From Chlorops oryzae (taxonomy: Eukaryota; Arthropoda; Insecta; Diptera; Chloropidae), in assembly GCA_020466095.1 (NCBI GenBank), contig JAIPUU010001358.1, positions 1-64,000 of the forward strand: a DNA stretch of 64,000 nucleotides. Direction: 5' to 3'. Under the pieces are notes generated by a model. It was not told the DNA's origin, did no database searches, and was given only the letters and a program-made list of their open reading frames with translations. Numbering within the stretch: the first letter of the stretch is position 1; every line of letters starts with the position of its first letter. The translations under genes were made by a program, and so were the position numbers. Shown here piece after piece: positions 1-64,000 of this stretch.

Positions 1-44
1 CGGGCTTAATTCACGCGGCCAAAATTCCATCCACCATTTCTGTG
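1..44. mobile_element. Right end of foldback FB1 plus 9-bp TSD, copy 1
   Basis: Bases 1-35 match the right terminus of the foldback seen whole at 19809-21890, and 36-44 (ATTTCTGTG) is its 9-bp target duplication. The transposase of this copy is therefore interrupted at the same base as the copy at 21.9 kb, so the duplication came after the foldback insertion. Confidence 0.75.
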
Positions 45-1368
45 CTATGGCACCATGTACAGCTTCCACAACCCATCTTATTTTTGTAACTTTTCTGGAT
101 TCATTGGCTTCGGTGGTGTGCAATTGATTTTTGTTTCCTTTGAGAGCTGGCATGAGTACACGGAATCCTACTTCTTCAATTTTGTTGACCACATCTCGAA
201 AACCACGATCTACGACAAATATGTCATCCTCCTTAAGTAGATTTCTGAAGTCTTGGTCTAGCATCACGTCATTCATAATAGATGCGTCATTTTGCGTTCC
301 AAGATATGGACCACATATGTCTGCGATGAATCCGTTGGTTGTACAGATAGTAAAGGGCTTACACAAATGAGTCTTTTTTTGGCCAGAATATGGTTTCCTC
401 TGGTATTCGTTGTTTGTACTTTTCTGGTGACGAATGTATGTACCGTCGAAAATTAAAACAAGCTGGTCACTTCGAAGCTTTAGCAGTTGGGTAGCTGTTC
501 TTGATGTTTGGGCCAGAAGGACTTCTCTTGAAATATTCTTTATTCTAAATGATGTAATCACGTCTTTTTTGAAGGCTTCAATAACAACAGCAAACATTGA
601 TGACACTTGTTGAGGTCCTTTGATTCCAAATACGGTTGCTGTAACGTTGTTTGACATAGCGGTTCTAAGCTTGAACAAGAATACTGCGATTGCTTGAATG
701 TTGGTGTTAACTTTACATTTCAGTGACACTAGCTTTTGTTCCAGCACTTTGATATTTTCCCATCGGAGTCCAGTGAGATGTTGTATTTCGCTGTCTGAAA
801 CCGTTTCATTATTAATTTTAATAAACAAAGAACCGCTGTCACCGAAAATGCTTTTGAAAAAGGGTTCGACCTCTGCACTCTTTAAAGTTGTGGAATTTGA
901 GATGACTTTAAGCTTTGGTATTTCATCCTCAAAAAATATAGAGCTAATTAAATGTGTAGAGCAGCAACGATTTCCCACAGGGATGTAAATTTTGGCTTTT
1001 TTGTAGACCTGGACGCGAGCTTCGATTGGAACCACTTTCATTCCTTCTTCTTTTAATTGGCATATAGTGCACGATCGGTGATTTATAGCAACTCGCTTGA
1101 TGTTGAAATCCATGGAATCTTCTTCATCATAAATGTAATCGGGATCATTTTCTTCATTTTCGTCTTCCTGTAATCCAGCATGTTGTGACGTTGATGGGCC
1201 AAGCTCCTGTCCAAGGCGGCGACATTTATCGCAGAGTTTATCCTTCATTGAAATTGTTTTTTTAAGACGAATGCTATACAGCTGGGCTTCTGCTATCGTA
1301 TTAATGAGTTTTTTTCGCCCTTTGAAATTCGCTACATCTTTATTACAGTTTTGACAACGTTGAACCAT
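1..1368 (-). CDS. IS4EU/Harbinger-like DDE transposase, 5' part, copy 1
   Basis: From the ATG at 1368-1366 the minus frame is open for 456 codons to the window edge; I read it codon by codon with no stop. Residues 5-49 hold two C-x2-C pairs (C5/C8, C46/C49), residues 100-139 a C2CH set (C100, C103, C136, H139). The catalytic triad looks complete: D308 in FDGTY, D387 in VVDRGFRD, E435 in VVEAVHG, as in the DDE_Tnp_4 type of the PIF/Harbinger-IS4EU group. The protein would cut and paste its own element. The last codons (1-44) are foldback DNA and its TSD, so the real gene is interrupted there; its SWIM-like 3' end is seen only in the other copy (19128-19799). Family is inferred from motifs; the exact clade is uncertain. 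Confidence 0.8.
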   Translation of the reverse strand, partial: MVQRCQNCNKDVANFKGRKKLINTIAEAQLYSIRLKKTISMKDKLCDKCRRLGQELGPSTSQHAGLQEDENEENDPDYIYDEEDSMDFNIKRVAINHRSCTICQLKEEGMKVVPIEARVQVYKKAKIYIPVGNRCCSTHLISSIFFEDEIPKLKVISNSTTLKSAEVEPFFKSIFGDSGSLFIKINNETVSDSEIQHLTGLRWENIKVLEQKLVSLKCKVNTNIQAIAVFLFKLRTAMSNNVTATVFGIKGPQQVSSMFAVVIEAFKKDVITSFRIKNISREVLLAQTSRTATQLLKLRSDQLVLIFDGTYIRHQKSTNNEYQRKPYSGQKKTHLCKPFTICTTNGFIADICGPYLGTQNDASIMNDVMLDQDFRNLLKEDDIFVVDRGFRDVVNKIEEVGFRVLMPALKGNKNQLHTTEANESRKVTKIRWVVEAVHGAIAQKWWMEFWPRELSP

Positions 1369-1629
1369 TTTAGTCAATTGAGAACAATAAATTTTCAAGT
1401 TAACACGGTGAGCAATAATGATTGAATAATGAAGGTTTATTTCTGATTTCCTTATATATAGGAAAAAGGGCTCAAAATATTTTAAAATATGCAACGGGCC
1501 CTTGATTAGTCTTGCACTTGCAATAAAAACCCATAAAGTAAAATCTGAGAAACTACACTTTTTTGCTTCAAATTTTTTTAATAGCACCTGGTAGAAAGGT
1601 CAGTCCTCTATTTTTTACAAGGCGAATCA

Positions 1630-2735
1630 CGAATAATTCGACCTGCAGAACAATTATCAAAATTATTTTCCCAAAATAATGCAAACGTTGTAATCAACGA
1701 ATTCAGCGATGATGACGACTAAGCCTCTCAGGATGAAGTCTTTTTTTAACAAAAGCAGGTAGAGATGTAAGATCAGTGTTTTGTATAAGTTAAGTTCGTT
1801 TGTTAATAGTTTTCATAGGGGTAGGTTTATATTTTATGATTTTAAGTAATATTTAGGTATAAGGTATTGTGGGATGGAAAAATATATGCAATAAAATGTG
1901 ATCAGAAAACACAAAATTAAACCACAATCTTTTGTAAATCCAACCACTTGCCCTCTTTTGCTACTTTAACTGCGTAGGTATACAGAAACATCTACCACTT
2001 TAGGATGAGTTGAATAATTAAGAAAATGATGTCAACAGGAATTCTTACTGTTCTAAAAAAAAAAAAAAATTAAACCCAACAAAAGTTACTTGTGGGGAAT
2101 TTAATAGATAAAAATTATATGAGCGCGCGGATTATCGAATATTTAATAAATGTCCTACATTTCGTATGAGTGATGCCTTTTGTATGGGATTTCGGACAAA
2201 TGTACCACATACGCAGGTCTACGCCAGCATATCAATACTGGGAGGATCTATTTACCCTTATATTTGTCTGAATATCGCAGTGCTGCGCCATCTGAATTAA
2301 ATATTTTTTTTCTTTTAAATGAAAGTAAATACTAAGGGGTGTTTCTGAAAAAAAATTATAGAGTGGCGCGAAACTGGGAATACACTGAAAAAAATATTCA
2401 AAGTTTTCTTTTTAGTTTTGTAAAAAAATTTTCTCAGTGTAAAATTAAAAAAATTTTTTTAGCTTCCTTGTTTTATTATCTAACATAATCTGCTTAGATC
2501 GTCTCTCTATCTCAATTGGTTGTTGAGAAATAAAATTTTGAAAAAAGGCTTATAAAAACGGATGTTCAAGGATATTTCAAGGACCGTTCAAAATAAAAAT
2601 CTAAAAAGTGGTCTCCACAGTGTTGTTAGATGGCGCCTATCGAAAAATCAACATAATTTTAAAATTCCTTTGATGATGCCGCATGCCTTTGCTTAACCCG
2701 CCAGACCCTTTATTTGAGCGTGTACGGCTTCGGTA
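1630..2735. repeat. Long inverted arm of the IS4EU-like element, copy 1
   Basis: This stretch matches 23494-24610 directly and the reverse complement of 18105-19222. It starts with the last codons of the transposase in plus orientation (ending SDDDD-stop near 1722) followed by the element's 3' flank. In this window copy 1 keeps only this one arm. Confidence 0.7.
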
Positions 2736-2799
2736 AGAGATTTCAATCCCTATCCAACAAAACAATGTTTAACTATCGAAATGCCTCGCCGTGTGTAGA

Positions 2800-3433
2800 A
2801 TGAATATTTATCGAAGGAAAATTTCGATATCTTTGATGCATCAATTCCGAAATTTAAATCTAAAGCACATTTAAATCTGGAGCCCATCGGAGTTCTTTGG
2901 AAATGGATAGGTAAATTTGATAAAAATAAGATGTAGCTTCAATTAAATCAATATTTTTTAGATTTCTCATTAAAAAACCAAAAACGGATCTAGAAAATGA
3001 AGCGGCGGATGACATTGAAGTGGAATCACAGTTAATGGAAAAAATGATGAAAGGTAATCAAATTGTCTTGCCAATGCCAGAAATGAATTTTATAATTTCT
3101 CTCTAGCGAAACACCGAAGAGAGAGAGAGAAAATTCCAAGAGGCATGGCTGAAACAGTTTCCATGGCTGGAAAATAGAAATGGTTTTGCTTTTTGCAAGG
3201 CATGCGAAAAGAAAGTTTTCAAAATTGTATCGCACCTCAAAAGGCACGAAAAATGCTCAACACATTGCGAGAATGTAATAACAAAAAGGAATCAAGCATC
3301 CTTGCAGAGCTTTTTGGATCCAGAGCAGGATGATATATCTAAAATGGTGAAACACGCGGAATTGACAATGGTCATGTTCTTAATAGCACACAACTTGCCT
3401 TTCCTTTTGATGGACTCTCTTTCCTCAGCTGCT
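2800..3433 (+). pseudogene. hAT-like transposase gene 1, N-terminal exons, copy 1
   Basis: Three exon-like blocks are joined by short canonical introns: 2911-2961 (GTAAAT...TTTTAG) and 3054-3106 (GTAATC...TCTCTAG). The third block encodes a BED-type zinc finger (C-x2-C then H-x3-H in FCKACEKKVF...HLKRH) and the start of a hAT core (DDISKMVKHAELTMV...HNLPFLLMD). Homology to 24680-25313 ends abruptly at 3433, so the catalytic core is missing. No in-frame start codon is obvious for the first block. Confidence 0.6.
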
Positions 3434-3630
3434 TTGTGGTTTTAACGTTTTTGCCGGCGCTGGGCGAGTTGTTAACGCGAAGAGACTTTTTCGACAGTGA
3501 AGAGGGCAGCGCGCAGTGCTCCCAGGCAGCGCTGCCGGTTAGCGCAGTCAAACGCGAAAAAGGTACTCAATAAGATTGGTTATTTTGCTGTTCTTTAAAG
3601 CCCCGGCTTCAAAGTGGCTACGGCGAAAAA
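3434..3630. other. GC-rich unassigned stretch
   Basis: About 200 bases right after the duplication breakpoint are much richer in G+C than the surroundings, with GCGC-type short palindromes (for example CAGCGCTG near 3530). No open frame or known family was recognised. Confidence 0.4.
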
Positions 3631-3762
3631 CCAACAGTCGGTATATGGGGCCCCTTATGGTCTTAAAAACATCTTGATATTAAAAATTATTTGAACATGT
3701 GTGTATGTGTCGGGTATTCTATTGTCAGGCTCGCCTGACTATAACACCCTTACTTGTTTTTT
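3631..3762 (+). mobile_element. DINE-like element, 3' fragment
   Basis: This matches the 3' ends at 44150-44273 and 41735-41846: a GTCGGTATATGGGGCCC block, GTCGGGTATTCTATTGTCAGG, a small hairpin (GTCAGGCTCGCCTGAC) and the terminal TTACTTGTTTT. Only the 3' ~130 bp is present. Terminal hairpins of this kind are usual in Helitron-derived DINE/mini-me elements of flies. Confidence 0.6.
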
Positions 3763-3980
3763 GCTTGGCACAGTGTGCATATATTTAACGTGCAGACTAT
3801 GATGATATAGGAATTGTTTCTTTCCAAAAATTGATCTGCACAATTTAACGGAGTGCTTGAAAATATTGCAGGAAAGTTTTCGGACAATTTTGTTACGTCT
3901 AATATTTTAATCCGCATTAATGCTTATGAGAATTGTAGGTTGAAGTAATGTAACCAAAGAATGTATAATAGAGGTGGAGA
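3763..3980. other. No feature seen
   Basis: AT-rich sequence without a supported gene, inverted repeat or element end. Confidence 0.4.
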
Positions 3981-4065
3981 ACTATCGATGGTACTATCGG
4001 CACTATCGATGATTTGGCACTATCGAAAAAGCCATCGATAGTCCTGAACCGCTATCGATAGTTTT
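3981..4065. promoter_or_regulatory. Cluster of TATCGAT / TATCGATA motifs
   Basis: Six ACTATCG or ATCGATAG motifs lie within 85 bases, one being the full palindrome TATCGATA near 4052-4060. In Drosophila TATCGATA is the DRE bound by DREF, and CGATA clusters bind BEAF-32. No promoter or gene next to it could be shown, so regulatory function is inference; it could also be part of an unrecognised element. Confidence 0.3.
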
Positions 4066-5694
4066 GCAAGTAGTAATTAAATGCCGTCCATGTAGGAGTG
4101 TAGGTCTAACTCTTCTTCTTCCTAATCCCTGCAATGTGTTAGAGCTACGCTGCTTCAAGATAGGCTTATAGCATGACGAAAAGAGAAGCATGCTATGGCA
4201 GCGAAATCTCTAGCTCTGCTGTGGTGAAATGAGATGATTTTCATTTTGACGAACCTCTGTTCGCTTTTGACATTTTAAAATGTAAACAAACAAGAAAATG
4301 AAAACAAGAAGATTGAGCGTGGTGGTGCAATTTGTGTTTTAATTAAATAAAACCATTATTTAATTCTATATAGAATTATTGCCAACATTTCGTCGATATT
4401 TTGTTGACGGGGCGCGATGTGAAATGCGTTTTTTCAAGCACGTTAAGTTGCTTTGTTTAAGTGATGAAATTGATACAAAAAATAACTTTTCACAATTGCA
4501 GAAATCAATTGTGCTTTGAAAATTGATTGGGAAGGTTGTTTGCCTGGCGCTTACGCCCAACACTGGTTCCAATCGCCATGCGAAACTCAAGTACTGGCCC
4601 TGACCACAATCATATAAACGGTTAACGCCATAATGTAATTATTGCTAGTAGACCCTGGCATATGTCGACCAGAAAGTGTCCCACCCATCAGTCTGAAAGA
4701 TCCAAAAAAATAATTAGTTTTAGAATCTGCACAAGGTGAAACGTAAAACTACTATCAAAGTGCAGACCTGCAAATTTCACCAAAGCTCAATCTTCTTGTA
4801 CATGAACATGAACATTATTATGAACATGTTTCTTTACTGGTGTCGTCATGTTAGTCGGCGACAGGATGTACGAAAACGACAAATAAGTTATTTTACGTAT
4901 CCCCATTTTAATAAAAATTTGATTCGGTTTTCATTGAATTCCGTTCACATGTTCATAAGATGTCTGTCTACTATAATAAAACCTGAAAAGGCTGAAGAAA
5001 TTAAAACGACCAATGCAATCCAGATTTGGACGCAAAAAAAGAAGAAAAAATTGAACTATTGGCGGTTTTCTTTTCAATCTGCATTTGTTGCGCAGAAACG
5101 CCACATACATTGATATCGCACCCTCGCAACAAAGGAGTCACAACTTAGAATTTGTAATTTTTTTGGAAAAGTTTATCAAAACGGTGCTTATTGCGAAAAG
5201 AATCTTTTCAGAAGGTCATGTGAGGGAATTTTATGAGACTTGCTTTTTGAAAAAATTCATTTTTGAGTTACACTTAGCCATATAAATGAACGAACGACTA
5301 AAAATTTTTATGAACTGCGAAAATGTCTAGAAACCCCCTTTTTGAAGTTTCTAGCTTCAGTACGAGTGTTATTTTTTCTTCGGAATTATTTTTGCAAAAA
5401 TTTGCTCATTATTTCACAGGAAAAAAAAAGAGAGAGGTTTACTCGGAAAAAAATCGAAGTGATCTGGTCGTTCGTTAATTTATGTGGCAAATTTTATGTT
5501 TCTTTTGAAACATTTTTTTGCGAAATTATTGCTGTATTTTTAAATATGACTTCGGCTCATGGCCTCCAACCCAGTTTAAACTATTTTGAGGGTTTACACT
5601 TTCAAATGATAGTCTTCAGGCGAGTTTAAACCAGGTTAATTAATTTTATATGAAAATTTTTGGAAATTTTCAAATATAGCTAAAGTATTTTTTT
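4066..5694. other. AT-rich stretch without supported genes
   Basis: Open frames of up to ~125 codons occur (for example 4736-5113, plus), but they are rich in N, I, K and F, show no motif, and look like chance frames in AT-rich DNA. An imperfect hairpin (CACAATTGCAGAAATCAATTGTG) lies near 4491-4513. No element ends were found. Confidence 0.4.
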
Positions 5695-5759
5695 GACTTA
5701 AAACTGGCATGAAGACTGAAAGAATATGACTTAAAATGGCATGAAGACTGAAAGAATAT
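5695..5759. repeat. Two-copy tandem repeat, 33/32 bp
   Basis: The unit GACTTAAAACTGGCATGAAG... (5695-5727) is repeated at once at 5728-5759 with one base missing. Confidence 0.8.
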
Positions 5760-6049
5760 ACTCGAGAATTTAAACTTCAGAAATTCTTAAACCGAGTCCA
5801 AGACTACGACACTAAAAGCTAAAAAATAAATATCAATCTAATTTTTAAAAGATGAAAACTCTAAATTTTACTAATTTCAAATAATCAAAAAAGTACAATC
5901 TCGAAAAGAGTCTCTGTTTAAGTTGCCTACAACGAAGAAATCGGAGTCAATTGCAGCAGTAAAAAAGGCACAACTGTTTGTTTTTGCTTTTTATTTAAAA
6001 AAAAACTTATTAAGATAACAGTTTAAATGTATTTAATTCTTCTATAGCA

Positions 6050-6377
6050 GTTATTGAACAAAGAAAATTTTTTCCGTTGCTCATAATCTCAAACGTTCGA
6101 TAAATATTTTTTACGTTGCCTTAAAACAATTGCGACTGAGAAAACAACTTTTCCGTTTCATATAGCCTTTTATTTTCAATAAATAGTTTGAAATTTATTT
6201 CGTTAAGAGTGAAAATATATAAATAGTAGTACAATGGTGATACCATTCTACTGATATCATTAATAGCCCTGCTGAGCGTTGTTTTCCCAGTACAATTTTT
6301 TTAAGGCAACGTAAAAAAAATTTTATCGAACGTTTAAAATTATGAGCAACGGAAAAAAATTTTCTTTCTTCAATAAC
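6050..6377. repeat. Inverted repeat, likely MITE
   Basis: Arms 6050-6128 and 6301-6377 are reverse complements with few mismatches (GTTATTGAA...TTCCGTTGCTCATAAT against ATTATGAGCAACGGAAAAA...TTCAATAAC), around a ~170-bp centre. No coding content. Target duplication not resolved, so family is open. Confidence 0.6.
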
Positions 6378-6986
6378 TTTTAAAGAAAAATAAAATTGTT
6401 TTTTATTACACAAGATGGCTGCATCAAAGAAATGTGTTTCAATTTTATGTAACGTTATGTAGGCATGAGTGGATGTAAGTGCTATGTGCAAAATTCCGAT
6501 TTCGACAAAATAATTAGCTCAGTTTCTTGAACTGTACAAATTGAAATGTTGAACACCTTCATCTGTTAATAATTCTGAGAGTAGCCTTAAAAGTTGTTTT
6601 TAAAAAGTTGTATGATGTTATATGCAATGAAATGTTATTGTATTCCTGTATAAAGAGCAGACATACGAAAAAGGCGAGTAGCACTATATCCATTCAATAC
6701 ATTGCAGATGATGCAACAGAATTTAAATAAAGAAGTATATCTGAGATTGATAGCATGCACGATTTGCCAAAAACTGCCCTCATTCGGGTGTACGCCCGTT
6801 TATGCAAAGCATTGACTTGCAGATATAGATACCTACGTACTAAACCAAACCTTCCTCTAGACTGAAATTAATAGATATATACAAAAATTAGGACAAACCT
6901 CCCTTGTTTGTTTCCTAAAAGAGAAGATTAAATATAAAATTATAACTAAATACTATAAGTATAAATAATATACTATAATATAAAAT
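6378..6986. other. No feature seen
   Basis: AT-rich, no supported gene. A (TA)-rich run lies just before the mariner end. Confidence 0.4.
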
Positions 6987-8249
6987 AGGGTTAGTAAAAA
7001 GAAATCCATTAATTTTTCCAATAGATGGCGTTAATTATTGCATTCGCGTTGTATAAGTCCGATCGTGTTCCGCTAGGGGGCCTTAGAAAGATGACAGTTC
7101 CTACTAAAAAGCTTTTTTGACACTTTTTTGATTGATTGAATTCGTTTTTAGAGCTTGTCAAAGTGACATCAGTTAAAGAAAATTCGCTACATTTTACAGT
7201 TTTTTCTTCGATAAAGGGAAAACGCCAAGCCAGCGGCTGAAAATGTGAATAGCGTTTAATGGACCTGATACTGTAACAGCCAATATGCGCAATTTTTGGT
7301 TTCTCGTTCCGTTCCGGTAACTTCGATGTCAAGGGCACCAGCCTGGAAGGAATTTCGAAAATGTCGATAAAATCATGGAAATTATCGAGTCCGACCGTCA
7401 TGTTAAGCACTGTTTCGATTGCAAAAGAGTAAAGAATTGCACAAAAAAACCGTTTGAACCTTTTGAATAAGGCTGGATACACAAAGAAGTTCGATGTATG
7501 GGTGCCACACGAGTTAACGCAAAAAACCTCATAGACCGAATTTCCCATCGCGAAACGTGCTGAAACCGCAACAAAATCGACCCATTTCTGAAGCGGTTTG
7601 GTGACTGGTGATGAAAAGTGGGTTACTTACGACACGTCAAGCGAAAAGTCGTGGCGAAACACGGTGAACCGGCGGAAACGGTGGCCAAGCCAGATTGACG
7701 GCCAGGAAGGTTTTGCTGTGTGTTTGGTGGGATTGCAAGGGAATTATCTACTATTTGCTGCTCCATACGGCAAAACTCTTAACTCGGAACTCTACTGTCA
7801 ACAATTTGGACCGTTGAAGGAAGCAATCGCCCATAAGCGGCCAAGATTTTGGCCAATAGGAGAGGAATTGTGTTCCATCAGGACAACGCCAGGCCACACA
7901 AATCGAAAGTGACTGCCAGAAGCTCCGGGGTTTTGGTTGGGAGGTTCTTCTGCTTTTATAGTCCGGACCTGGCAACAAAAGTGATTACCATCTGTTCCTG
8001 CCATGGCGAACAAATTTTGCTGGTTGAAACATTCGCTTAAGAGAGGCTTCTGAAATTCGACTGTCCTCAATTTTTTGCTAATAGGAACGAGGGCTTCTAT
8101 GAGAGAGGCATAATGAAAAATTACCTTTAAAATGGCAACAAGTTATCGAACAAAACGGCGCATATTTGACCTAAATCGGGTCATTCTAACTATCTTAAAT
8201 AAAGCCTCAATTTAATTCAAAAAATATTTCTTTTTAACTACACCTAATA
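6987..8249 (+). mobile_element. mariner-family element (dead)
   Basis: The ends resemble inverted repeats: TTAGTAAAAAGAAATCCATT at the left and the complement of AAATATTTCTTTTTAACTAC at the right. The ~1.26-kb size suits mariner. The interior carries a degenerate mariner transposase in plus orientation. (TA)-rich DNA lies on both sides, fitting TA target preference, but the exact TA duplication could not be fixed. Confidence 0.75.
7300..8195 (+). pseudogene. mariner transposase, degenerate
   Basis: Reading across frames, typical mariner segments follow each other: GNFDVK-type linker, KAGYTKKFDVWVPHELTQK, then VTGDEKWVTYD with the first catalytic D (from ~7600), LLFAAPYGKTLNSELYCQQ, NRRGIVFHQDNARPHKS with the second D, YSPDLA near 7955 where the third D motif belongs, and FYERGIMK near the C terminus. 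At least four frameshifts and several stops break the gene. The longest open piece is 7598-7912. The third acidic position can still be recognised, but no functional protein is possible. Confidence 0.85.
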
Positions 8250-8685
8250 TAATATAATATAATATATGAAATTATATATAAAATATGAAATACTAAAACT
8301 ATAAAAATAACTAATTATAATTAATAAATAATGAAACGTAATCCTAATGTAAATTTGTTTTTCTTACAAAAAACAGTAAGATTAAGAGTCGAAGGCCAAG
8401 AGAAATATATTGTCTAAAATTTTAAAATGACTTAACTTTAAAAAATTGCTTGTAAGCTGCACTTTTTTCCCCTCCGTTGCAATGCAGCTTTCGCGATTAT
8501 AAAATTTTAAAGTGAAAAATATTTTTACTCTAATGAAACAGGCCAAAAACCTGATCGGAATTATTTAAATTACAACAATCAAATGGCGTTAAAGTTGCAA
8601 GATGGTAAAAAATAAACTGGCTAATATTACGGCGATGGCAGCTACTATTAAAAATGCTACAAAATTCCGATTCAAGGCTGGCAAA
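8250..8685. other. AT-rich flank, 3' side of the P-like relic
   Basis: Opens with an (AATAT)-rich stretch at 8250-8285. No coding potential was seen. It may hold the 3' end of the P-like relic, but no terminal inverted repeat was recognised. Confidence 0.4.
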
Positions 8686-9928
8686 TTATTTTAAAAACCC
8701 CTCTGGTGACTTTAACGTATCAAAACACGGATTTTGTCTTTCTAAAGAAAAAGCATAATTTGGGCCATCATCTTCGCAGACAGACTGAACACTGGTTGCA
8801 CACTGGTGAAGCTTCCGAAACTTCGAATAAAACCAGCCTGCAACGTAGGCATGGGCATTTTTCTCTAAAAATTCCGTGGCTTCATCAAACCGAAATTCAA
8901 ATCGTTGCATAAACGTTCTTTCGGGACTTCGAATAGCTTGAAAGCTTTCCCAATCTAAACACTTTTCGGTTTGGAACTGTGTATATCTCTCATATTTAAA
9001 AGACGGACCATCTTGAATTTCTTCTACGTTACAATTGCCTTCAATAAGTTCTTGAGAATAGTCTAAGACCCATCGTTTTTGATAGGACTTGGAAAACATA
9101 TAAACTTTCACTTTGCCGCCATGATCAGTACGGTTGCGGATTTCTGAAAAGAAATGCTCCAACCCATCCTGGCAGATCTTCCTCATTTCCACATATGCAA
9201 AGCCTTCTTTTTCTAAAACCTTCCACAAACACAGGAGGCTGCTAATGTTTAGCAGCCAAGCTTTTATCCAACAATAATCGGATGTTTTGTGTCTACCGTT
9301 TTTATCGGAAATTTTAATTGAATTTAAAAGCACGTGGACTTGATCAAAAATTTGATTTGCCGATCAGTACCGCGAAATACACTTTTCATTTCAGACTTCG
9401 ATTCTGTATTCCTACTGTTGAACAAATCAAATAGTTAATTAACAAAAAAGGGCGAACGATGCCGTATTTGGCATCGTTCGCGCTTCGGAACTTGGAAGTG
9501 TTCCTGAACTATATAAAGCATTTAAGCCCGAACCAACTTTGTCACTTAGCACTTCCGCTGCTAAGTAGAAGCGGTGTTTCGTAAAATTATGTAATTTTAA
9601 ATGTCGGAGAGTTAAACTGTGTGCAACTTTATAAGTTCCTTTTGAACTGAGTTCAAAAAGAAGTTGTATGTCGCTCCAGCTTACCTCTCCGCCATTATAA
9701 TTTACAATATTATCTGCCTTATAAATACAATTCCTCGTACTTTTCAATAAGTGTGGGGAATCAAAAAGTACATAAATTTTTGAAGACCCTACATTGAAAA
9801 AGGTTTCGATTCACTGACTCCAACATCTTTTATCAGTCCATAAAAGTTACTGCCCTGATCAGAAACTAAGCGAATTGGTTTAAAATGAATAGAAATAAGT
9901 TTTTCTCTTGATTCGAAAAGATATTTAT
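8686..9928 (-). pseudogene. P-element/THAP9-like transposase, C-terminal two thirds
   Basis: Minus-strand pieces follow the order of P-superfamily transposases: IRLVSDQGSNFYGLIKDVGV with the second acidic residue (9840-9890), FDSPHLLKSTRN, SWSDIQLLFEL, LAAEVLSDKVG...LPSSEA (9439-9780), WLLNISSLLCLW and the hallmark QDGLEHFFSEIRNR (8686-9333, stop at 8686). P transposases are GTP-dependent DNA cut-and-paste enzymes. Stops and frameshifts lie between 9330 and 9440. The piece begins at a LINE junction: joining 9928 to 12679 restores the frame. It is the 3' end of the relic whose other parts are at 12679-13111, 13782-14234, 16162-16258 and 30674-30746. Confidence 0.8.
9452..9481. repeat. Perfect 12-bp hairpin within the P-like relic
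   Basis: GCGAACGATGCC and its exact complement flank a six-base loop (GTATTT). It overlaps the relic's coding sequence and ends just before an in-frame stop. No element ends were seen around it. Confidence 0.7.
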
Positions 9929-12678
9929 TTTTTTTATTTTTTTTTATTTTTTTTTTTATTGAAGTATGAAAGGCTTAAATTATTACAGTATATTGTGATT
10001 CCTAAGGCTACTTTAGTAAGTCAAGCTTACTGTATGAAGTGCCAATTAAAAGACAATTGTAGGAACGAAAACGGGAATTAAAAAGACAATATATAAGTTG
10101 AAGATAAAGAGAAGATTAGATCATAGGTTGAAGTAAAGTTTCTATTTCCTGATAGTTGAAATTAAATAACCACGATTTTACTAAAATTAGCAAGTTTTTA
10201 AATCTTTTTTCAGACCTTATGCTGTATGGCAAACTATTAAAGAGTCTATAGGACAGTACGGGAAAACTATTTTGAAAGAATGTTGTGTGAAAAATTGGTA
10301 TATTCACACCGTTATTAGTATTTGAGCTTCTCAAATTGTGCCTGGATATTCTTGGTTGATTGTTTATGTTTTTTGAGCAGAATGTTTTCAAGATCTTATA
10401 GTAGAACAGGTGACGTATTGGTAAAATATGTAATGAAGAAAAAAGCTGAAAAGAAGGAGTTACCCGATTAACGTTGCATATCCTTCTTAGTATGTTTTTT
10501 TGCAGTACCAAAAGTGGAGTAATTTTGTTTGCGTATGCTCCACCCCAACAAGCAATACCATAGTTTAATTTTGAATGTACGATTCCATAATAAAACATTT
10601 TCATAGTCGTCAAAGAGCAAGATTTAGATAAAAAGTAAAACTTTCTTAAGGCACAGCGCATGTAGTTTTTTAGAATTGAAGTATGATTATGCCACGTAAG
10701 ACTGCTGTCAATAGTTATTCCCAGATATTTGAAACTATCTACTGCTTCTATTTTAAAGCAGTTAGAATGGCAATTCAAATTATAATTGTAAAGAAGCTGT
10801 GATGTGTGTGCATTTGAAAATCTTAAGCACTGCGGGTCGTGGTAGTAAATATCTATGTCCGGAGGGGGTCTAGAGGTCTCAAGTTGAAAAACATTAGTTT
10901 TGTTTTAGAGCTTATTACAAGTTTGTGTTTTTTTAAACCATTTCCCTCAGTATTGCAATGTCATGATTTATTTCACAAATTAAGTTCAGTCTAGTCCTTG
11001 AAGTATAAGCGATCCCCAAATCATCAGCGAAAGCGGTGATGCCCCCAAAGAAGTTTAGTTTAAAAACAGAGTTAATATAGACTAAAAATAGAATGGGTCC
11101 TAGTACAGATCCTTGCGGAACACCAAGCGATAAAAACACAGGCTCACTTAGAACATCATCAATTTTAACTCTTTGGGACCGGTTGCTCAGGTACGAAGTA
11201 AACCAACAATGTATGAAACCTCTGAAACCAGTTCTATGGAGTTTATTTAAAAGTATTTTATGGTTAACCATGTCAAATGCTTTTGTTATATCTACAAAAA
11301 GACTTGCACATGAACTTTTTTTATCCAAACCTTTCATTACCGAGGTGCAAAATTGAAGCAGTGCATCTTCGGTGGAAAGTTTATTTCTGAAACCAAACTG
11401 ATTTGGACTTAGAATGTTTTCCTTAGCCAAAAAGTCAATGACACGATCTTTTATTGCTTTTTCTAACACCTTTGAGATAACAGGAAGTAATGAAATAGGT
11501 CTGTAATTTACTTTATTTTCACGTTCACCTTTTTTGAAAAGTGGAATAACTACAGCTTGCTTGAGCTCTTTTGAGAATACACCCGTGCAGACACTAAGGT
11601 TGAATATATGAGCCAATATGTAGATATGTTAAACGCAATTTTTTTGATTAAAGAATTGGATATTCCATCAATTCCACACGACTTTGAGTTATTGAGAGAA
11701 TTAATTCGCCTTACAACCTCTATAGCAGAGATGTTTTCAAAAACAAAACTGTTACGTGTATATCTGTCTTCTGGAATGACAGGGTCGTAGCTAGAAGTGG
11801 ATTCTATGTTGAAAAATGGGACTAACGTAGTTGTTGAATTTCTTTTGGCAACAAACAAAAAACTTTGTTTCAAGAGCATGTCTGTTCCCCTCTTTTCAGA
11901 GAGATCATAGAGTTCTTTTTACGAGATTGATTCGTCAATTCATTTAATAATTCCCATTCTTTGCCTACATTGCCTGCGCAATTTAAGAATTTCGAACGAT
12001 AGTAATTATCTTTAGATTTAATAACTTCCTTTTTGACAATATATACCAATTTCTTATATCTCTCTTTTAGAGACAAGTTGTTGGGGTGTTTCTTTAGTTT
12101 ACGACCGAGTTTATTTTTTAGTTCAATTTTTTCAGCAAGCTCATCGCTGATCCACATCTTAATTTTTTTGACTTTTTGACTTTTCGACTTAAGCATCTGC
12201 GAAGTAATGCTAACATATTTTTTCAGAGTGCTAAAGAATAGAGAATAGGCTTCCGTTGCATCATCAAGAGTATAGATATTATCCCACATTTCTAAACGAA
12301 GGAGGTTATTGAGATTGTTGAAATCTATTTTAGTATAAAATTTCGCGTTATTTTTATCTTCCGAGCGATTCTGTGGAATTTCCAAGAATATACCAGTCAT
12401 GCAATGGTCTGAGATCCCTAAATCAATATTAATTATGTTGTATGAATTTTGGATTGTTTTAAAACGACCCAGAACATGGTCAAGACACGAACCAGTCAAT
12501 GGCCTAGTTGATTCATTTAGGAACGAAAACAGTCCGAGTTTGGCAAGAAGTACGTGGTAATTGTCGGATGTTGCATTGTTCAGGAGAAGGTCTAAATTGA
12601 AATCGCCCACTAGAAGGAGGTTGTTTGAAAGAATACCTGACAGACAGTTTTTGAGCTCGAGTAAGAAGTTCGAAACCG
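9929..12678 (-). mobile_element. Non-LTR retrotransposon (LINE), 5'-truncated, inserted in the P-like relic
   Basis: On the minus strand the element starts inside the endonuclease domain at 12678 and ends in an A-rich tail at 9929-9960. It is flanked by the 9-bp duplication GATATTTAT (9920-9928 and 12679-12687). A 5' truncation, A-rich tail and short TSD are the marks of target-primed reverse transcription. Removing the element with one TSD restores the reading frame of the host P-like relic. Confidence 0.85.
10116..12678 (-). pseudogene. LINE ORF2: endonuclease fragment, reverse transcriptase, C-terminal region
   Basis: Three minus-strand blocks give ORF2. Block 1 (12678-11870) is the APE endonuclease C-terminal half with LLVGDFNLDLL and ISDHCM. 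Block 2 (11879-10933) is the reverse transcriptase: NYRPISLLPVISK, NQFGFR, DITKAFDMVNH, GVPQGSVLGPILFL and the active-site FADDLG. Block 3 (10778-10116) has SFKYLGITIDSSLTWHNH and HSKLNYGIACWGG. ORF1 and the endonuclease N terminus are lost by truncation. Frameshifts near 11870 and 11600 and a break at 10780-10930 separate the blocks. Clade is Jockey/CR1-like by motif feel; not resolved. Confidence 0.85.
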
Positions 12679-13111
12679 GATATTTATGAACTACTTGTTT
12701 TTGAACTGGTCCATTTGAGAAATAATAGGCCAATGGCTGCCGCCAAAAACACCTCAAATACTTTGAAGCATAAAAACTAAAACATGATTACAATTGAGAA
12801 AAGTTCGATTTTCATCACCGAAATCCTCTAAACCTTAAATTCGGTCCTGCACTTGGTCGTACTGGAGATACGTGCAAAGAGACATTTCATCACAAGAGAT
12901 GGAAACGTATCTCTGCTCTGCAGTGAGCCCACTAGCTCGAACTTGGAGAGGTTTTCAGGGTAAACTCACCCAGACCTGGACCCCTTGGCCAAATTCTTTA
13001 CAAAATTGTAAAATGTGTCCTCAGACGGCCATCGAAAATTATTTTTAAGAAATTTATATGCTACTGGTGACAAAAAGGAAATTTGAAGACTAATGAGTTT
13101 AATATCATCAC
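12679..13111 (-). pseudogene. P-element/THAP9-like transposase, first catalytic region
   Basis: On the minus strand one reads SPVAYKFLKNNFRWPSEDTF, then after a frame change LTAEQRYVSISCDEMSL with the first acidic residue (12870-12905), YLQYDQVQDRI, GLEDFG and RQPLAYYFSNGPVQK (12690-12740). These match in order the start of the RNase-H-like domain of P/THAP9 transposases. Both ends of this piece are insertion junctions with TSDs: the LINE on one side and a hAT relic on the other. Two frameshifts and stops are present, so the gene is dead. Confidence 0.8.
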
Positions 13112-13781
13112 CAGGGCTAATCAAAATTTTTATGAAAAAACTTCAAACTATTTATTTAATATTTAAGAAAAAACACTCAAAATATTTGCGATAAATATTT
13201 ACGATAAAAATTTTTTCAAAGGTATTTTCCATATATTATTGGTTTAAGTAAACTTATTGCAATAAATTATAAGATGTTTTCGAAGATTTTAAAAAAATGA
13301 ATGAACGTCGGCTATTGTCTAAGACTCGTTTATAATCAGAGAAAGATCTTTCAACATCACAGCTGACGACTGGGCGTATTTAAATGCTTGCAACTCGTTT
13401 GGCGTTAATTCATCAATATATTTATCTGGCTCATTGAATTTATGACCACTTAATATCATTGAAAATTTTTCGCAACGTAGCAAATCCAGTATTTTTGTGG
13501 ACAACAGAATCATATTTATGAATTTGAAACGCGCGCAAGAGCAACGTGTAACCATTTTTGAAAACAAATCGTCACAGCGTTATGAATTATGTTTATCTGA
13601 TTGGAAAGCATGCTTATTACGAGTATTACGAGTATTCTACTGCATATTCGTATATAATATGAAATTTTAGCCGAAATATTTACGGAAAATCAAAATTTGC
13701 TGATATATTTATTTTTGCCCAGAAGAGTCGAAATATTTAAATAAATATTTATTATTTAAATAAATATTTTGATCAGCCCTG
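13112..13781. mobile_element. hAT relic inserted in the P-like gene
   Basis: The 670-bp element has inverted termini CAGGGCTAATCAAAA / CAGGGCTGATCAAAA and is flanked by the 8-bp duplication ATCATCAC (13104-13111 and 13782-13789), the size typical of hAT. Removing it with one TSD joins RRYGDD to IKLISLQ in frame in the P-like relic. It carries a fragment of hAT transposase on the minus strand. Confidence 0.85.
13290..13565 (-). pseudogene. hAT transposase C-terminal (dimerisation) fragment
   Basis: Minus frames give YIDELTPNELQAFKYA, then after a 1-2 base shift CDVERSFSDYKRVLDNSRRSF. This is the hAT C-terminal dimerisation signature (…VERSFS.YK…RRS.). The rest of the transposase is absent. 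Confidence 0.7.
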
Positions 13782-14234
13782 ATCATCACCATATCTACGT
13801 CCTCGAGGAGTTTTGTTTACATTACTAATGCTGTGCCGAATAATAATAGCTTCCTGAGGATGCAGCCCTCTTTCATTTAATAAATATTCTTCACTTTGGA
13901 TGGTCTTTTCCCGTAAAGAAGCGATTTCTTGTGATTTGACCTTCTTCGGATATTTGAAGTTTTCGCTTCAATTCCGCAACTTCGTTGCGGAGACGTATGT
14001 TTTCGTCAACCACATTGAAGCTACCAATATCTTACGAATTTTGTGAGGGCTGTGAATTGAAAACTTGTTCATCAATGGAGGGTCCCCTTACATAGTTTTC
14101 ATTTATTAGTTCTAAATCCGGTACGGCATCCTGCTTCAGCTTTTTTCCAACCTTCTGCTTTTCGGAAAAATTCCTCTCACACGCGAACAAACTTTCGGGT
14201 TTCCAACCTCTGACCTCGAAAGACTCCAAACAAA
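13782..14234 (-). pseudogene. P-element/THAP9-like transposase, exon 2 (THAP C-half and leucine-rich linker)
   Basis: The exon starts at a usable acceptor (CAAG, TTTGTTTGG) at 14234. It encodes the second half of a THAP zinc finger: CLESFEVRGWKP (the conserved W-x-P), LFACERNF (where THAP has C-x2-H-F; the H is N here) and KLKQDAVPDL. After a stop near 14033 the frame gives ENIRLRNEVAELKRKLQ, a short coiled-coil-like segment. After a further frameshift comes SEEYLLNERGLHPQEA...RGRRYGDD, ending at the hAT junction. It joins in phase with the exon at 16162-16258. Confidence 0.65.
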
Positions 14235-14310
14235 CTTGACGTCTATTCAAATATGTAAAATTTAAATTAAGCTCTTAGAAGAATTTATTGACACGAACAC
14301 AAAGCACTTA

Positions 14311-14436
14311 GGAAATTCACAAAGCCTCATAAAATGCCTTTTCAATTTAGCACAAGCTAATTTTTTCATTTCTGAAACAAAAAGAATTCGGTTGGGTATA
14401 AATTTAGGAGGGATTTTAAGAGGCTTTGTGAATTGT
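14311..14436. repeat. Inverted repeat with ~17-bp arms
   Basis: CACAAAGCCTCATAAAA at the left faces TTTTAAGAGGCTTTGTG at the right, around ~90 bases. Confidence 0.6.
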
Positions 14437-14570
14437 TAAATTAACTGCCTTATTCATAAAAGTTCAATACTGAAATTAGCTTCAATATTTTTAACTTTCG
14501 GCGCGTTTTAATTTCATAAACAGTGTTCGTGAAGCATTTTAATTTCGAAAATTTAACAACAACAAAATTT

Positions 14571-14684
14571 CCCCTTATTCATTAACACATTTTTAATTTT
14601 AAATTCAGATTAAACTGAAAATTTCCATAAAACAATCGAACTTTATCTGAATTTAAAATTTAAAATGTGTTTATAAATAAGGGG
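14571..14684. repeat. Palindromic MITE-like hairpin, 114 bp
   Basis: The left arm CCCCTTATTCATTAACACAT... and right arm ...ATGTGTTTATAAATAAGGGG are about 42 bp each and nearly complementary. TSD unresolved. Confidence 0.7.
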
Positions 14685-16161
14685 ACAATTTTTTTTTACG
14701 AATAAATGCTGAACTCCAATACGGCAGTGGTAGTGGCAGTGACAGTTTTCGAAATTTTAGATAGCACTATTTGATATTAAAAATATTAAAGTAGGTATTG
14801 CAATTTGTTCCATATCAAACAGTGTTCTCTAACATTTGAAACACTGTCGCTGCCACTGCCTAGGCTGAAAAAATCTATCTACATAAATACTTGTTGAAGT
14901 GTATATTTTTTAAAAAAATTTTATTGAAAATTAAGAATTATAAAAACATTGTTTTATTAAATTATTTAATGGCTATTTTACATGTACGCTTAAATTTAAT
15001 CAACTTAAATTTTTCTATTTAATTTTATGAGTCCGACCGAAACGGGATTTCTTGACCTACACCGGACCGAAACACAGTGTTTGGTCGAACTCGTTCAATT
15101 TTCTACTTCTGGAATTCAATAAAATTTTAAATACACTTAACAGGATTATTAAATCCCACTCCTTTAAAATACGAACCGACGCTAGAGCTCTTAGAATAAG
15201 CTCCCAAAATTGAGCCGGCGAATTTAAATTAGTGGGATGTAACAATCCAATAACACAAAATACAGACTAGCAAAACAATTTTGTTTTTTTTTCTTGCATC
15301 TTAATTATGGATAGATTACGTACATTACAACAGAATTCGCGCCCTTGCTACTCAATCGGCTCCATTCGAAATTTTGCATTTCTTGAAAATCATTCAATCT
15401 CTTTGCCAATTTATGGAAAATAATATTTTTCCCAAAATATATATTATTCTCAATCGACTACTGCATCAGTTAATGTAAGCCTTAGTTTTCTAGGTGTTCT
15501 ATTTTTAGATGAAAAATGTAGCCGAATATAAACAAAATTGATTAAAAAATTATTGTGGTGATTTAGTAGCAAGGGTGCGAAATGGTGTTCAACAATTTTC
15601 GAAAGTCTAATTGCTATATTAATTGTAATGTTACTGTTTCATTATAACAAATAAGAAACATTTTATGAAACTTTTAAGAATTTATTTTTTTGCAAATTAA
15701 TTTAAGTTGCTCAAAAAAGTAAAGAATTTACCTTGGCACAAAAGTACTTCTGAGTATCACTGAATTTAATCGTTTTCGGAATTGAAAAAATCAAAAACAC
15801 TGGATGCCTTACATATTTCGCTTTCAGATGTGTACCTATTTCACATTCCACTTAGAAAATGTAATTAACATCCAGCTCCATAACTACAAAGTGCAGTATT
15901 TAAAGATTAATTCGGTTGCTCGACATTCCAAATCCGATAGCGAATGAATTCCGTGACACCCCAGAACATTTTCTGGCTTTTCAATATTTATGACAAATTT
16001 CTGCTAGGGAAACACAAACACAAATGCATGCTAGAAGTTGGAACTCCTATAATCACATCACAACTACAAAACATACGAATTTGAAAACAAAGCTTCCATA
16101 TATTTTCAACATTATTCGCAAATGTATGTTTTTGGATGTGATTACAAGCGCGCTCATGTAC

Positions 16162-16258
16162 CCCGCAAAAACCTGTCGGCTTCAATTTCGGTGCGGGGAA
16201 ATCGGAAAAGATGTCTGGTGGTAGGCTCGCATTCCATCACGCATTTCTTCTTGTTGGC
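16162..16258 (-). pseudogene. P-element/THAP9-like transposase, exon 1 (THAP N-half)
   Basis: The minus strand continues the frame that starts at 30687. After a 14.4-kb insertion it reads KKKCVMECEPTTRHLFRFPR then EIEADRFLR and a donor site at 16161. C-x3-C followed by H-x-F-R-F-P is the start of a THAP finger. With exon 2 (14234) the finger order is C, C, FRFP, W-x-P, C. The 8 bases 16251-16258 are one copy of the TSD TTGTTGGC. Confidence 0.65.
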
Positions 16259-16339
16259 CAGTGCTGCCAGTTTAGGGAAATCTTCCCTAAATTTAGGGGA
16301 TTTTCTGGTCTTCAGGGTAGAAAATTCTTTAGAGGAATT

Positions 16340-17085
16340 TTTAGGGGATAAAATTATTTTTTTAGTAGATTTCGGTGGAGCACTTTTTCGTGCCGGTGTT
16401 ATGTCTGCATTACTGTCGGTTGAAATATTAAGTCTTTTTAATGTGAAATGGGGTTCATATTCCCGTTGCGAAGAAAAGAGACGGCTGCTTGCAAAATTTT
16501 CCGCAGAGCTGTTAAATAATGAAATCATTTTGGAATTTGAATTCACTTGATTGCCCGCAAAATGATTGCAGTAATTTTTTCGTTTATCATGAACAGAGCA
16601 GATATTTATATGCACGAAAAAATCGCAAATATGCGCATAGAATATGCTTAAAAGATTGCAATATATGCTCGAAAAAAAATAAAATATGCATGAAAAAAAA
16701 TTATTTAAAATGAATTATTTTAATTTTTTTTTTTTTTTTTTTTTGAGTCACAGCTTAAATAGAGTCCGACACCAGCTGGTAAAGCGAAGCCAAAAATTTA
16801 TCATGCACCTTCGGCCCATTACTGAAAGTGGAACTGAAGACCAAAAAAATAAATGTAGACATGTACATTTTAATTTTTTCTTTTTTTTTTAAATTTATTA
16901 ACAAAAATCAGTCCATTTATTGTATAACGCCTAAAACAAAACTAACATTTCATGTTTCATAATAGTTAATAAAAGAAAAGAACAAAAAAAAAAAGATTCA
17001 TGGCCCCAGCCGAATGCAATTTTTATGGTGAATGAATCTGTAAACCGAAACCGAACCTTCAGTCAGACTAAACAGCTTAATCTTC
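16340..17085. other. No supported gene; poly-T tracts
   Basis: Open frames on both strands at 16265-16600 overlap the hAT end, so they cannot be one host gene. The minus frame is K/S-rich. Homopolymer T tracts lie at 16726-16744 and 16878-16890. Confidence 0.4.
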
Positions 17086-17089
17086 AATT

Positions 17090-17400
17090 TCAGAATTTGC
17101 ACAAATTATTTATATGGTGCTTAAGATTTTCCATAGTGAATGATCGTCTCTTCTGCGTGTAGACGTTTCCATACAGAGAGAAACTGCGCTCAAACATCAG
17201 TTGAGGTTGTTGGACAAAACGCAAACCTTTCCAACATATCTGGCAAAAGCTTTTTGACACACGGGTCGGCTGTATAACAAACATTATATATATCGATCAT
17301 ACTTTTAAAAACCTTTGTTTCTTTTCAAAATTTGTTCAAATTTTTCTTGAAAGGCTTTATTTTTTCAAAAGTGAATTTAAGTCTTATCCATATGCAGCGG
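17090..17400 (-). pseudogene. hAT transposase C-terminal (dimerisation) fragment
   Basis: The minus strand reads ADPCVKKLLPDMLERFAFCP, then CPTTSTDV, then one frame over ERSFSLYGNVYTQKRRSFTM and ENLKHHINNLC. This is a hAT dimerisation region with one frameshift. Upstream it runs into the repeat at 17370-17651, which has a short open frame starting MENGKETNRC. It is probably the remnant of the autonomous parent of the MITE at 45260-45743. Confidence 0.65.
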
Positions 17401-17651
17401 TTGGTTTCCTTTCCGTTCTCCATCTTATTTGTTAGATTTTTGAACTCAAATTAAACAAAAGTGCTGCCTGATCGTCAAAAAGAGAGATATCAGCGAAAAA
17501 TGTGGTATCACCTCTCATGTTTATCGCGAATAGTCTCACTATTCACGAATAACTTTCGTGAATTAGCTATTCATGAATAAGACCGATTATACGGGAAAAT
17601 TTGCTATTCGCGATATTCTTATTCGTGAATAAGGCGTACGAATAAACGTAG
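17370..17651 (-). mobile_element. Relative of the 45.3-kb MITE, one end only
   Basis: The reverse complement matches 45260-45540: terminus CTACGTTTATTCGTACGCC, the inner palindromes of TTCGCGAATA type, and the GAGAACGGAAAGGAAACCAA block. The terminus at 17651 is followed by TA. The other end is not seen; the sequence leads into a hAT dimerisation fragment instead. Confidence 0.65.
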
Positions 17652-17873
17652 TATATGCCGCGAACATGCAAAGAAAAATAAAAATATGCTCTAAACGGTC
17701 AAATATACAAATGCATATGCAAATATGCTTTATGTGCAAATATCCGCTCTGATCATGAATAAGACTGCAAAAAAAAATCTCAATCATTTTTGTTATTCCT
17801 GAATAATAAGTGTTTTTTTTAAATCATTTTTTCGTTATTCATTGGCTGAAATTATTTACTTTCAGTCCCAAAA

Positions 17874-17922
17874 TGCATTCTTTTGCAGTCTTTTGCAGTC
17901 TTTTGCATTCTTTTCACTTGTT
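17874..17922. repeat. Short tandem repeat of TTTTGCAGTC type
   Basis: Four 11-bp units (CTTTTGCAGT / CTTTTGCATT) run head to tail. The GACTGCAAA complement occurs at 17763 and 18042-18055, so the block 17760-18080 may be a decayed inverted-repeat element. Confidence 0.6.
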
Positions 17923-18104
17923 TTCCTTCATAAAAAATCAATGGCGATGCGATTGGAATTTTCATACATCGAAAAAAGACTGCATTTAAATATGTAAGGT
18001 CAGTTTAAGATTGGAAAAAAGACTTATAATTCATGAATAACAAAAAAGACTTCAGACTGCAATTTGCAGTCTTTAGCATATTTCTGAAGAAATTCGTTTG
18101 CAAG

Positions 18105-19222
18105 CAGCTCCACACACGGTCAAATATGCTGTGCTTGCAAAGGGTCTAGCGGGTTGCGGCAATCATGACAGGAATTTTTAAATTTTGCTGATTTTTCGAT
18201 AGGCGCCATCTAACAACACTGTGGAGACCACTTTTTAGATTTTTTTTTTGAACGGTCCTTGAAATATCCTTGAAAATCCGTTTTTATAAGCCTTTTTTCA
18301 AAATTTTATTTCTCAACAACCCAATTGAGATAGAGGACCGATCTTAAGCAGATTATGTTAGATAATAAAAACAAAGGAAGCTAAAAAAATTTTTTTAAAT
18401 TTTACACTGAGAAAATTTTTTTTTACAAAACTAAAAAGAAAACTTTGAATTTTTTTTCAGTGTATTTCCCAGTTTCGCGCCACTCTATAATTTTTTTTTT
18501 CAGAAAACCCCTTAGTATTTACTTTCATTTAAAAGAAAAAAAAATTTAATTCAGATGGCGCAGCACTGCGATATTCAGACAAATATAAGGGTAAATAGAT
18601 CCTCCCAGTATTGATATGCTGGCGTAGACCTGCGTATGTGGTACATTTGTCCGAAATCCCATACAAAAGGCATCACTCATACGAAATGTAGGACATTAAT
18701 TAAATATTCGATAATCTGCGCGCTCATATAATTTTTATCTATTAAATTCCCCACAAGTAACTTTTGTTCGGTTTAATTTTTTTTTTTTTTTTTTAGAACA
18801 GTAAGAATTCCTGTTGACATAATTTTCTTAATTATTCAACTCATCCTAAAGTGGTAGATGTTTCTGTATACCTACGCAGTTAAAGTAGCAAAAAGAGGGC
18901 AAGTGGTTGGATTTACAAAAGATTGTGGTTTAATTTTGTGTTTTCTGATCACATTTTATTGCATATATTTTTCCATCCCACAATACCTTATACCTAAATA
19001 TTACTTAAAATCATAAAATATAAACCTACCCCTATGAAAACTATTAACAAACGAACTTAACTTATACAAAACACTGATCTTACATCTCTACCTGCTTTTG
19101 TTAAAAAAAGACTTCATCCTGAGAGGCTTAGTCGTCATCATCGCTGAATTCGTTGATTACAACGTTTGCATTATTTTGGGAAAATAATTTTGATAATTGT
19201 TCTGCAGGTCGAATTATTCGCG
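18105..19222. repeat. Left inverted arm
   Basis: Reverse complement of 23494-24610. It contains the transposase C terminus (19128-19222) and its AT-rich 3' flank, including a T16-17 tract near 18780-18795 that mirrors the A-tract at 23923-23938. Confidence 0.75.
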
Positions 19223-19799
19223 ATAGGTACCGAGCATGCGATAGGTAATAAATTATGCTTGATACGTGAGCGCAACATCCAACAGTTCTCGTTCCATTAG
19301 GACAACTGCAGCAATATCGCTGAATTCCGCTTAAATCGTTATTTGCTGTGTACTCTACAATACTGTGTAGTGTTTTTTGTTGATGTGGCGCGATTGTACC
19401 TGAAACTGCAGAAGGGTTGGTGACTGCTTTGCGTACTTCGCCCATATCGTGTCATCTGTGATTAACTCTGCCAGGTAGGATACTGCCAAAGAAAGTTGAT
19501 AAGGCCCGTAAATAATATCTTGAGATGTTCCTCCGTGAGCTGTGGAAAGTCTAATATAGCTGAAGTGTCCAGTGCGCAGAAATTACTTCTTTTTTTGTTG
19601 TAACCCTTCTCCTCGACTTCGTCACATAATGTGTTGGGAGTGTCCATGCGGCTTTCCATATGAAGGAGAATTTCCTCACTTAATTCCCCATCCGAGTCCA
19701 GTCGTTTGCCAAATTCGTTGTGCAAATATATTGCGATCTTGCAAATATCTCCAACTCTCGGGAGCAGTTTATTGTCCAAATTGTGGTGAAGCAATTTAT
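19128..19799 (-). pseudogene. IS4EU-like transposase, 3' part, copy 2
   Basis: This continues the transposase after the foldback: YKLLHHNLDNKLLPRVGDIC, YLHNEFGKRL, then a one-base frameshift near 19497 leads to YQLSLAVSYLAELITDD. The end has a SWIM-like zinc motif (CCSCPNGTRTVGCCAHV: C-x-C ... C-x-H) and the acidic tail EFSDDDD with the stop at 19128. SWIM ends are common in this transposase type. Joining it to 21900 with one TSD gives an uninterrupted phase (AQK|YKLL). Confidence 0.75.
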
Positions 19800-19808
19800 A
19801 TTTCTGTG

Positions 19809-21890
19809 GGCTCCGTGAAATTTTGGCCGCGTGAATTAAGCCCGCGATAAGTTTTTTGGTCGCGGCCTTAATTTCATTTTTGCGAATGAAATATGACCGC
19901 GATAAAAATCCAATTTTTATCGCGGTCAAAAATTCATTTTTTCGTTGCGGCCTTATTTCATTCGAAAAATGAATTAAGACCGCGCGGTCAAAATTCATTT
20001 CTTCATTGCGGCCTTATTTCATTCGCAAAATGAATTAAGACCGCGCGGTCAAAATTCATTTTTTCGTTCGGCTTATTTCATTCGCAAAATGAATTAAGAA
20101 CGCGCGGTAAAATTACATTTCTTCATTGCGGCCTTATTTCATTCGAAAATTAATTAAGACCGCGCGGTCAAAAACATTTTTTCGTTTCAAAAGAATTCCA
20201 CCGAAAATTATCAATTTACACTAGCTTAACACCGAAATGCTCCAAAGAACCAAAGATCTGAATTTAAATTGAAATTTTTCCGGCAGATTCCGAAAAGGCA
20301 AAAAAAAATTTTTTCTATCGGGACAGTTTTCCCTTATTTTGAAAACCCGTTTTTTTCGAAAAATATTTTTTATGTCATTGGTTTTTTTTGCTATAACACC
20401 GCAATTTTTAATCGAAATAATACACGTTGGAAAGCTTATATTCCAGCGCATAAAACGGTGCATCGAACGTTTATCACAATCTAATACTTAAAATTTACAA
20501 CATCGTAAAGTGGTAGAGGAAAAAGTTTAATTTTTTAGATTTTTTACCATGTTTTAAATTTTTCAGATAACGGCGATTCTCTACACCAGACCCCTAAAAA
20601 CTTGTTAGGCCTTGGATTTCAAAGCCAATTCAATTCGAAACATTTTTAAGTACCCAAACTTCAAAATCGGTTAAGTATTTTTAAAGTATAGCCAAATTTT
20701 CCAAATAAACCCAAAATGAATATTTTTAAAGATGTATAAAAAGGGCAGCGGCCCGCAGTGGTATTGCTCCATACATTTCTTGGAAAAAAAAGAAGGATGC
20801 TCCTAGGATCATGAAATTTTGCCACAGCTAATTTTTTTGAGCCTAGTCAAGAAAAATTGCAAAAATGGTCAAAATCGGTCAGTTCCCTAGGGGAACCCCC
20901 CATAGAGCTTTATTACAACTTTTATGGGCTTACATATAAATGTAGGCCGATCTTAACGAAACTCGGCCAGAAGGTATGGAAACCAAAGTCATAGTTTTGT
21001 GGTATAAATGATTGAAGTGTTCGGTCCCTAGGGGTACCCCTTGGACCAATATAAAAATTCTGTAAATTTTATTTAATAATAGGCTATAACATTCAAAATA
21101 CTTAACCGACTTTGCAGTTTGGGTGCTTAAAATGTTTCGAATTTTGGCTTTAAAACCCAGGGCCCAACAAATTTTTACCGGGTGCGGGTAGAATCGCCAT
21201 TATCTTGAAAAAATTGAAAAACGTGTTAAGAAATCTTAAAATTTTATTTTTTTCTCTACATTTTTACGATGTAGTAATTTAAGTATTTGAGGTGCAGAAA
21301 CGTTTATCAGTATATCTGTTATATGCGCTGCAACATTAGCTTTACAAACTGTATATTTATTTGTATTCCTCGAAAAATAGTGGTATATAGTGAAAAAACT
21401 AGTTAAATAAAAAAAAAAAAATTCGAAAAATCGGTTTTTCTCCAAAGACGGAAAAACTGTCCGATAGAAAAATTTCACTATAGAATTCCTCTTTGGTTCT
21501 TGGAGCATTCGGGTGTAAGCTAGTGTAATTGATAATATTTCGTCGGAATTCATTTTTTGAAACGAAAAAAATGTTATTTTGACCCCGCGCGGTCTTAATT
21601 TCAATTTTGGCGAATGAAAAAAGGCCGCAATGAAGAAATGTATTTTGACCGCGCGGTCTTAATTTCATTTTGCGAATGAAATAAGGCCGCAACGAAAAAA
21701 ATGAATTTTGACCGCGCGGTCTTAATTTCATTTTGCGAATGAAATAAGGCCGCAACGAAAAAAATGAATTTTGACCGCGATAAAAAATTGGATTTTTTTA
21801 TCGCGGTCATATTTCATTCGCAAAATGAATTTAGGCCGCGACCAAAAACTTATCGCGGGCTTAATTCACGCGGCCAAAATTCCATCCACC
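19809..21890. mobile_element. Foldback element FB1, 2.08 kb, in the transposase gene
   Basis: The flanks carry the 9-bp duplication ATTTCTGTG (19800-19808, 21891-21899). Termini share AATTTTGGCCGCGTGAATTA. The outer arms (about 19820-20190 and 21570-21860) hold tandem ~60-bp units built on CGCGGTC...TTCATTTT and AAAATGAATTAAGACCGCG. The inner arms (20220-20720 against 21080-21530) are single-copy inverted repeats around a centre near 20900. No transposase gene inside. A 9-bp TSD with very long arms is seen in Drosophila FB and in MULE elements; which applies is not decided. Confidence 0.85.
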
Positions 21891-21899
21891 ATTTCTGTG

Positions 21900-23232
21900 C
21901 TTTGGCACCATGTACAGCTTCCACAACCCATCTTATTTTTGTAACTTTTCTGGATTCATTGGCTTCGGTGGTGTGCAATTGATTTTTGTTTCCTTTGAGG
22001 GCTGGCATGAGTAAACGGAATCCTCCTTCTTCAATTTTGTTGACCACATCTCGAAAACCACGATCTACGACAAATATGTCATCCCTCCTTAAGTACATTT
22101 CTGAAGTCTTGGTCTAGCATCACGTTATTCATAATAAGCGTCATTTTGGTTAAAGGATATGGACCACATATGTCTGCGATGAATCCGTTGGTTGTACAGA
22201 TAGTAAAGGGCTTACACAAATGAGTCTTTTTTTGGCCAGAATATGGTTTCCTCTGGTATTCGTTGTTAGTACTTTTCTGGTGACGAATGTATGTACCGTC
22301 GAAAATTAAAACAAGCTGGTCACTTCGAAGCTTTAGCAGTTGGGTTGCTGTTCTTGATGTTTGGGCCAGAAGGACTTCTCTTGAAATATTCTTTATTCTA
22401 AATGATGTAATCACGTCTTTTTTGAAGGCTTCAATAAAACAGCAAACATTGATGACACTTGTTGAGGTCCTTTGATTCCAAATACGGTTGCTGTAACGTT
22501 GTTTGACATAGCGGTTCTAAGCTTGAACAAGAATACTGCGATTGCTTGAATGTTGGTGTTAACTTTACAATTTCAGTGACACTAGCTTTTGTTCCAGCAC
22601 TTTGATATTTTCCCATCGGAGTCCAGTGAGATGTTGTATTTCGCTGTCTGAAACCGTTTCATTATTAATTTTAATAAACAAAGAACCGCCTGTCACCGAA
22701 AATGCTTTTGAAAAAGGGTTCGACCTCTGCACTCTTTAAAGTTGTGGAATTTGAGATGACTTTAAGCTTTGGTATTTCATCCTTAAAAAAATATAGAGCT
22801 AATTAAATGTGTAGAGCAGCAACGATTTTCCCACAGGGATGTAAATTTGGCTTTTTTGTAGACCTGGACGCGAGCTTCGATTGGAACCACTTTCATTCCT
22901 TCTTCTTTTAATTGGCATATAGTGCACCGATCGGTGATTTATAGCAACTCGCTTGATGTTGAAAATCCATGGAATCTTCTTCATCATAAATGTAATCGGG
23001 ATCATTTTCTTCATTTTCGTTTCTTCCTGTAATCCAGCATGTTGTGACGTTGATGGGCCAAGCTCCTGTCCAAGGCGGCGACAATTTATCGCAGAGTTTA
23101 TCCTTCATTGAAATTTGTTTTTTTAAGACGAATGCTATACAGCTGGGCTTCTGCTATCGTATTAATGAGTTTTTTTCGCCCCTTTGAAGATTCGCTACAT
23201 CTTTATTACAGTTTTGACAACGTTTGAACCAT
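21900..23232 (-). pseudogene. IS4EU-like transposase, 5' part, copy 2
   Basis: Same gene as 1-1368, starting at the ATG at 23232. FDGTY, VVDRGFRD and VVEAVHG remain readable, but many single-base insertions or losses (for example near 22090, 22440, 22570, 22690, 22830, 23030, 23090) split the frame. Near 22140-22160 the sequence also differs from copy 1. Most differences lie in short homopolymers, so true decay and sequencing error cannot be separated here. Confidence 0.8.
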
Positions 23233-23493
23233 TTTAGTCAATTGAGAACAATAAATTTTCAAGTTAACACGGTGAGCAATAATGATTGAATAATGAAGGT
23301 TTATTTCTGATTTCCTTATATATTAGGAAAAAGGGCTAAAATATTTTAAAATATGCAACGGGCCCTTGATTAGTCTTGCACTTGCAATAAAAAACCCATA
23401 AAAGTAAAATCTGAGAAACTACACTTTTTTGCTTCAAATTTTTTTAATAGCACCTGGTAGAAAGGTCAGTCCTCTATTTTTTACAAGGCGAAT

Positions 23494-24610
23494 CACGAAT
23501 AATTCGACCTGCAGAACAATTATCAAAATTATTTTCCCAAAATAATGCAAACGTTGTAATCAACGAATTCAGCGATGATGACGACTAAGCCTCTCAGGAT
23601 GAAGTCTTTTTTTTAACAAAAGCAGGTAGAGATGTAAGATCAGTGTTTTGTATAAGTTTAAGTTCGTTTGTTAATAGTTTTCATAGGGGTAGGTTTATAT
23701 TTTATGATTTTAAGTAATATTTAGGTATAAGGTATTGTGGGATGGAAAAATATATGCAATAAAATGTGATCAGAAAACACAAAATTAAACCACAATCTTT
23801 TGTAAATCCAACCACTTGCCCTCTTTTGCTACTTTAACTGCGTAGGTATACAGAAACATCTACCACTTTAGGATGAGTTGAATAATTAAGAAAATGATGT
23901 CAACAGGAATTCTTACTGTTCTAAAAAAAAAAAAAAAATTAAACCGAACAAAAGTTACTTGTGGGGAATTTAATAGATAAAAATTATATGAGCCGCGCGG
24001 ATTATCGAATATTTAATAAATGTCCTACATTTCGTATGAGGTGGTGCCTTTTGTATGGGATTTCGGACAAATGTACCACATACGCAGGTCTACGCCAGCA
24101 TATCAATACTGGGAGGATCTATTTACCCTTATATTTGTCTGAATATCGCAGTGCTGCGCCATCTGAATTAAAATATTTTTTTTTTTTTAAATGAAAGTAA
24201 ATACTAAGGGGTGTTTCTGAAAAAAAATTATAGAGTGGCGCGAAAATGGGAATACACTGAAAAAAATATTCAAAGTTTTCTTTTTAGTTTTGTAAAAAAA
24301 TTTTCTCAGTGTAAAATTTAAAAAAATTTTTTTAGCTTCCTTGTTTTATTATCTAACATAATCTGCTTAGATCGTCTCTCTATCTCAATTGGTTGTTGAG
24401 AAATAAAATTTTGAAAAAAGGCTTATAAAAACGGATGTTCAAGGATATTTCAAGGACCGTTCAAAATAAAAATCTAAAAAGTGGTCTCCACAGTGTTGTT
24501 AGATGGCCGCCTATCGAAAAATCAACATAATTTTAAAATTCCTTTTGATGATGCCGCATGCCTTTGCTTAACCCGCCAGACCCTTTATTTGAGCGTGTAC
24601 GGCTTCGGTA
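23494..24610. repeat. Right inverted arm
   Basis: Pairs with 18105-19222. The plus strand at 23500-23588 encodes the transposase tail (RPAEQLSKLFSQNN...SDDDD-stop), a second copy of the gene end without the rest of the gene. Confidence 0.75.
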
Positions 24611-24649
24611 AGAGATTTCAATCCCTATCCAACAAAAACAATGTTTAAC

Positions 24650-26945
24650 TATCGAAATGCCTCGCCGTGTGTAGAATGAATATTTATCGAAGGAAAATTT
24701 CGATATCTTTGATGCATCAATTCCGAAATTTAAATCTAAAGCACATTTAAATCTGGAGCCCATCGGAGTTCTTTGGAAATGGATAGGTAAATTTGATTAA
24801 AAATAAGATGTAGCTTCAATTAAATCAATATTTTTTTAGATTTCTCATTAAAAAACCAAAAACGGATCTAGAAAATGAAGCGGCGGATGACATTGAAGTG
24901 GAATCACAGTTAATGGAAAAAAATGATGAAAGGTAATCAAATTGTCTTGCCAATGCCAGAAATGAATTTTATAATTTCTCTCTAGCGAAACACCGAAAGA
25001 GAGAGAGAGAAAATTCCAAGAGGCATGGCTGAAACAGTTTCCATGGCTGGAAAATAGAAATTTTTTGCTTTTTGCAAGGCATGCGAAAAGAAAGTTTTCA
25101 AAATTGTATCGCACCTCAAAAGGCACGAAAAATGCTCAACACATTGCGAGAATGTAATAACAAAAAGGAATCAAGCATCCTTGCAGAGCTTTTTGGATCC
25201 AGAGCAGGATGATATATCTAAAATGGTGAAACACGCGGAATTGACAATGGTCATGTTCTTAATAGCACACAACTTGCCCTTTCCTTTTGATGGACCTCTT
25301 CTCCTCAGCTGCTAGCTGAATGTTGTCCCGATTCAAAAGTCGCTAAGCGTCTTAAGTGTGCTCGAACAAAGGCGATACAAATAACTGAAGAAATTTCAAA
25401 AAAAGAGCATCTGAAGTGCTGATTTCAACATTAAGAAAATGTAAGTTTTCAATTATAATTGATGAAACCACAGATGTTTCAGCTTCAAAATGTCTAGTGA
25501 TTGTTGTTAAATTCGTAACAAATTTTATTGTATGTGATCGCTTCCTAGCACTATTAGAGCTGCCCAAGTCCGATGCGAGATCAGTCTTTGAAGCTATAAA
25601 GCACTTTTTAAATTTTAACAACATTCCGCTTCAAAACGTTATTGGTTTGGCTACAGATGGGGCCAGCGTAATAGCCGGCCATTTATCAGGCGTTAAAGCT
25701 TTGTTTCAGGCAGAAACAAATATTTTTTATTTAAAGTGGACCTGCCATTCATTGCCCTTATGCGTAAGCTATGCGTGTAAGAAACTACCACGAGACTTAG
25801 AGTGGTTATGCCGAAATATATATAGCTTCTTTTCACACAGCCCTAAGCGGGTACATGATCTTTAAGAGTTCCAGAACTATTGTTCTGTAAAACCACATAA
25901 GCTTTTAGGTATATCTCAGACCAGGTGGTTGTCCTTAGAAGGAGTTGTCTCCCGTATAGTTGAGCAATGGGATTGCTTGAGACTTTATTTTATTAGTTGC
26001 AAATTGGAAGTAAATGCAGTTAAATCAGATGAATTGGCTGAAAAAATGAATAACGAATTAAAAGTGTACTTTTTATTTCTCTCGTACATTTTGCCATTAA
26101 TCAACAACTTGAATAAAGAGTTTCAATCAGAAAAAAGTCGCTTACCATACCTTTATTCAAATATTAAATCACATTTCCTGTTGATTTTGAACAATTTCGT
26201 TAAAAAAGATATGCTTAATGTTGATGTTGATTACAGAAACATTACAAATTATAACCAAACATCAAAAATTTTCATTGGTTCGAAAGCGGAAATGTTTTTA
26301 ATATCAACTAAAGCGACAACAGAAGAAATACGAGAAATTAAAGGATACATTCTAAACTTTTACGTTGAGATTTTAGATCAACTCAAACTTAAGGCTGGGT
26401 GTCGCATACAGCTGAAACTGAAAACTGAAACTGAATTCCATACAACAGCGACTGAAAAAAACTGTGACTGACTTGTTTCAGTCGCTGTTGTATGGAATTC
26501 AGTTTCAGTTTTCAGTTTCAGCTGTATGCGACACACAGCCTTTAGATTTTATTTTAAAACGGAAAGACTTAGAACTTTTAAAAATAATAACGCCTATGGA
26601 AGTTCTTTCAAGGAATGACAATTCAATTTTTGATCTAATTTTGCAATTCCAAAACTTATGTTATATTGATTGTGATAAAGTTGTTAGTCAATGGACTTTA
26701 TTAAAATTGTGTGAACACAATTTAAAAATGTGATCTAGATATAGACTCCTTCTGGGAAAAAGTCGCTTGCATCAAAAATGGACTGGGCGAGATAATGTTC
26801 CCAGATCTGACCAGTTTTGTATTTTCATTGTTAATCTTTACCTCATAGCTCTGCAGTCGCAGAACGAAAGTTCTCTTCGCTCAATTTGATCAAAACAAGC
26901 CTGAGAAATAAATTGGAAACAAAAACTATACACTGTAAGATCCTC
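24650..26945 (+). pseudogene. hAT-like transposase gene 1
   Basis: Short introns at 24787-24839 and 24933-24985 join N-terminal blocks to a BED zinc finger (CKACEKKVF...HLKRH, ~25075-25130). The hAT core follows: LAECCPDSKVAKRLKC...RTK, FSIIIDETTDVSASK with the first catalytic D (25440-25490), GLATDGASVIAGH, WTCHSLPLCVSYACKKLP, TRWLSLEG, and the C-terminal LPHSSAVAERKFSS...KTSLRNKL (26840-26925). Frameshifts near 25080 and 25310-25430, a stop at 25863 and a 150-bp MITE at 26392 disable it. The spliced N terminus is unusual for a hAT; a domesticated origin before decay is possible. Confidence 0.8.
26392..26541. mobile_element. Palindromic MITE, 150 bp, in hAT gene 1
   Basis: Arms of ~64 bp (AGGCTGGGTGTCGCATACAG... 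and complement) flank a short centre. The flanking trinucleotide TTA (26389-26391, 26542-26544) fits a PIF/Harbinger-type TSD. Inner repeats of CTGAAACTGAA type are present. Confidence 0.75.
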
Positions 26946-27299
26946 TATCTAGGATCTTCGTATTAGGATCCTTCCCAACAAGGATATTCTCAAAGAATCT
27001 TCGAATTAATATTAATTCTTTGAATTATTTATTTGATAACTAATTCTTACTTTATTTTCAAAAACGAGCTTGTATACATTAATTTTCTTATTCAAAAAAA
27101 ATATAAAGCTTGACATACTCAATCAGCATAACTAAAAGTATAAGATTTGATTTACTATACCCTACAACACCATATAATGACTTGTAAAGAATTGATTAAA
27201 AAAGGTATTGTGTGGTCGGCAAAGACTGATTATTTCGTTTAAAAAAAAGTTTTACGTACTGCAAAAAAAAATGCATAACGTATTTAAATTTTTTATACA
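26946..27299. other. No supported gene
   Basis: AT-rich, with a small GGATC-rich inverted stretch (AGATCCTCTATCTAGGATCT at 26939-26958). No element ends seen. Confidence 0.4.
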
Positions 27300-27513
27300 A
27301 AAATACTTTCAAACGTTATATTTTTTAAACAAGAACTGTTTTTTTTTATTTTTTCTTTAAGTGAAGCACTGAGATTTTTTTTGTACTTTTCTAAATACTA
27401 AGCAGCTGTTTAAAAATACTTTTGAGTGTTATATTTTATTAAAGAAATGTTTTTTTATTTGTTTCTATAAGTGAAGAACTGAGTTTTTATTTTTACTTTT
27501 CTAAATACTAATT
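27300..27513. repeat. Degenerate two-copy tandem repeat, ~110 bp
   Basis: The unit AAAAATACTTTCAAACGTTA...TTTTCTAAATACTA (to ~27402) is repeated from ~27414, with shared GTGAAG.ACTGAG and CTTTTCTAAATACTA blocks. Confidence 0.65.
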
Positions 27514-27660
27514 CCCAAATTTCCACACAAATTTTTCTTTCCAAATTCTTAAGCTATTAGATAAGACGGGTGAGACTAAGGGAAATTTCTTCTATTTCCC
27601 TTGCCCTTTCTCGCCTACTTGATCGGTTATTTGGAAAGAAAAATTTGTGTTTGGAAATCG
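27514..27660. mobile_element. Small palindromic MITE, ~150 bp
   Basis: The arms CCAAATTTCCACACAAATTT... and ...AAATTTGTGTTTGGAAATCGG (about 33 bp each) face each other. No coding content. TSD unresolved. Confidence 0.65.
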
Positions 27661-27677
27661 GGCAATATTAAAACAAT

Positions 27678-28104
27678 AAACAAGTGAGAAAGCTAAAGTC
27701 GGTCAAGCCCAACTTTGAAATACCCAGCGTCCCGACATTATTGGCGCACTACGTTTTGCCTTTCCGTACGAAAGTTACCACAAAATTAATGTTTGCTTGA
27801 CTCCATTTCTGAGCGTGGCAGTGGGCGGATGTCTCCCACTTTTACTTAGGATCATACTCGGACCCGATATATACCTGTGTGCCAAATTTCGACTTGGGTT
27901 GGTCCAGCCGTTTCGGAGGAGATCCGGACACAAACGAACAGACAGGCAGACAGACAGACAGACGGACATGTCTAAATCGATTCAGTTTTTGATCCTGATC
28001 TAGAATATATATAATATATATATGTCTATATCTACGGAGCTTAGTTCTGGCTGTTACAAAATTTCGCTCAAAACTAATATAACCCCGCTTACGCTGGGAT
28101 AAAA
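27678..28104 (-). mobile_element. DINE-1/mini-me-like element
   Basis: On the minus strand it runs from TTTTATCCCAGCGTAAGCGG at 28104 through (TA)n, the core AGGATCAAAAACTGAATCGA and a (GTCY)n microsatellite (complement of 27936-27968), to the end TTTCTCACTTG at 27678. This is the mini-me layout described for flies. The copy is ~430 bp against ~770 bp at 44275, so it has an internal deletion. Confidence 0.75.
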
Positions 28105-28339
28105 AATTTGTAAATTTTGTAAAACTGAAAAAACACATTTTATTCAATGAGTAAACAAAATTAACCTGCCAAAATAACTAGTAAGTATGGTTTTACATAT
28201 TCGGTAAGCTTTATAATCGATAATTACGCAAAAAAAAATTTGATACATTTTGGATACGCTTTGAAACTTATTTCGATACGAAAAAAATAAAGTGAGTGGC
28301 AACGCTGCTCGTTGCACACAAAAAAACACTGGAAGACCA
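28105..28339. other. Unassigned; possible hAT terminus
   Basis: AGTGGCAACGCTG at 28295-28307 has the form of a hAT right end (complement CAGCGTTGCCACT). No matching left end or 8-bp duplication was found, so it is noted only. Confidence 0.3.
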
Positions 28340-30425
28340 TTGCGTGAAAAGTAAAAAACACGTTCGAATGGTAGCCGAAAATTAGATGCAAAAAGAAATC
28401 AAAACATTAGTAGCTTTATGAAGCCCTCGATATCAATTCAACGAAAACAAGTAGAGCTGAAGATTGCAGTTTTTGTTGCCAAACACTGTTCAACATCTAT
28501 TGTGGATGAGCTTGGAGAGCTTATAGCGGGTCTTGATCCAAGCTCTCAAGCACTGTCGAATATAAGACTGCACCGGACAAAATGTACAGGCAAGCACACA
28601 CAAATACAGTTTATAAAAAACGATTGTAAAAGCTGTTTATCGTTTAAATTTTGAAGGCTACTGAAAACAGTGACAATAGCCATACTTTCCAACAAACCCG
28701 CTCTATAACCTCGTTCCTAGTAACGTAAATTAAGCCGAATTTGCTGCTGATCTGATGTGAGAGGTCATCGTGGCGAATAACTTTAACGGGAATAGTTGAA
28801 AACGTGTCTAAATGTTTTTATTCGATTTAAAAAAAACATTTGTTACCGCGAAAAAAATCAAGACAACTTTTTTCCTTAAATTCAACGATAACCATTTTTT
28901 CGTGCTTAGGTCTCATAGAAAACTTTATATCACCATGTATTTTGTAGGAACTAGCTGAAGATGTTGGTGATTCAAAATATTCCATAATTGCTGATGAAAG
29001 CACAATGGTTGACAACAGAAAAGTGATGTGTGTTATGATCCGTTACTTCAGCAAAGCACGAAGAAAAGTGCGTACGACATTTTACTCACTGATGGAACTC
29101 GAGTGTGGAACTGCTGATGCAATGACATCTTCCCTCAAAATCCAACTTGAAAAAGATAAGTTAAAACTACAAAATCTTATTGGAATCGGCGTTGATGGCG
29201 CGAACACAATGGTGGGTCAGCATCATTCTGTTTCATCAATTTTGTTGAAAGAAATTCCTCATTTGGTTACTGTTAAATGCGTGTGGCATTCGTTACACCT
29301 CTGCGCTGAGCACGCATGCGATGTTCTTCCAAAAAATTTGGGTTTTTTAGTGAAAGAAAGTCACTCATGGTTTTCAAGGAGTACATACAGAATTGTGGAA
29401 TACAAAAAACTGTATGAGGCTTTGAGTGAAGCTATTCCTAATCAGATTCCAAAGTTGTCGGGCACACGTTGGCTAGCTCGTTCTAAATGTATTGAGAACA
29501 TTTTAGATCAATGGGAAACCCTTCTCTTACATTTTAATTTCATGAGAAATTCTGAAAGAGGAGATTCCGGTTACAAAGCTGAAATGCTTTTTCAAATGTT
29601 TCAAGACAATTCAAACAAAATTTATTTACTTTTTCTACGTACTGCCTTAAAAAAAGTTTTACAGGTTAACTTATTATTCCAAACTGAGTCAGTAGAACCG
29701 CTTAAACTTTTTGAAGATTTGTGTGACTTGATAGAGTCGAACTTAAAAAAAATTGTTGCAGTGAATTTAAATTTCAAAACTACTTAATGCCTGTTACATG
29801 CATTGACTTTGGATACGATTTCAATGAATTTGGCCTTCTTTTTGACGCGAATGCACTGCTATCAATAAAAAAACGATGCATGGATTTTCTTATAAAACTA
29901 GTAGAAGAATTACGGATAAAAATTCCCAAAAACGTTTTTATGTTAGAAAAAATTAGTATACTGACTCCAAAAGTTGCTTTATCGCAATTTGAACCTGAAA
30001 TTAAATGTTTAGCATCAGATTTCAAAAACGTTTGCGTTGATGTTGATGAAACAATAAATGAATGGAATCCGCTTCATAATAGTGATATTGGAAATTTAAC
30101 GACAACGGATGAATTTTGGGCAAGAGTCCTTGACATCGAAGATGCTCGGAAGGAGCCTAGATACAAACACATTTGCCTACTTGCGACCTCTTTGTTGTCA
30201 TTGCCGTTTTCAAATGCATCCGTTGAAAGGGCTTTTTCGATCGCATATATTGCAAAAAGTAAACTACGCAACGAAATGTCCATAATAACACTTGAAGCAA
30301 CAATGAGGATAAGATTTTTAGTTTCGGGAAGTGCGTCAAGGTTTGAAGGATCACAGAAAATGTTAAAACATTTTTCATCGGAGAAAGTATATGAGACGGC
30401 TGGCGACATTGATGTATTAGAATAA
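28340..30425 (+). pseudogene. hAT-like transposase gene 2
   Basis: A partial BED-like end (LEDHCVKSKKHVRM, ~28325-28370) precedes QVELKIAVFVAKHCSTSIVD and SSQALSNIRLHRTKC. After a non-matching interval 28586-28946, possibly an intron ending TTTTGTAG, the core continues: YSIIADESTMVDN with the first D, GIGVDGANTMVGQHH, CVWHSLHLCAEHACD, SGTRWLARSKC. A single frameshift at about 29785 separates this from 29787-30425, which ends with FSNASVERAFSIAY...KSKLRNEM, the hAT dimerisation domain. It lies 250 bases inside the right end of the 14.4-kb hAT element with matching orientation, so it is the likely source of that element's mobility. A missing N-terminal finger half and a stop near 28418 argue that it is now dead. 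Confidence 0.8.
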
Positions 30426-30673
30426 TGTAAGTATTAACATAAAAATTATTTCGTAAAATAAAATGTAAGTTTTGAGTTTTGAAAAAAATTTTTAATTACA
30501 CGCAATCTGCTGAGATTCTAAACTTTAGAAGCATGAAATTATAAAATGCTGGAGACCGATGCCTATTACCCCTAGTTGCATCTTTAAGGGGAGCAACAAC
30601 CAAATTTAGCGAAATTTTGGGCCTATTTTGAAACATTTAGGGGATGAAGCCAAAAAAAAAACTGGCAACACTG

Positions 30674-30746
30674 TTGTTGGCTGTCATCCTGAAATTTCAT
30701 ATAATGCATTAAATTAGAAAATATAATTCATAGCTAAAAACTTACG
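30674..30746 (-). pseudogene. P-element/THAP9-like relic, start codon and 5' intron
   Basis: On the minus strand a donor GAAC|GTAAGT (30746/30745) and acceptor TTTCAG|G (30689/30688) bound a 57-bp intron, followed at once by ATG ACA (30687-30682). The TSD copy GCCAACAA (30681-30674) comes next, and the frame resumes at 16258. The coding part is only two codons here; the case rests on the frame and TSD match with 16162-16258. Confidence 0.55.
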
Positions 30747-31294
30747 TTCATTCCAATTCGCGGTTTTGTTTTATAGATAGTGACACACAAATTTCTTGAC
30801 ATGATTGTAAACAAGTACTCGATTTGAATAACGTTGAAGAAGATAATTGTACGAAACTGTTGTCAGTCAATACTCGACTCACGAGCATTCAGCATAATTC
30901 CATATGGTCACCATAAAACCAAGCAGTTTATCCAAGACCGTCTGCAACAACAATAAATGCATGTCGATCAATTTTGGCCAACGACAAAACAACAACAACA
31001 ACCATAACTGACTTCGTAAGCGAATTTCCGAATGCAAGGAAATTCGAGAAGAACAACAATTGTAACACCTATTTCGGCTTGAAGTGAAAGCTGGCAGAGA
31101 ATAACAACAACAACAAAACGATGGCACGCGCAAGTTATGTTACTGATCTATTAAGAATGGAGTTTTAAATGATATTTTATTTAAACGAAAATTGAGAAAG
31201 TAAAACAAGTTACGATCTTAGGTTCACAAGATGTTTATTGAATTAATTGTGTCTTAAGACCAACTTTTTAGGTTCTAAGTCGCTGCTTAAATAC
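30747..31294. other. Upstream flank of the P-like relic, with (ACA)n
   Basis: Contains ACAACAACA microsatellites at 30990-31000 and 31103-31115 and an AT-rich part from 31160. On the minus strand a TATAAAA lies at 30769-30775. An AATAAACATC motif on the minus strand near 31236 could belong to an LTR end of the neighbouring provirus, but no second LTR was found. Confidence 0.35.
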
Positions 31295-32203
31295 CAGAGC
31301 TGTAAATGAATCAATCATTTCAAGATTGATTCAAGAATCAATCACAGCCTGATTAGAAAAAAAAAGATTTAATTCATTTTACTTGAAAATCATGAAGATT
31401 TAAATCTGATTTAATTCTTTGATGATTGCCTCAAGATGATTTATAAATCACTTTGCTGCAATCAATTGATTTATATTTTGAATTGTCAATCATTTGATTT
31501 AAATCAAAACGGATTTAAATCATTTGATTTAATTCAAAATGATTTCAATCATGTGATTTAAATCCAAAAAGATTTTAATCATTTGATTTAAATCAGAACA
31601 ATTTCAATCATTTGATTTAAATCCAAAAAAATTTAAATCATTTTTGAATGAAATCAGAAAGATTTCAATCATTTGATTTAAATACAAAAAAATTTAAATC
31701 AGTGTTGATTTAATTCAAAAATGATTTAAATCACTCTATGTAAATCAAACAAGTGAGACTGATGTGGTCAGGTAAGCCCGACACTACAAACCCGAATTAG
31801 TGCACTTCATATTTCACTAAAACTATCTGTTTAGTGGTTTAAGCACTTTTTATATCTACTACCACATCAGTCTCACTTGTTTGATTTACATAGAGTGATT
31901 TAAATCATTTTTGAATTAAATCAACACTGATTTAAATTTTTTTGGATTTAAATCAAATGATTGAAATCATTTTGAATTAAATCAAATGATTTAAATCCGT
32001 TTTGATTTAAATCAAATGATTGACAATTCAAAATATAAATCAATTGATTCAGAAAAAGTGATTTATAAATCATCTTAAGGCAATCATCAAAGAATTAAAT
32101 CAGATTTAAATCTTCATGATTTTCGATTAAAATGATTGCAATCAAAAGATAAATAAATCAAAATGATTTAAATCCGAAATGATTTAAATTTTTTACAGCT
32201 CTG
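31295..32203. mobile_element. hAT-type foldback FB2, 909 bp
   Basis: The termini CAGAGCTGTAAA / TTTACAGCTCTG are flanked by the 8-bp duplication TTAAATAC (31287-31294, 32204-32211), the hAT pattern. The arms are made of irregular short units (ATCATTTGATTTAAATC type), and the centre has AAACAAGTGAGACTGATGTG facing its complement. No transposase inside. It sits in the 3' non-coding part of the provirus. Confidence 0.85.
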
Positions 32204-32211
32204 TTAAATAC

Positions 32212-32556
32212 TAATGCAGGTAGTTTTAAATCTGAAGAACCTTAACATATTTGTCCTGAGAATGGTAGTTTAAATTTCAGTTTAATAGTTTTATTATCGT
32301 ATCTTATTTTGAGAATGGTAATTTAAATTTCAGTTTTAAATTTTTATTGCGCTACCTTAATTTGGATTTTCCAGTTTTGTAGTATTTTAATAAGGTTCCC
32401 TAGATTTCTATTTTATTGCGGTACAAATGGCTAGACGCTTTAGTTATGTCTGCGTAATTGAAACTATTTATGTCGTAGGGACGTAACTCCTCCACCTTTG
32501 ATTCAAGATTCTCCTGAATCTTGTTTATAACTCCATATATTTCTTTTATATGGTTA
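32212..32556 (-). pseudogene. Provirus env, C-terminal tail and 3' flank
   Basis: The minus frame continues the env tail after the CsRn1-type insertion (one TSD copy AGTT at 32557-32560): INKIQENLESKVEELRPYD, with a stop near 32400. Downstream lies a short two-copy repeat (CTGAAATTTAAA..TACCATTCTCA) and the FB2 insertion. Confidence 0.55.
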
Positions 32557-32560
32557 AGTT

Positions 32561-32933
32561 TTTAGTACTTTAGTACTTTATCGACTGACAGGATACCTAT
32601 CAGGATTTGAGAGGATCGATGACGAGTGGAAGGACCTAGGAAAGATCTCCAACACAGGACTAACAGTAAGCAAACACACTAGAATATTTCTTATTTTGTC
32701 AGCAGGACTAAATTTTATTTATTAAATAATGTTCGCTTGAATTCACGTTTTAATCTCAATTACAATCAGAATCACTATTCGAATCAGACTGTTTTTTAGA
32801 AATGAATTTTCATCAAAAGTAAATTAATTTCCTTCACTTCTCAGCATACTTGATTGGAATATTCTACTTTGCAGGGCAACTTGATTACGACTTAAATGAG
32901 TGGAATTACAATTCTCCTTTGTAGGGCACTACA
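32561..32933 (-). repeat. 3' LTR, copy A
   Basis: On the minus strand it starts TGTAGTGCCCTACAAAGGAG and ends in GTACTAAAGTACTAAA. It differs from the 5' LTR at three places: one indel in a T run and two substitutions. A G-rich polypurine stretch (complement of 32937-32948) adjoins it. Confidence 0.9.
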
Positions 32934-32955
32934 ATACCCCCCGCCTAGCGGAAGG

Positions 32956-34240
32956 CTATAGGTATTTCGCAGGAAATCGCACATGTCTTCCGGATGCCGT
33001 AACGTAGGGTTTTTGGCTAACGTTTACTACGTCTGGCTCGTGCTCGGCTCTCTTCTTGCTGATGAGTTGTTTCTCATTCTCTGCTACTGGAATGTCGCCG
33101 AATATGTATGCAGCCTTCAGACGGTCAATAGAAATTTTCGCAGTCTTTTGACGCATTCTTACACTAAAATACTTATCGCTTCTTGACACCACTTCGAACG
33201 GGCCCTCGTAGTTGTATTCCAGCGGTGTTCGTATTCTGTCCACTCTTATGAAGACATATTTGCAGTCCTTCAAAGCAGGCTGAACAAAATTTCTTTCGAT
33301 TCCATGTCGAGATGGTTTACGTATTGGCAGATCGGACATGGCTTTGCGAAGAACTTTGACGAATTCGGATTCGGTAATATTGCTGTTTTGTTCGACGAAA
33401 AAATTCTCCTGGCAGACACACTGATGTTCCGAAAACCAGTTCCGCTGGGCATGCCCCGATGTCACTCTTTACTGTAGCTCTCATGCCCAATAATATTAGA
33501 GGAAGTGACGTTGTCCACTCGTTTGTTTCGCAACATTTAACAGCGGACTTCAAAGCGCGATGCCAGCGTTCAACCATTCCGTTAGATTGCGGGTGGTATG
33601 CAGTTGTGCGGAGATGGTTAATACCAAGCATTCTTGTGAGCTCTTGGAAAACCTGTGATTCGAACTGCCGTCCCAAATCGGTAGTTATTTTCTTCGGAAC
33701 ACCGTACACCGAAATCCAATGATTGATTAGGGCGCTCGCGACGGTTTCCGCGGTGATATCCATCAGGGGTACAGCAACCGGCCAACGTGAGAACCTATCA
33801 ACGCATGTCAGGCAATATCGATAGCTGTTTGAACTTGGCAATGGCCCCACGATATCAATGTTAATGTGCGCAAAACGGGCATCTACCAAATCGTACTCCC
33901 CTAATGGTGCTTTCGTATGACGCTGGACCTTAGCTTTTTGACACGGGATGCATGCCCGCACAAAATTGGCAATATCTGTAGACATGGCTGGCCAAAAAAA
34001 ACGCTCGCAGATCAATTTCTTCGTTGCTTTGATACCTGGATGAGATAAGGAATGAATCTTGCGGATGACCTCTTGGCGCATTGGGTGTGGGACGTATGGT
34101 TTGATCTTATTTCGTGTCACGTGACAGTACAGCTCTTTCGGGGAATCTGGAATAGACAAACTTTGCAAATCAACAGAAATGTTTTTACCGCCTCGCAAAA
34201 GTTCATGGAGTTGCTGATCTTCCTCTTGCAGTTTTGCCAT
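32956..34240 (-). pseudogene. CsRn1-type integrase, copy A
   Basis: Two overlapping frames cover the integrase. 34240-33317 has the H-H-C-C zinc domain ([17 protein letters not shown]..., CIPCQKAK), the core with [11 protein letters not shown] (first D), [13 protein letters not shown] (second D) and [11 protein letters not shown] (E). Where most relatives have TDRGxQF there is an L. 33465-32956 gives the C-terminal domain with YNYEGPFEVVSR (GPY/F type) and RLKAAYI. A frameshift near 33440 joins them. It inserts the cDNA into host DNA. Confidence 0.85.
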
Positions 34241-34271
34241 CTCTTCGAAGTTGATATCAGCCCGGACGGCA

Positions 34272-35701
34272 TTATATACGTGACAAAAAATCAGCTACAT
34301 TGTTGTCTGCTCCAGGTAAGTGGCGAATGTCAGTACTAAACTGGCTTATAAAGTCGAGCTGGCGTACCCTTCGAGGTGATGCTTTTTCGGTTCTTTGCTT
34401 AAAGGCGAAAATCAATGGCTTATGATCCGTGTAAATCACAAACTCTCTTCCTTCTAGTGCGTGTCTGAAATGCTGAACAGCTTGGAACACTGCGGTGAGC
34501 TCTCGGTCGTACGCGCTATAGTTTCGCTGCGCCGGCGAAAGTTTCCGGGAATAAAAACCAAGCGGTTGAATTTTTCCGTCGACAACTTGATGCAAGACTC
34601 CACCGACGGCGTCATCGGAGGCGTTTGACAGGTCATTTTTGCAGCTTTCGAATGCCGTGATTGTCTCTGGCGTCCAGGTAATTATGCGCTTATCATTCTT
34701 TCGGTTACCCGGTATTAGCTGTTGCAATATACTCTGGTTTCTTATCGCTTGGGGAATAAATGAACGGTCAAAATTAATCATCCCCAAAAATTTTTTTAAT
34801 TCCTTGACAGTCTCCGGTTGTGCGAAGTTTCGGATGGCATCGACTTTTTCCTCTGGAGGCTGCAGACCTTGGGAGGTTATTTGGTGGCCAAGAAACGTCA
34901 CTTTTTGTTTACCAAACTGGCACTTATCAATGTTTATTGATAGTTTTGCCTTTCGAAGACGGTCGAGAACGGTTCGCAGATGTTGTTCATGCTCAGCTTC
35001 GGATGACGACGCGATGAGAATGTCGTGCAATCAATATAAAGACAAAGTCAAGCCCGTTTAGACTTTCATTCATATAACGCTGAAATGTTTGAGCCGCATT
35101 CCTTAAGCCAAACGTCATATACATAAATTCGAATAACCCGAATGGAGTTACTATAGCGGTCTTTGGTACGTCTGACGGCTCAACCGGAATTTGGTGGTAA
35201 GCTTTCTGCAAATCAATCGTTGAAAAAAATTGTCTTATTATGCAAAACTGTTGTTACATCGTGCAGGTACGGGATCGGATATCTGTCAGGAACGGTGATG
35301 TTGTTCAGGCACGATAATCGCCACATGGTCGCCAGTCCCCATTTGACTTTTTTACCAAATGTAAGGGGCTGGCCCAATTGCTCTTGGACGGACGGCAAAT
35401 ACCCGTTTCCATCAAGTACTGAAACTCCTTTTTTGTTGCTTGTAACTTCTCCGTGAGAGAGTCGCCTGGGTCGCGCAAATACCGGTGCTCCCTTCGTGAT
35501 AATGTGGTGAGTGACTTCGGATTCGACTGGATTTTTGTTCACGTTGATTATTGCCAGATCCTTGTATTCTTGCAGAAGATGCGCGTAACGGTCACCCACG
35601 TTGTAGACCAAAATTCGCGGAGCGGCTGTACTTTTGGTCATGCATACAGATTCCAGTAACGTCTTTCTATCGATCAGCTTGTTCCTGGTCATGTCGACCA
35701 A
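34272..35701 (-). pseudogene. CsRn1-type reverse transcriptase and RNase H, copy A
   Basis: The frame pieces are 35701-35213 (HHIITKGAPVFARPRRL, CLNNITVPDRYPIPYLHDV), 35211-34993 ([23 protein letters not shown]) and 35030-34272 (KCQFGKQKVTFLGHQI, then RNase H with ASDDAVGGVLHQ, YDRELTAVFQAVQHFRH, IYTDHKPLIF). The active-site YIDD is cut by five extra bases at 35025-35029. Part of the connection before the first RNase H acidic residue seems lost. The enzyme cannot be active. Confidence 0.85.
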
Positions 35702-36060
35702 TAGGTCGTAGTGTTTAAGGAAGTCTGACCGAGGATAGGAGAGTTAACTTCTGCGACCACAAACGTCCACGGGAAATCACGTCGTAATCCAAGAGACAGT
35801 CGGATCCTTTTTTCGCCGTATGTTTGTATGTGCGACCCATTTGCTGCGAATAATTTTCTACAAGTAGGCTGTTCGGAGCTTCTACTACACGCTTTAGGTA
35901 ATACCGATATGTCTGCACCAGTGTCGATCAAAAAATTTAATTTTGTGTTACTGTCATGGACCATTAGGCGAGCGACCTGACAGTATGCTTTTGATGCGGT
36001 CGCTTGATCAAAAGATGTCATTAGTTTTTTGTATTCGCATGAATACAAGGTTCGCGACAT
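35689..36060 (-). pseudogene. CsRn1-type aspartic protease, copy A
   Basis: The minus frame has LNFLIDTGADISVLP, the active-site D-T-G of retroviral-type proteases, followed by an ILGQ flap-like segment. It overlaps the gag end by 40 bases in another frame and ends in a stop before RT. Confidence 0.8.
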
Positions 36061-36778
36061 TTTCGAGCCTTGTCTCCAAACTTATGGTGATACCAACATA
36101 AGATATCCTCTGAACCATTCTTCTTGTATTCCTTGTCGTAAGATCGCCTGCGAGAATTTGATCGTGATCGTCGTCTGTCGTTATTTTTATCCGTAAATCT
36201 CCTGTTGATTTGCTTCTCCAGGTTATTAATTCGAGCATTAATGTCTGTCCCGTAGGATGAATTTGGTCCAACTTCTGTTACCTTAGCACACTGTTGGTAA
36301 TCGCCGACTTCCATGATTTTGTCCGCGAGTTTTGCAAGCTCAGGTAGGTTCGCTTCTGATGCTTGCAGGATAGCTCGGACTGTTGATGGTAGTCGCTGCA
36401 ACCAGAGGGACTTCAGAAAGTCATTCGTTGCTTCAAATTGTCAAATTTTCCAGTTTCGGGTGGATTCAGAATCGCGTCACGAACTTGCGACAACACATTG
36501 GAGTCCAAAGCGGCGACTATGGTGTTGAACTTGCAAGTGTCACTAACAACTGCTGCCAAAGCAAACTGCGCTTCGACGTGCGCTAACCAAATTTCTGGAT
36601 GGTCTGTCCAAAACGGTGGTACTTTCACTGTTACACGATTTATAAGGCCGCTCTGCTGAGGCGGGCGGTTAGTACTTGCAATAGTTAGTGCTTGTGCTGC
36701 CCCCGAGTTACGTTGGGTTCCATCGCCTTGCGCCTCCTCGTCGGAGTTAACGACCGGCATCCTGTATTTCGAAATCAA
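36021..36778 (-). pseudogene. CsRn1-type gag, copy A
   Basis: 36778-36413 starts MISKYRMPVV and has VPPFWTDHPEIWLAHVEAQF, a capsid-type segment. After a frameshift near 36410 the frame 36401-36021 has RLPSTVRAILQASEANLPEL, an R/S-rich stretch and the zinc finger CWYHHKFGDKARKCREPC (C-x2-H-x9-C-x3-C). This C-H-C-C order differs from the usual C-C-H-C knuckle and marks the CsRn1 clade. Confidence 0.85.
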
Positions 36779-36792
36779 GTCGGGGTCACCAA

Positions 36793-37164
36793 TTTAGTAC
36801 TTTAGTACTTTATCGACTGACAGGATACCTATCAGGATTTGAGAGGATCGATGACGAGTGGAAGGACCTAGGAAAGATCTCCAACACAGGACTAACAGTA
36901 AGCAAACACACTAGAATATTCTTATTTTGTCAGCAGGACTAAATTTTATTTATTAAATAATGTTCGCTTGAATTTACGTTTTAATCTCAATTACAATCAG
37001 AATCACTATTCGAATCAGACTGTTTTTTAGAAATGAATTTTCATCAAAAGTAATTTAATTTCCTTCACTTCTCAGCATACTTGATTGGAATATTCTACTT
37101 TGCAGGGCAACTTGATTACGACTTAAATGAGTGGAATTACAATTCTCCTTTGTAGGGCACTACA
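36793..37164 (-). repeat. 5' LTR and adjoining tRNA primer site, copy A
   Basis: 372 bp; the primer site is the complement of 36775-36792. The TSD AGTT follows at 37165. Confidence 0.9.
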
Positions 37165-37168
37165 AGTT

Positions 37169-38549
37169 CAATGTTATCAGGGTTTCTGTTTTGAACGTTA
37201 TTTATAACTTTGATAGGATTTTTCTTTTTATATAAATATATTATTATTACAATGATTAAAATAATTGCTATTCCCGTTGTTACATTTATTCCATAGGATA
37301 CTGATTTATGAAATTGAAGCTCTTTTATTTGATTTGTATTATCGAAGCTCTCTAGACGAATGTCTTCAATTTAACTTTTCTATGTCCCATTGGATTGTTC
37401 AGTTGAATTTGAAATTTTTCATAGAATTCTTTTTTTTGTTGACGTATTCCCTATTTAAGAGCCCTATTTTACAATTAGCAAAATTTATAAGATTGTTACC
37501 ATTTAATGTGATATTTCTCTTTGTGCAGTTCTGTGATATTTTTTCGTTTTACCGCATTTTTGATTAATATTGTATCTTCTTCTATTACTACAACTTCGGT
37601 TCTATTATTTATTTTGGTATCGGCATGAGTTGTGGAAAATGCAATGATTACTTAATTTTAAGTCTCTTAATAAGGCATTTTCTTTAAAATTATAGTTCTT
37701 GTTTCTAATATTTACAATCAGTTCGTTATTTTGGTCGATTACAATATGGTTTTCGTTTGGTAGTGGAAATATCAGATTTAAATCGGTGCAAACATAACTT
37801 TTTGGAATTTTTATACAGATAACAATGGTGTCATTTTTGTATATTAGTAGTCCCATTTTAGATAATTTTAATTTATAAAAGTCAATTGAAAAACACTCAG
37901 TTTCTTCTTTACTTAATATATTTTGGAACAAAATATTGTATTTAGCAGAAGCCACATTGTTTTGAATTTGGTCAATTTTTTTTCAATGAATGAAGTCTTA
38001 TGCAACATTTCGTAGAATAATGTTTGTTTTTGCTTTCTGCATTAACGGCGTTGAATGATTTTAAAATTGTAACCCTGTCTTCCTCTACTATTTTCTTTAA
38101 AGTATTTACGGATTTGTTGAAATTGCTCTTAATGATAATCTGTTTGTTTGCGTTTTCAATTAAATTGTGGTTAATTTCTTTGTTTATTCTCAAAAATTCC
38201 TCGATTTCTTGTCTGTCCGAGTCGTCCATCAGTCCAAACAACCAGTTATAGACGGAACTGATGCCATTAATTAGCACTCTTTTTTGTCGGTGTGTTTTTT
38301 CTGGGGTAATTGATTTAACTTTTGCTACCAATAATATCTAGTTCTGTCAAAATAATTTCTTTTTTCTCTTTTGCCATGTTAACAATTTGCATATTGTGCA
38401 TAAAAGTATTTAAATGTTTTGAATTTCCTCAGGTTTTACAATGTGTAGAATAGTGTTTGTATTATTTTGCGAATATATAATTGCAGAAAATTTACCAAAA
38501 ATGTAAACTTTAATCGATTTTTTAAATTTAAATTTAAAAGCCAATATTT
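37169..38549 (-). pseudogene. Errantivirus-type env, copy A
   Basis: Env-like glycoprotein of a gypsy-group insect provirus, on the minus strand: an N-terminal part (~38549-38335), then a furin-type site (RQKR) followed by a hydrophobic segment (38331-37972), a middle part (37955-37605) and a C-terminal transmembrane run rich in I and V with a K-rich tail (37290-37200). At least three frameshifts and the CsRn1-type insertion after the tail start disrupt it. Env proteins of this type can mediate membrane fusion in intact relatives; this one cannot be made whole as it stands. Confidence 0.65.
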
Positions 38550-39750
38550 TAGCATTTAAAGAATTTTTATGTGCTACCGTTACACAGATATTGCACTTAA
38601 AAAAACCATTTTAGTATGAAACGTATATAAGAAAGTCCATGTTGTCAAAAAGTTTCTGTCTTTTAATATATAAATATCGCATATAAGAAATTTTTTCCTA
38701 TAGGTATAAGACGACGGATATACGAGTAAGTTATATGGATATCCTTGTCTTAACACAATATAACAAACATTCCTCTGTTAAACTTATAAAAAATTTAATT
38801 TTATTAAATATATCTTATTTTCTTGCTTAATTTTTTTTTAAAGATTTTTTATGAAACTCAAACATTAAAACAAAAAATACACACTCCTCTTAAAACTTAT
38901 TTTTAACAAATTAACATTAGAAACTTCTAAAACAAATTAAATAAAAAAAAAAATCAATAGTTGAACTTTAATAAAGGAATATTAAATTTTAAAAATAAGA
39001 GTTTTGAGGCCTTTTCTCCTTCGAGTCTGTTACGATGTGGTGTATAATAAGATCCTGCGCCACTAAAATTCGCTCGCTGGGAACAACTCGTTGGTGGGGT
39101 GCATAAATAGTGTCTTGCTATAGGAAAAAAGACCCCATACTTCTGAAATTGGTAGCTATTCCGTCAATTTCAGCTCCTTTATGCTACTTATAGCTTTTAT
39201 TTTTAGCTAGTTTCAGCATTTTTTGTTTTTTTTTGGCTATTTTTAGTAGCCGCTTTGCTCTCACACACACACTTGCATTTTCAATTTTGCCGATCCTGAA
39301 TTAAACGCATTTGGAATGCCTTTAAGTTCCTTCACATAAATTTTCATACAAGAACGACCGTCTGAGGGCTGCTAAACGAAAAACGACAATAACATTGCGT
39401 ATTGCGCAGGGGCGTTATGCTTGCACGAAATCGTCGATTAGTTTTGTTGTTGTCATGTGACTGTTTTTTTTTTATTACTTTGAAATTTAACATCGAAATG
39501 TGTAATTTCTTTTACTTATGAATGAATTATTTTTTTCCAAAGTTGGTGCGCTATATAAATAAATGAATTGATTTGGTGATGTGTGCCAAATTTGAGATAT
39601 AGATTCAAAAACTGAATATTCGCATTCGCGAATATGAGTAGACATTCGCATTCGCGAATGCTAAAATTTGACATTCGTTACATCACTAGTTTGTATCATT
39701 TACGATTTCTATTGTTCTCAGCTGAATTGCTGTATAGCCGGACTCATCTT
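38550..39750. other. Provirus stretch between integrase and env, AT-rich
   Basis: No conserved coding motif. It includes a run of TTCGCATTCGCGAATG palindromes at 39618-39662 and CATTCGTTACATCACTA, which could be an inserted element end, but no partner end or TSD was found. An ACACACACAC run lies at 39263-39272. Confidence 0.35.
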
Positions 39751-40822
39751 CTATTGGTATTTAATGAATACCCGACTTCTATTTTCCTTGTAATCTTCTC
39801 TACCTGTGTTCGTTTTCCAAATATTTTTACTTTTATTGAGTTTTAGTGTTTCTTGTATTGTGTTATGGTTTATTTTATGGTTTTGTGCGTCATGTGGTGT
39901 GCATTTTATTGCGGTGTGGTATGTGCTGTTGCACAAGTATATAGCTTTACTCATTTCCTCGATTATAGGTAACTTTTGTTCTATATTTAGGGTTCGTATT
40001 TTTTCTGTTAGAGTTTTATTAAGTCTTTCGATATCGGCATTGCCTGTGTGACTGTTTGGTTTTGTCAAATGAAATTCAATGTTTTGTTGTTGTAAAAATT
40101 CTTTTACATTTACGTTATTGAATTCGTTGTCGAATACGAATTTTTTTATCTTGCCCTTGATAGATAGAAACGCTTGAATTTTCGCTACCAAAGTTCTGTT
40201 GTTTCTGTCGATTAGCGGGAAACATACTGCATGCTTAGAAAATTTATCAATGAAAATTATGAATGCCTGTTTACTGTTGACGTGTGTGTCTATGTGGACT
40301 ATTTCGTTAGTAGTCTTGGGTGTATCGGTCAAATTGAATTTTGCTTTGATGGGTTTTCTATCATAATTCCCCCCTGTACATATATCGCAATTGTTTATAA
40401 TTTTATGAATACTATCTTTTAGTGTTGGATTGTATATTTTGTTTTTAATTCCTTGATATGTTGGCTTTATGCCAGCGTGTCCTATTTCGTTTTTGTGAAA
40501 CAAGGATATTTGTTTTAGCAATTCATCTTCGTTGGTATTATCTACTGCTAGATGTGAGCATTTTACAAATTTATGATTTGTATTTGAAAAATTTGAAACT
40601 AAAATTTGCTGCAATTTATTGAACTCGTGATCATTACCTTCTGAGTATATTGCCACTTTTCCGTTAGGGAAATGTTGTGAGATGAGATTTGCCGCATTAT
40701 TTTGCGAGCAGTCATCTATATCGATGAAAAGCCTTTTGTTATTAAATATCGTTTCTAGTTGATTATGTTTTTTTTCTTGCAAAATGATTTGTTGTTTGAA
40801 CCTATTAACGACTGTATCTAAT
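39751..40822 (-). pseudogene. Errantivirus-type integrase, copy A
   Basis: A 343-codon minus frame (40782-39751) has the zinc domain (H-x4-H in FHKNEIGHAGIKPTYQG, C-x2-C in NNCDICTGG) and the catalytic core: HIDTHVNSKQAFIIFIDKFS, KFVFDNEFNN with the second D and NADIERLNKTL with the E. This is the 17.6/297/gypsy pattern. The core is intact over its whole length, but neighbouring polymerase sequence (VVNRFKQQIILQ up to 40822) stops at a half foldback. Confidence 0.8.
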
Positions 40823-41402
40823 CACTAAGCATATAATAGATAGAGGAATAATTTCATACAACGATTTGTCCACATGAAAAACCGAACGATTGGTTCCCAT
40901 ACGCTCGTGTTGTATTTGGTCTCTCGTTTCTGGCACCAGCGACGATAGGAAACGAACTCAAACCTTTTTCGAGCACACAAAAACCTGGTTTGATGCAACC
41001 TTATGGTTGGCTATGGCGTTTTGAATGAACTGTGGTCATATGGAAGAGTAGTTTTAGTCGAAATATGCTGTTTCGAGAAAAAGCGCTTTAAATTTTTATA
41101 TTTCGTATACCTTCCATGTTAACGGAATTTTGTTTCTTGAAAAACTTCTTTCAGAAGAATGTTAGGGGGACGAGGGTTTTACCTAATGATGCGTCTCTTT
41201 GAAAGGAATTCAGTGGTAATTATAACTCATTTTGAGCTTAAGTCGACTTAAGCTACTTTTCTATATGACCACAGATTTATTTGTAAATTGGTATACATGC
41301 ATACGTTTGTAGGAGGTTGTGTGTATGTTTACAGTTTTCAAAATAGAAAAGGCATGAAATTTCAGTTTTCTGTTCTGTTCTTCGGTTCTGTATATGTGTG
41401 AT
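40823..41402. mobile_element. Left half of foldback FB3, copy A
   Basis: Matches 57188-57767. The right arm present at 57773-58345 is missing here: copy A ends in the hairpin loop. Confidence 0.85.
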
Positions 41403-41658
41403 GAGTGTAGCAACCGAGCCAAAAGACTTTGTACAATTTCGTGTTTCTCTTTGAGTAGTGCACGCTTTTTACACTTTTTTTATATGAATAGAACGAGAAA
41501 ATGTTCAGGTCTATCCGAACTCTATGCGCCTTAAGCATAAACGATGGATATACCGTCGCTTGTTAACTTTTTGTTCTATGAAGATATAATTCACTGAACT
41601 CCTAGTTTTATTTTTTAATTTCATTATTTTTATGATATTGGATGTATTTTTTTATAAT
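41403..41658. other. No supported feature
   Basis: AT-rich unique sequence between the duplication end and a DINE fragment. Confidence 0.4.
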
Positions 41659-41846
41659 TTTTATACCCAATAAATATGATTTACAAAAATTAGAAAAATG
41701 GGCGTGGCAAATGGGCGGTTTTCATAGAAAATTAAACAAAAGTCGGTATATGGGGCCCTATGGTCTTAAACAACTCCTGATATTAAAAATTATTTGTCGG
41801 GTATTATATTGTCAGGCTCGCCTGACTATAAAACCCTCACTTGTTT
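41659..41846 (+). mobile_element. DINE-like element, deleted copy
   Basis: Starts TTTATACCCAATAAATATG, keeps GGGCGTGGCAAATGGGCGG and GTCGGTATATGGGGCCC, and ends GTCAGGCTCGCCTGAC...CTTGTTTTT. It has the same 3' end as 43392-44273 but lacks most of the interior. Confidence 0.65.
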
Positions 41847-42560
41847 TTATTTTATAACTGATATATTAGAATCAAAAATAATGATTAATAAGTAATCTTT
41901 AAAATAAAACTTATAACCGTTACGGTCCGTGGTTATTATTTTTTATAATAATAAAAAACAATTTTAAATTAATAAACAAAAACCAAAATTATTATTTATA
42001 TTGGAGATTTTTCTTTTTTTCGCGTTATTTGAGCGTTATTTTGGATATGTTGAAAAGGTTGAGGGTTTTCATTCGAGCTCTGCAAACCGAACAAAATTGA
42101 GTTGAGATTTTTGATGAAAAAATACATGGAGAAGAATACATGCATCTGTAGTTTTTTTTTATTAATTTTATTCTGATATAATTTTAAGTTTTTTTTTGAG
42201 GCCGTGGTTTTACCAACAATCTCTTCAGTTAGCCATTGACAATTCTTTCTGATCAATATTAATATAAATGCATTTAAAATGTATGTTCTATGGGAAAAGC
42301 ATTTATTATTTTCAGAAAAACCACCCAATGTATTCATCGGACCTTTCAGTCGTAGATACGCACACATTGAAGATTTTCTGCTTTATCTTTGGAATGAAAG
42401 GTTTTTTCTTAAAAATACTCTCTTAAACGCATTATAATGAATTTTCATCAAATTGAAAAATATTCGGTTGGAGCTCTTAGTTTCAAATTTGGTGTTACGT
42501 AGCCGTAATTTTTGTTTAAAATTAAAAACTCAGAGGAGCTAAGCGTTTCAAAGTTTGATT
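41847..42560. other. AT-rich, no supported gene
   Basis: A 123-codon minus frame (42367-41996) shows no motif. Otherwise nothing seen. Confidence 0.35.
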
Positions 42561-42574
42561 TTAAAAGATTTTGA

Positions 42575-42995
42575 TGTCGGTGAACTTAGCCCCCCATGTT
42601 GAAATTTTAAAAATTGCAAAACTTGTGCTGAGTTGTGCCCGATGTGTGCTATTATGTGCCGCAAAAGAAAAAAAAAATCCTTCGTATAGTTTGGATTTTA
42701 TTGGGGAGGTCCTTTTTTCACCGTGAAGTTGGCCCCCCGATTGAAATATTTTTTTTAAACAAGAAGTGATTTAGGTTGTGCCCAGGATGAGTATTATGTG
42801 CCAACTAAGGAAAACTAAATCATTCACACGTGTAGTTTGTTATAAGGACATTTCCATTTTCCCTTAAGAAGTTGGCCCCCCAAGTCCTTTTTTTCGAAAA
42901 AAAATTTTATTGTGCTGTGCCTTGCGCAGCACGTGGACCGATGTGCCGCTTTTGAAAAAACAAAATTTCCAACGGTAGGACTTTTATGAGGAGGT
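42575..42995. repeat. Degenerate tandem array, three ~140-bp units
   Basis: The motif TTRGCCCCCC recurs at ~42587, 42729 and 42869. Each unit follows with AAATTTT, a TGTGCCGATG..TATGTGCC block and GAGGTCCTTT. The units are quite diverged. No coding sense recognised. Confidence 0.6.
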
Positions 42996-43391
42996 CCTTT
43001 GTAGAAAGTGCATTTTCTACCACCATATTTATCATTAGGGCATTTAAATAAAAAGGCAATATGCTAGATTTCTCCAATATTCTTATTTTAAATAAAAAAA
43101 ACAATTTAAAAATAAGATTAAAATAGATATATAAACAAAGAATTCGATCTCGCCAAGAATTGATACGAAAGCTTTTGTGCATTCAAAAGCTTTTGTGTAT
43201 ACGAAAGCTTTTTTACAGCAGTGTTGTTTTATAAAGTAGCAAAGAGTTAAATAAATAGTAGTTTTTGTAACAAAAAAGTAGTTATTCGTGAAAAAGTGAG
43301 TACATTTTTTTTGTTATGGCAGCCCTGTAAATTTTGACGTTTCAAGTATTCTGAAAAATTTGCTTCGGTGGTTTGTTTTGTGTGTTTTTAG
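42996..43391. other. No supported gene
   Basis: AT-rich. A small repeat of AAAGCTTTTGTG type occurs at 43169-43212. Confidence 0.4.
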
Positions 43392-44273
43392 TTTTTATAC
43401 CCGACACACTCTGTGTTGAAAGAGTACTCTTTCTTATTCTATGGTTGAGGATATATTGCGTTTGTGTGGTTGTGTGTAACACCCAGAACCAGTTGAGATA
43501 GACTATACAAAATATTATATATATAGAAATGATCAGCGTCACCAGGAGATTCGATTTAGCCATGTCCGTCTGTCTGTCCGTCTGTTTGTATACAGTTTTC
43601 TTATCGAAAGAGTTGAGCTATCTTGATGAAATTTGATATGCGTACTCACAAGCACATGAGTAAAAACAAGTTCGAGAATGGACCCGATCGGACCATTTTT
43701 AGGGATACCTCCAGTACTAGGGTCTGTTACGAAAATCACAAAAAACTGCTCTTAAATCGAAGTTTTTCAAGATATTCTGATGAAATTTGATAGTTGAACA
43801 TATTTGAAGTCAAGTTATTCAATTTCAAAAAATTGAAATAGTGGGCGTGGCCGAAGGGCGTTTTTCGAAAATGGCCTCCTACACCCGAAATTCAAATGCG
43901 AATTTGGCAGTTATGCTTCCTTTGTAGCCATAAACATCCTCTCCAAAAATTTTTTGATAGGTCCATTATTAAGGGTACCTCCAGTACTACGTTCTGTCAC
44001 AAAAATCTCAAAACTGCCCCAAATACGAATTTTTTGAGATATTCCACTGAAACTTAGAATTTTAGCGTATATTAAGGCCTCGATAAGAGCAAAAAAAATT
44101 GAAAATGTGGCGTGGCAAAAGGACAGTTTTCATAAAGAAATTTAACAAAAGTCGGTATAGGGGGCCCCTTATGGCCTTAACACCTCTTCATATTAAAAAT
44201 TATTTGAACATGTGTGTCTGTGTCGGGTATTCTATTGTCAGGCTCGCCTGACTATAACACCCTTACTTGTTTG
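43392..44273 (+). mobile_element. DINE-like element, family 1, near full length
   Basis: Starts TTTTTATACCCGACACACTC, has (TA)n then AGAAATGATCAGCGTC and GTCCGTCTGTCTGTCCGTC (mini-me core and (GTCY)n), two diverged inner copies of a block with GGTACCTCCAGTACTA (43710, 43978), and the 3' hairpin GTCAGGCTCGCCTGAC before TTACTTGTTT. Non-coding, Helitron-type non-autonomous element by its layout. Confidence 0.75.
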
Positions 44274-44274
44274 T

Positions 44275-45046
44275 TTTTATACCCAGCGTAAGCGGGGTAT
44301 ATTAGTTTTGTGCAAATCTTGTAACAGGGAGAATTTAAGCTCCGGAGATATAGGAAAATATATATAGAAATGATCAGGATCAAAAACTGAATCGATTTAG
44401 ACATGTCCGTCTGTCCGTCCGTCCGTGGTCGGATCTCCTCCGAAACGGCTTAACCAATGAAGTCGAAATTTGGCACACATGTATATCGGGGTCCGAGTAT
44501 GATCCTAAGTAAAAATGGGAGACATCCGCCCACTGCCACGCCCACAAATGAATTTATTGTGTTTTCAGTAAAATGCTTGTAACTTGCGAACCACTCAACA
44601 CATTCTACTGATATTAGGTGTACTTGTAAACTACAAAAAGGCACATATCCTGGAAAAAAATGGACGCCGCCCTCCTCGAGCCACGCCCACAAATAAGCCC
44701 ATAAATAAGGGTTTATCGTTACTTGTGAAGTAAAAGGCGTAGAAGCTTCAAATTCGCAACATAGGTTGACCAAGGCAAATGAAAGGTGTAGGAACTAAAA
44801 TGTATGTGGCCCACCCACTGCCACGCCTAAAAATGAAGATTTTCTTAACTTCCGAAGTAAAAGGCGTAGAGCTTCAAATTCGCAACATAGGTTCATCAAG
44901 GCGAATGAAAGGTGTAGGAAAATAATTTATGTGGCCCGCCCACTGCCACGCCCACAAATAGAGAAGTAAAACATAGTGCGCTCATTATGTCGGGACGCTG
45001 GGTATTTCAAAGTCGGGCTTAGCCGACTTTAGCTTTCTTACTTGTT
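44275..45046 (+). mobile_element. DINE-1/mini-me-like element, family 2, near full length
   Basis: Starts TTTTATACCCAGCGTAAGCG, core AGGATCAAAAACTGAATCGA, (GTCY)n at 44406-44426, then two related blocks with GCCACGCCCACAAAT and AAAGGCGTAGA..CTTCAAATTCGC (44725-44905). It ends with the hairpin GTCGGGCTTAGCCGAC and TTTCTTACTTG. It follows family 1 directly, head to tail. Confidence 0.8.
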
Positions 45047-45259
45047 TTTTTTATTGAAATAATAGAAATCGGAAAATTAATGTTTTGAAACAATTATTTC
45101 TTTTATAAAATTCCTAACCGGTTGGATCTCTGATTACGAAAAGTAATTTCTGGCACTAATCGATTAAAAACAGCTCAAAATATTGCATGTCGGAGGTTAA
45201 ACGTGTAAAAAACATTTTGACAACATTCACTTAACATTAGTTTCTTTACATGAAACATA

Positions 45260-45743
45260 CTACGTTTATACGTACGCCTTATTCGCGAATAAGAATATCG
45301 CGATTAGCGATTTTTACCGTATAAACGGTCTTATTCGCGAATAGCTAATTCACGAAAGTTATTCGTGAATAGTGAGACTATTCGCGATAAACACGAAAGG
45401 TGATGCCACATTTTTCGCTGATTTCTCTCTTTTTGACGATCCGGCAGCGCTTTTGTTTAATTTGAGTTCAAAAATCTAGCAAAAAAGATGGAGAACGGAA
45501 AGGAAACCAACCGCTGCACATGGATAATACTTAAATCAGAGACTGACATTTTTTCACTTTTGAAAAACTAATTGGTAAAAGCATTCCTGATGCTATGAAA
45601 TCATGTGTCATGTGTGCTACCATTTCATTTCGTTTTGGCAGTCAGGTAGCGCTAAGACCAACTAATCTCGGTTGCCGTATAAACGGTGACTTCACTATTC
45701 GCGATATTCCTATTCGTGAATAAGGTTTAACGTATAAACGTAG
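45260..45743. mobile_element. MITE with ~45-bp inverted ends and TA flanks
   Basis: The ends CTACGTTTATACGTACGCC and complement CTACGTTTATACGTTAAACC continue into AATAAGAATATCGCGA-like palindromes. TA lies on each side (45258-45259, 45744-45745). A related copy ends at 17651. The interior contains a short frame starting MENGKETNRC. Confidence 0.75.
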
Positions 45744-45758
45744 TAACAGAAAGGGAGG

Positions 45759-45976
45759 GGTATTTCCACGAAAATGTTGCTCCTGTTACCATCATTTTAA
45801 TCTAAAAAAAAAGTAATGAAATGAAACTTTTTCGAATATTTGTATTTGTTAAATATATTGAACACTCATTTCGAATCGTTCAACAAGTAAAACTGTGCAG
45901 AAAAAATTTAATTTCAAATTTTTTTTTTTTTTTATTAAAACGATGGTAACGAGTGCAACATTTTCGTGGAAATACC
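45759..45976. mobile_element. MITE, 218 bp, 44-bp inverted ends
   Basis: GGTATTTCCACGAAAATGTT... at the left and ...AACATTTTCGTGGAAATACC at the right pair with few mismatches. Poly-A and poly-T tracts lie inside. TSD not resolved. Confidence 0.75.
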
Positions 45977-46142
45977 AAAGAGTATTAATATATATAAGAG
46001 CCGCCAACGTACTCTATGGCAAATCCCATTTTTGACTCGTTCTCGATGATACCACGTAGATGACGATCAAAGAGTATTAATAAATATAAGAGCAGCCAAC
46101 GTACTCTATTGCGAATGCCATTTTTCACTCATTCCCGATGCT
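45977..46142. repeat. Two-copy tandem repeat, ~90 bp
   Basis: AAAGAGTATTAATATATATA...GCCAACGTACTCTATGGC from ~45976 is repeated from ~46069 with small changes. Confidence 0.7.
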
Positions 46143-46192
46143 GGCCTCCGCATTACGATACACTATGCTTTGAAAACTGAAACGCTCACAAA

Positions 46193-46618
46193 CAGTGATG
46201 CCAGCTTAGCCCCCTTTTCGGGCTATTTTAGCCCTAATTGGTATGCCCAGAACGCAAAAAAAATTTTTTAGCCCGAAACTAAAATACGCGCAATTTTAGC
46301 CCATTTCCAACAAAAAACTTAGCCCTCTTTTGCGTTTTTGAAATTTTTAATTTTTTTATACATGTTATGTTAATAAAACGTACCTAGTTATAAATAAAAA
46401 AATGTTTTGAACGGTTTTATTGATTTTGTTAGCCAACTTAATAAAAAAAAAGTACAATTTCATCTGCGCCCACTTGAGGTTGAACAAACAAAATACTTTT
46501 GATATCCCTTTTTGGTTTTTTTTTTTTTGGTTTAATTTAGCCCTTTTTAGCTAACTGCGGTTTAGCCCTTTTTGACGAAACAATTACGCATTTCCTTTTT
46601 AAAGAGTTGGCATCACTG
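46193..46618. mobile_element. Non-autonomous hAT element, 426 bp
   Basis: The ends CAGTGATGCCA / TGGCATCACTG are flanked by the perfect 8-bp duplication CTCACAAA (46185-46192, 46619-46626). Subterminal TTAGCCC motifs recur at both sides. No transposase. Confidence 0.88.
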
Positions 46619-46626
46619 CTCACAAA

Positions 46627-47560
46627 GCATGAAATCGAGGAAAGAAAGACACTCGAAATGTAGGAATTGATAGAAAGGATCAAAACAAAATCGAAAATCT
46701 GACTTCTCGCCTTTACGCATTGAGAAACGGTTTTCATGTCTTATAGTTTTTCGGCGCTGTGCTGTTATTCTTTCGATTGCGTGCCTCACTTATGCGCATA
46801 TATGAGTTTGTGTGCGCGCCAATGTACGTACGTAGGTTTGTATTTGGCCGTTGTGTGCCTTTGCAAATTTCGGCCGCTGAAAAATTCAAAAATCGTTTTT
46901 CGAGTCGGTCCTTATGTTGTTTTCCTGTTTCTACGTGACCAATGCAAAGTCACTACCGTATGGTTCTGTAGGGTGACTTGCGCGGCGCTAAATGCGAGAA
47001 AGTCGAAGCCTGGTCGCTTCGATTTCCTTTTGTAACATTATGTGCTAGTTTTTTTTAGTTTTAATTCGACCCTTTTTTATATTTTAATTTTAATTACTTA
47101 TATATTTTTTTGGGCTTAGGGTCCAATCATTTCTATTACGAAATGTTAATTTTTAGCAATCGAAACAAAAATTTTTTCTGATATTTTTCTGATGCTAATG
47201 TAATTTTACTTTTGATATTAAAAATTATATAATCTACAACGTCTTCTAAAATCTCTTTTAATTTTATCCTCTGCTGAAATTAGTATTTTCAGTTGTAAAA
47301 ATACTCCCTTTAGGTGGGGCTAAATTAAAAATGAATTTTAGAAGACTTTTTGAATTGCCTTTATATTAAAATTTGTTCAATAAATTTAAGGATTTTTGTG
47401 AATATTACCAAAATATATTTAAATGTAAGAGAAAAAATTGTTGAAGTCAATAACAAAATTGAAATTTTCAAAAAACTTTTTTATGGGTCTTCAACGGACA
47501 ACGTATTTGCACCATCGAATGTACACAAGCTGAATCATTCCTTTTTTAAATACATAGTCG
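46627..47560. other. No supported gene
   Basis: Small frames (for example 46736-47035 plus, cysteine-rich) have no motif. The part at 46690-47035 is less AT-rich. Nothing else recognised. Confidence 0.35.
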
Positions 47561-47720
47561 TGTTCCATACTAGGCGACAGTCGCCGGAGACACATTTTGT
47601 TTTGATGGCGAGGGACGGTCGGAGAAGAGAGGAGAACAGCACCCCTCTCTCTTCCCCGGCCCTCTCTCTTCTTCAAAACAAAATGTGTCTCCGGCGACTG
47701 TCGCCTAGTATGGAACAGGA
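47561..47720. mobile_element. Palindromic MITE, 160 bp
   Basis: Arms of 45 bp, TGTTCCATACTAGGCGACAG... facing the exact complement ...CTGTCGCCTAGTATGGAACA, around a purine/pyrimidine-rich centre with GAGAGGAGAAC and CTCTCTCTTCC. TSD unresolved. Confidence 0.75.
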
Positions 47721-47846
47721 CATACAAGCATTCTTATGCTCATATATATAGAACTTCTTTTCCCTTCCACCGTCCTTCCAAGAACGAATTTTTCCCATTT
47801 CAATCAATCCTACTAAAAAAATTTCAAAAGTATGATACAGTGTGCA

Positions 47847-48565
47847 TCAATCATTTGATTTAAATCAAAACGGATTTAAATCATTTGATTTAATTCAAAA
47901 TGATTTCAATCATGTGATTTAAATCCAAAATGATTTTAATCATTTGATTTAAATCAGAAAGATTTCAATCATTTGATTTAAATCCAAAAAAATTTAAATC
48001 ATTTTTGAATGAAATCAGAAAGATTTCAATCATTTGATTTAAATACAAAAAAATTTAAATCAGTGTTGATTTAATTCAAAAATGATTTAAATCACTCTAT
48101 GTAAATCAAACAAGTGAGACTGATGTGGTCAGGTAAGCCCGACACTACAAACCCGAATTAGTGCACTTCATATTTCACTAAAACTATCTGTTTAGTGGTT
48201 TAAGCACTTTTTATATCTACTACCACATCAGTCTCACTTGTTTGATTTACATAGAGTGATTTAAATCATTTTTGAATTAAATCAACACTGATTTAAATTT
48301 TTTTGGATTTAAATCAAATGATTGAAAATCATTTTGAATTAAATCAAATGATTTAAATCCGTTTTGATTTAAATCAAATGATTGACAATTCAAAATATAA
48401 ATCAATTGATTCAGAAAAAGTGATTTATAAATCATCTTAAGGCAATCATCAAAGAATTAAATCAGATTTAAATCTTCATGATTTTCGATTAAAATGATTG
48501 CAATCAAAAGATAAATAAATCAAAATGATTTAAATCCGAAATGATTTAAATTTTTTACAGCTCTG
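47847..48565. mobile_element. Foldback FB2, copy B, left end missing
   Basis: Corresponds to 31486-32203. The right terminus TTTACAGCTCTG and TSD TTAAATAC (to ~48573) are kept; the left terminus is absent. Confidence 0.8.
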
Positions 48566-48573
48566 TTAAATAC

Positions 48574-48918
48574 TAATGCAGGTAGTTTTAAATCTGAAGA
48601 ACCTTAACATATTTGTCCTGAGAATGGTAGTTTAAATTTCAGTTTAATAGTTTTATTATCGTATCTTATTTTGAGAATGGTAATTTAAATTTCAGTTTTA
48701 AATTTTTATTGCGCTACCTTAATTTGGATTTTCCAGTTTTGTAGTATTTTAATAAGGTTCCCTAGATTTCTATTTTATTGCGGTACAAATGGCTAGACGC
48801 TTTAGTTATGTCTGCGTAATTGAAACTATTTATGTCGTAGGGACGTAACTCCTCCACCTTTGATTCAAGATTCTCCTGAATCTTGTTTATAACTCCATAT
48901 ATTTCTTTTATATGGTTA
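48574..48918 (-). pseudogene. Provirus env tail and 3' flank, copy B
   Basis: Same sequence as 32212-32556. Confidence 0.55.
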
Positions 48919-48922
48919 AGTT

Positions 48923-49295
48923 TTTAGTACTTTAGTACTTTATCGACTGACAGGATACCTATCAGGATTTGAGAGGATCGATGACGAGTGGAAGGACCTA
49001 GGAAAGATCTCCAACACAGGACTAACAGTAAGCAAACACACTAGAATATTTCTTATTTTGTCAGCAGGACTAAATTTTATTTATTAAATAATGTTCGCTT
49101 GAATTCACGTTTTAATCTCAATTACAATCAGAATCACTATTCGAATCAGACTGTTTTTTAGAAATGAATTTTCATCAAAAGTAAATTAATTTCCTTCACT
49201 TCTCAGCATACTTGATTGGAATATTCTACTTTGCAGGGCAACTTGATTACGACTTAAATGAGTGGAATTACAATTCTCCTTTGTAGGGCACTACA
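48923..49295 (-). repeat. 3' LTR, copy B
   Basis: Identical to the 3' LTR of copy A where compared, including the bases that differ from the 5' LTR. Confidence 0.9.
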
Positions 49296-49317
49296 ATACC
49301 CCCCGCCTAGCGGAAGG

Positions 49318-50602
49318 CTATAGGTATTTCGCAGGAAATCGCACATGTCTTCCGGATGCCGTAACGTAGGGTTTTTGGCTAACGTTTACTACGTCTGGCT
49401 CGTGCTCGGCTCTCTTCTTGCTGATGAGTTGTTTCTCATTCTCTGCTACTGGAATGTCGCCGAATATGTATGCAGCCTTCAGACGGTCAATAGAAATTTT
49501 CGCAGTCTTTTGACGCATTCTTACACTAAAATACTTATCGCTTCTTGACACCACTTCGAACGGGCCCTCGTAGTTGTATTCCAGCGGTGTTCGTATTCTG
49601 TCCACTCTTATGAAGACATATTTGCAGTCCTTCAAAGCAGGCTGAACAAAATTTCTTTCGATTCCATGTCGAGATGGTTTACGTATTGGCAGATCGGACA
49701 TGGCTTTGCGAAGAACTTTGACGAATTCGGATTCGGTAATATTGCTGTTTTGTTCGACGAAAAAATTCTCCTGGCAGACACACTGATGTTCCGAAAACCA
49801 GTTCCGCTGGGCATGCCCCGATGTCACTCTTTACTGTAGCTCTCATGCCCAATAATATTAGAGGAAGTGACGTTGTCCACTCGTTTGTTTCGCAACATTT
49901 AACAGCGGACTTCAAAGCGCGATGCCAGCGTTCAACCATTCCGTTAGATTGCGGGTGGTATGCAGTTGTGCGGAGATGGTTAATACCAAGCATTCTTGTG
50001 AGCTCTTGGAAAACCTGTGATTCGAACTGCCGTCCCAAATCGGTAGTTATTTTCTTCGGAACACCGTACACCGAAATCCAATGATTGATTAGGGCGCTCG
50101 CGACGGTTTCCGCGGTGATATCCATCAGGGGTACAGCAACCGGCCAACGTGAGAACCTATCAACGCATGTCAGGCAATATCGATAGCTGTTTGAACTTGG
50201 CAATGGCCCCACGATATCAATGTTAATGTGCGCAAAACGGGCATCTACCAAATCGTACTCCCCTAATGGTGCTTTCGTATGACGCTGGACCTTAGCTTTT
50301 TGACACGGGATGCATGCCCGCACAAAATTGGCAATATCTGTAGACATGGCTGGCCAAAAAAAACGCTCGCAGATCAATTTCTTCGTTGCTTTGATACCTG
50401 GATGAGATAAGGAATGAATCTTGCGGATGACCTCTTGGCGCATTGGGTGTGGGACGTATGGTTTGATCTTATTTCGTGTCACGTGACAGTACAGCTCTTT
50501 CGGGGAATCTGGAATAGACAAACTTTGCAAATCAACAGAAATGTTTTTACCGCCTCGCAAAAGTTCATGGAGTTGCTGATCTTCCTCTTGCAGTTTTGCC
50601 AT
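49318..50602 (-). pseudogene. CsRn1-type integrase, copy B
   Basis: Frames 50602-49679 and 49827-49318 translate identically to copy A, including the TTDLGRQF variant and the frameshift between core and C-terminal domain. Confidence 0.85.
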
Positions 50603-50633
50603 CTCTTCGAAGTTGATATCAGCCCGGACGGCA

Positions 50634-52064
50634 TTATATACGTGACAAAAAATCAGCTACATTGTTGTCTGCTCCAGGTAAGTGGCGAATGTCAGTACTA
50701 AACTGGCTTATAAAGTCGAGCTGGCGTACCCTTCGAGGTGATGCTTTTTCGGTTCTTTGCTTAAAGGCGAAAATCAATGGCTTATGATCCGTGTAAATCA
50801 CAAACTCTCTTCCTTCTAGTGCGTGTCTGAAATGCTGAACAGCTTGGAACACTGCGGTGAGCTCTCGGTCGTACGCGCTATAGTTTCGCTGCGCCGGCGA
50901 AAGTTTCCGGGAATAAAAACCAAGCGGTTGAATTTTTCCGTCGACAACTTGATGCAAGACTCCACCGACGGCGTCATCGGAGGCGTTTGACAGGTCATTT
51001 TTGCAGCTTTCGAATGCCGTGATTGTCTCTGGCGTCCAGGTAATTATGCGCTTATCATTCTTTCGGTTACCCGGTATTAGCTGTTGCAATATACTCTGGT
51101 TTCTTATCGCTTGGGGAATAAATGAACGGTCAAAATTAATCATCCCCAAAAATTTTTTTAATTCCTTGACAGTCTCCGGTTTGTGCGAAGTTTCGGATGG
51201 CATCGACTTTTTCCTCTGGAGGCTGCAGACCTTGGGAGGTTATTTGGTGGCCAAGAAACGTCACTTTTTGTTTACCAAACTGGCACTTATCAATGTTTAT
51301 TGATAGTTTTGCCTTTCGAAGACGGTCGAGAACGGTTCGCAGATGTTGTTCATGCTCAGCTTCGGATGACGACGCGATGAGAATGTCGTGCAATCAATAT
51401 AAAGACAAAGTCAAGCCCGTTTAGACTTTCATTCATATAACGCTGAAATGTTTGAGCCGCATTCCTTAAGCCAAACGTCATATACATAAATTCGAATAAC
51501 CCGAATGGAGTTACTATAGCGGTCTTTGGTACGTCTGACGGCTCAACCGGAATTTGGTGGTAAGCTTTCTGCAAATCAATCGTTGAAAAAAATTGTCTTA
51601 TTATGCAAAACTGTTGTTACATCGTGCAGGTACGGGATCGGATATCTGTCAGGAACGGTGATGTTGTTCAGGCACGATAATCGCCACATGGTCGCCAGTC
51701 CCCATTTGACTTTTTTACCAAATGTAAGGGGCTGGCCCAATTGCTCTTGGACGGACGGCAAATACCCGTTTCCATCAAGTACTGAAACTCCTTTTTTGTT
51801 GCTTGTAACTTCTCCGTGAGAGAGTCGCCTGGGTCGCGCAAATACCGGTGCTCCCTTCGTGATAATGTGGTGAGTGACTTCGGATTCGACTGGATTTTTG
51901 TTCACGTTGATTATTGCCAGATCCTTGTATTCTTGCAGAAGATGCGCGTAACGGTCACCCACGTTGTAGACCAAAATTCGCGGAGCGGCTGTACTTTTGG
52001 TCATGCATACAGATTCCAGTAACGTCTTTCTATCGATCAGCTTGTTCCTGGTCATGTCGACCAA
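50634..52064 (-). pseudogene. CsRn1-type reverse transcriptase and RNase H, copy B
   Basis: Same frames as copy A (52064-51576, 51574-51356, 51393-50634) with one further base inserted near 51181 that splits the RT thumb from RNase H. YIDD is broken as in copy A. Confidence 0.85.
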
Positions 52065-52423
52065 TAGGTCGTAGTGTTTAAGGAAGTCTGACCGAGGATA
52101 GGAGAGTTAACTTCTGCGACCACAAACGTCCACGGGAAATCACGTCGTAATCCAAGAGACAGTCGGATCCTTTTTTCGCCGTATGTTTGTATGTGCGACC
52201 CATTTGCTGCGAATAATTTTCTACAAGTAGGCTGTTCGGAGCTTCTACTACACGCTTTAGGTAATACCGATATGTCTGCACCAGTGTCGATCAAAAAATT
52301 TAATTTTGTGTTACTGTCATGGACCATTAGGCGAGCGACCTGACAGTATGCTTTTGATGCGGTCGCTTGATCAAAAGATGTCATTAGTTTTTTGTATTCG
52401 CATGAATACAAGGTTCGCGACAT
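52052..52423 (-). pseudogene. CsRn1-type protease, copy B
   Basis: Identical to copy A, with the LIDTGADISVLP active site. Confidence 0.8.
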
Positions 52424-53142
52424 TTTCGAGCCTTGTCTCCAAACTTATGGTGATACCAACATAAGATATCCTCTGAACCATTCTTCTTGTATTCCTTGTC
52501 GTAAGATCGCCTGCGAGAATTTGATCGTGATCGTCGTCTGTCGTTATTTTTATCCGTAAACTCTCCTGTTGATTTGCTTCTCCAGGTTATTAATTCGAGC
52601 ATTAATGTCTGTCCCGTAGGATGAATTTGGTCCAACTTCTGTTACCTTAGCACACTGTTGGTAATCGCCGACTTCCATGATTTTGTCCGCGAGTTTTGCA
52701 AGCTCAGGTAGGTTCGCTTCTGATGCTTGCAGGATAGCTCGGACTGTTGATGGTAGTCGCTGCAACCAGAGGGACTTCAGAAAGTCATTCGTTGCTTCAA
52801 ATTGTCAAATTTTCCAGTTTCGGGTGGATTCAGAATCGCGTCACGAACTTGCGACAACACATTGGAGTCCAAAGCGGCGACTATGGTGTTGAACTTGCAA
52901 GTGTCACTAACAACTGCTGCCAAAGCAAACTGCGCTTCGACGTGCGCTAACCAAATTTCTGGATGGTCTGTCCAAAACGGTGGTACTTTCACTGTTACAC
53001 GATTTATAAGGCCGCTCTGCTGAGGCGGGCGGTTAGTACTTGCAATAGTTAGTGCTTGTGCTGCCCCCGAGTTACGTTGGGTTCCATCGCCTTGCGCCTC
53101 CTCGTCGGAGTTAACGACCGGCATCCTGTATTTCGAAATCAA
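52384..53142 (-). pseudogene. CsRn1-type gag, copy B
   Basis: As in copy A, plus one extra base near 52560 that breaks the frame between the coiled region (NNLEKQINRR) and the R/S-rich zinc-finger part. The C-H-C-C finger is kept (52384-52635). Confidence 0.85.
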
Positions 53143-53156
53143 GTCGGGGTCACCAA

Positions 53157-53528
53157 TTTAGTACTTTAGTACTTTATCGACTGACAGGATACCTATCAGG
53201 ATTTGAGAGGATCGATGACGAGTGGAAGGACCTAGGAAAGATCTCCAACACAGGACTAACAGTAAGCAAACACACTAGAATATTCTTATTTTGTCAGCAG
53301 GACTAAATTTTATTTATTAAATAATGTTCGCTTGAATTTACGTTTTAATCTCAATTACAATCAGAATCACTATTCGAATCAGACTGTTTTTTAGAAATGA
53401 ATTTTCATCAAAAGTAATTTAATTTCCTTCACTTCTCAGCATACTTGATTGGAATATTCTACTTTGCAGGGCAACTTGATTACGACTTAAATGAGTGGAA
53501 TTACAATTCTCCTTTGTAGGGCACTACA
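53157..53528 (-). repeat. 5' LTR and primer site, copy B
   Basis: 372 bp, identical to the 5' LTR of copy A where compared. Confidence 0.9.
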
Positions 53529-53532
53529 AGTT

Positions 53533-54909
53533 CAATGTTATCAGGGTTTCTGTTTTGAACGTTATTTATAACTTTGATAGGATTTTTCTTTTTATATAAA
53601 TATATTATTATTACAATGATTAAAATAATTGCTATTCCCGTTGTTACATTTATTCCATAGGATACTGATTTATGAAATTGAAGCTCTTTTATTTGATTTG
53701 TATTATCGAAGCTCTCTAGACGAATGTCTTCAATTTAACTTTTCTATGTCCCATTGGATTGTTCAGTTGAATTTGAAATTTTTCATAGAATTCTTTTTTT
53801 TGTTGACGTATTCCCTATTTAAGAGCCCTATTTTACAATTAGCAAAATTTATAAGATTGTTACCATTTAATGTGATATTTCTCTTTGTGCAGTTCTGTGA
53901 TATTTTTTCGTTTTACCGCATTTTTGATTAATATTGTATCTTCTTCTATTACTACAACTTCGGTTCTATTATTTATTTTGGTATCGGCATGAGTTGTGGA
54001 AAATGCAATGATTACTTAATTTTAAGTCTCTTAATAAGGCATTTTCTTTAAAATTATAGTTCTTGTTTCTAATATTTACAATCAGTTCGTTATTTTGGTC
54101 GATTACAATATGGTTTTCGTTTGGTAGTGGAAATATCAGATTTAAATCGGTGCAAACATAACTTTTTGGAATTTTTATACAGATAACAATGGTGTCATTT
54201 TTGTATATTAGTAGTCCCATTTTAGATAATTTTAATTTATAAAAGTCAATTGAAAAACACTCAGTTTCTTCTTTACTTAATATATTTTGGAACAAAATAT
54301 TGTATTTAGCAGAAGCCACATTGTTTTGAATTTGGTCAATTTTTTTTCAATGAATGAAGTCTTATGCAACATTTCGTAGAATAATGTTTGTTTTGCTTTC
54401 TGCATTAACGGCGTTGAATGATTTTAAAATTGTAACCCTGTCTTCCTCTACTATTTTCTTTAAAGTATTTACGGATTTGTTGAAATTGCTCTTAATGATA
54501 AATCTGTTTGTTTGCGTTTTCAATTAAATTGTGGTTAATTTCTTTGTTTATTCTCAAAAATTCCTCGATTTCTTGTCTGTCCGAGTCGTCCATCAGTCCA
54601 AACAACCAGTTATAGACGGAACTGATGCCATTAATTAGCACTCTTTTTTGTCGGTGTGTTTTTTCTGGGGTAATTGATTTAACTTTTGCTACCAATAATA
54701 TCTAGTTCTGTCAAAATAATTTCTTTTTTCTCTTTTGCCATGTTAACAATTTGCATATTGTGCATAAAAGTATTTAAAATGTTTTGAATTTCCTCAGGTT
54801 TTACAATGTGTAGAATAGTGTTTGTATTATTTTGCGAATATATAATTGCAGAAAATTTACCAAAAATGTAAACTTTAATCGATTTTTTAAATTTAAATTT
54901 AAAAGCCAA
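53533..54909 (-). pseudogene. Errantivirus-type env, copy B
   Basis: The N-terminal frame 54909-54679 (starting MAFKFKFKKS) is open here because a base missing in copy A (near 38415) is present. The cleavage-site part (54695-54492), the middle part (54319-53969) and the transmembrane tail follow in shifted frames. The single-base differences from copy A fall in different places, so neither copy is a clean gene. Confidence 0.65.
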
Positions 54910-56115
54910 TATTTTAGCATTTAAAGAATTTTTATGTGCTACCGTTACACAGATATTGCACTTAAAAAAACCATTTTAGTATGAAACGTATATAAGAAAG
55001 TCCATGTTGTCAAAAAGTTTCTGTCTTTTAATATATAAATATCGCATATAAGAAATTTTTTCCTATAGGTATAAGACGACGGATATACGAGTAAGTTATA
55101 TGGATATCCTTGTCTTAACACAATATAACAAACATTCCTCTGTTAAACTTATAAAAAATTTAATTTTATTAAATATATCTTATTTTCTTGCTTAATTTTT
55201 TTTTAAAGATTTTTTATGAAACTCAAACATTAAAACAAAAAATACACACTCCTCTTAAAACTTATTTTTAACAAATTAACATTAGAAACTTCTAAAACAA
55301 ATTAAATAAAAAAAAAAATCAATAGTTGAACTTTAATAAAGGAATATTAAATTTTAAAAATAAGAGTTTTGAGGCCTTTTCTCCTTCGAGTCTGTTACGA
55401 TGTGGTGTATAATAAGATCCTGCGCCACTAAAATTCGCTCGCTGGGAACAACTCGTTGGTGGGGTGCATAAATAGTGTCTTGCTATAGGAAAAAAGACCC
55501 CATACTTCTGAAATTGGTAGCTATTCCGTCAATTTCAGCTCCTTTATGCTACTTATAGCTTTTATTTTTAGCTAGTTTCAGCATTTTTTGTTTTTTTTTG
55601 GCTATTTTTAGTAGCCGCTTTGCTCTCACACACACACTTGCATTTTCAATTTTGCCGATCCTGAATTAAACGCATTTGGAATGCCTTTAAGTTCCTTCAC
55701 ATAAATTTTCATACAAGAACGACCGTCTGAGGGCTGCTAAACGAAAAACGACAATAACATTGCGTATTGCGCAGGGGCGTTATGCTTGCACGAAATCGTC
55801 GATTAGTTTTGTTGTTGTCATGTGACTGTTTTTTTTTTATTACTTTGAAATTTAACATCGAAATGTGTAATTTCTTTTACTTATGAATGAATTATTTTTT
55901 TCCAAAGTTGGTGCGCTATATAAATAAATGAATTGATTTGGTGATGTGTGCCAAATTTGAGATATAGATTCAAAAACTGAATATTCGCATTCGCGAATAT
56001 GAGTAGACATTCGCATTCGCGAATGCTAAAATTTGACATTCGTTACATCACTAGTTTGTATCATTTACGATTTCTATTGTTCTCAGCTGAATTGCTGTAT
56101 AGCCGGACTCATCTT
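54910..56115. other. Provirus stretch between integrase and env, copy B
   Basis: Same sequence as 38550-39750, without supported genes. Confidence 0.35.
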
Positions 56116-57180
56116 CTATTGGTATTTAATGAATACCCGACTTCTATTTTCCTTGTAATCTTCTCTACCTGTGTTCGTTTTCCAAATATTTTTACTTTTA
56201 TTGAGTTTTAGTGTTTCTTGTATTGTGTTATGGTTTATTTTATGGTTTTGTGCGTCATGTGGTGTGCATTTTATTGCGGTGTGGTATGTGCTGTTGCACA
56301 AGTATATAGCTTTACTCATTTCCTCGATTATAGGTAACTTTTGTTCTATATTTAGGGTTCGTATTTTTTCTGTTAGAGTTTTATTAAGTCTTTCGATATC
56401 GGCATTGCCTGTGTGACTGTTTGGTTTTGTCAAATGAAATTCAATGTTTTGTTGTTGTAAAAATTCTTTTACATTTACGTTATTGAATTCGTTGTCGAAT
56501 ACGAATTTTTTTATCTTGCCCTTGATAGATAGAAACGCTTGAATTTTCGCTACCAAAGTTCTGTTGTTTCTGTCGATTAGCGGGAAACATACTGCATGCT
56601 TAGAAAATTTATCAATGAAAATTATGAATGCCTGTTTACTGTTGACGTGTGTGTCTATGTGGACTATTTCGTTAGTAGTCTTGGGTGTATCGGTCAAATT
56701 GAATTTTGCTTTGATGGGTTTTCTATCATAATTCCCCCCTGTACATATATCGCAATTGTTTATAATTTTATGAATACTATCTTTTAGTGTTGGATTGTAT
56801 ATTTTGTTTTTAATTCCTTGATATGTTGGCTTTATGCCAGCGTGTCCTATTTCGTTTTTGTGAAACAAGGATATTTGTTTTAGCAATTCATCTTCGTTGG
56901 TATTATCTACTGCTAGATGTGAGCATTTTACAAATTTATGATTTGTATTTGAAAAATTTGAAACTAAAATTTGCTGCAATTTATTGAACTCGTGATCATT
57001 ACCTTCTGAGTATATTGCCACTTTTCCGTTAGGGAAATGTTGTGAGATGAGATTTGCCGCATTATTTTGCGAGCAGTCATCTATATCGATGAAAAGCCTT
57101 TTGTTATTAAATATCGTTTCTAGTTGATTATGTTTTTTTTCTTGCAAAATGATTTGTTGTTTGAACCTATTAACGACTGT
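56116..57180 (-). pseudogene. Errantivirus-type integrase, copy B
   Basis: The 343-codon frame (57147-56116) translates identically to copy A. The linker toward RNase H (VVNRFKQQIIL) reaches the foldback TSD at 57181. Confidence 0.8.
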
Positions 57181-57187
57181 ATCTAAT

Positions 57188-58345
57188 CACTAAGCATATA
57201 ATAGATAGAGGAATAATTTCATACAACGATTTGTCCACATGAAAAACCGAACGATTGGTTCCCATACGCTCGTGTTGTATTTGGTCTCTCGTTTCTGGCA
57301 CCAGCGACGATAGGAAACGAACTCAAACCTTTTTCGAGCACACAAAAACCTGGTTTGATGCAACCTTATGGTTGGCTATGGCGTTTTGAATGAACTGTGG
57401 TCATATGGAAGAGTAGTTTTAGTCGAAATATGCTGTTTCGAGAAAAAGCGCTTTAAATTTTTATATTTCGTATACCTTCCATGTTAACGGAATTTTGTTT
57501 CTTGAAAAACTTCTTTCAGAAGAATGTTAGGGGGACGAGGGTTTTACCTAATGATGCGTCTCTTTGAAAGGAATTCAGTGGTAATTATAACTCATTTTGA
57601 GCTTAAGTCGACTTAAGCTACTTTTCTATATGACCACAGATTTATTTGTAAATTGGTATACATGCATACGTTTGTAGGAGGTTGTGTGTATGTTTACAGT
57701 TTTCAAAATAGAAAAGGCATGAAATTTCAGTTTTCTGTTCTGTTCTTCGGTTCTGTATATGTGTGATAGTGCAGAACCGAAGAACAGAACAAAAACTGAA
57801 ATTTTCATGCCTTTTCTATTTTGAAAACTGTAAACATAACACACAACCTCCTACAAACGTATGCATGCATACCAATTTACAAATAAATCTGTGGTCATAT
57901 AGAAAAGTAGCTTAAGTCGACTTAAGCTCAAAATGAGTTATAATTACCCCTGAATTCCTTTCAAAGAGACGCATCATTAGGTAAAACCCTCGTCCCCCTA
58001 ACATTCTTCTGAAAGAAGTTATTCAAGAAACAAAAATTCCGTTTAACATGGGAAGGTATACGAAATATAAAAATTTAAAGCGCTTTTTTTTCTCGAAACA
58101 GCATATTTCGACTAAAACTACTCTTCCATATGACCACAGTTCATTCAAAACGCCATAGCCAACCATAAGGTTGCATCAAACCAGGTTTTTTGTGTGCTCG
58201 AAAAAGGTTTGAGTTCGTTTCCTATCGTCGCTGGTGCCAGAAACGAGAGACCAAATACAACGAGCGTATGGGAACCAATCGTTCGGTTTTTTCATGTGGA
58301 CAAATCGTTGATGAAATTATTCCTCTATCTATTATATGCTTAGTG
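57188..58345. mobile_element. Foldback FB3, 1158 bp, 7-bp TSD
   Basis: The termini CACTAAGCATATAATAGATA and complement are flanked by ATCTAAT (57181-57187, 58346-58352). The arms are ~570 bp each, close to perfect complements with single-base indels; the loop is ~16 bases (TATATGTGTGATAGTG). No gene inside. 7-bp duplications are known from the Galileo/1360 group of the P superfamily, which also contains foldback-like forms; assignment to that group is inference. Confidence 0.85.
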
Positions 58346-58352
58346 ATCTAAT

Positions 58353-60115
58353 AAGGAATGGGTTGTTCATTCTTCTTCTTGAGAGCGAACCGTTTCCACG
58401 ACCATTGGGTTTTGATCCTCATTGTTTTGAGTTTCATCATTGTTATTTGGATTTTCATTCATATTATTTATTTCCAGGTATTGGCATTTATTCGGCTCAA
58501 AAAGTCTTAGTTTTGTTATCCTTGCCTTTTATGTGAGCTATTTGGGCATTATTTCACCTAATTAGTAGCCATCTTTGTAATCTTGGATTGTATCTTTACC
58601 TGCAAATTTTGTTTGGAGCCATTTGAGTGGTTGGTGGTCTGTTTGCAATCAAATTCCCGGCCATAAATGTAAGGTCTAAAATATTTTTACTGCCCGGACT
58701 ATTTCGAGTAGCTGTTTTTCGATGGTAGAATAATTTTGTTCGTGCTTGTTAAGAGTTCTTGAGGCAAAAGCTGTTGGGTTGCCCGTTTTGCGTTATTACT
58801 GCTCCTAAAGCGAAATTCTTGCGTCGGTGATTAATTTAAATCTTTTGAGTGAAGTTTGGATATCTAAGCATTGATGTTCTAGTTATAATATCCTTAAGCT
58901 TTTCAAATGCACAAATATAGTTGGGATCGTTCTTATTAATTCTTTGTTCTTTTTGAAGGTATCTTACCATGGAGTGTGCTATTTTTGAAAAGTCTTTAAT
59001 AAATTTTTCTATAGAATCCTGTCATTCCTAAAAAGGACTTTATTTGTTTTTGTGTAGTTGGCAATTTTAAATTCTGAATTATTTTGATTTTTGGGGGTCT
59101 GGTTTAACTCCATTTGGTGTGAGAATATGACCTAAGAACAGCATTTCTTTTTTAAGAAAGTTGCACTTATCTGGTTGAATTTTTAGCTTTGCTCTTCTTT
59201 AAAGTTGTTAGTACAGTTTTTATATTATTTATGTGTTCTTGAGTGATGTACTAAAAATTAGTATTCATCCATATAAACTACGCAAATTTTATTTTGTGGT
59301 CTCTAAGTACGCAATTTATTAGACGCTGAAATTGGAAGGTGCAATTTTTAACGCCAAAAGGCATTCTTATAAATTCGTAATGTCCTAAACCGTGTTGAAA
59401 ATGCGGTTTTGGTCTATCTTCTTTTTTTACTTCTATTTGGAAAATCCTTTGGCGAGATCTAAGGTAGTGAAATATTGGGCTTTCCCTAAATTTTATCTAA
59501 AATACTGTTCAAATTTGGTAAAGGAAATTTATCGTCTACGGTATTTTCATTAAAGAGTCGATAATCGATTACTAATCGCCATTTTTCTTTCCCGGATTTG
59601 CCCATTTTGTTTAGGAACAATCCAGAGTGGGCCGTTAATAAGGTGAGTTGCTTGGTTCTATAATATTTTGAATCTAACATTTCTCCAATTTGGCGTTCCT
59701 CGTGTACTTGTGGATACCTGTATATCTTTGAATATAGCGGTCTATCTGTTTTTGTTAATATTTCATGTGAAACTTCTGTGGTTGATGTTAGTTTGTCCCC
59801 CTCTTTGAAAAATACGTCCTCAAATTCGGAAAGTAAATTTATTATTTGTGTTGTCTCTTCTTTATTAAGGGGACCTTCTGGTCTAGAGCCGAAATTTAGG
59901 GTATTTTCATGATTTTTTTTTGGATTAAGCCAAATAAAAAACGATTTTCTAAGTATGGCAGGCTTATTATATTCTTTATTGACAAAAAATAAAAAAAAAA
60001 TGTTGTAAATTTTTTGTTTTTTTTTGTTTTTTAAAAATGGCTTGAAGTGGACCCTCTTTGAAAAAGTACCTCCGCGGTGTGAAAGATTTTGGCAGTTCTG
60101 GTAATCCAAAAACAA
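58353..60115 (-). pseudogene. Errantivirus-type reverse transcriptase and RNase H, degenerate
   Basis: The minus frame 60115-59486 has LLSEFEDVFFKEGDKL, SKIYRYPQVHEE, KWRLVIDYRLFNENT and DKFPLPNLNSILDK, the start of a 17.6/297/gypsy-type reverse transcriptase. Further on, in changing frames, one finds the LDLAKGF-type, FGVKNCTFQFQRL-type and VYMDE (active-site) stretches near 59480-59270 and an RNase H region to ~58560. Many single-base losses break it, more than in the integrase. Of the two provirus copies only this one keeps the polymerase part. Confidence 0.75.
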
Positions 60116-60177
60116 AAAACAAAAACATGTTATTAATCCGGCAACCCTACGAGTGAAGCTGTTTTAATTTGCGCTCC

Positions 60178-60215
<38 letters not shown>

Positions 60216-60493
60216 CAAAGTTAAACAAAGTTTAAAATCCCGAGAAAGAGTAAACCAACCAAACTTGAGCAAAAGCTCAAAAAGGATCCTCTCGAGAAGA
60301 AATTCAGTGTCGGCCCATTTAATTTGTGGATATTCCGCGCTGTAAATAAAGATAAGTATTGTGAAAAACATACATACATACGTGAATTGGATTTACATTG
60401 TAACCCAATTACAGACAAAACCGAGAGAGAGACAGCTGGTCTCTGCAGCTGTTTACAGCTGCCATCTGCCGGCTAGCTTTTTAATCAAAGAAG
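60116..60493. other. Junction region with A33 tract
   Basis: A 33-base A run lies at 60181-60213, probably the tail of an inserted retroposon or a homopolymer of an old one; the preceding sequence was not recognised. 60214-60493 may be the 5' leader of the Jockey element, ending with CAGCTG-rich DNA (60433-60465). Confidence 0.4.
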
Positions 60494-61756
60494 GTGATGC
60501 CAGTGGATAGATCACCTCCCTCGAGTAGCCTAGACACGAAACATAAGTCAGCTGGACTTACATATGGCGCAATAAGCCAAGCTCCACAACTTCCCAGTCG
60601 GAAACTTTTGCAAGATGGTCTCAATCTGGACCAGTTCAACAGTGTACAGCCAGGTACAAGCCAAATTTCTAATATAAAAAGTCAATTTGAGAGACAAAGA
60701 TCGCGATCTATTAGTGGAATAAATTGCTGTGCCGGCAAGGATAATAGGACCAACAACACTTTCGAAAGTTCGAGTTCTGGTTACCCTACACCCACTTTTC
60801 CTAGTGCTCAAACTAAACCCGTTTCGCCCAAACAAAACAAAATAGTTGACTCGGATGAAATGAGTAAAAAGGCAAATGAACAGCAACGGTGCTGATCGGT
60901 ACGCATAGGTATATTAATATTACGAAGAGGAAAAAAGTCCTGTCGGAAAAATGATGCTAGGGCTAAGTTAAATAAAACGGAAATTCCTCTCCAAACAACA
61001 CTGCGGGAAACCGTTTCGCTCCTCTAGCTGAAACTATCAGCGAAAATTCCGAATCTCAGCCAGCTAAAACTCTTAAAACCCCCCCAATCTACTTGCGCGA
61101 GCGGAACTCTAGTGCACTCGTTGCCAAATTAACTGGTTTGCTAGGAAACAACAATTTCTATGTTGTTCCCCTAACAAAGGGTAATATTCACGAAACTAAA
61201 ATACAAACTAAAACGGAGGATAATTTCCGCAGGGTTGTAAAAGAGCTCGAAGCTAATAACAAAAATTTTTATACATACCAGCTAAAGAGTAGCAAAGGCA
61301 TTACAGTTGTGATCAAGGTATTGAAGCGACGTTGTCACAAATGACATAAAAAACGAACTGGGGGAAAAGGGCTTTCACGCTAGATCCGTTATAAATATAT
61401 TTAATAAATCTAAAGCTCCACAGCCTATGTTTAAAGTAGATTTGTTGCCTGACAACTTAAAGCTGAAGAAAAACGAAATTCATCCCATATATAATTTACA
61501 ATTCTTATTACATCGCAAAATATCGGTCGAAGAGCCACACAAAAGAAATGGTCCAGTTCAATGTGCCAACTGCCAAGAGTTTGGACATACAAAGTCGTAT
61601 TGTCTCTTGCGCACCGTTTGCGTAGTTTGTGGCGAGCTTCATCATAGCTCAGTTTGCAATAAAAAAGCTCAAAACGATCGCAGATTAATAAAATGTAGTA
61701 ATTGTCAAGCTAACCATACTGCAAATTACAGAGGTTGCTTAGTTTATCAAGCCTAA
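60494..61756 (+). pseudogene. Jockey ORF1 (gag-like nucleic-acid-binding protein)
   Basis: 60497-60895 is an S/P/Q-rich N-terminal part. 61093-61344 starts RERNSSALVAKLTGLLGNNN and has a region resembling the RNA-binding fold before the knuckles. 61427-61756 carries three zinc motifs: CANCQEFGHTKSYC, CVVCGELHHSSVC and CSNCQANHTANYRGC. This trio is typical of Jockey-type ORF1. Stops and shifts near 60895-61090 and 61340-61430 break it. Confidence 0.75.
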
Positions 61757-61989
61757 AAAAAACGCTTGAATGTCAAGCAAGAATCGGTAAGAAATCCTTC
61801 TAATAATATAATTTTTTTCCGCACCAATAGCCCCTTCAAATTCTAATAACAACCCTGTGAACTCAGGAATTTCCTATGCTGATGCATTAAAGTCCGCGAG
61901 CACTGTTAATCCCCTGTTAGCGGAAAGGTTTGGTAAGTAAGGTCAAACTTTGAATGCTTGTGCAAATGATGCAAAAGTTCGATAAACTT

Positions 61990-64000
61990 TTGACTGCAGT
62001 TTTAGAGAAAAAATGAGGTCTTGAAAATTTGTGCGTGGAATTCGAATGGGTTAACTAAGCTAAGCTGGAAATTCAGAGTTTTTTAAGCCAAGAGGAAATT
62101 GATGTATTGCTCCTCTCCGAAACTCATTTAACAAATAAAAACTTCTTTTCTATCCCAGGCTACTTATTCTATCAAACCAACCACCCAAACGGCAAGGCGC
62201 ATGGAGGCACTGGTATACTTATTCGCAAAAGAATCCAACATTTTTCTCTAGATTCCTATTGTTATGATTTCCTTCAAGCAACGACACTTTGCGTAGTATT
62301 ACGTGGTAAAAATTATCGTTTTATCGGCGATTTATTGCCCACCTCGCTTCAGTATAACAGAAAAAATGTTTCTAGATTTCTTTGTGACACTAGGGGATAA
62401 GTTTCTTGCAGCAGGTGACTACAATGCAAAGCATACTTCTGGGGCTCGCGAACCTGCAATTCTAAGGGCCAACAATTATACAAGACAATAATTGACAAAA
62501 ATAATGCTCTTGACTTTGTGTCCCCAAGGCAACCAACTTACTGGCCATCAGACCTCCAAAAAATTCCTGACCTCTTAGATTTCGGGATCATTAAGGGTAT
62601 TGCAAGAGAACTTATTCAGCAAAAGCGACAGCTGACCTCTCGTCGGATCATTCGCCTGTTGTATTTCTATTACACAAGTATCCAATAAAACTTGAACGTT
62701 CAATCAGCCTAACAAATCCAAGGACTAACTGGCTGAAGTACAAAAAGTATATAAGTTCGCATATACATACTAAATATAAAATAGACTGCAATGAGCATAT
62801 TGATGACGCCGTAACTGTTTTTTCTTCCATTCTTGAATCAGCAGCGAAAAATTCTACTCCTTGTACGGAAGACAGGACTAGAAAAACCAGGACCAATATA
62901 GAAATTGAAAACCTTGTCGCCAAAAAACGAAGATGCAGGCGCGAATGGCAACGATTCCGGTCACCATTTGCCAAAGATAGACTAAAAGACGCTGAAAAAA
63001 AAGCTTAGACTAGCTCTATTCCGGGAAAAGGAAATTGAAAAAAGCCATTTTATCCAGAAACTTACACCCAGGGTGTTAATCGGGAGTCCATGTGGACAGC
63101 GAGCCGCACTTTTAATACTCCTGTATATAGTGAGTCACCTATTCGTAGACCTAACAATGGGTGGGCGCGTTCCGACGAAGAGAAAGCAACGGCTTTTGCA
63201 GTACACCTTATAAGTATTTCAACCAAACCCGAGCACTATTGTACACAACTTTCCAACTCAATCCGGAAACACAAACAGAATTCGCGCAAACTTTATTCCG
63301 AGTGAGTTATCTAATACCATAAAAGTGAACTAGTCTGTAAAAAAGCCCCTGGACATGATCTTATTACTCCGAAAATGTTAAAAAATTTACCTTTCGTAGC
63401 AGTAGTATTTTTAACTGTGCTTTTTAATTCTATTTAATGTATGGTTATTTTCCAAAAGATTGGAAACGGTCGGTTATTTAAAATGGTGCTTAAACCCGGT
63501 AAAGATCCTACGCAAAACTTCCTCTTACAGACCATAAGGTCTCCTTCCTTGCCCTCAAAGTTATTCGAAAAACTTTTGATATCCAAATTGACTCCATTTC
63601 TTCAGGAACAACATATTATTCCTTCCCATCAATTTGGATTCAGAAAAAACACGGTACTATTGAGCAAGTAAATCGTATTACCAACGAAATAAGAATCGCA
63701 TTTGAACATCGCGAGTACTGCTCAGCAGTTTTTCTGGACGTGCAACAAGCGTTCGACAAAGTTTGGCACGACGGTTTGCTGCATAAAATCAGAAACTTAC
63801 TTCCTTTAAATTTTCACGCGACCTTTGAGTCATACTTAAAACATAGAACGTTTCAAGTAAAACACAACTCGTTTACAACAAAATGTTATGAAATTCATGC
63901 AGGGTTCCTCAAGGAGTGTTGTTGGGCCTATTCTCTATCTTTTGTACACAGCGGATATTCCTAATAGCGATCGAGTATCAACTTCGACATTTGCTGACGA
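61990..64000 (+). pseudogene. Jockey ORF2 (endonuclease-reverse transcriptase), partial
   Basis: From ~62020 CAWNSNGLTKL, then LLSETHLTNKNFFSIPGYLF with the catalytic E, GGTGILIRKRIQH, and AIYCPPRFS plus LAAGDYNAKHTSGAR in another frame (62303-62491). A linker follows, then RT blocks HQFGFRKN, SAVFLDVQQAFDKVWHDGLL (63720-63785), VPQGSVVGPILYLLYTADIP and FADD at the edge. More than six frameshifts; not functional. Confidence 0.8.

What the first reader, a model, noticed from the sequence alone, without database searches (positions are those of the whole stretch)
8686..30746. One P-element/THAP9-like gene relic can be followed through three nested insertions over 22 kb
Five minus-strand pieces (30687, 16258-16162, 14234-13782, 13111-12679, 9928-8686) give the order of a THAP9/P transposase: THAP N-half, THAP C-half, coiled linker, SCDEMSL, SDQGSN, QDGLEHFF. 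At each of three breaks the insert has a clean duplication (8 bp TTGTTGGC, 8 bp ATCATCAC, 9 bp GATATTTAT). Removing the insert with one duplication continues the frame. A 57-bp 5' intron and a ~1.9-kb intron with usable sites are also present. The pieces and TSDs are seen; the single-gene reading is inference. It could be an old P-superfamily element or a domesticated THAP gene later lost.
Basis: partly seen in the sequence, partly recalled or inferred. Interest (0 to 1): 0.9.

Follow-up and report, generated by a model that had tools for sequence, protein, structure and literature searches.

The report
Interrupted relic of a P-type transposon
Scattered pieces over 22 kb are one dead copy of a P-element-type jumping gene into which three other mobile elements later inserted; sister copies without those insertions survive in the same genome, so the reading is sound but the thing itself is of an ordinary kind.

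Summary
Minus-strand pieces carry, in order, both THAP halves, linker, HTH, split RNase H and GTP-binding domain of a P-superfamily transposase. Each of three inserts has an exact duplication: GCCAACAA (14,415 bp, hAT-type ends), GTGATGAT (670 bp, CAGGGCT ends), ATAAATATC (2,750 bp, reverse transcriptase).

The ~1.9-kb gap inside the THAP domain is an intron; four sister loci have an intron at the same codon (84-436 bp).

It is a transposon relic rather than a lost domesticated gene. Its own subfamily occupies 22 places (62-100% protein identity; 18 have a stop within the searched piece). A sister subfamily forms complete 5.3-kb P elements: 3 of 4 loci examined have both inverted repeats and a perfect 8-bp duplication; the fourth shows only its 5' end. 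No terminal repeat was found for the relic itself. The three insertions post-date its split from the 65.63-Mb copy (pieces 94.3-98.7% identical) and pre-date its split from an insert-sharing copy at C1:65.72 Mb (98.4-99.2%). New subfamily, known kind, modest interest.

The parts
30746..30858 (-). 5' part of the element upstream of the intron-like stretch (non-coding or leader); homology to paralogs begins at 30858
   Evidence: L069 95% and L070 86% identical up to 30858 / 30852; these two go on matching each other further upstream, so the window copy has lost or replaced its original 5' end
30689..30745 (-). candidate 57-bp 5' intron (GTAAGT...TTTCAG)
   Evidence: sequence; similar stretch in paralog L069 with donor GTAAAT; no transcript evidence
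30674..30688 (-). start of exon 1, ATG at 30687-30685, ending in the duplication GCCAACAA (30674-30681)
16259..30673 (.). insert 1, 14,415 bp, ends CAGTGTTGCCAGTTT / CAGTGCTGCCAGTTT, with hAT-type coding pieces and further nested repeats
   Evidence: absent in L069 and L070
16173..16258 (-). rest of exon 1: THAP N-half (ANKKKCVMECEPTTRHLFRFPRTEIEADR)
   Evidence: contiguous with 30674-30858 in two paralogs
14243..16172 (-). 1,930-bp intron within the THAP domain, with an inverted repeat inside (arms 14558-14613 and 14642-14697)
   Evidence: same codon and phase as introns of 84, 85, 265 and 436 bp in L041, L045, L039, L029; for the repeat
13782..14242 (-). exon 2 part a: THAP C-half, linker / coiled coil; ends in duplication GTGATGAT
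13112..13781 (.). insert 2, 670 bp, ends CAGGGCTGATCAAAAT / CAGGGCTAATCAAAAT
   Evidence: absent in L067 and L068
12679..13111 (-). exon 2 part b: HTH (PF12017) and RNase H N-part (SCDEMSL); ends in duplication ATAAATATC
9929..12678 (-). insert 3, 2,750-bp non-LTR retrotransposon fragment with reverse transcriptase and A-rich tail
   Evidence: RVT_1 5.1e-29; absent in L067 and L068
8427..9928 (-). exon 2 part c: SDQGSN, GTP-binding insertion domain (PF21788), RNase H C-part (QDGLEHFF), C-terminal tail; stops and frame changes
8279..8426 (-). 3' non-coding part of the element; homology to paralogs ends at 8273-8279

Best explanation
A dead copy of a P-superfamily DNA transposon. Its transposase gene had a short first exon (THAP N-half), an intron at a fixed Arg codon of the THAP domain and one long exon for the rest. 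Alive, the family would have moved as P elements do: THAP domain binds the ends, GTP is bound by the inserted domain, the split RNase H domain cuts and joins, leaving an 8-bp duplication (mechanism from the literature, PMC7776569; not tested here). This copy decayed by stops and frame changes, and a 14.4-kb hAT-ended element, a 670-bp hAT-like element and a retrotransposon inserted into it, spreading it over 22 kb. Shown: parts and order, duplications, empty sites in paralogs, the shared intron position, the multi-copy family, complete sister elements. Inferred: splicing, that this subfamily itself transposed, and whether an insertion or point decay came first.
For: Collinear P-profile hits; PF21788 3.9e-10 and P transposase 6p5a 2.5e-6; 10 of 14 pieces hit sisters L041 and L045 in order; relic in a 15-row clade of a 47-row tree with support 100/99; same intron position in 4 sister loci; 22 places of 62% identity or more (25 of 109 rows, merged by hand), 18 of them with a stop in the piece; two uninterrupted paralogs; sister L041 = 5,309 bp, repeats equal at 22 of 23 bp, GTATTGGC on both sides, while the 99.3% identical L045 has TCCAGTCT and L060 AGCAAGGG, i.e. 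different target sites.
Against: No terminal inverted repeats or 8-bp duplication found for the relic or both ends of any copy of its own subfamily (a 5' start CATATAGTACTATAG in one copy, no 3' repeat). The fourth sister locus, L061, showed a 5' end but no 3' end in the stretch fetched. 18 of 18 copies placed on C1-C4 lie on C1, so spread by local duplication plays a part. dN/dS of 0.375 and 0.60 does not separate transposon from host gene. No transcript supports the splice sites.
Confidence: 0.9

Rival explanations
1. A domesticated THAP9-like host gene that was later lost, with extra copies made by segmental duplication.
For: No terminal repeats found for the relic; a catalytic D, D and E and past constraint (dN/dS 0.375 against L067); copies only on C1 among those placed; C1:65.63 and 65.72 Mb hold neighbouring copies.
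Against: 22 places, 18 with stops; its nearest clade contains complete elements with terminal repeats, 8-bp duplications and near-identical copies at different sites; paralogs begin with a P-like 5' end in one copy. The wider P list is also mainly on C1 (hand count, about two thirds of placed rows), so the C1 bias is weak evidence. A transposase lineage also evolves under constraint.
Confidence: 0.06
2. The 1.9-kb gap in the THAP domain is a fourth degraded insertion, not an intron.
For: The gap holds an inverted repeat with 56-bp arms; its donor in the window reads GTTTTT, a poor splice site.
Against: Introns at the identical codon and phase in four sister loci; no duplication flanks the gap (read by eye); paralog L069 has GTATTT at the same donor; the long form is shared by L068. 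Insertions inside an older intron remain likely.
Confidence: 0.03
3. Unrelated P fragments that happen to lie in order.
For: The window holds a second, separate P fragment at 42.0-42.6 kb, so unrelated fragments do occur.
Against: Empty sites in two paralogs with exactly these junctions; all pieces belong to one subfamily at 75-98% identity to L067 and L068 for most pieces.
Confidence: 0.01

Closest known systems
Drosophila melanogaster P element and its transposase (PDB 6p5a / 6pe2)
   Same: Domain order and motifs; GBD piece 2.5e-6, sister L041 3e-30; 8-bp duplications in the sisters
   Different: Sister element 5.3 kb against 2.9 kb; repeats alike over 23 bp against 31 bp; an intron inside the THAP domain (P's own intron positions are recalled, not looked up)
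Anopheles gambiae P subfamilies (PMC1562414; outline, passages and section 5 seen)
   Same: Several subfamilies in one genome, multi-exon transposase genes, elements of 4.2-7.5 kb, 8-bp duplications, broken copies
   Different: Their repeats are 27-31 bp; their intron positions were not compared with those here
THAP9 genes of vertebrates (PMC7776569, passages seen)
   Same: Full-length likeness to P transposase with an N-terminal THAP domain
   Different: The review says human THAP9 lacks terminal repeats and multiple internally deleted copies; here the family is multi-copy and its sisters have terminal repeats
Uncharacterised Rhagoletis zephyria protein LOC108361430 (P0003)
   Same: 45% identity to L041's transposase over 50% of it; first of the few hits with a given name among 61
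   Different: A 625-aa prediction without a recognisable THAP N-half; two unnamed proteins, P0001 and P0002, score higher

Membership tests
P superfamily of DNA transposons | GTP-binding insertion domain and split RNase H domain of the P type | tested here: met
   PF21788 3.9e-10, over the cut-off; PF21787 0.0039 and PF21789 0.1, below cut-off for the relic but 7.5e-27 and 3.8e-4 for sister L041
P superfamily of DNA transposons | THAP domain and HTH at the N-terminus | tested here: met
   HTH PF12017 0.0083, below cut-off; THAP halves placed by sisters and paralogs, not by Pfam; the zinc-site His and the conserved Trp are replaced in the relic
P superfamily of DNA transposons | Catalytic D, D, E | tested here: met
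   SCDEMS, VSDQGSN and QDGLEHFF align with the P profile; the C-terminal motif also with 6p5a. Which residues are catalytic is recalled
P superfamily of DNA transposons | Terminal inverted repeats with 8-bp target duplication | tested here: not met
   None found for the relic itself, a copy with altered or lost ends; met by 3 of 4 sister loci. Membership is claimed for the family on its transposase; for this copy the ends are missing
Domesticated THAP9-like gene | Single copy, no terminal repeats in the lineage | tested here: not met
   22 places; complete elements in the sister clade
Domesticated THAP9-like gene | Orthologous place conserved in related species | not testable with these tools
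   No related genome is held (stated)

The most novel reading that the evidence does not exclude
The relic's subfamily had stopped transposing before it died: an immobile P-derived gene family with a long THAP intron, spread along one chromosome (18 of 18 placed copies on C1) by segmental duplication and kept for a time under selection, that is, a short-lived domestication nested within a still mobile transposon clade.
Probability: 0.07. Interest if true: 0.5.

Novelty: new member of a known kind. Interest (0 to 1): 0.3.

Why it matters
It shows that a gene spread over 22 kb by three later insertions can be read correctly from raw sequence, with empty sites as proof. It adds a P subfamily whose THAP domain is split by an intron at a fixed codon, with complete sister elements, which helps to annotate P elements outside Drosophila (a search for a whole THAP domain misses them), and it orders the activity of four mobile elements on one stretch of DNA.

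Tried and rejected
Terminal repeats of the relic: scans for inverted ends with 8-bp duplications, for the sister repeat and for a degenerate pattern gave nothing that stands out; the same for the 116.43-Mb copy. The same kind of scan in L009-L019 gave no convincing ends for the intronless subfamilies either; a 49-bp and a 60-bp inverted pair seen (its labels were printed out of order) were not followed. An intron at 12968 (GTGAGT) was weighed by eye and dropped, because the stretch behind it aligns to sister proteins and no acceptor kept the frame. The protein search with the last part of the relic found nothing among 1,567 candidates; the sister L041 found 61 among the 7,996 candidates scored. 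Naming the species was not achieved (one search gave no match). Copy numbers of insert 2 and of the sister repeat could not be obtained. No structure was predicted.
Full report
What is there. The window is G000:C1002:1-64000 of an unnamed 442-Mb assembly. The three duplications are exact and the insert ends fit their classes: insert 1 (16259-30673, 14,415 bp) ends in CAGTGTTGCCAGTTT and CAGTGCTGCCAGTTT; insert 2 (13112-13781, 670 bp) in CAGGGCTGATCAAAAT and CAGGGCTAATCAAAAT; insert 3 (9929-12678, 2,750 bp) carries a reverse transcriptase (RVT_1 5.1e-29) and an A-rich tail. Calling the ends of inserts 1 and 2 hAT-type, and insert 3 jockey-like, rests on recall; a hAT dimerisation domain does lie inside insert 1 at 29787-30422 (3.1e-7).

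Is it P transposase? Searched piece by piece, the last part is clear: GTP-binding insertion domain PF21788 at 3.9e-10 and the solved P transposase 6p5a at 2.5e-6. HTH (0.0083) and RNase H N-part (0.0039) are weak alone and under Pfam's cut-offs, RNase H C-part weaker (0.1), and the THAP halves get nothing. A profile from 12 P-type proteins of the same genome was run over all 1,597 open segments of at least 24 aa in the window, both strands. The first 12 ranks are 8 pieces of the relic, in order along the profile, and 4 segments at 42.0-42.6 kb, a second P fragment. Four of the relic's 8 have E above 0.05 in that scan, and the THAP N-half is not listed, so the profile alone does not carry the whole reading; the relatives do.

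Relatives in the same genome. GBD copies are many: 150 scored of 276 candidates, a lower bound. Among the 47 loci then held, tblastn of the 14 pieces picks out one group: L041, L045, L039, L022, L024 and L029 (L023 is the same place as L029). Identities in this group: GBD 47-55%, RNase H C-part 35-46%, HTH 43-56%, tail 40-47%; 10 of 14 pieces match L041 and L045 in order at E 0.01 or better. A tree of 47 GBD rows puts the relic with 14 others at support 100/99; its long branch leaves its place inside that clade unsure.

The intron. In L041, L045, L039 and L029 a short first exon ends inside the THAP domain just before RRQTW, RRQTW, RREIW and RRMEW, splitting an Arg codon after AG; the introns are 84, 85, 265 and 436 bp. 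The relic reads ADR^RQVC at the same point with 1,930 bp. So the 16.2-kb and 14.2-kb pieces belong to one THAP domain. The Trp of this motif is Cys and the zinc-site His is Asn in the relic. The other P proteins read in full, such as L009, have the THAP domain in one open frame.

Empty sites. The relic's RNase H piece finds 109 matches; 25 rows of 62% identity or more merge by hand into 22 places, 18 on contig C1 and 4 on contigs other than C1-C4; 18 of the 22 show a stop within this piece. Three places were read further. At C1:65.634-65.640 Mb (L068, L069) the DNA matches the window as 8516-9927, 12669-13113, 13782-16130, 16030-16258 and then 30674-30858, at 94.3-98.7% identity: all three inserts absent, one copy of each duplication. 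At C1:116.427-116.432 Mb (L067, L070) the same holds, with 78-90% identity for the stretches at the junctions and about 70% in parts of the intron; its long exon reads 804 codons in one frame with two stops. At C1:65.713-65.724 Mb (L065, L066) a copy 98.4% identical over 8273-13802 and 99.2% over 13752-16593 shares inserts 2 and 3 and 335 bp of insert 1's 3' end; the other junction of insert 1 was not fetched. It may be the other haplotype or a duplicate of this locus. The insertions therefore fell after the split from the 65.63-Mb copy and before the split from the 65.72-Mb copy, provided that no gene conversion has passed between these neighbours.

Transposon or domesticated gene? Sister L041 is a complete element: 5,309 bp, inverted repeats equal at 22 of the first 23 bp, GTATTGGC on both sides, and an 823-aa reading without stops after its own splice. 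L045, 99.3% identical to it over 4.7 kb, has the same ends but TCCAGTCT, and L060 has AGCAAGGG, so these copies sit at different target sites. L061 shows the same 5' end, but no 3' end was found in the stretch fetched. For the relic no such pair was found. Two copies of its own subfamily start to match each other where one reads CATATAGTACTATAG, much like the sister repeat; no 3' repeat was found. dN/dS on the GBD and RNase H pieces is 0.375 (dS 0.25) to L067 and 0.60 (dS 0.065) to L068; dS to L041 is saturated. That fits past constraint and later decay, and does not by itself tell a transposase from a host gene. All 18 copies placed on C1-C4 are on C1, which has 39% of the assembly; the wider P list is also mainly on C1 (hand count), so I give this little weight.

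How broken. Read against L041, the relic has six stops inside the frame and about seven frame changes besides the inserts, by my reading. On the 5' side the window stops matching its paralogs at 30858 while these go on matching each other, so its own 5' end is lost or replaced.

Literature. The review PMC7776569 (passages only) gives the P element's 2.9-kb size, 31-bp repeats, 8-bp duplications, domain order and GTP site, and says that human THAP9 lacks terminal repeats and multiple internally deleted copies. PMC1562414 (outline and abstract, passages, section 5) describes Anopheles P subfamilies of 4.2-7.5 kb with, as a rule, three putative exons and 8-bp duplications. So multi-exon P elements and several subfamilies in one genome are known. 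The searches listed no paper that is plainly about this subfamily; only listings were seen, and I do not claim that the shared THAP intron is unpublished.

Verdict. The bolder half of the interpretation, a domesticated gene later lost, is not supported. It is a new subfamily of a known kind, in the decayed state usual for old transposons.

Noticed in passing
41999-42585, minus strand: A second P-type fragment, C-terminal part only, 82-100% identical to L015 over its three longest open pieces; another subfamily than the relic.
   Followed up: partly
31486-41417 and 47847-57780: Two 9.9-kb stretches 99.9% identical, holding retrotransposon-like open frames: recent duplication, paired elements or an assembly artefact.
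   Followed up: no
1-3433 and 21856-25313: 98.3% identical stretches; the second lies in a block with long inverted arms (18155-19224 / 23492-24558) inside insert 1, with a weak DDE transposase match at 22082-22414 (below cut-off).
   Followed up: no
7598-7912, plus strand: A mariner-type transposase fragment just downstream of the relic (Transposase_1 1.3e-4, under the curated cut-off).
   Followed up: no
G000:C2:86666852-86680849: A run of many THAP domains one after another in large open frames (up to 2,765 aa) elsewhere in this genome.
   Followed up: no
L009 (G000:C1:93366500-93373500): Two identical 859-aa P transposase frames in a 99.7% palindromic head-to-head arrangement; a like pair lies on C117.
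   Followed up: no
L029, high-coordinate end: Two inverted copies of CAAGTATTACAGTATG lie back to back with 8 bp (GTTCAGAC) between them, as if two P-like elements shared one target site (read by eye).
   Followed up: no
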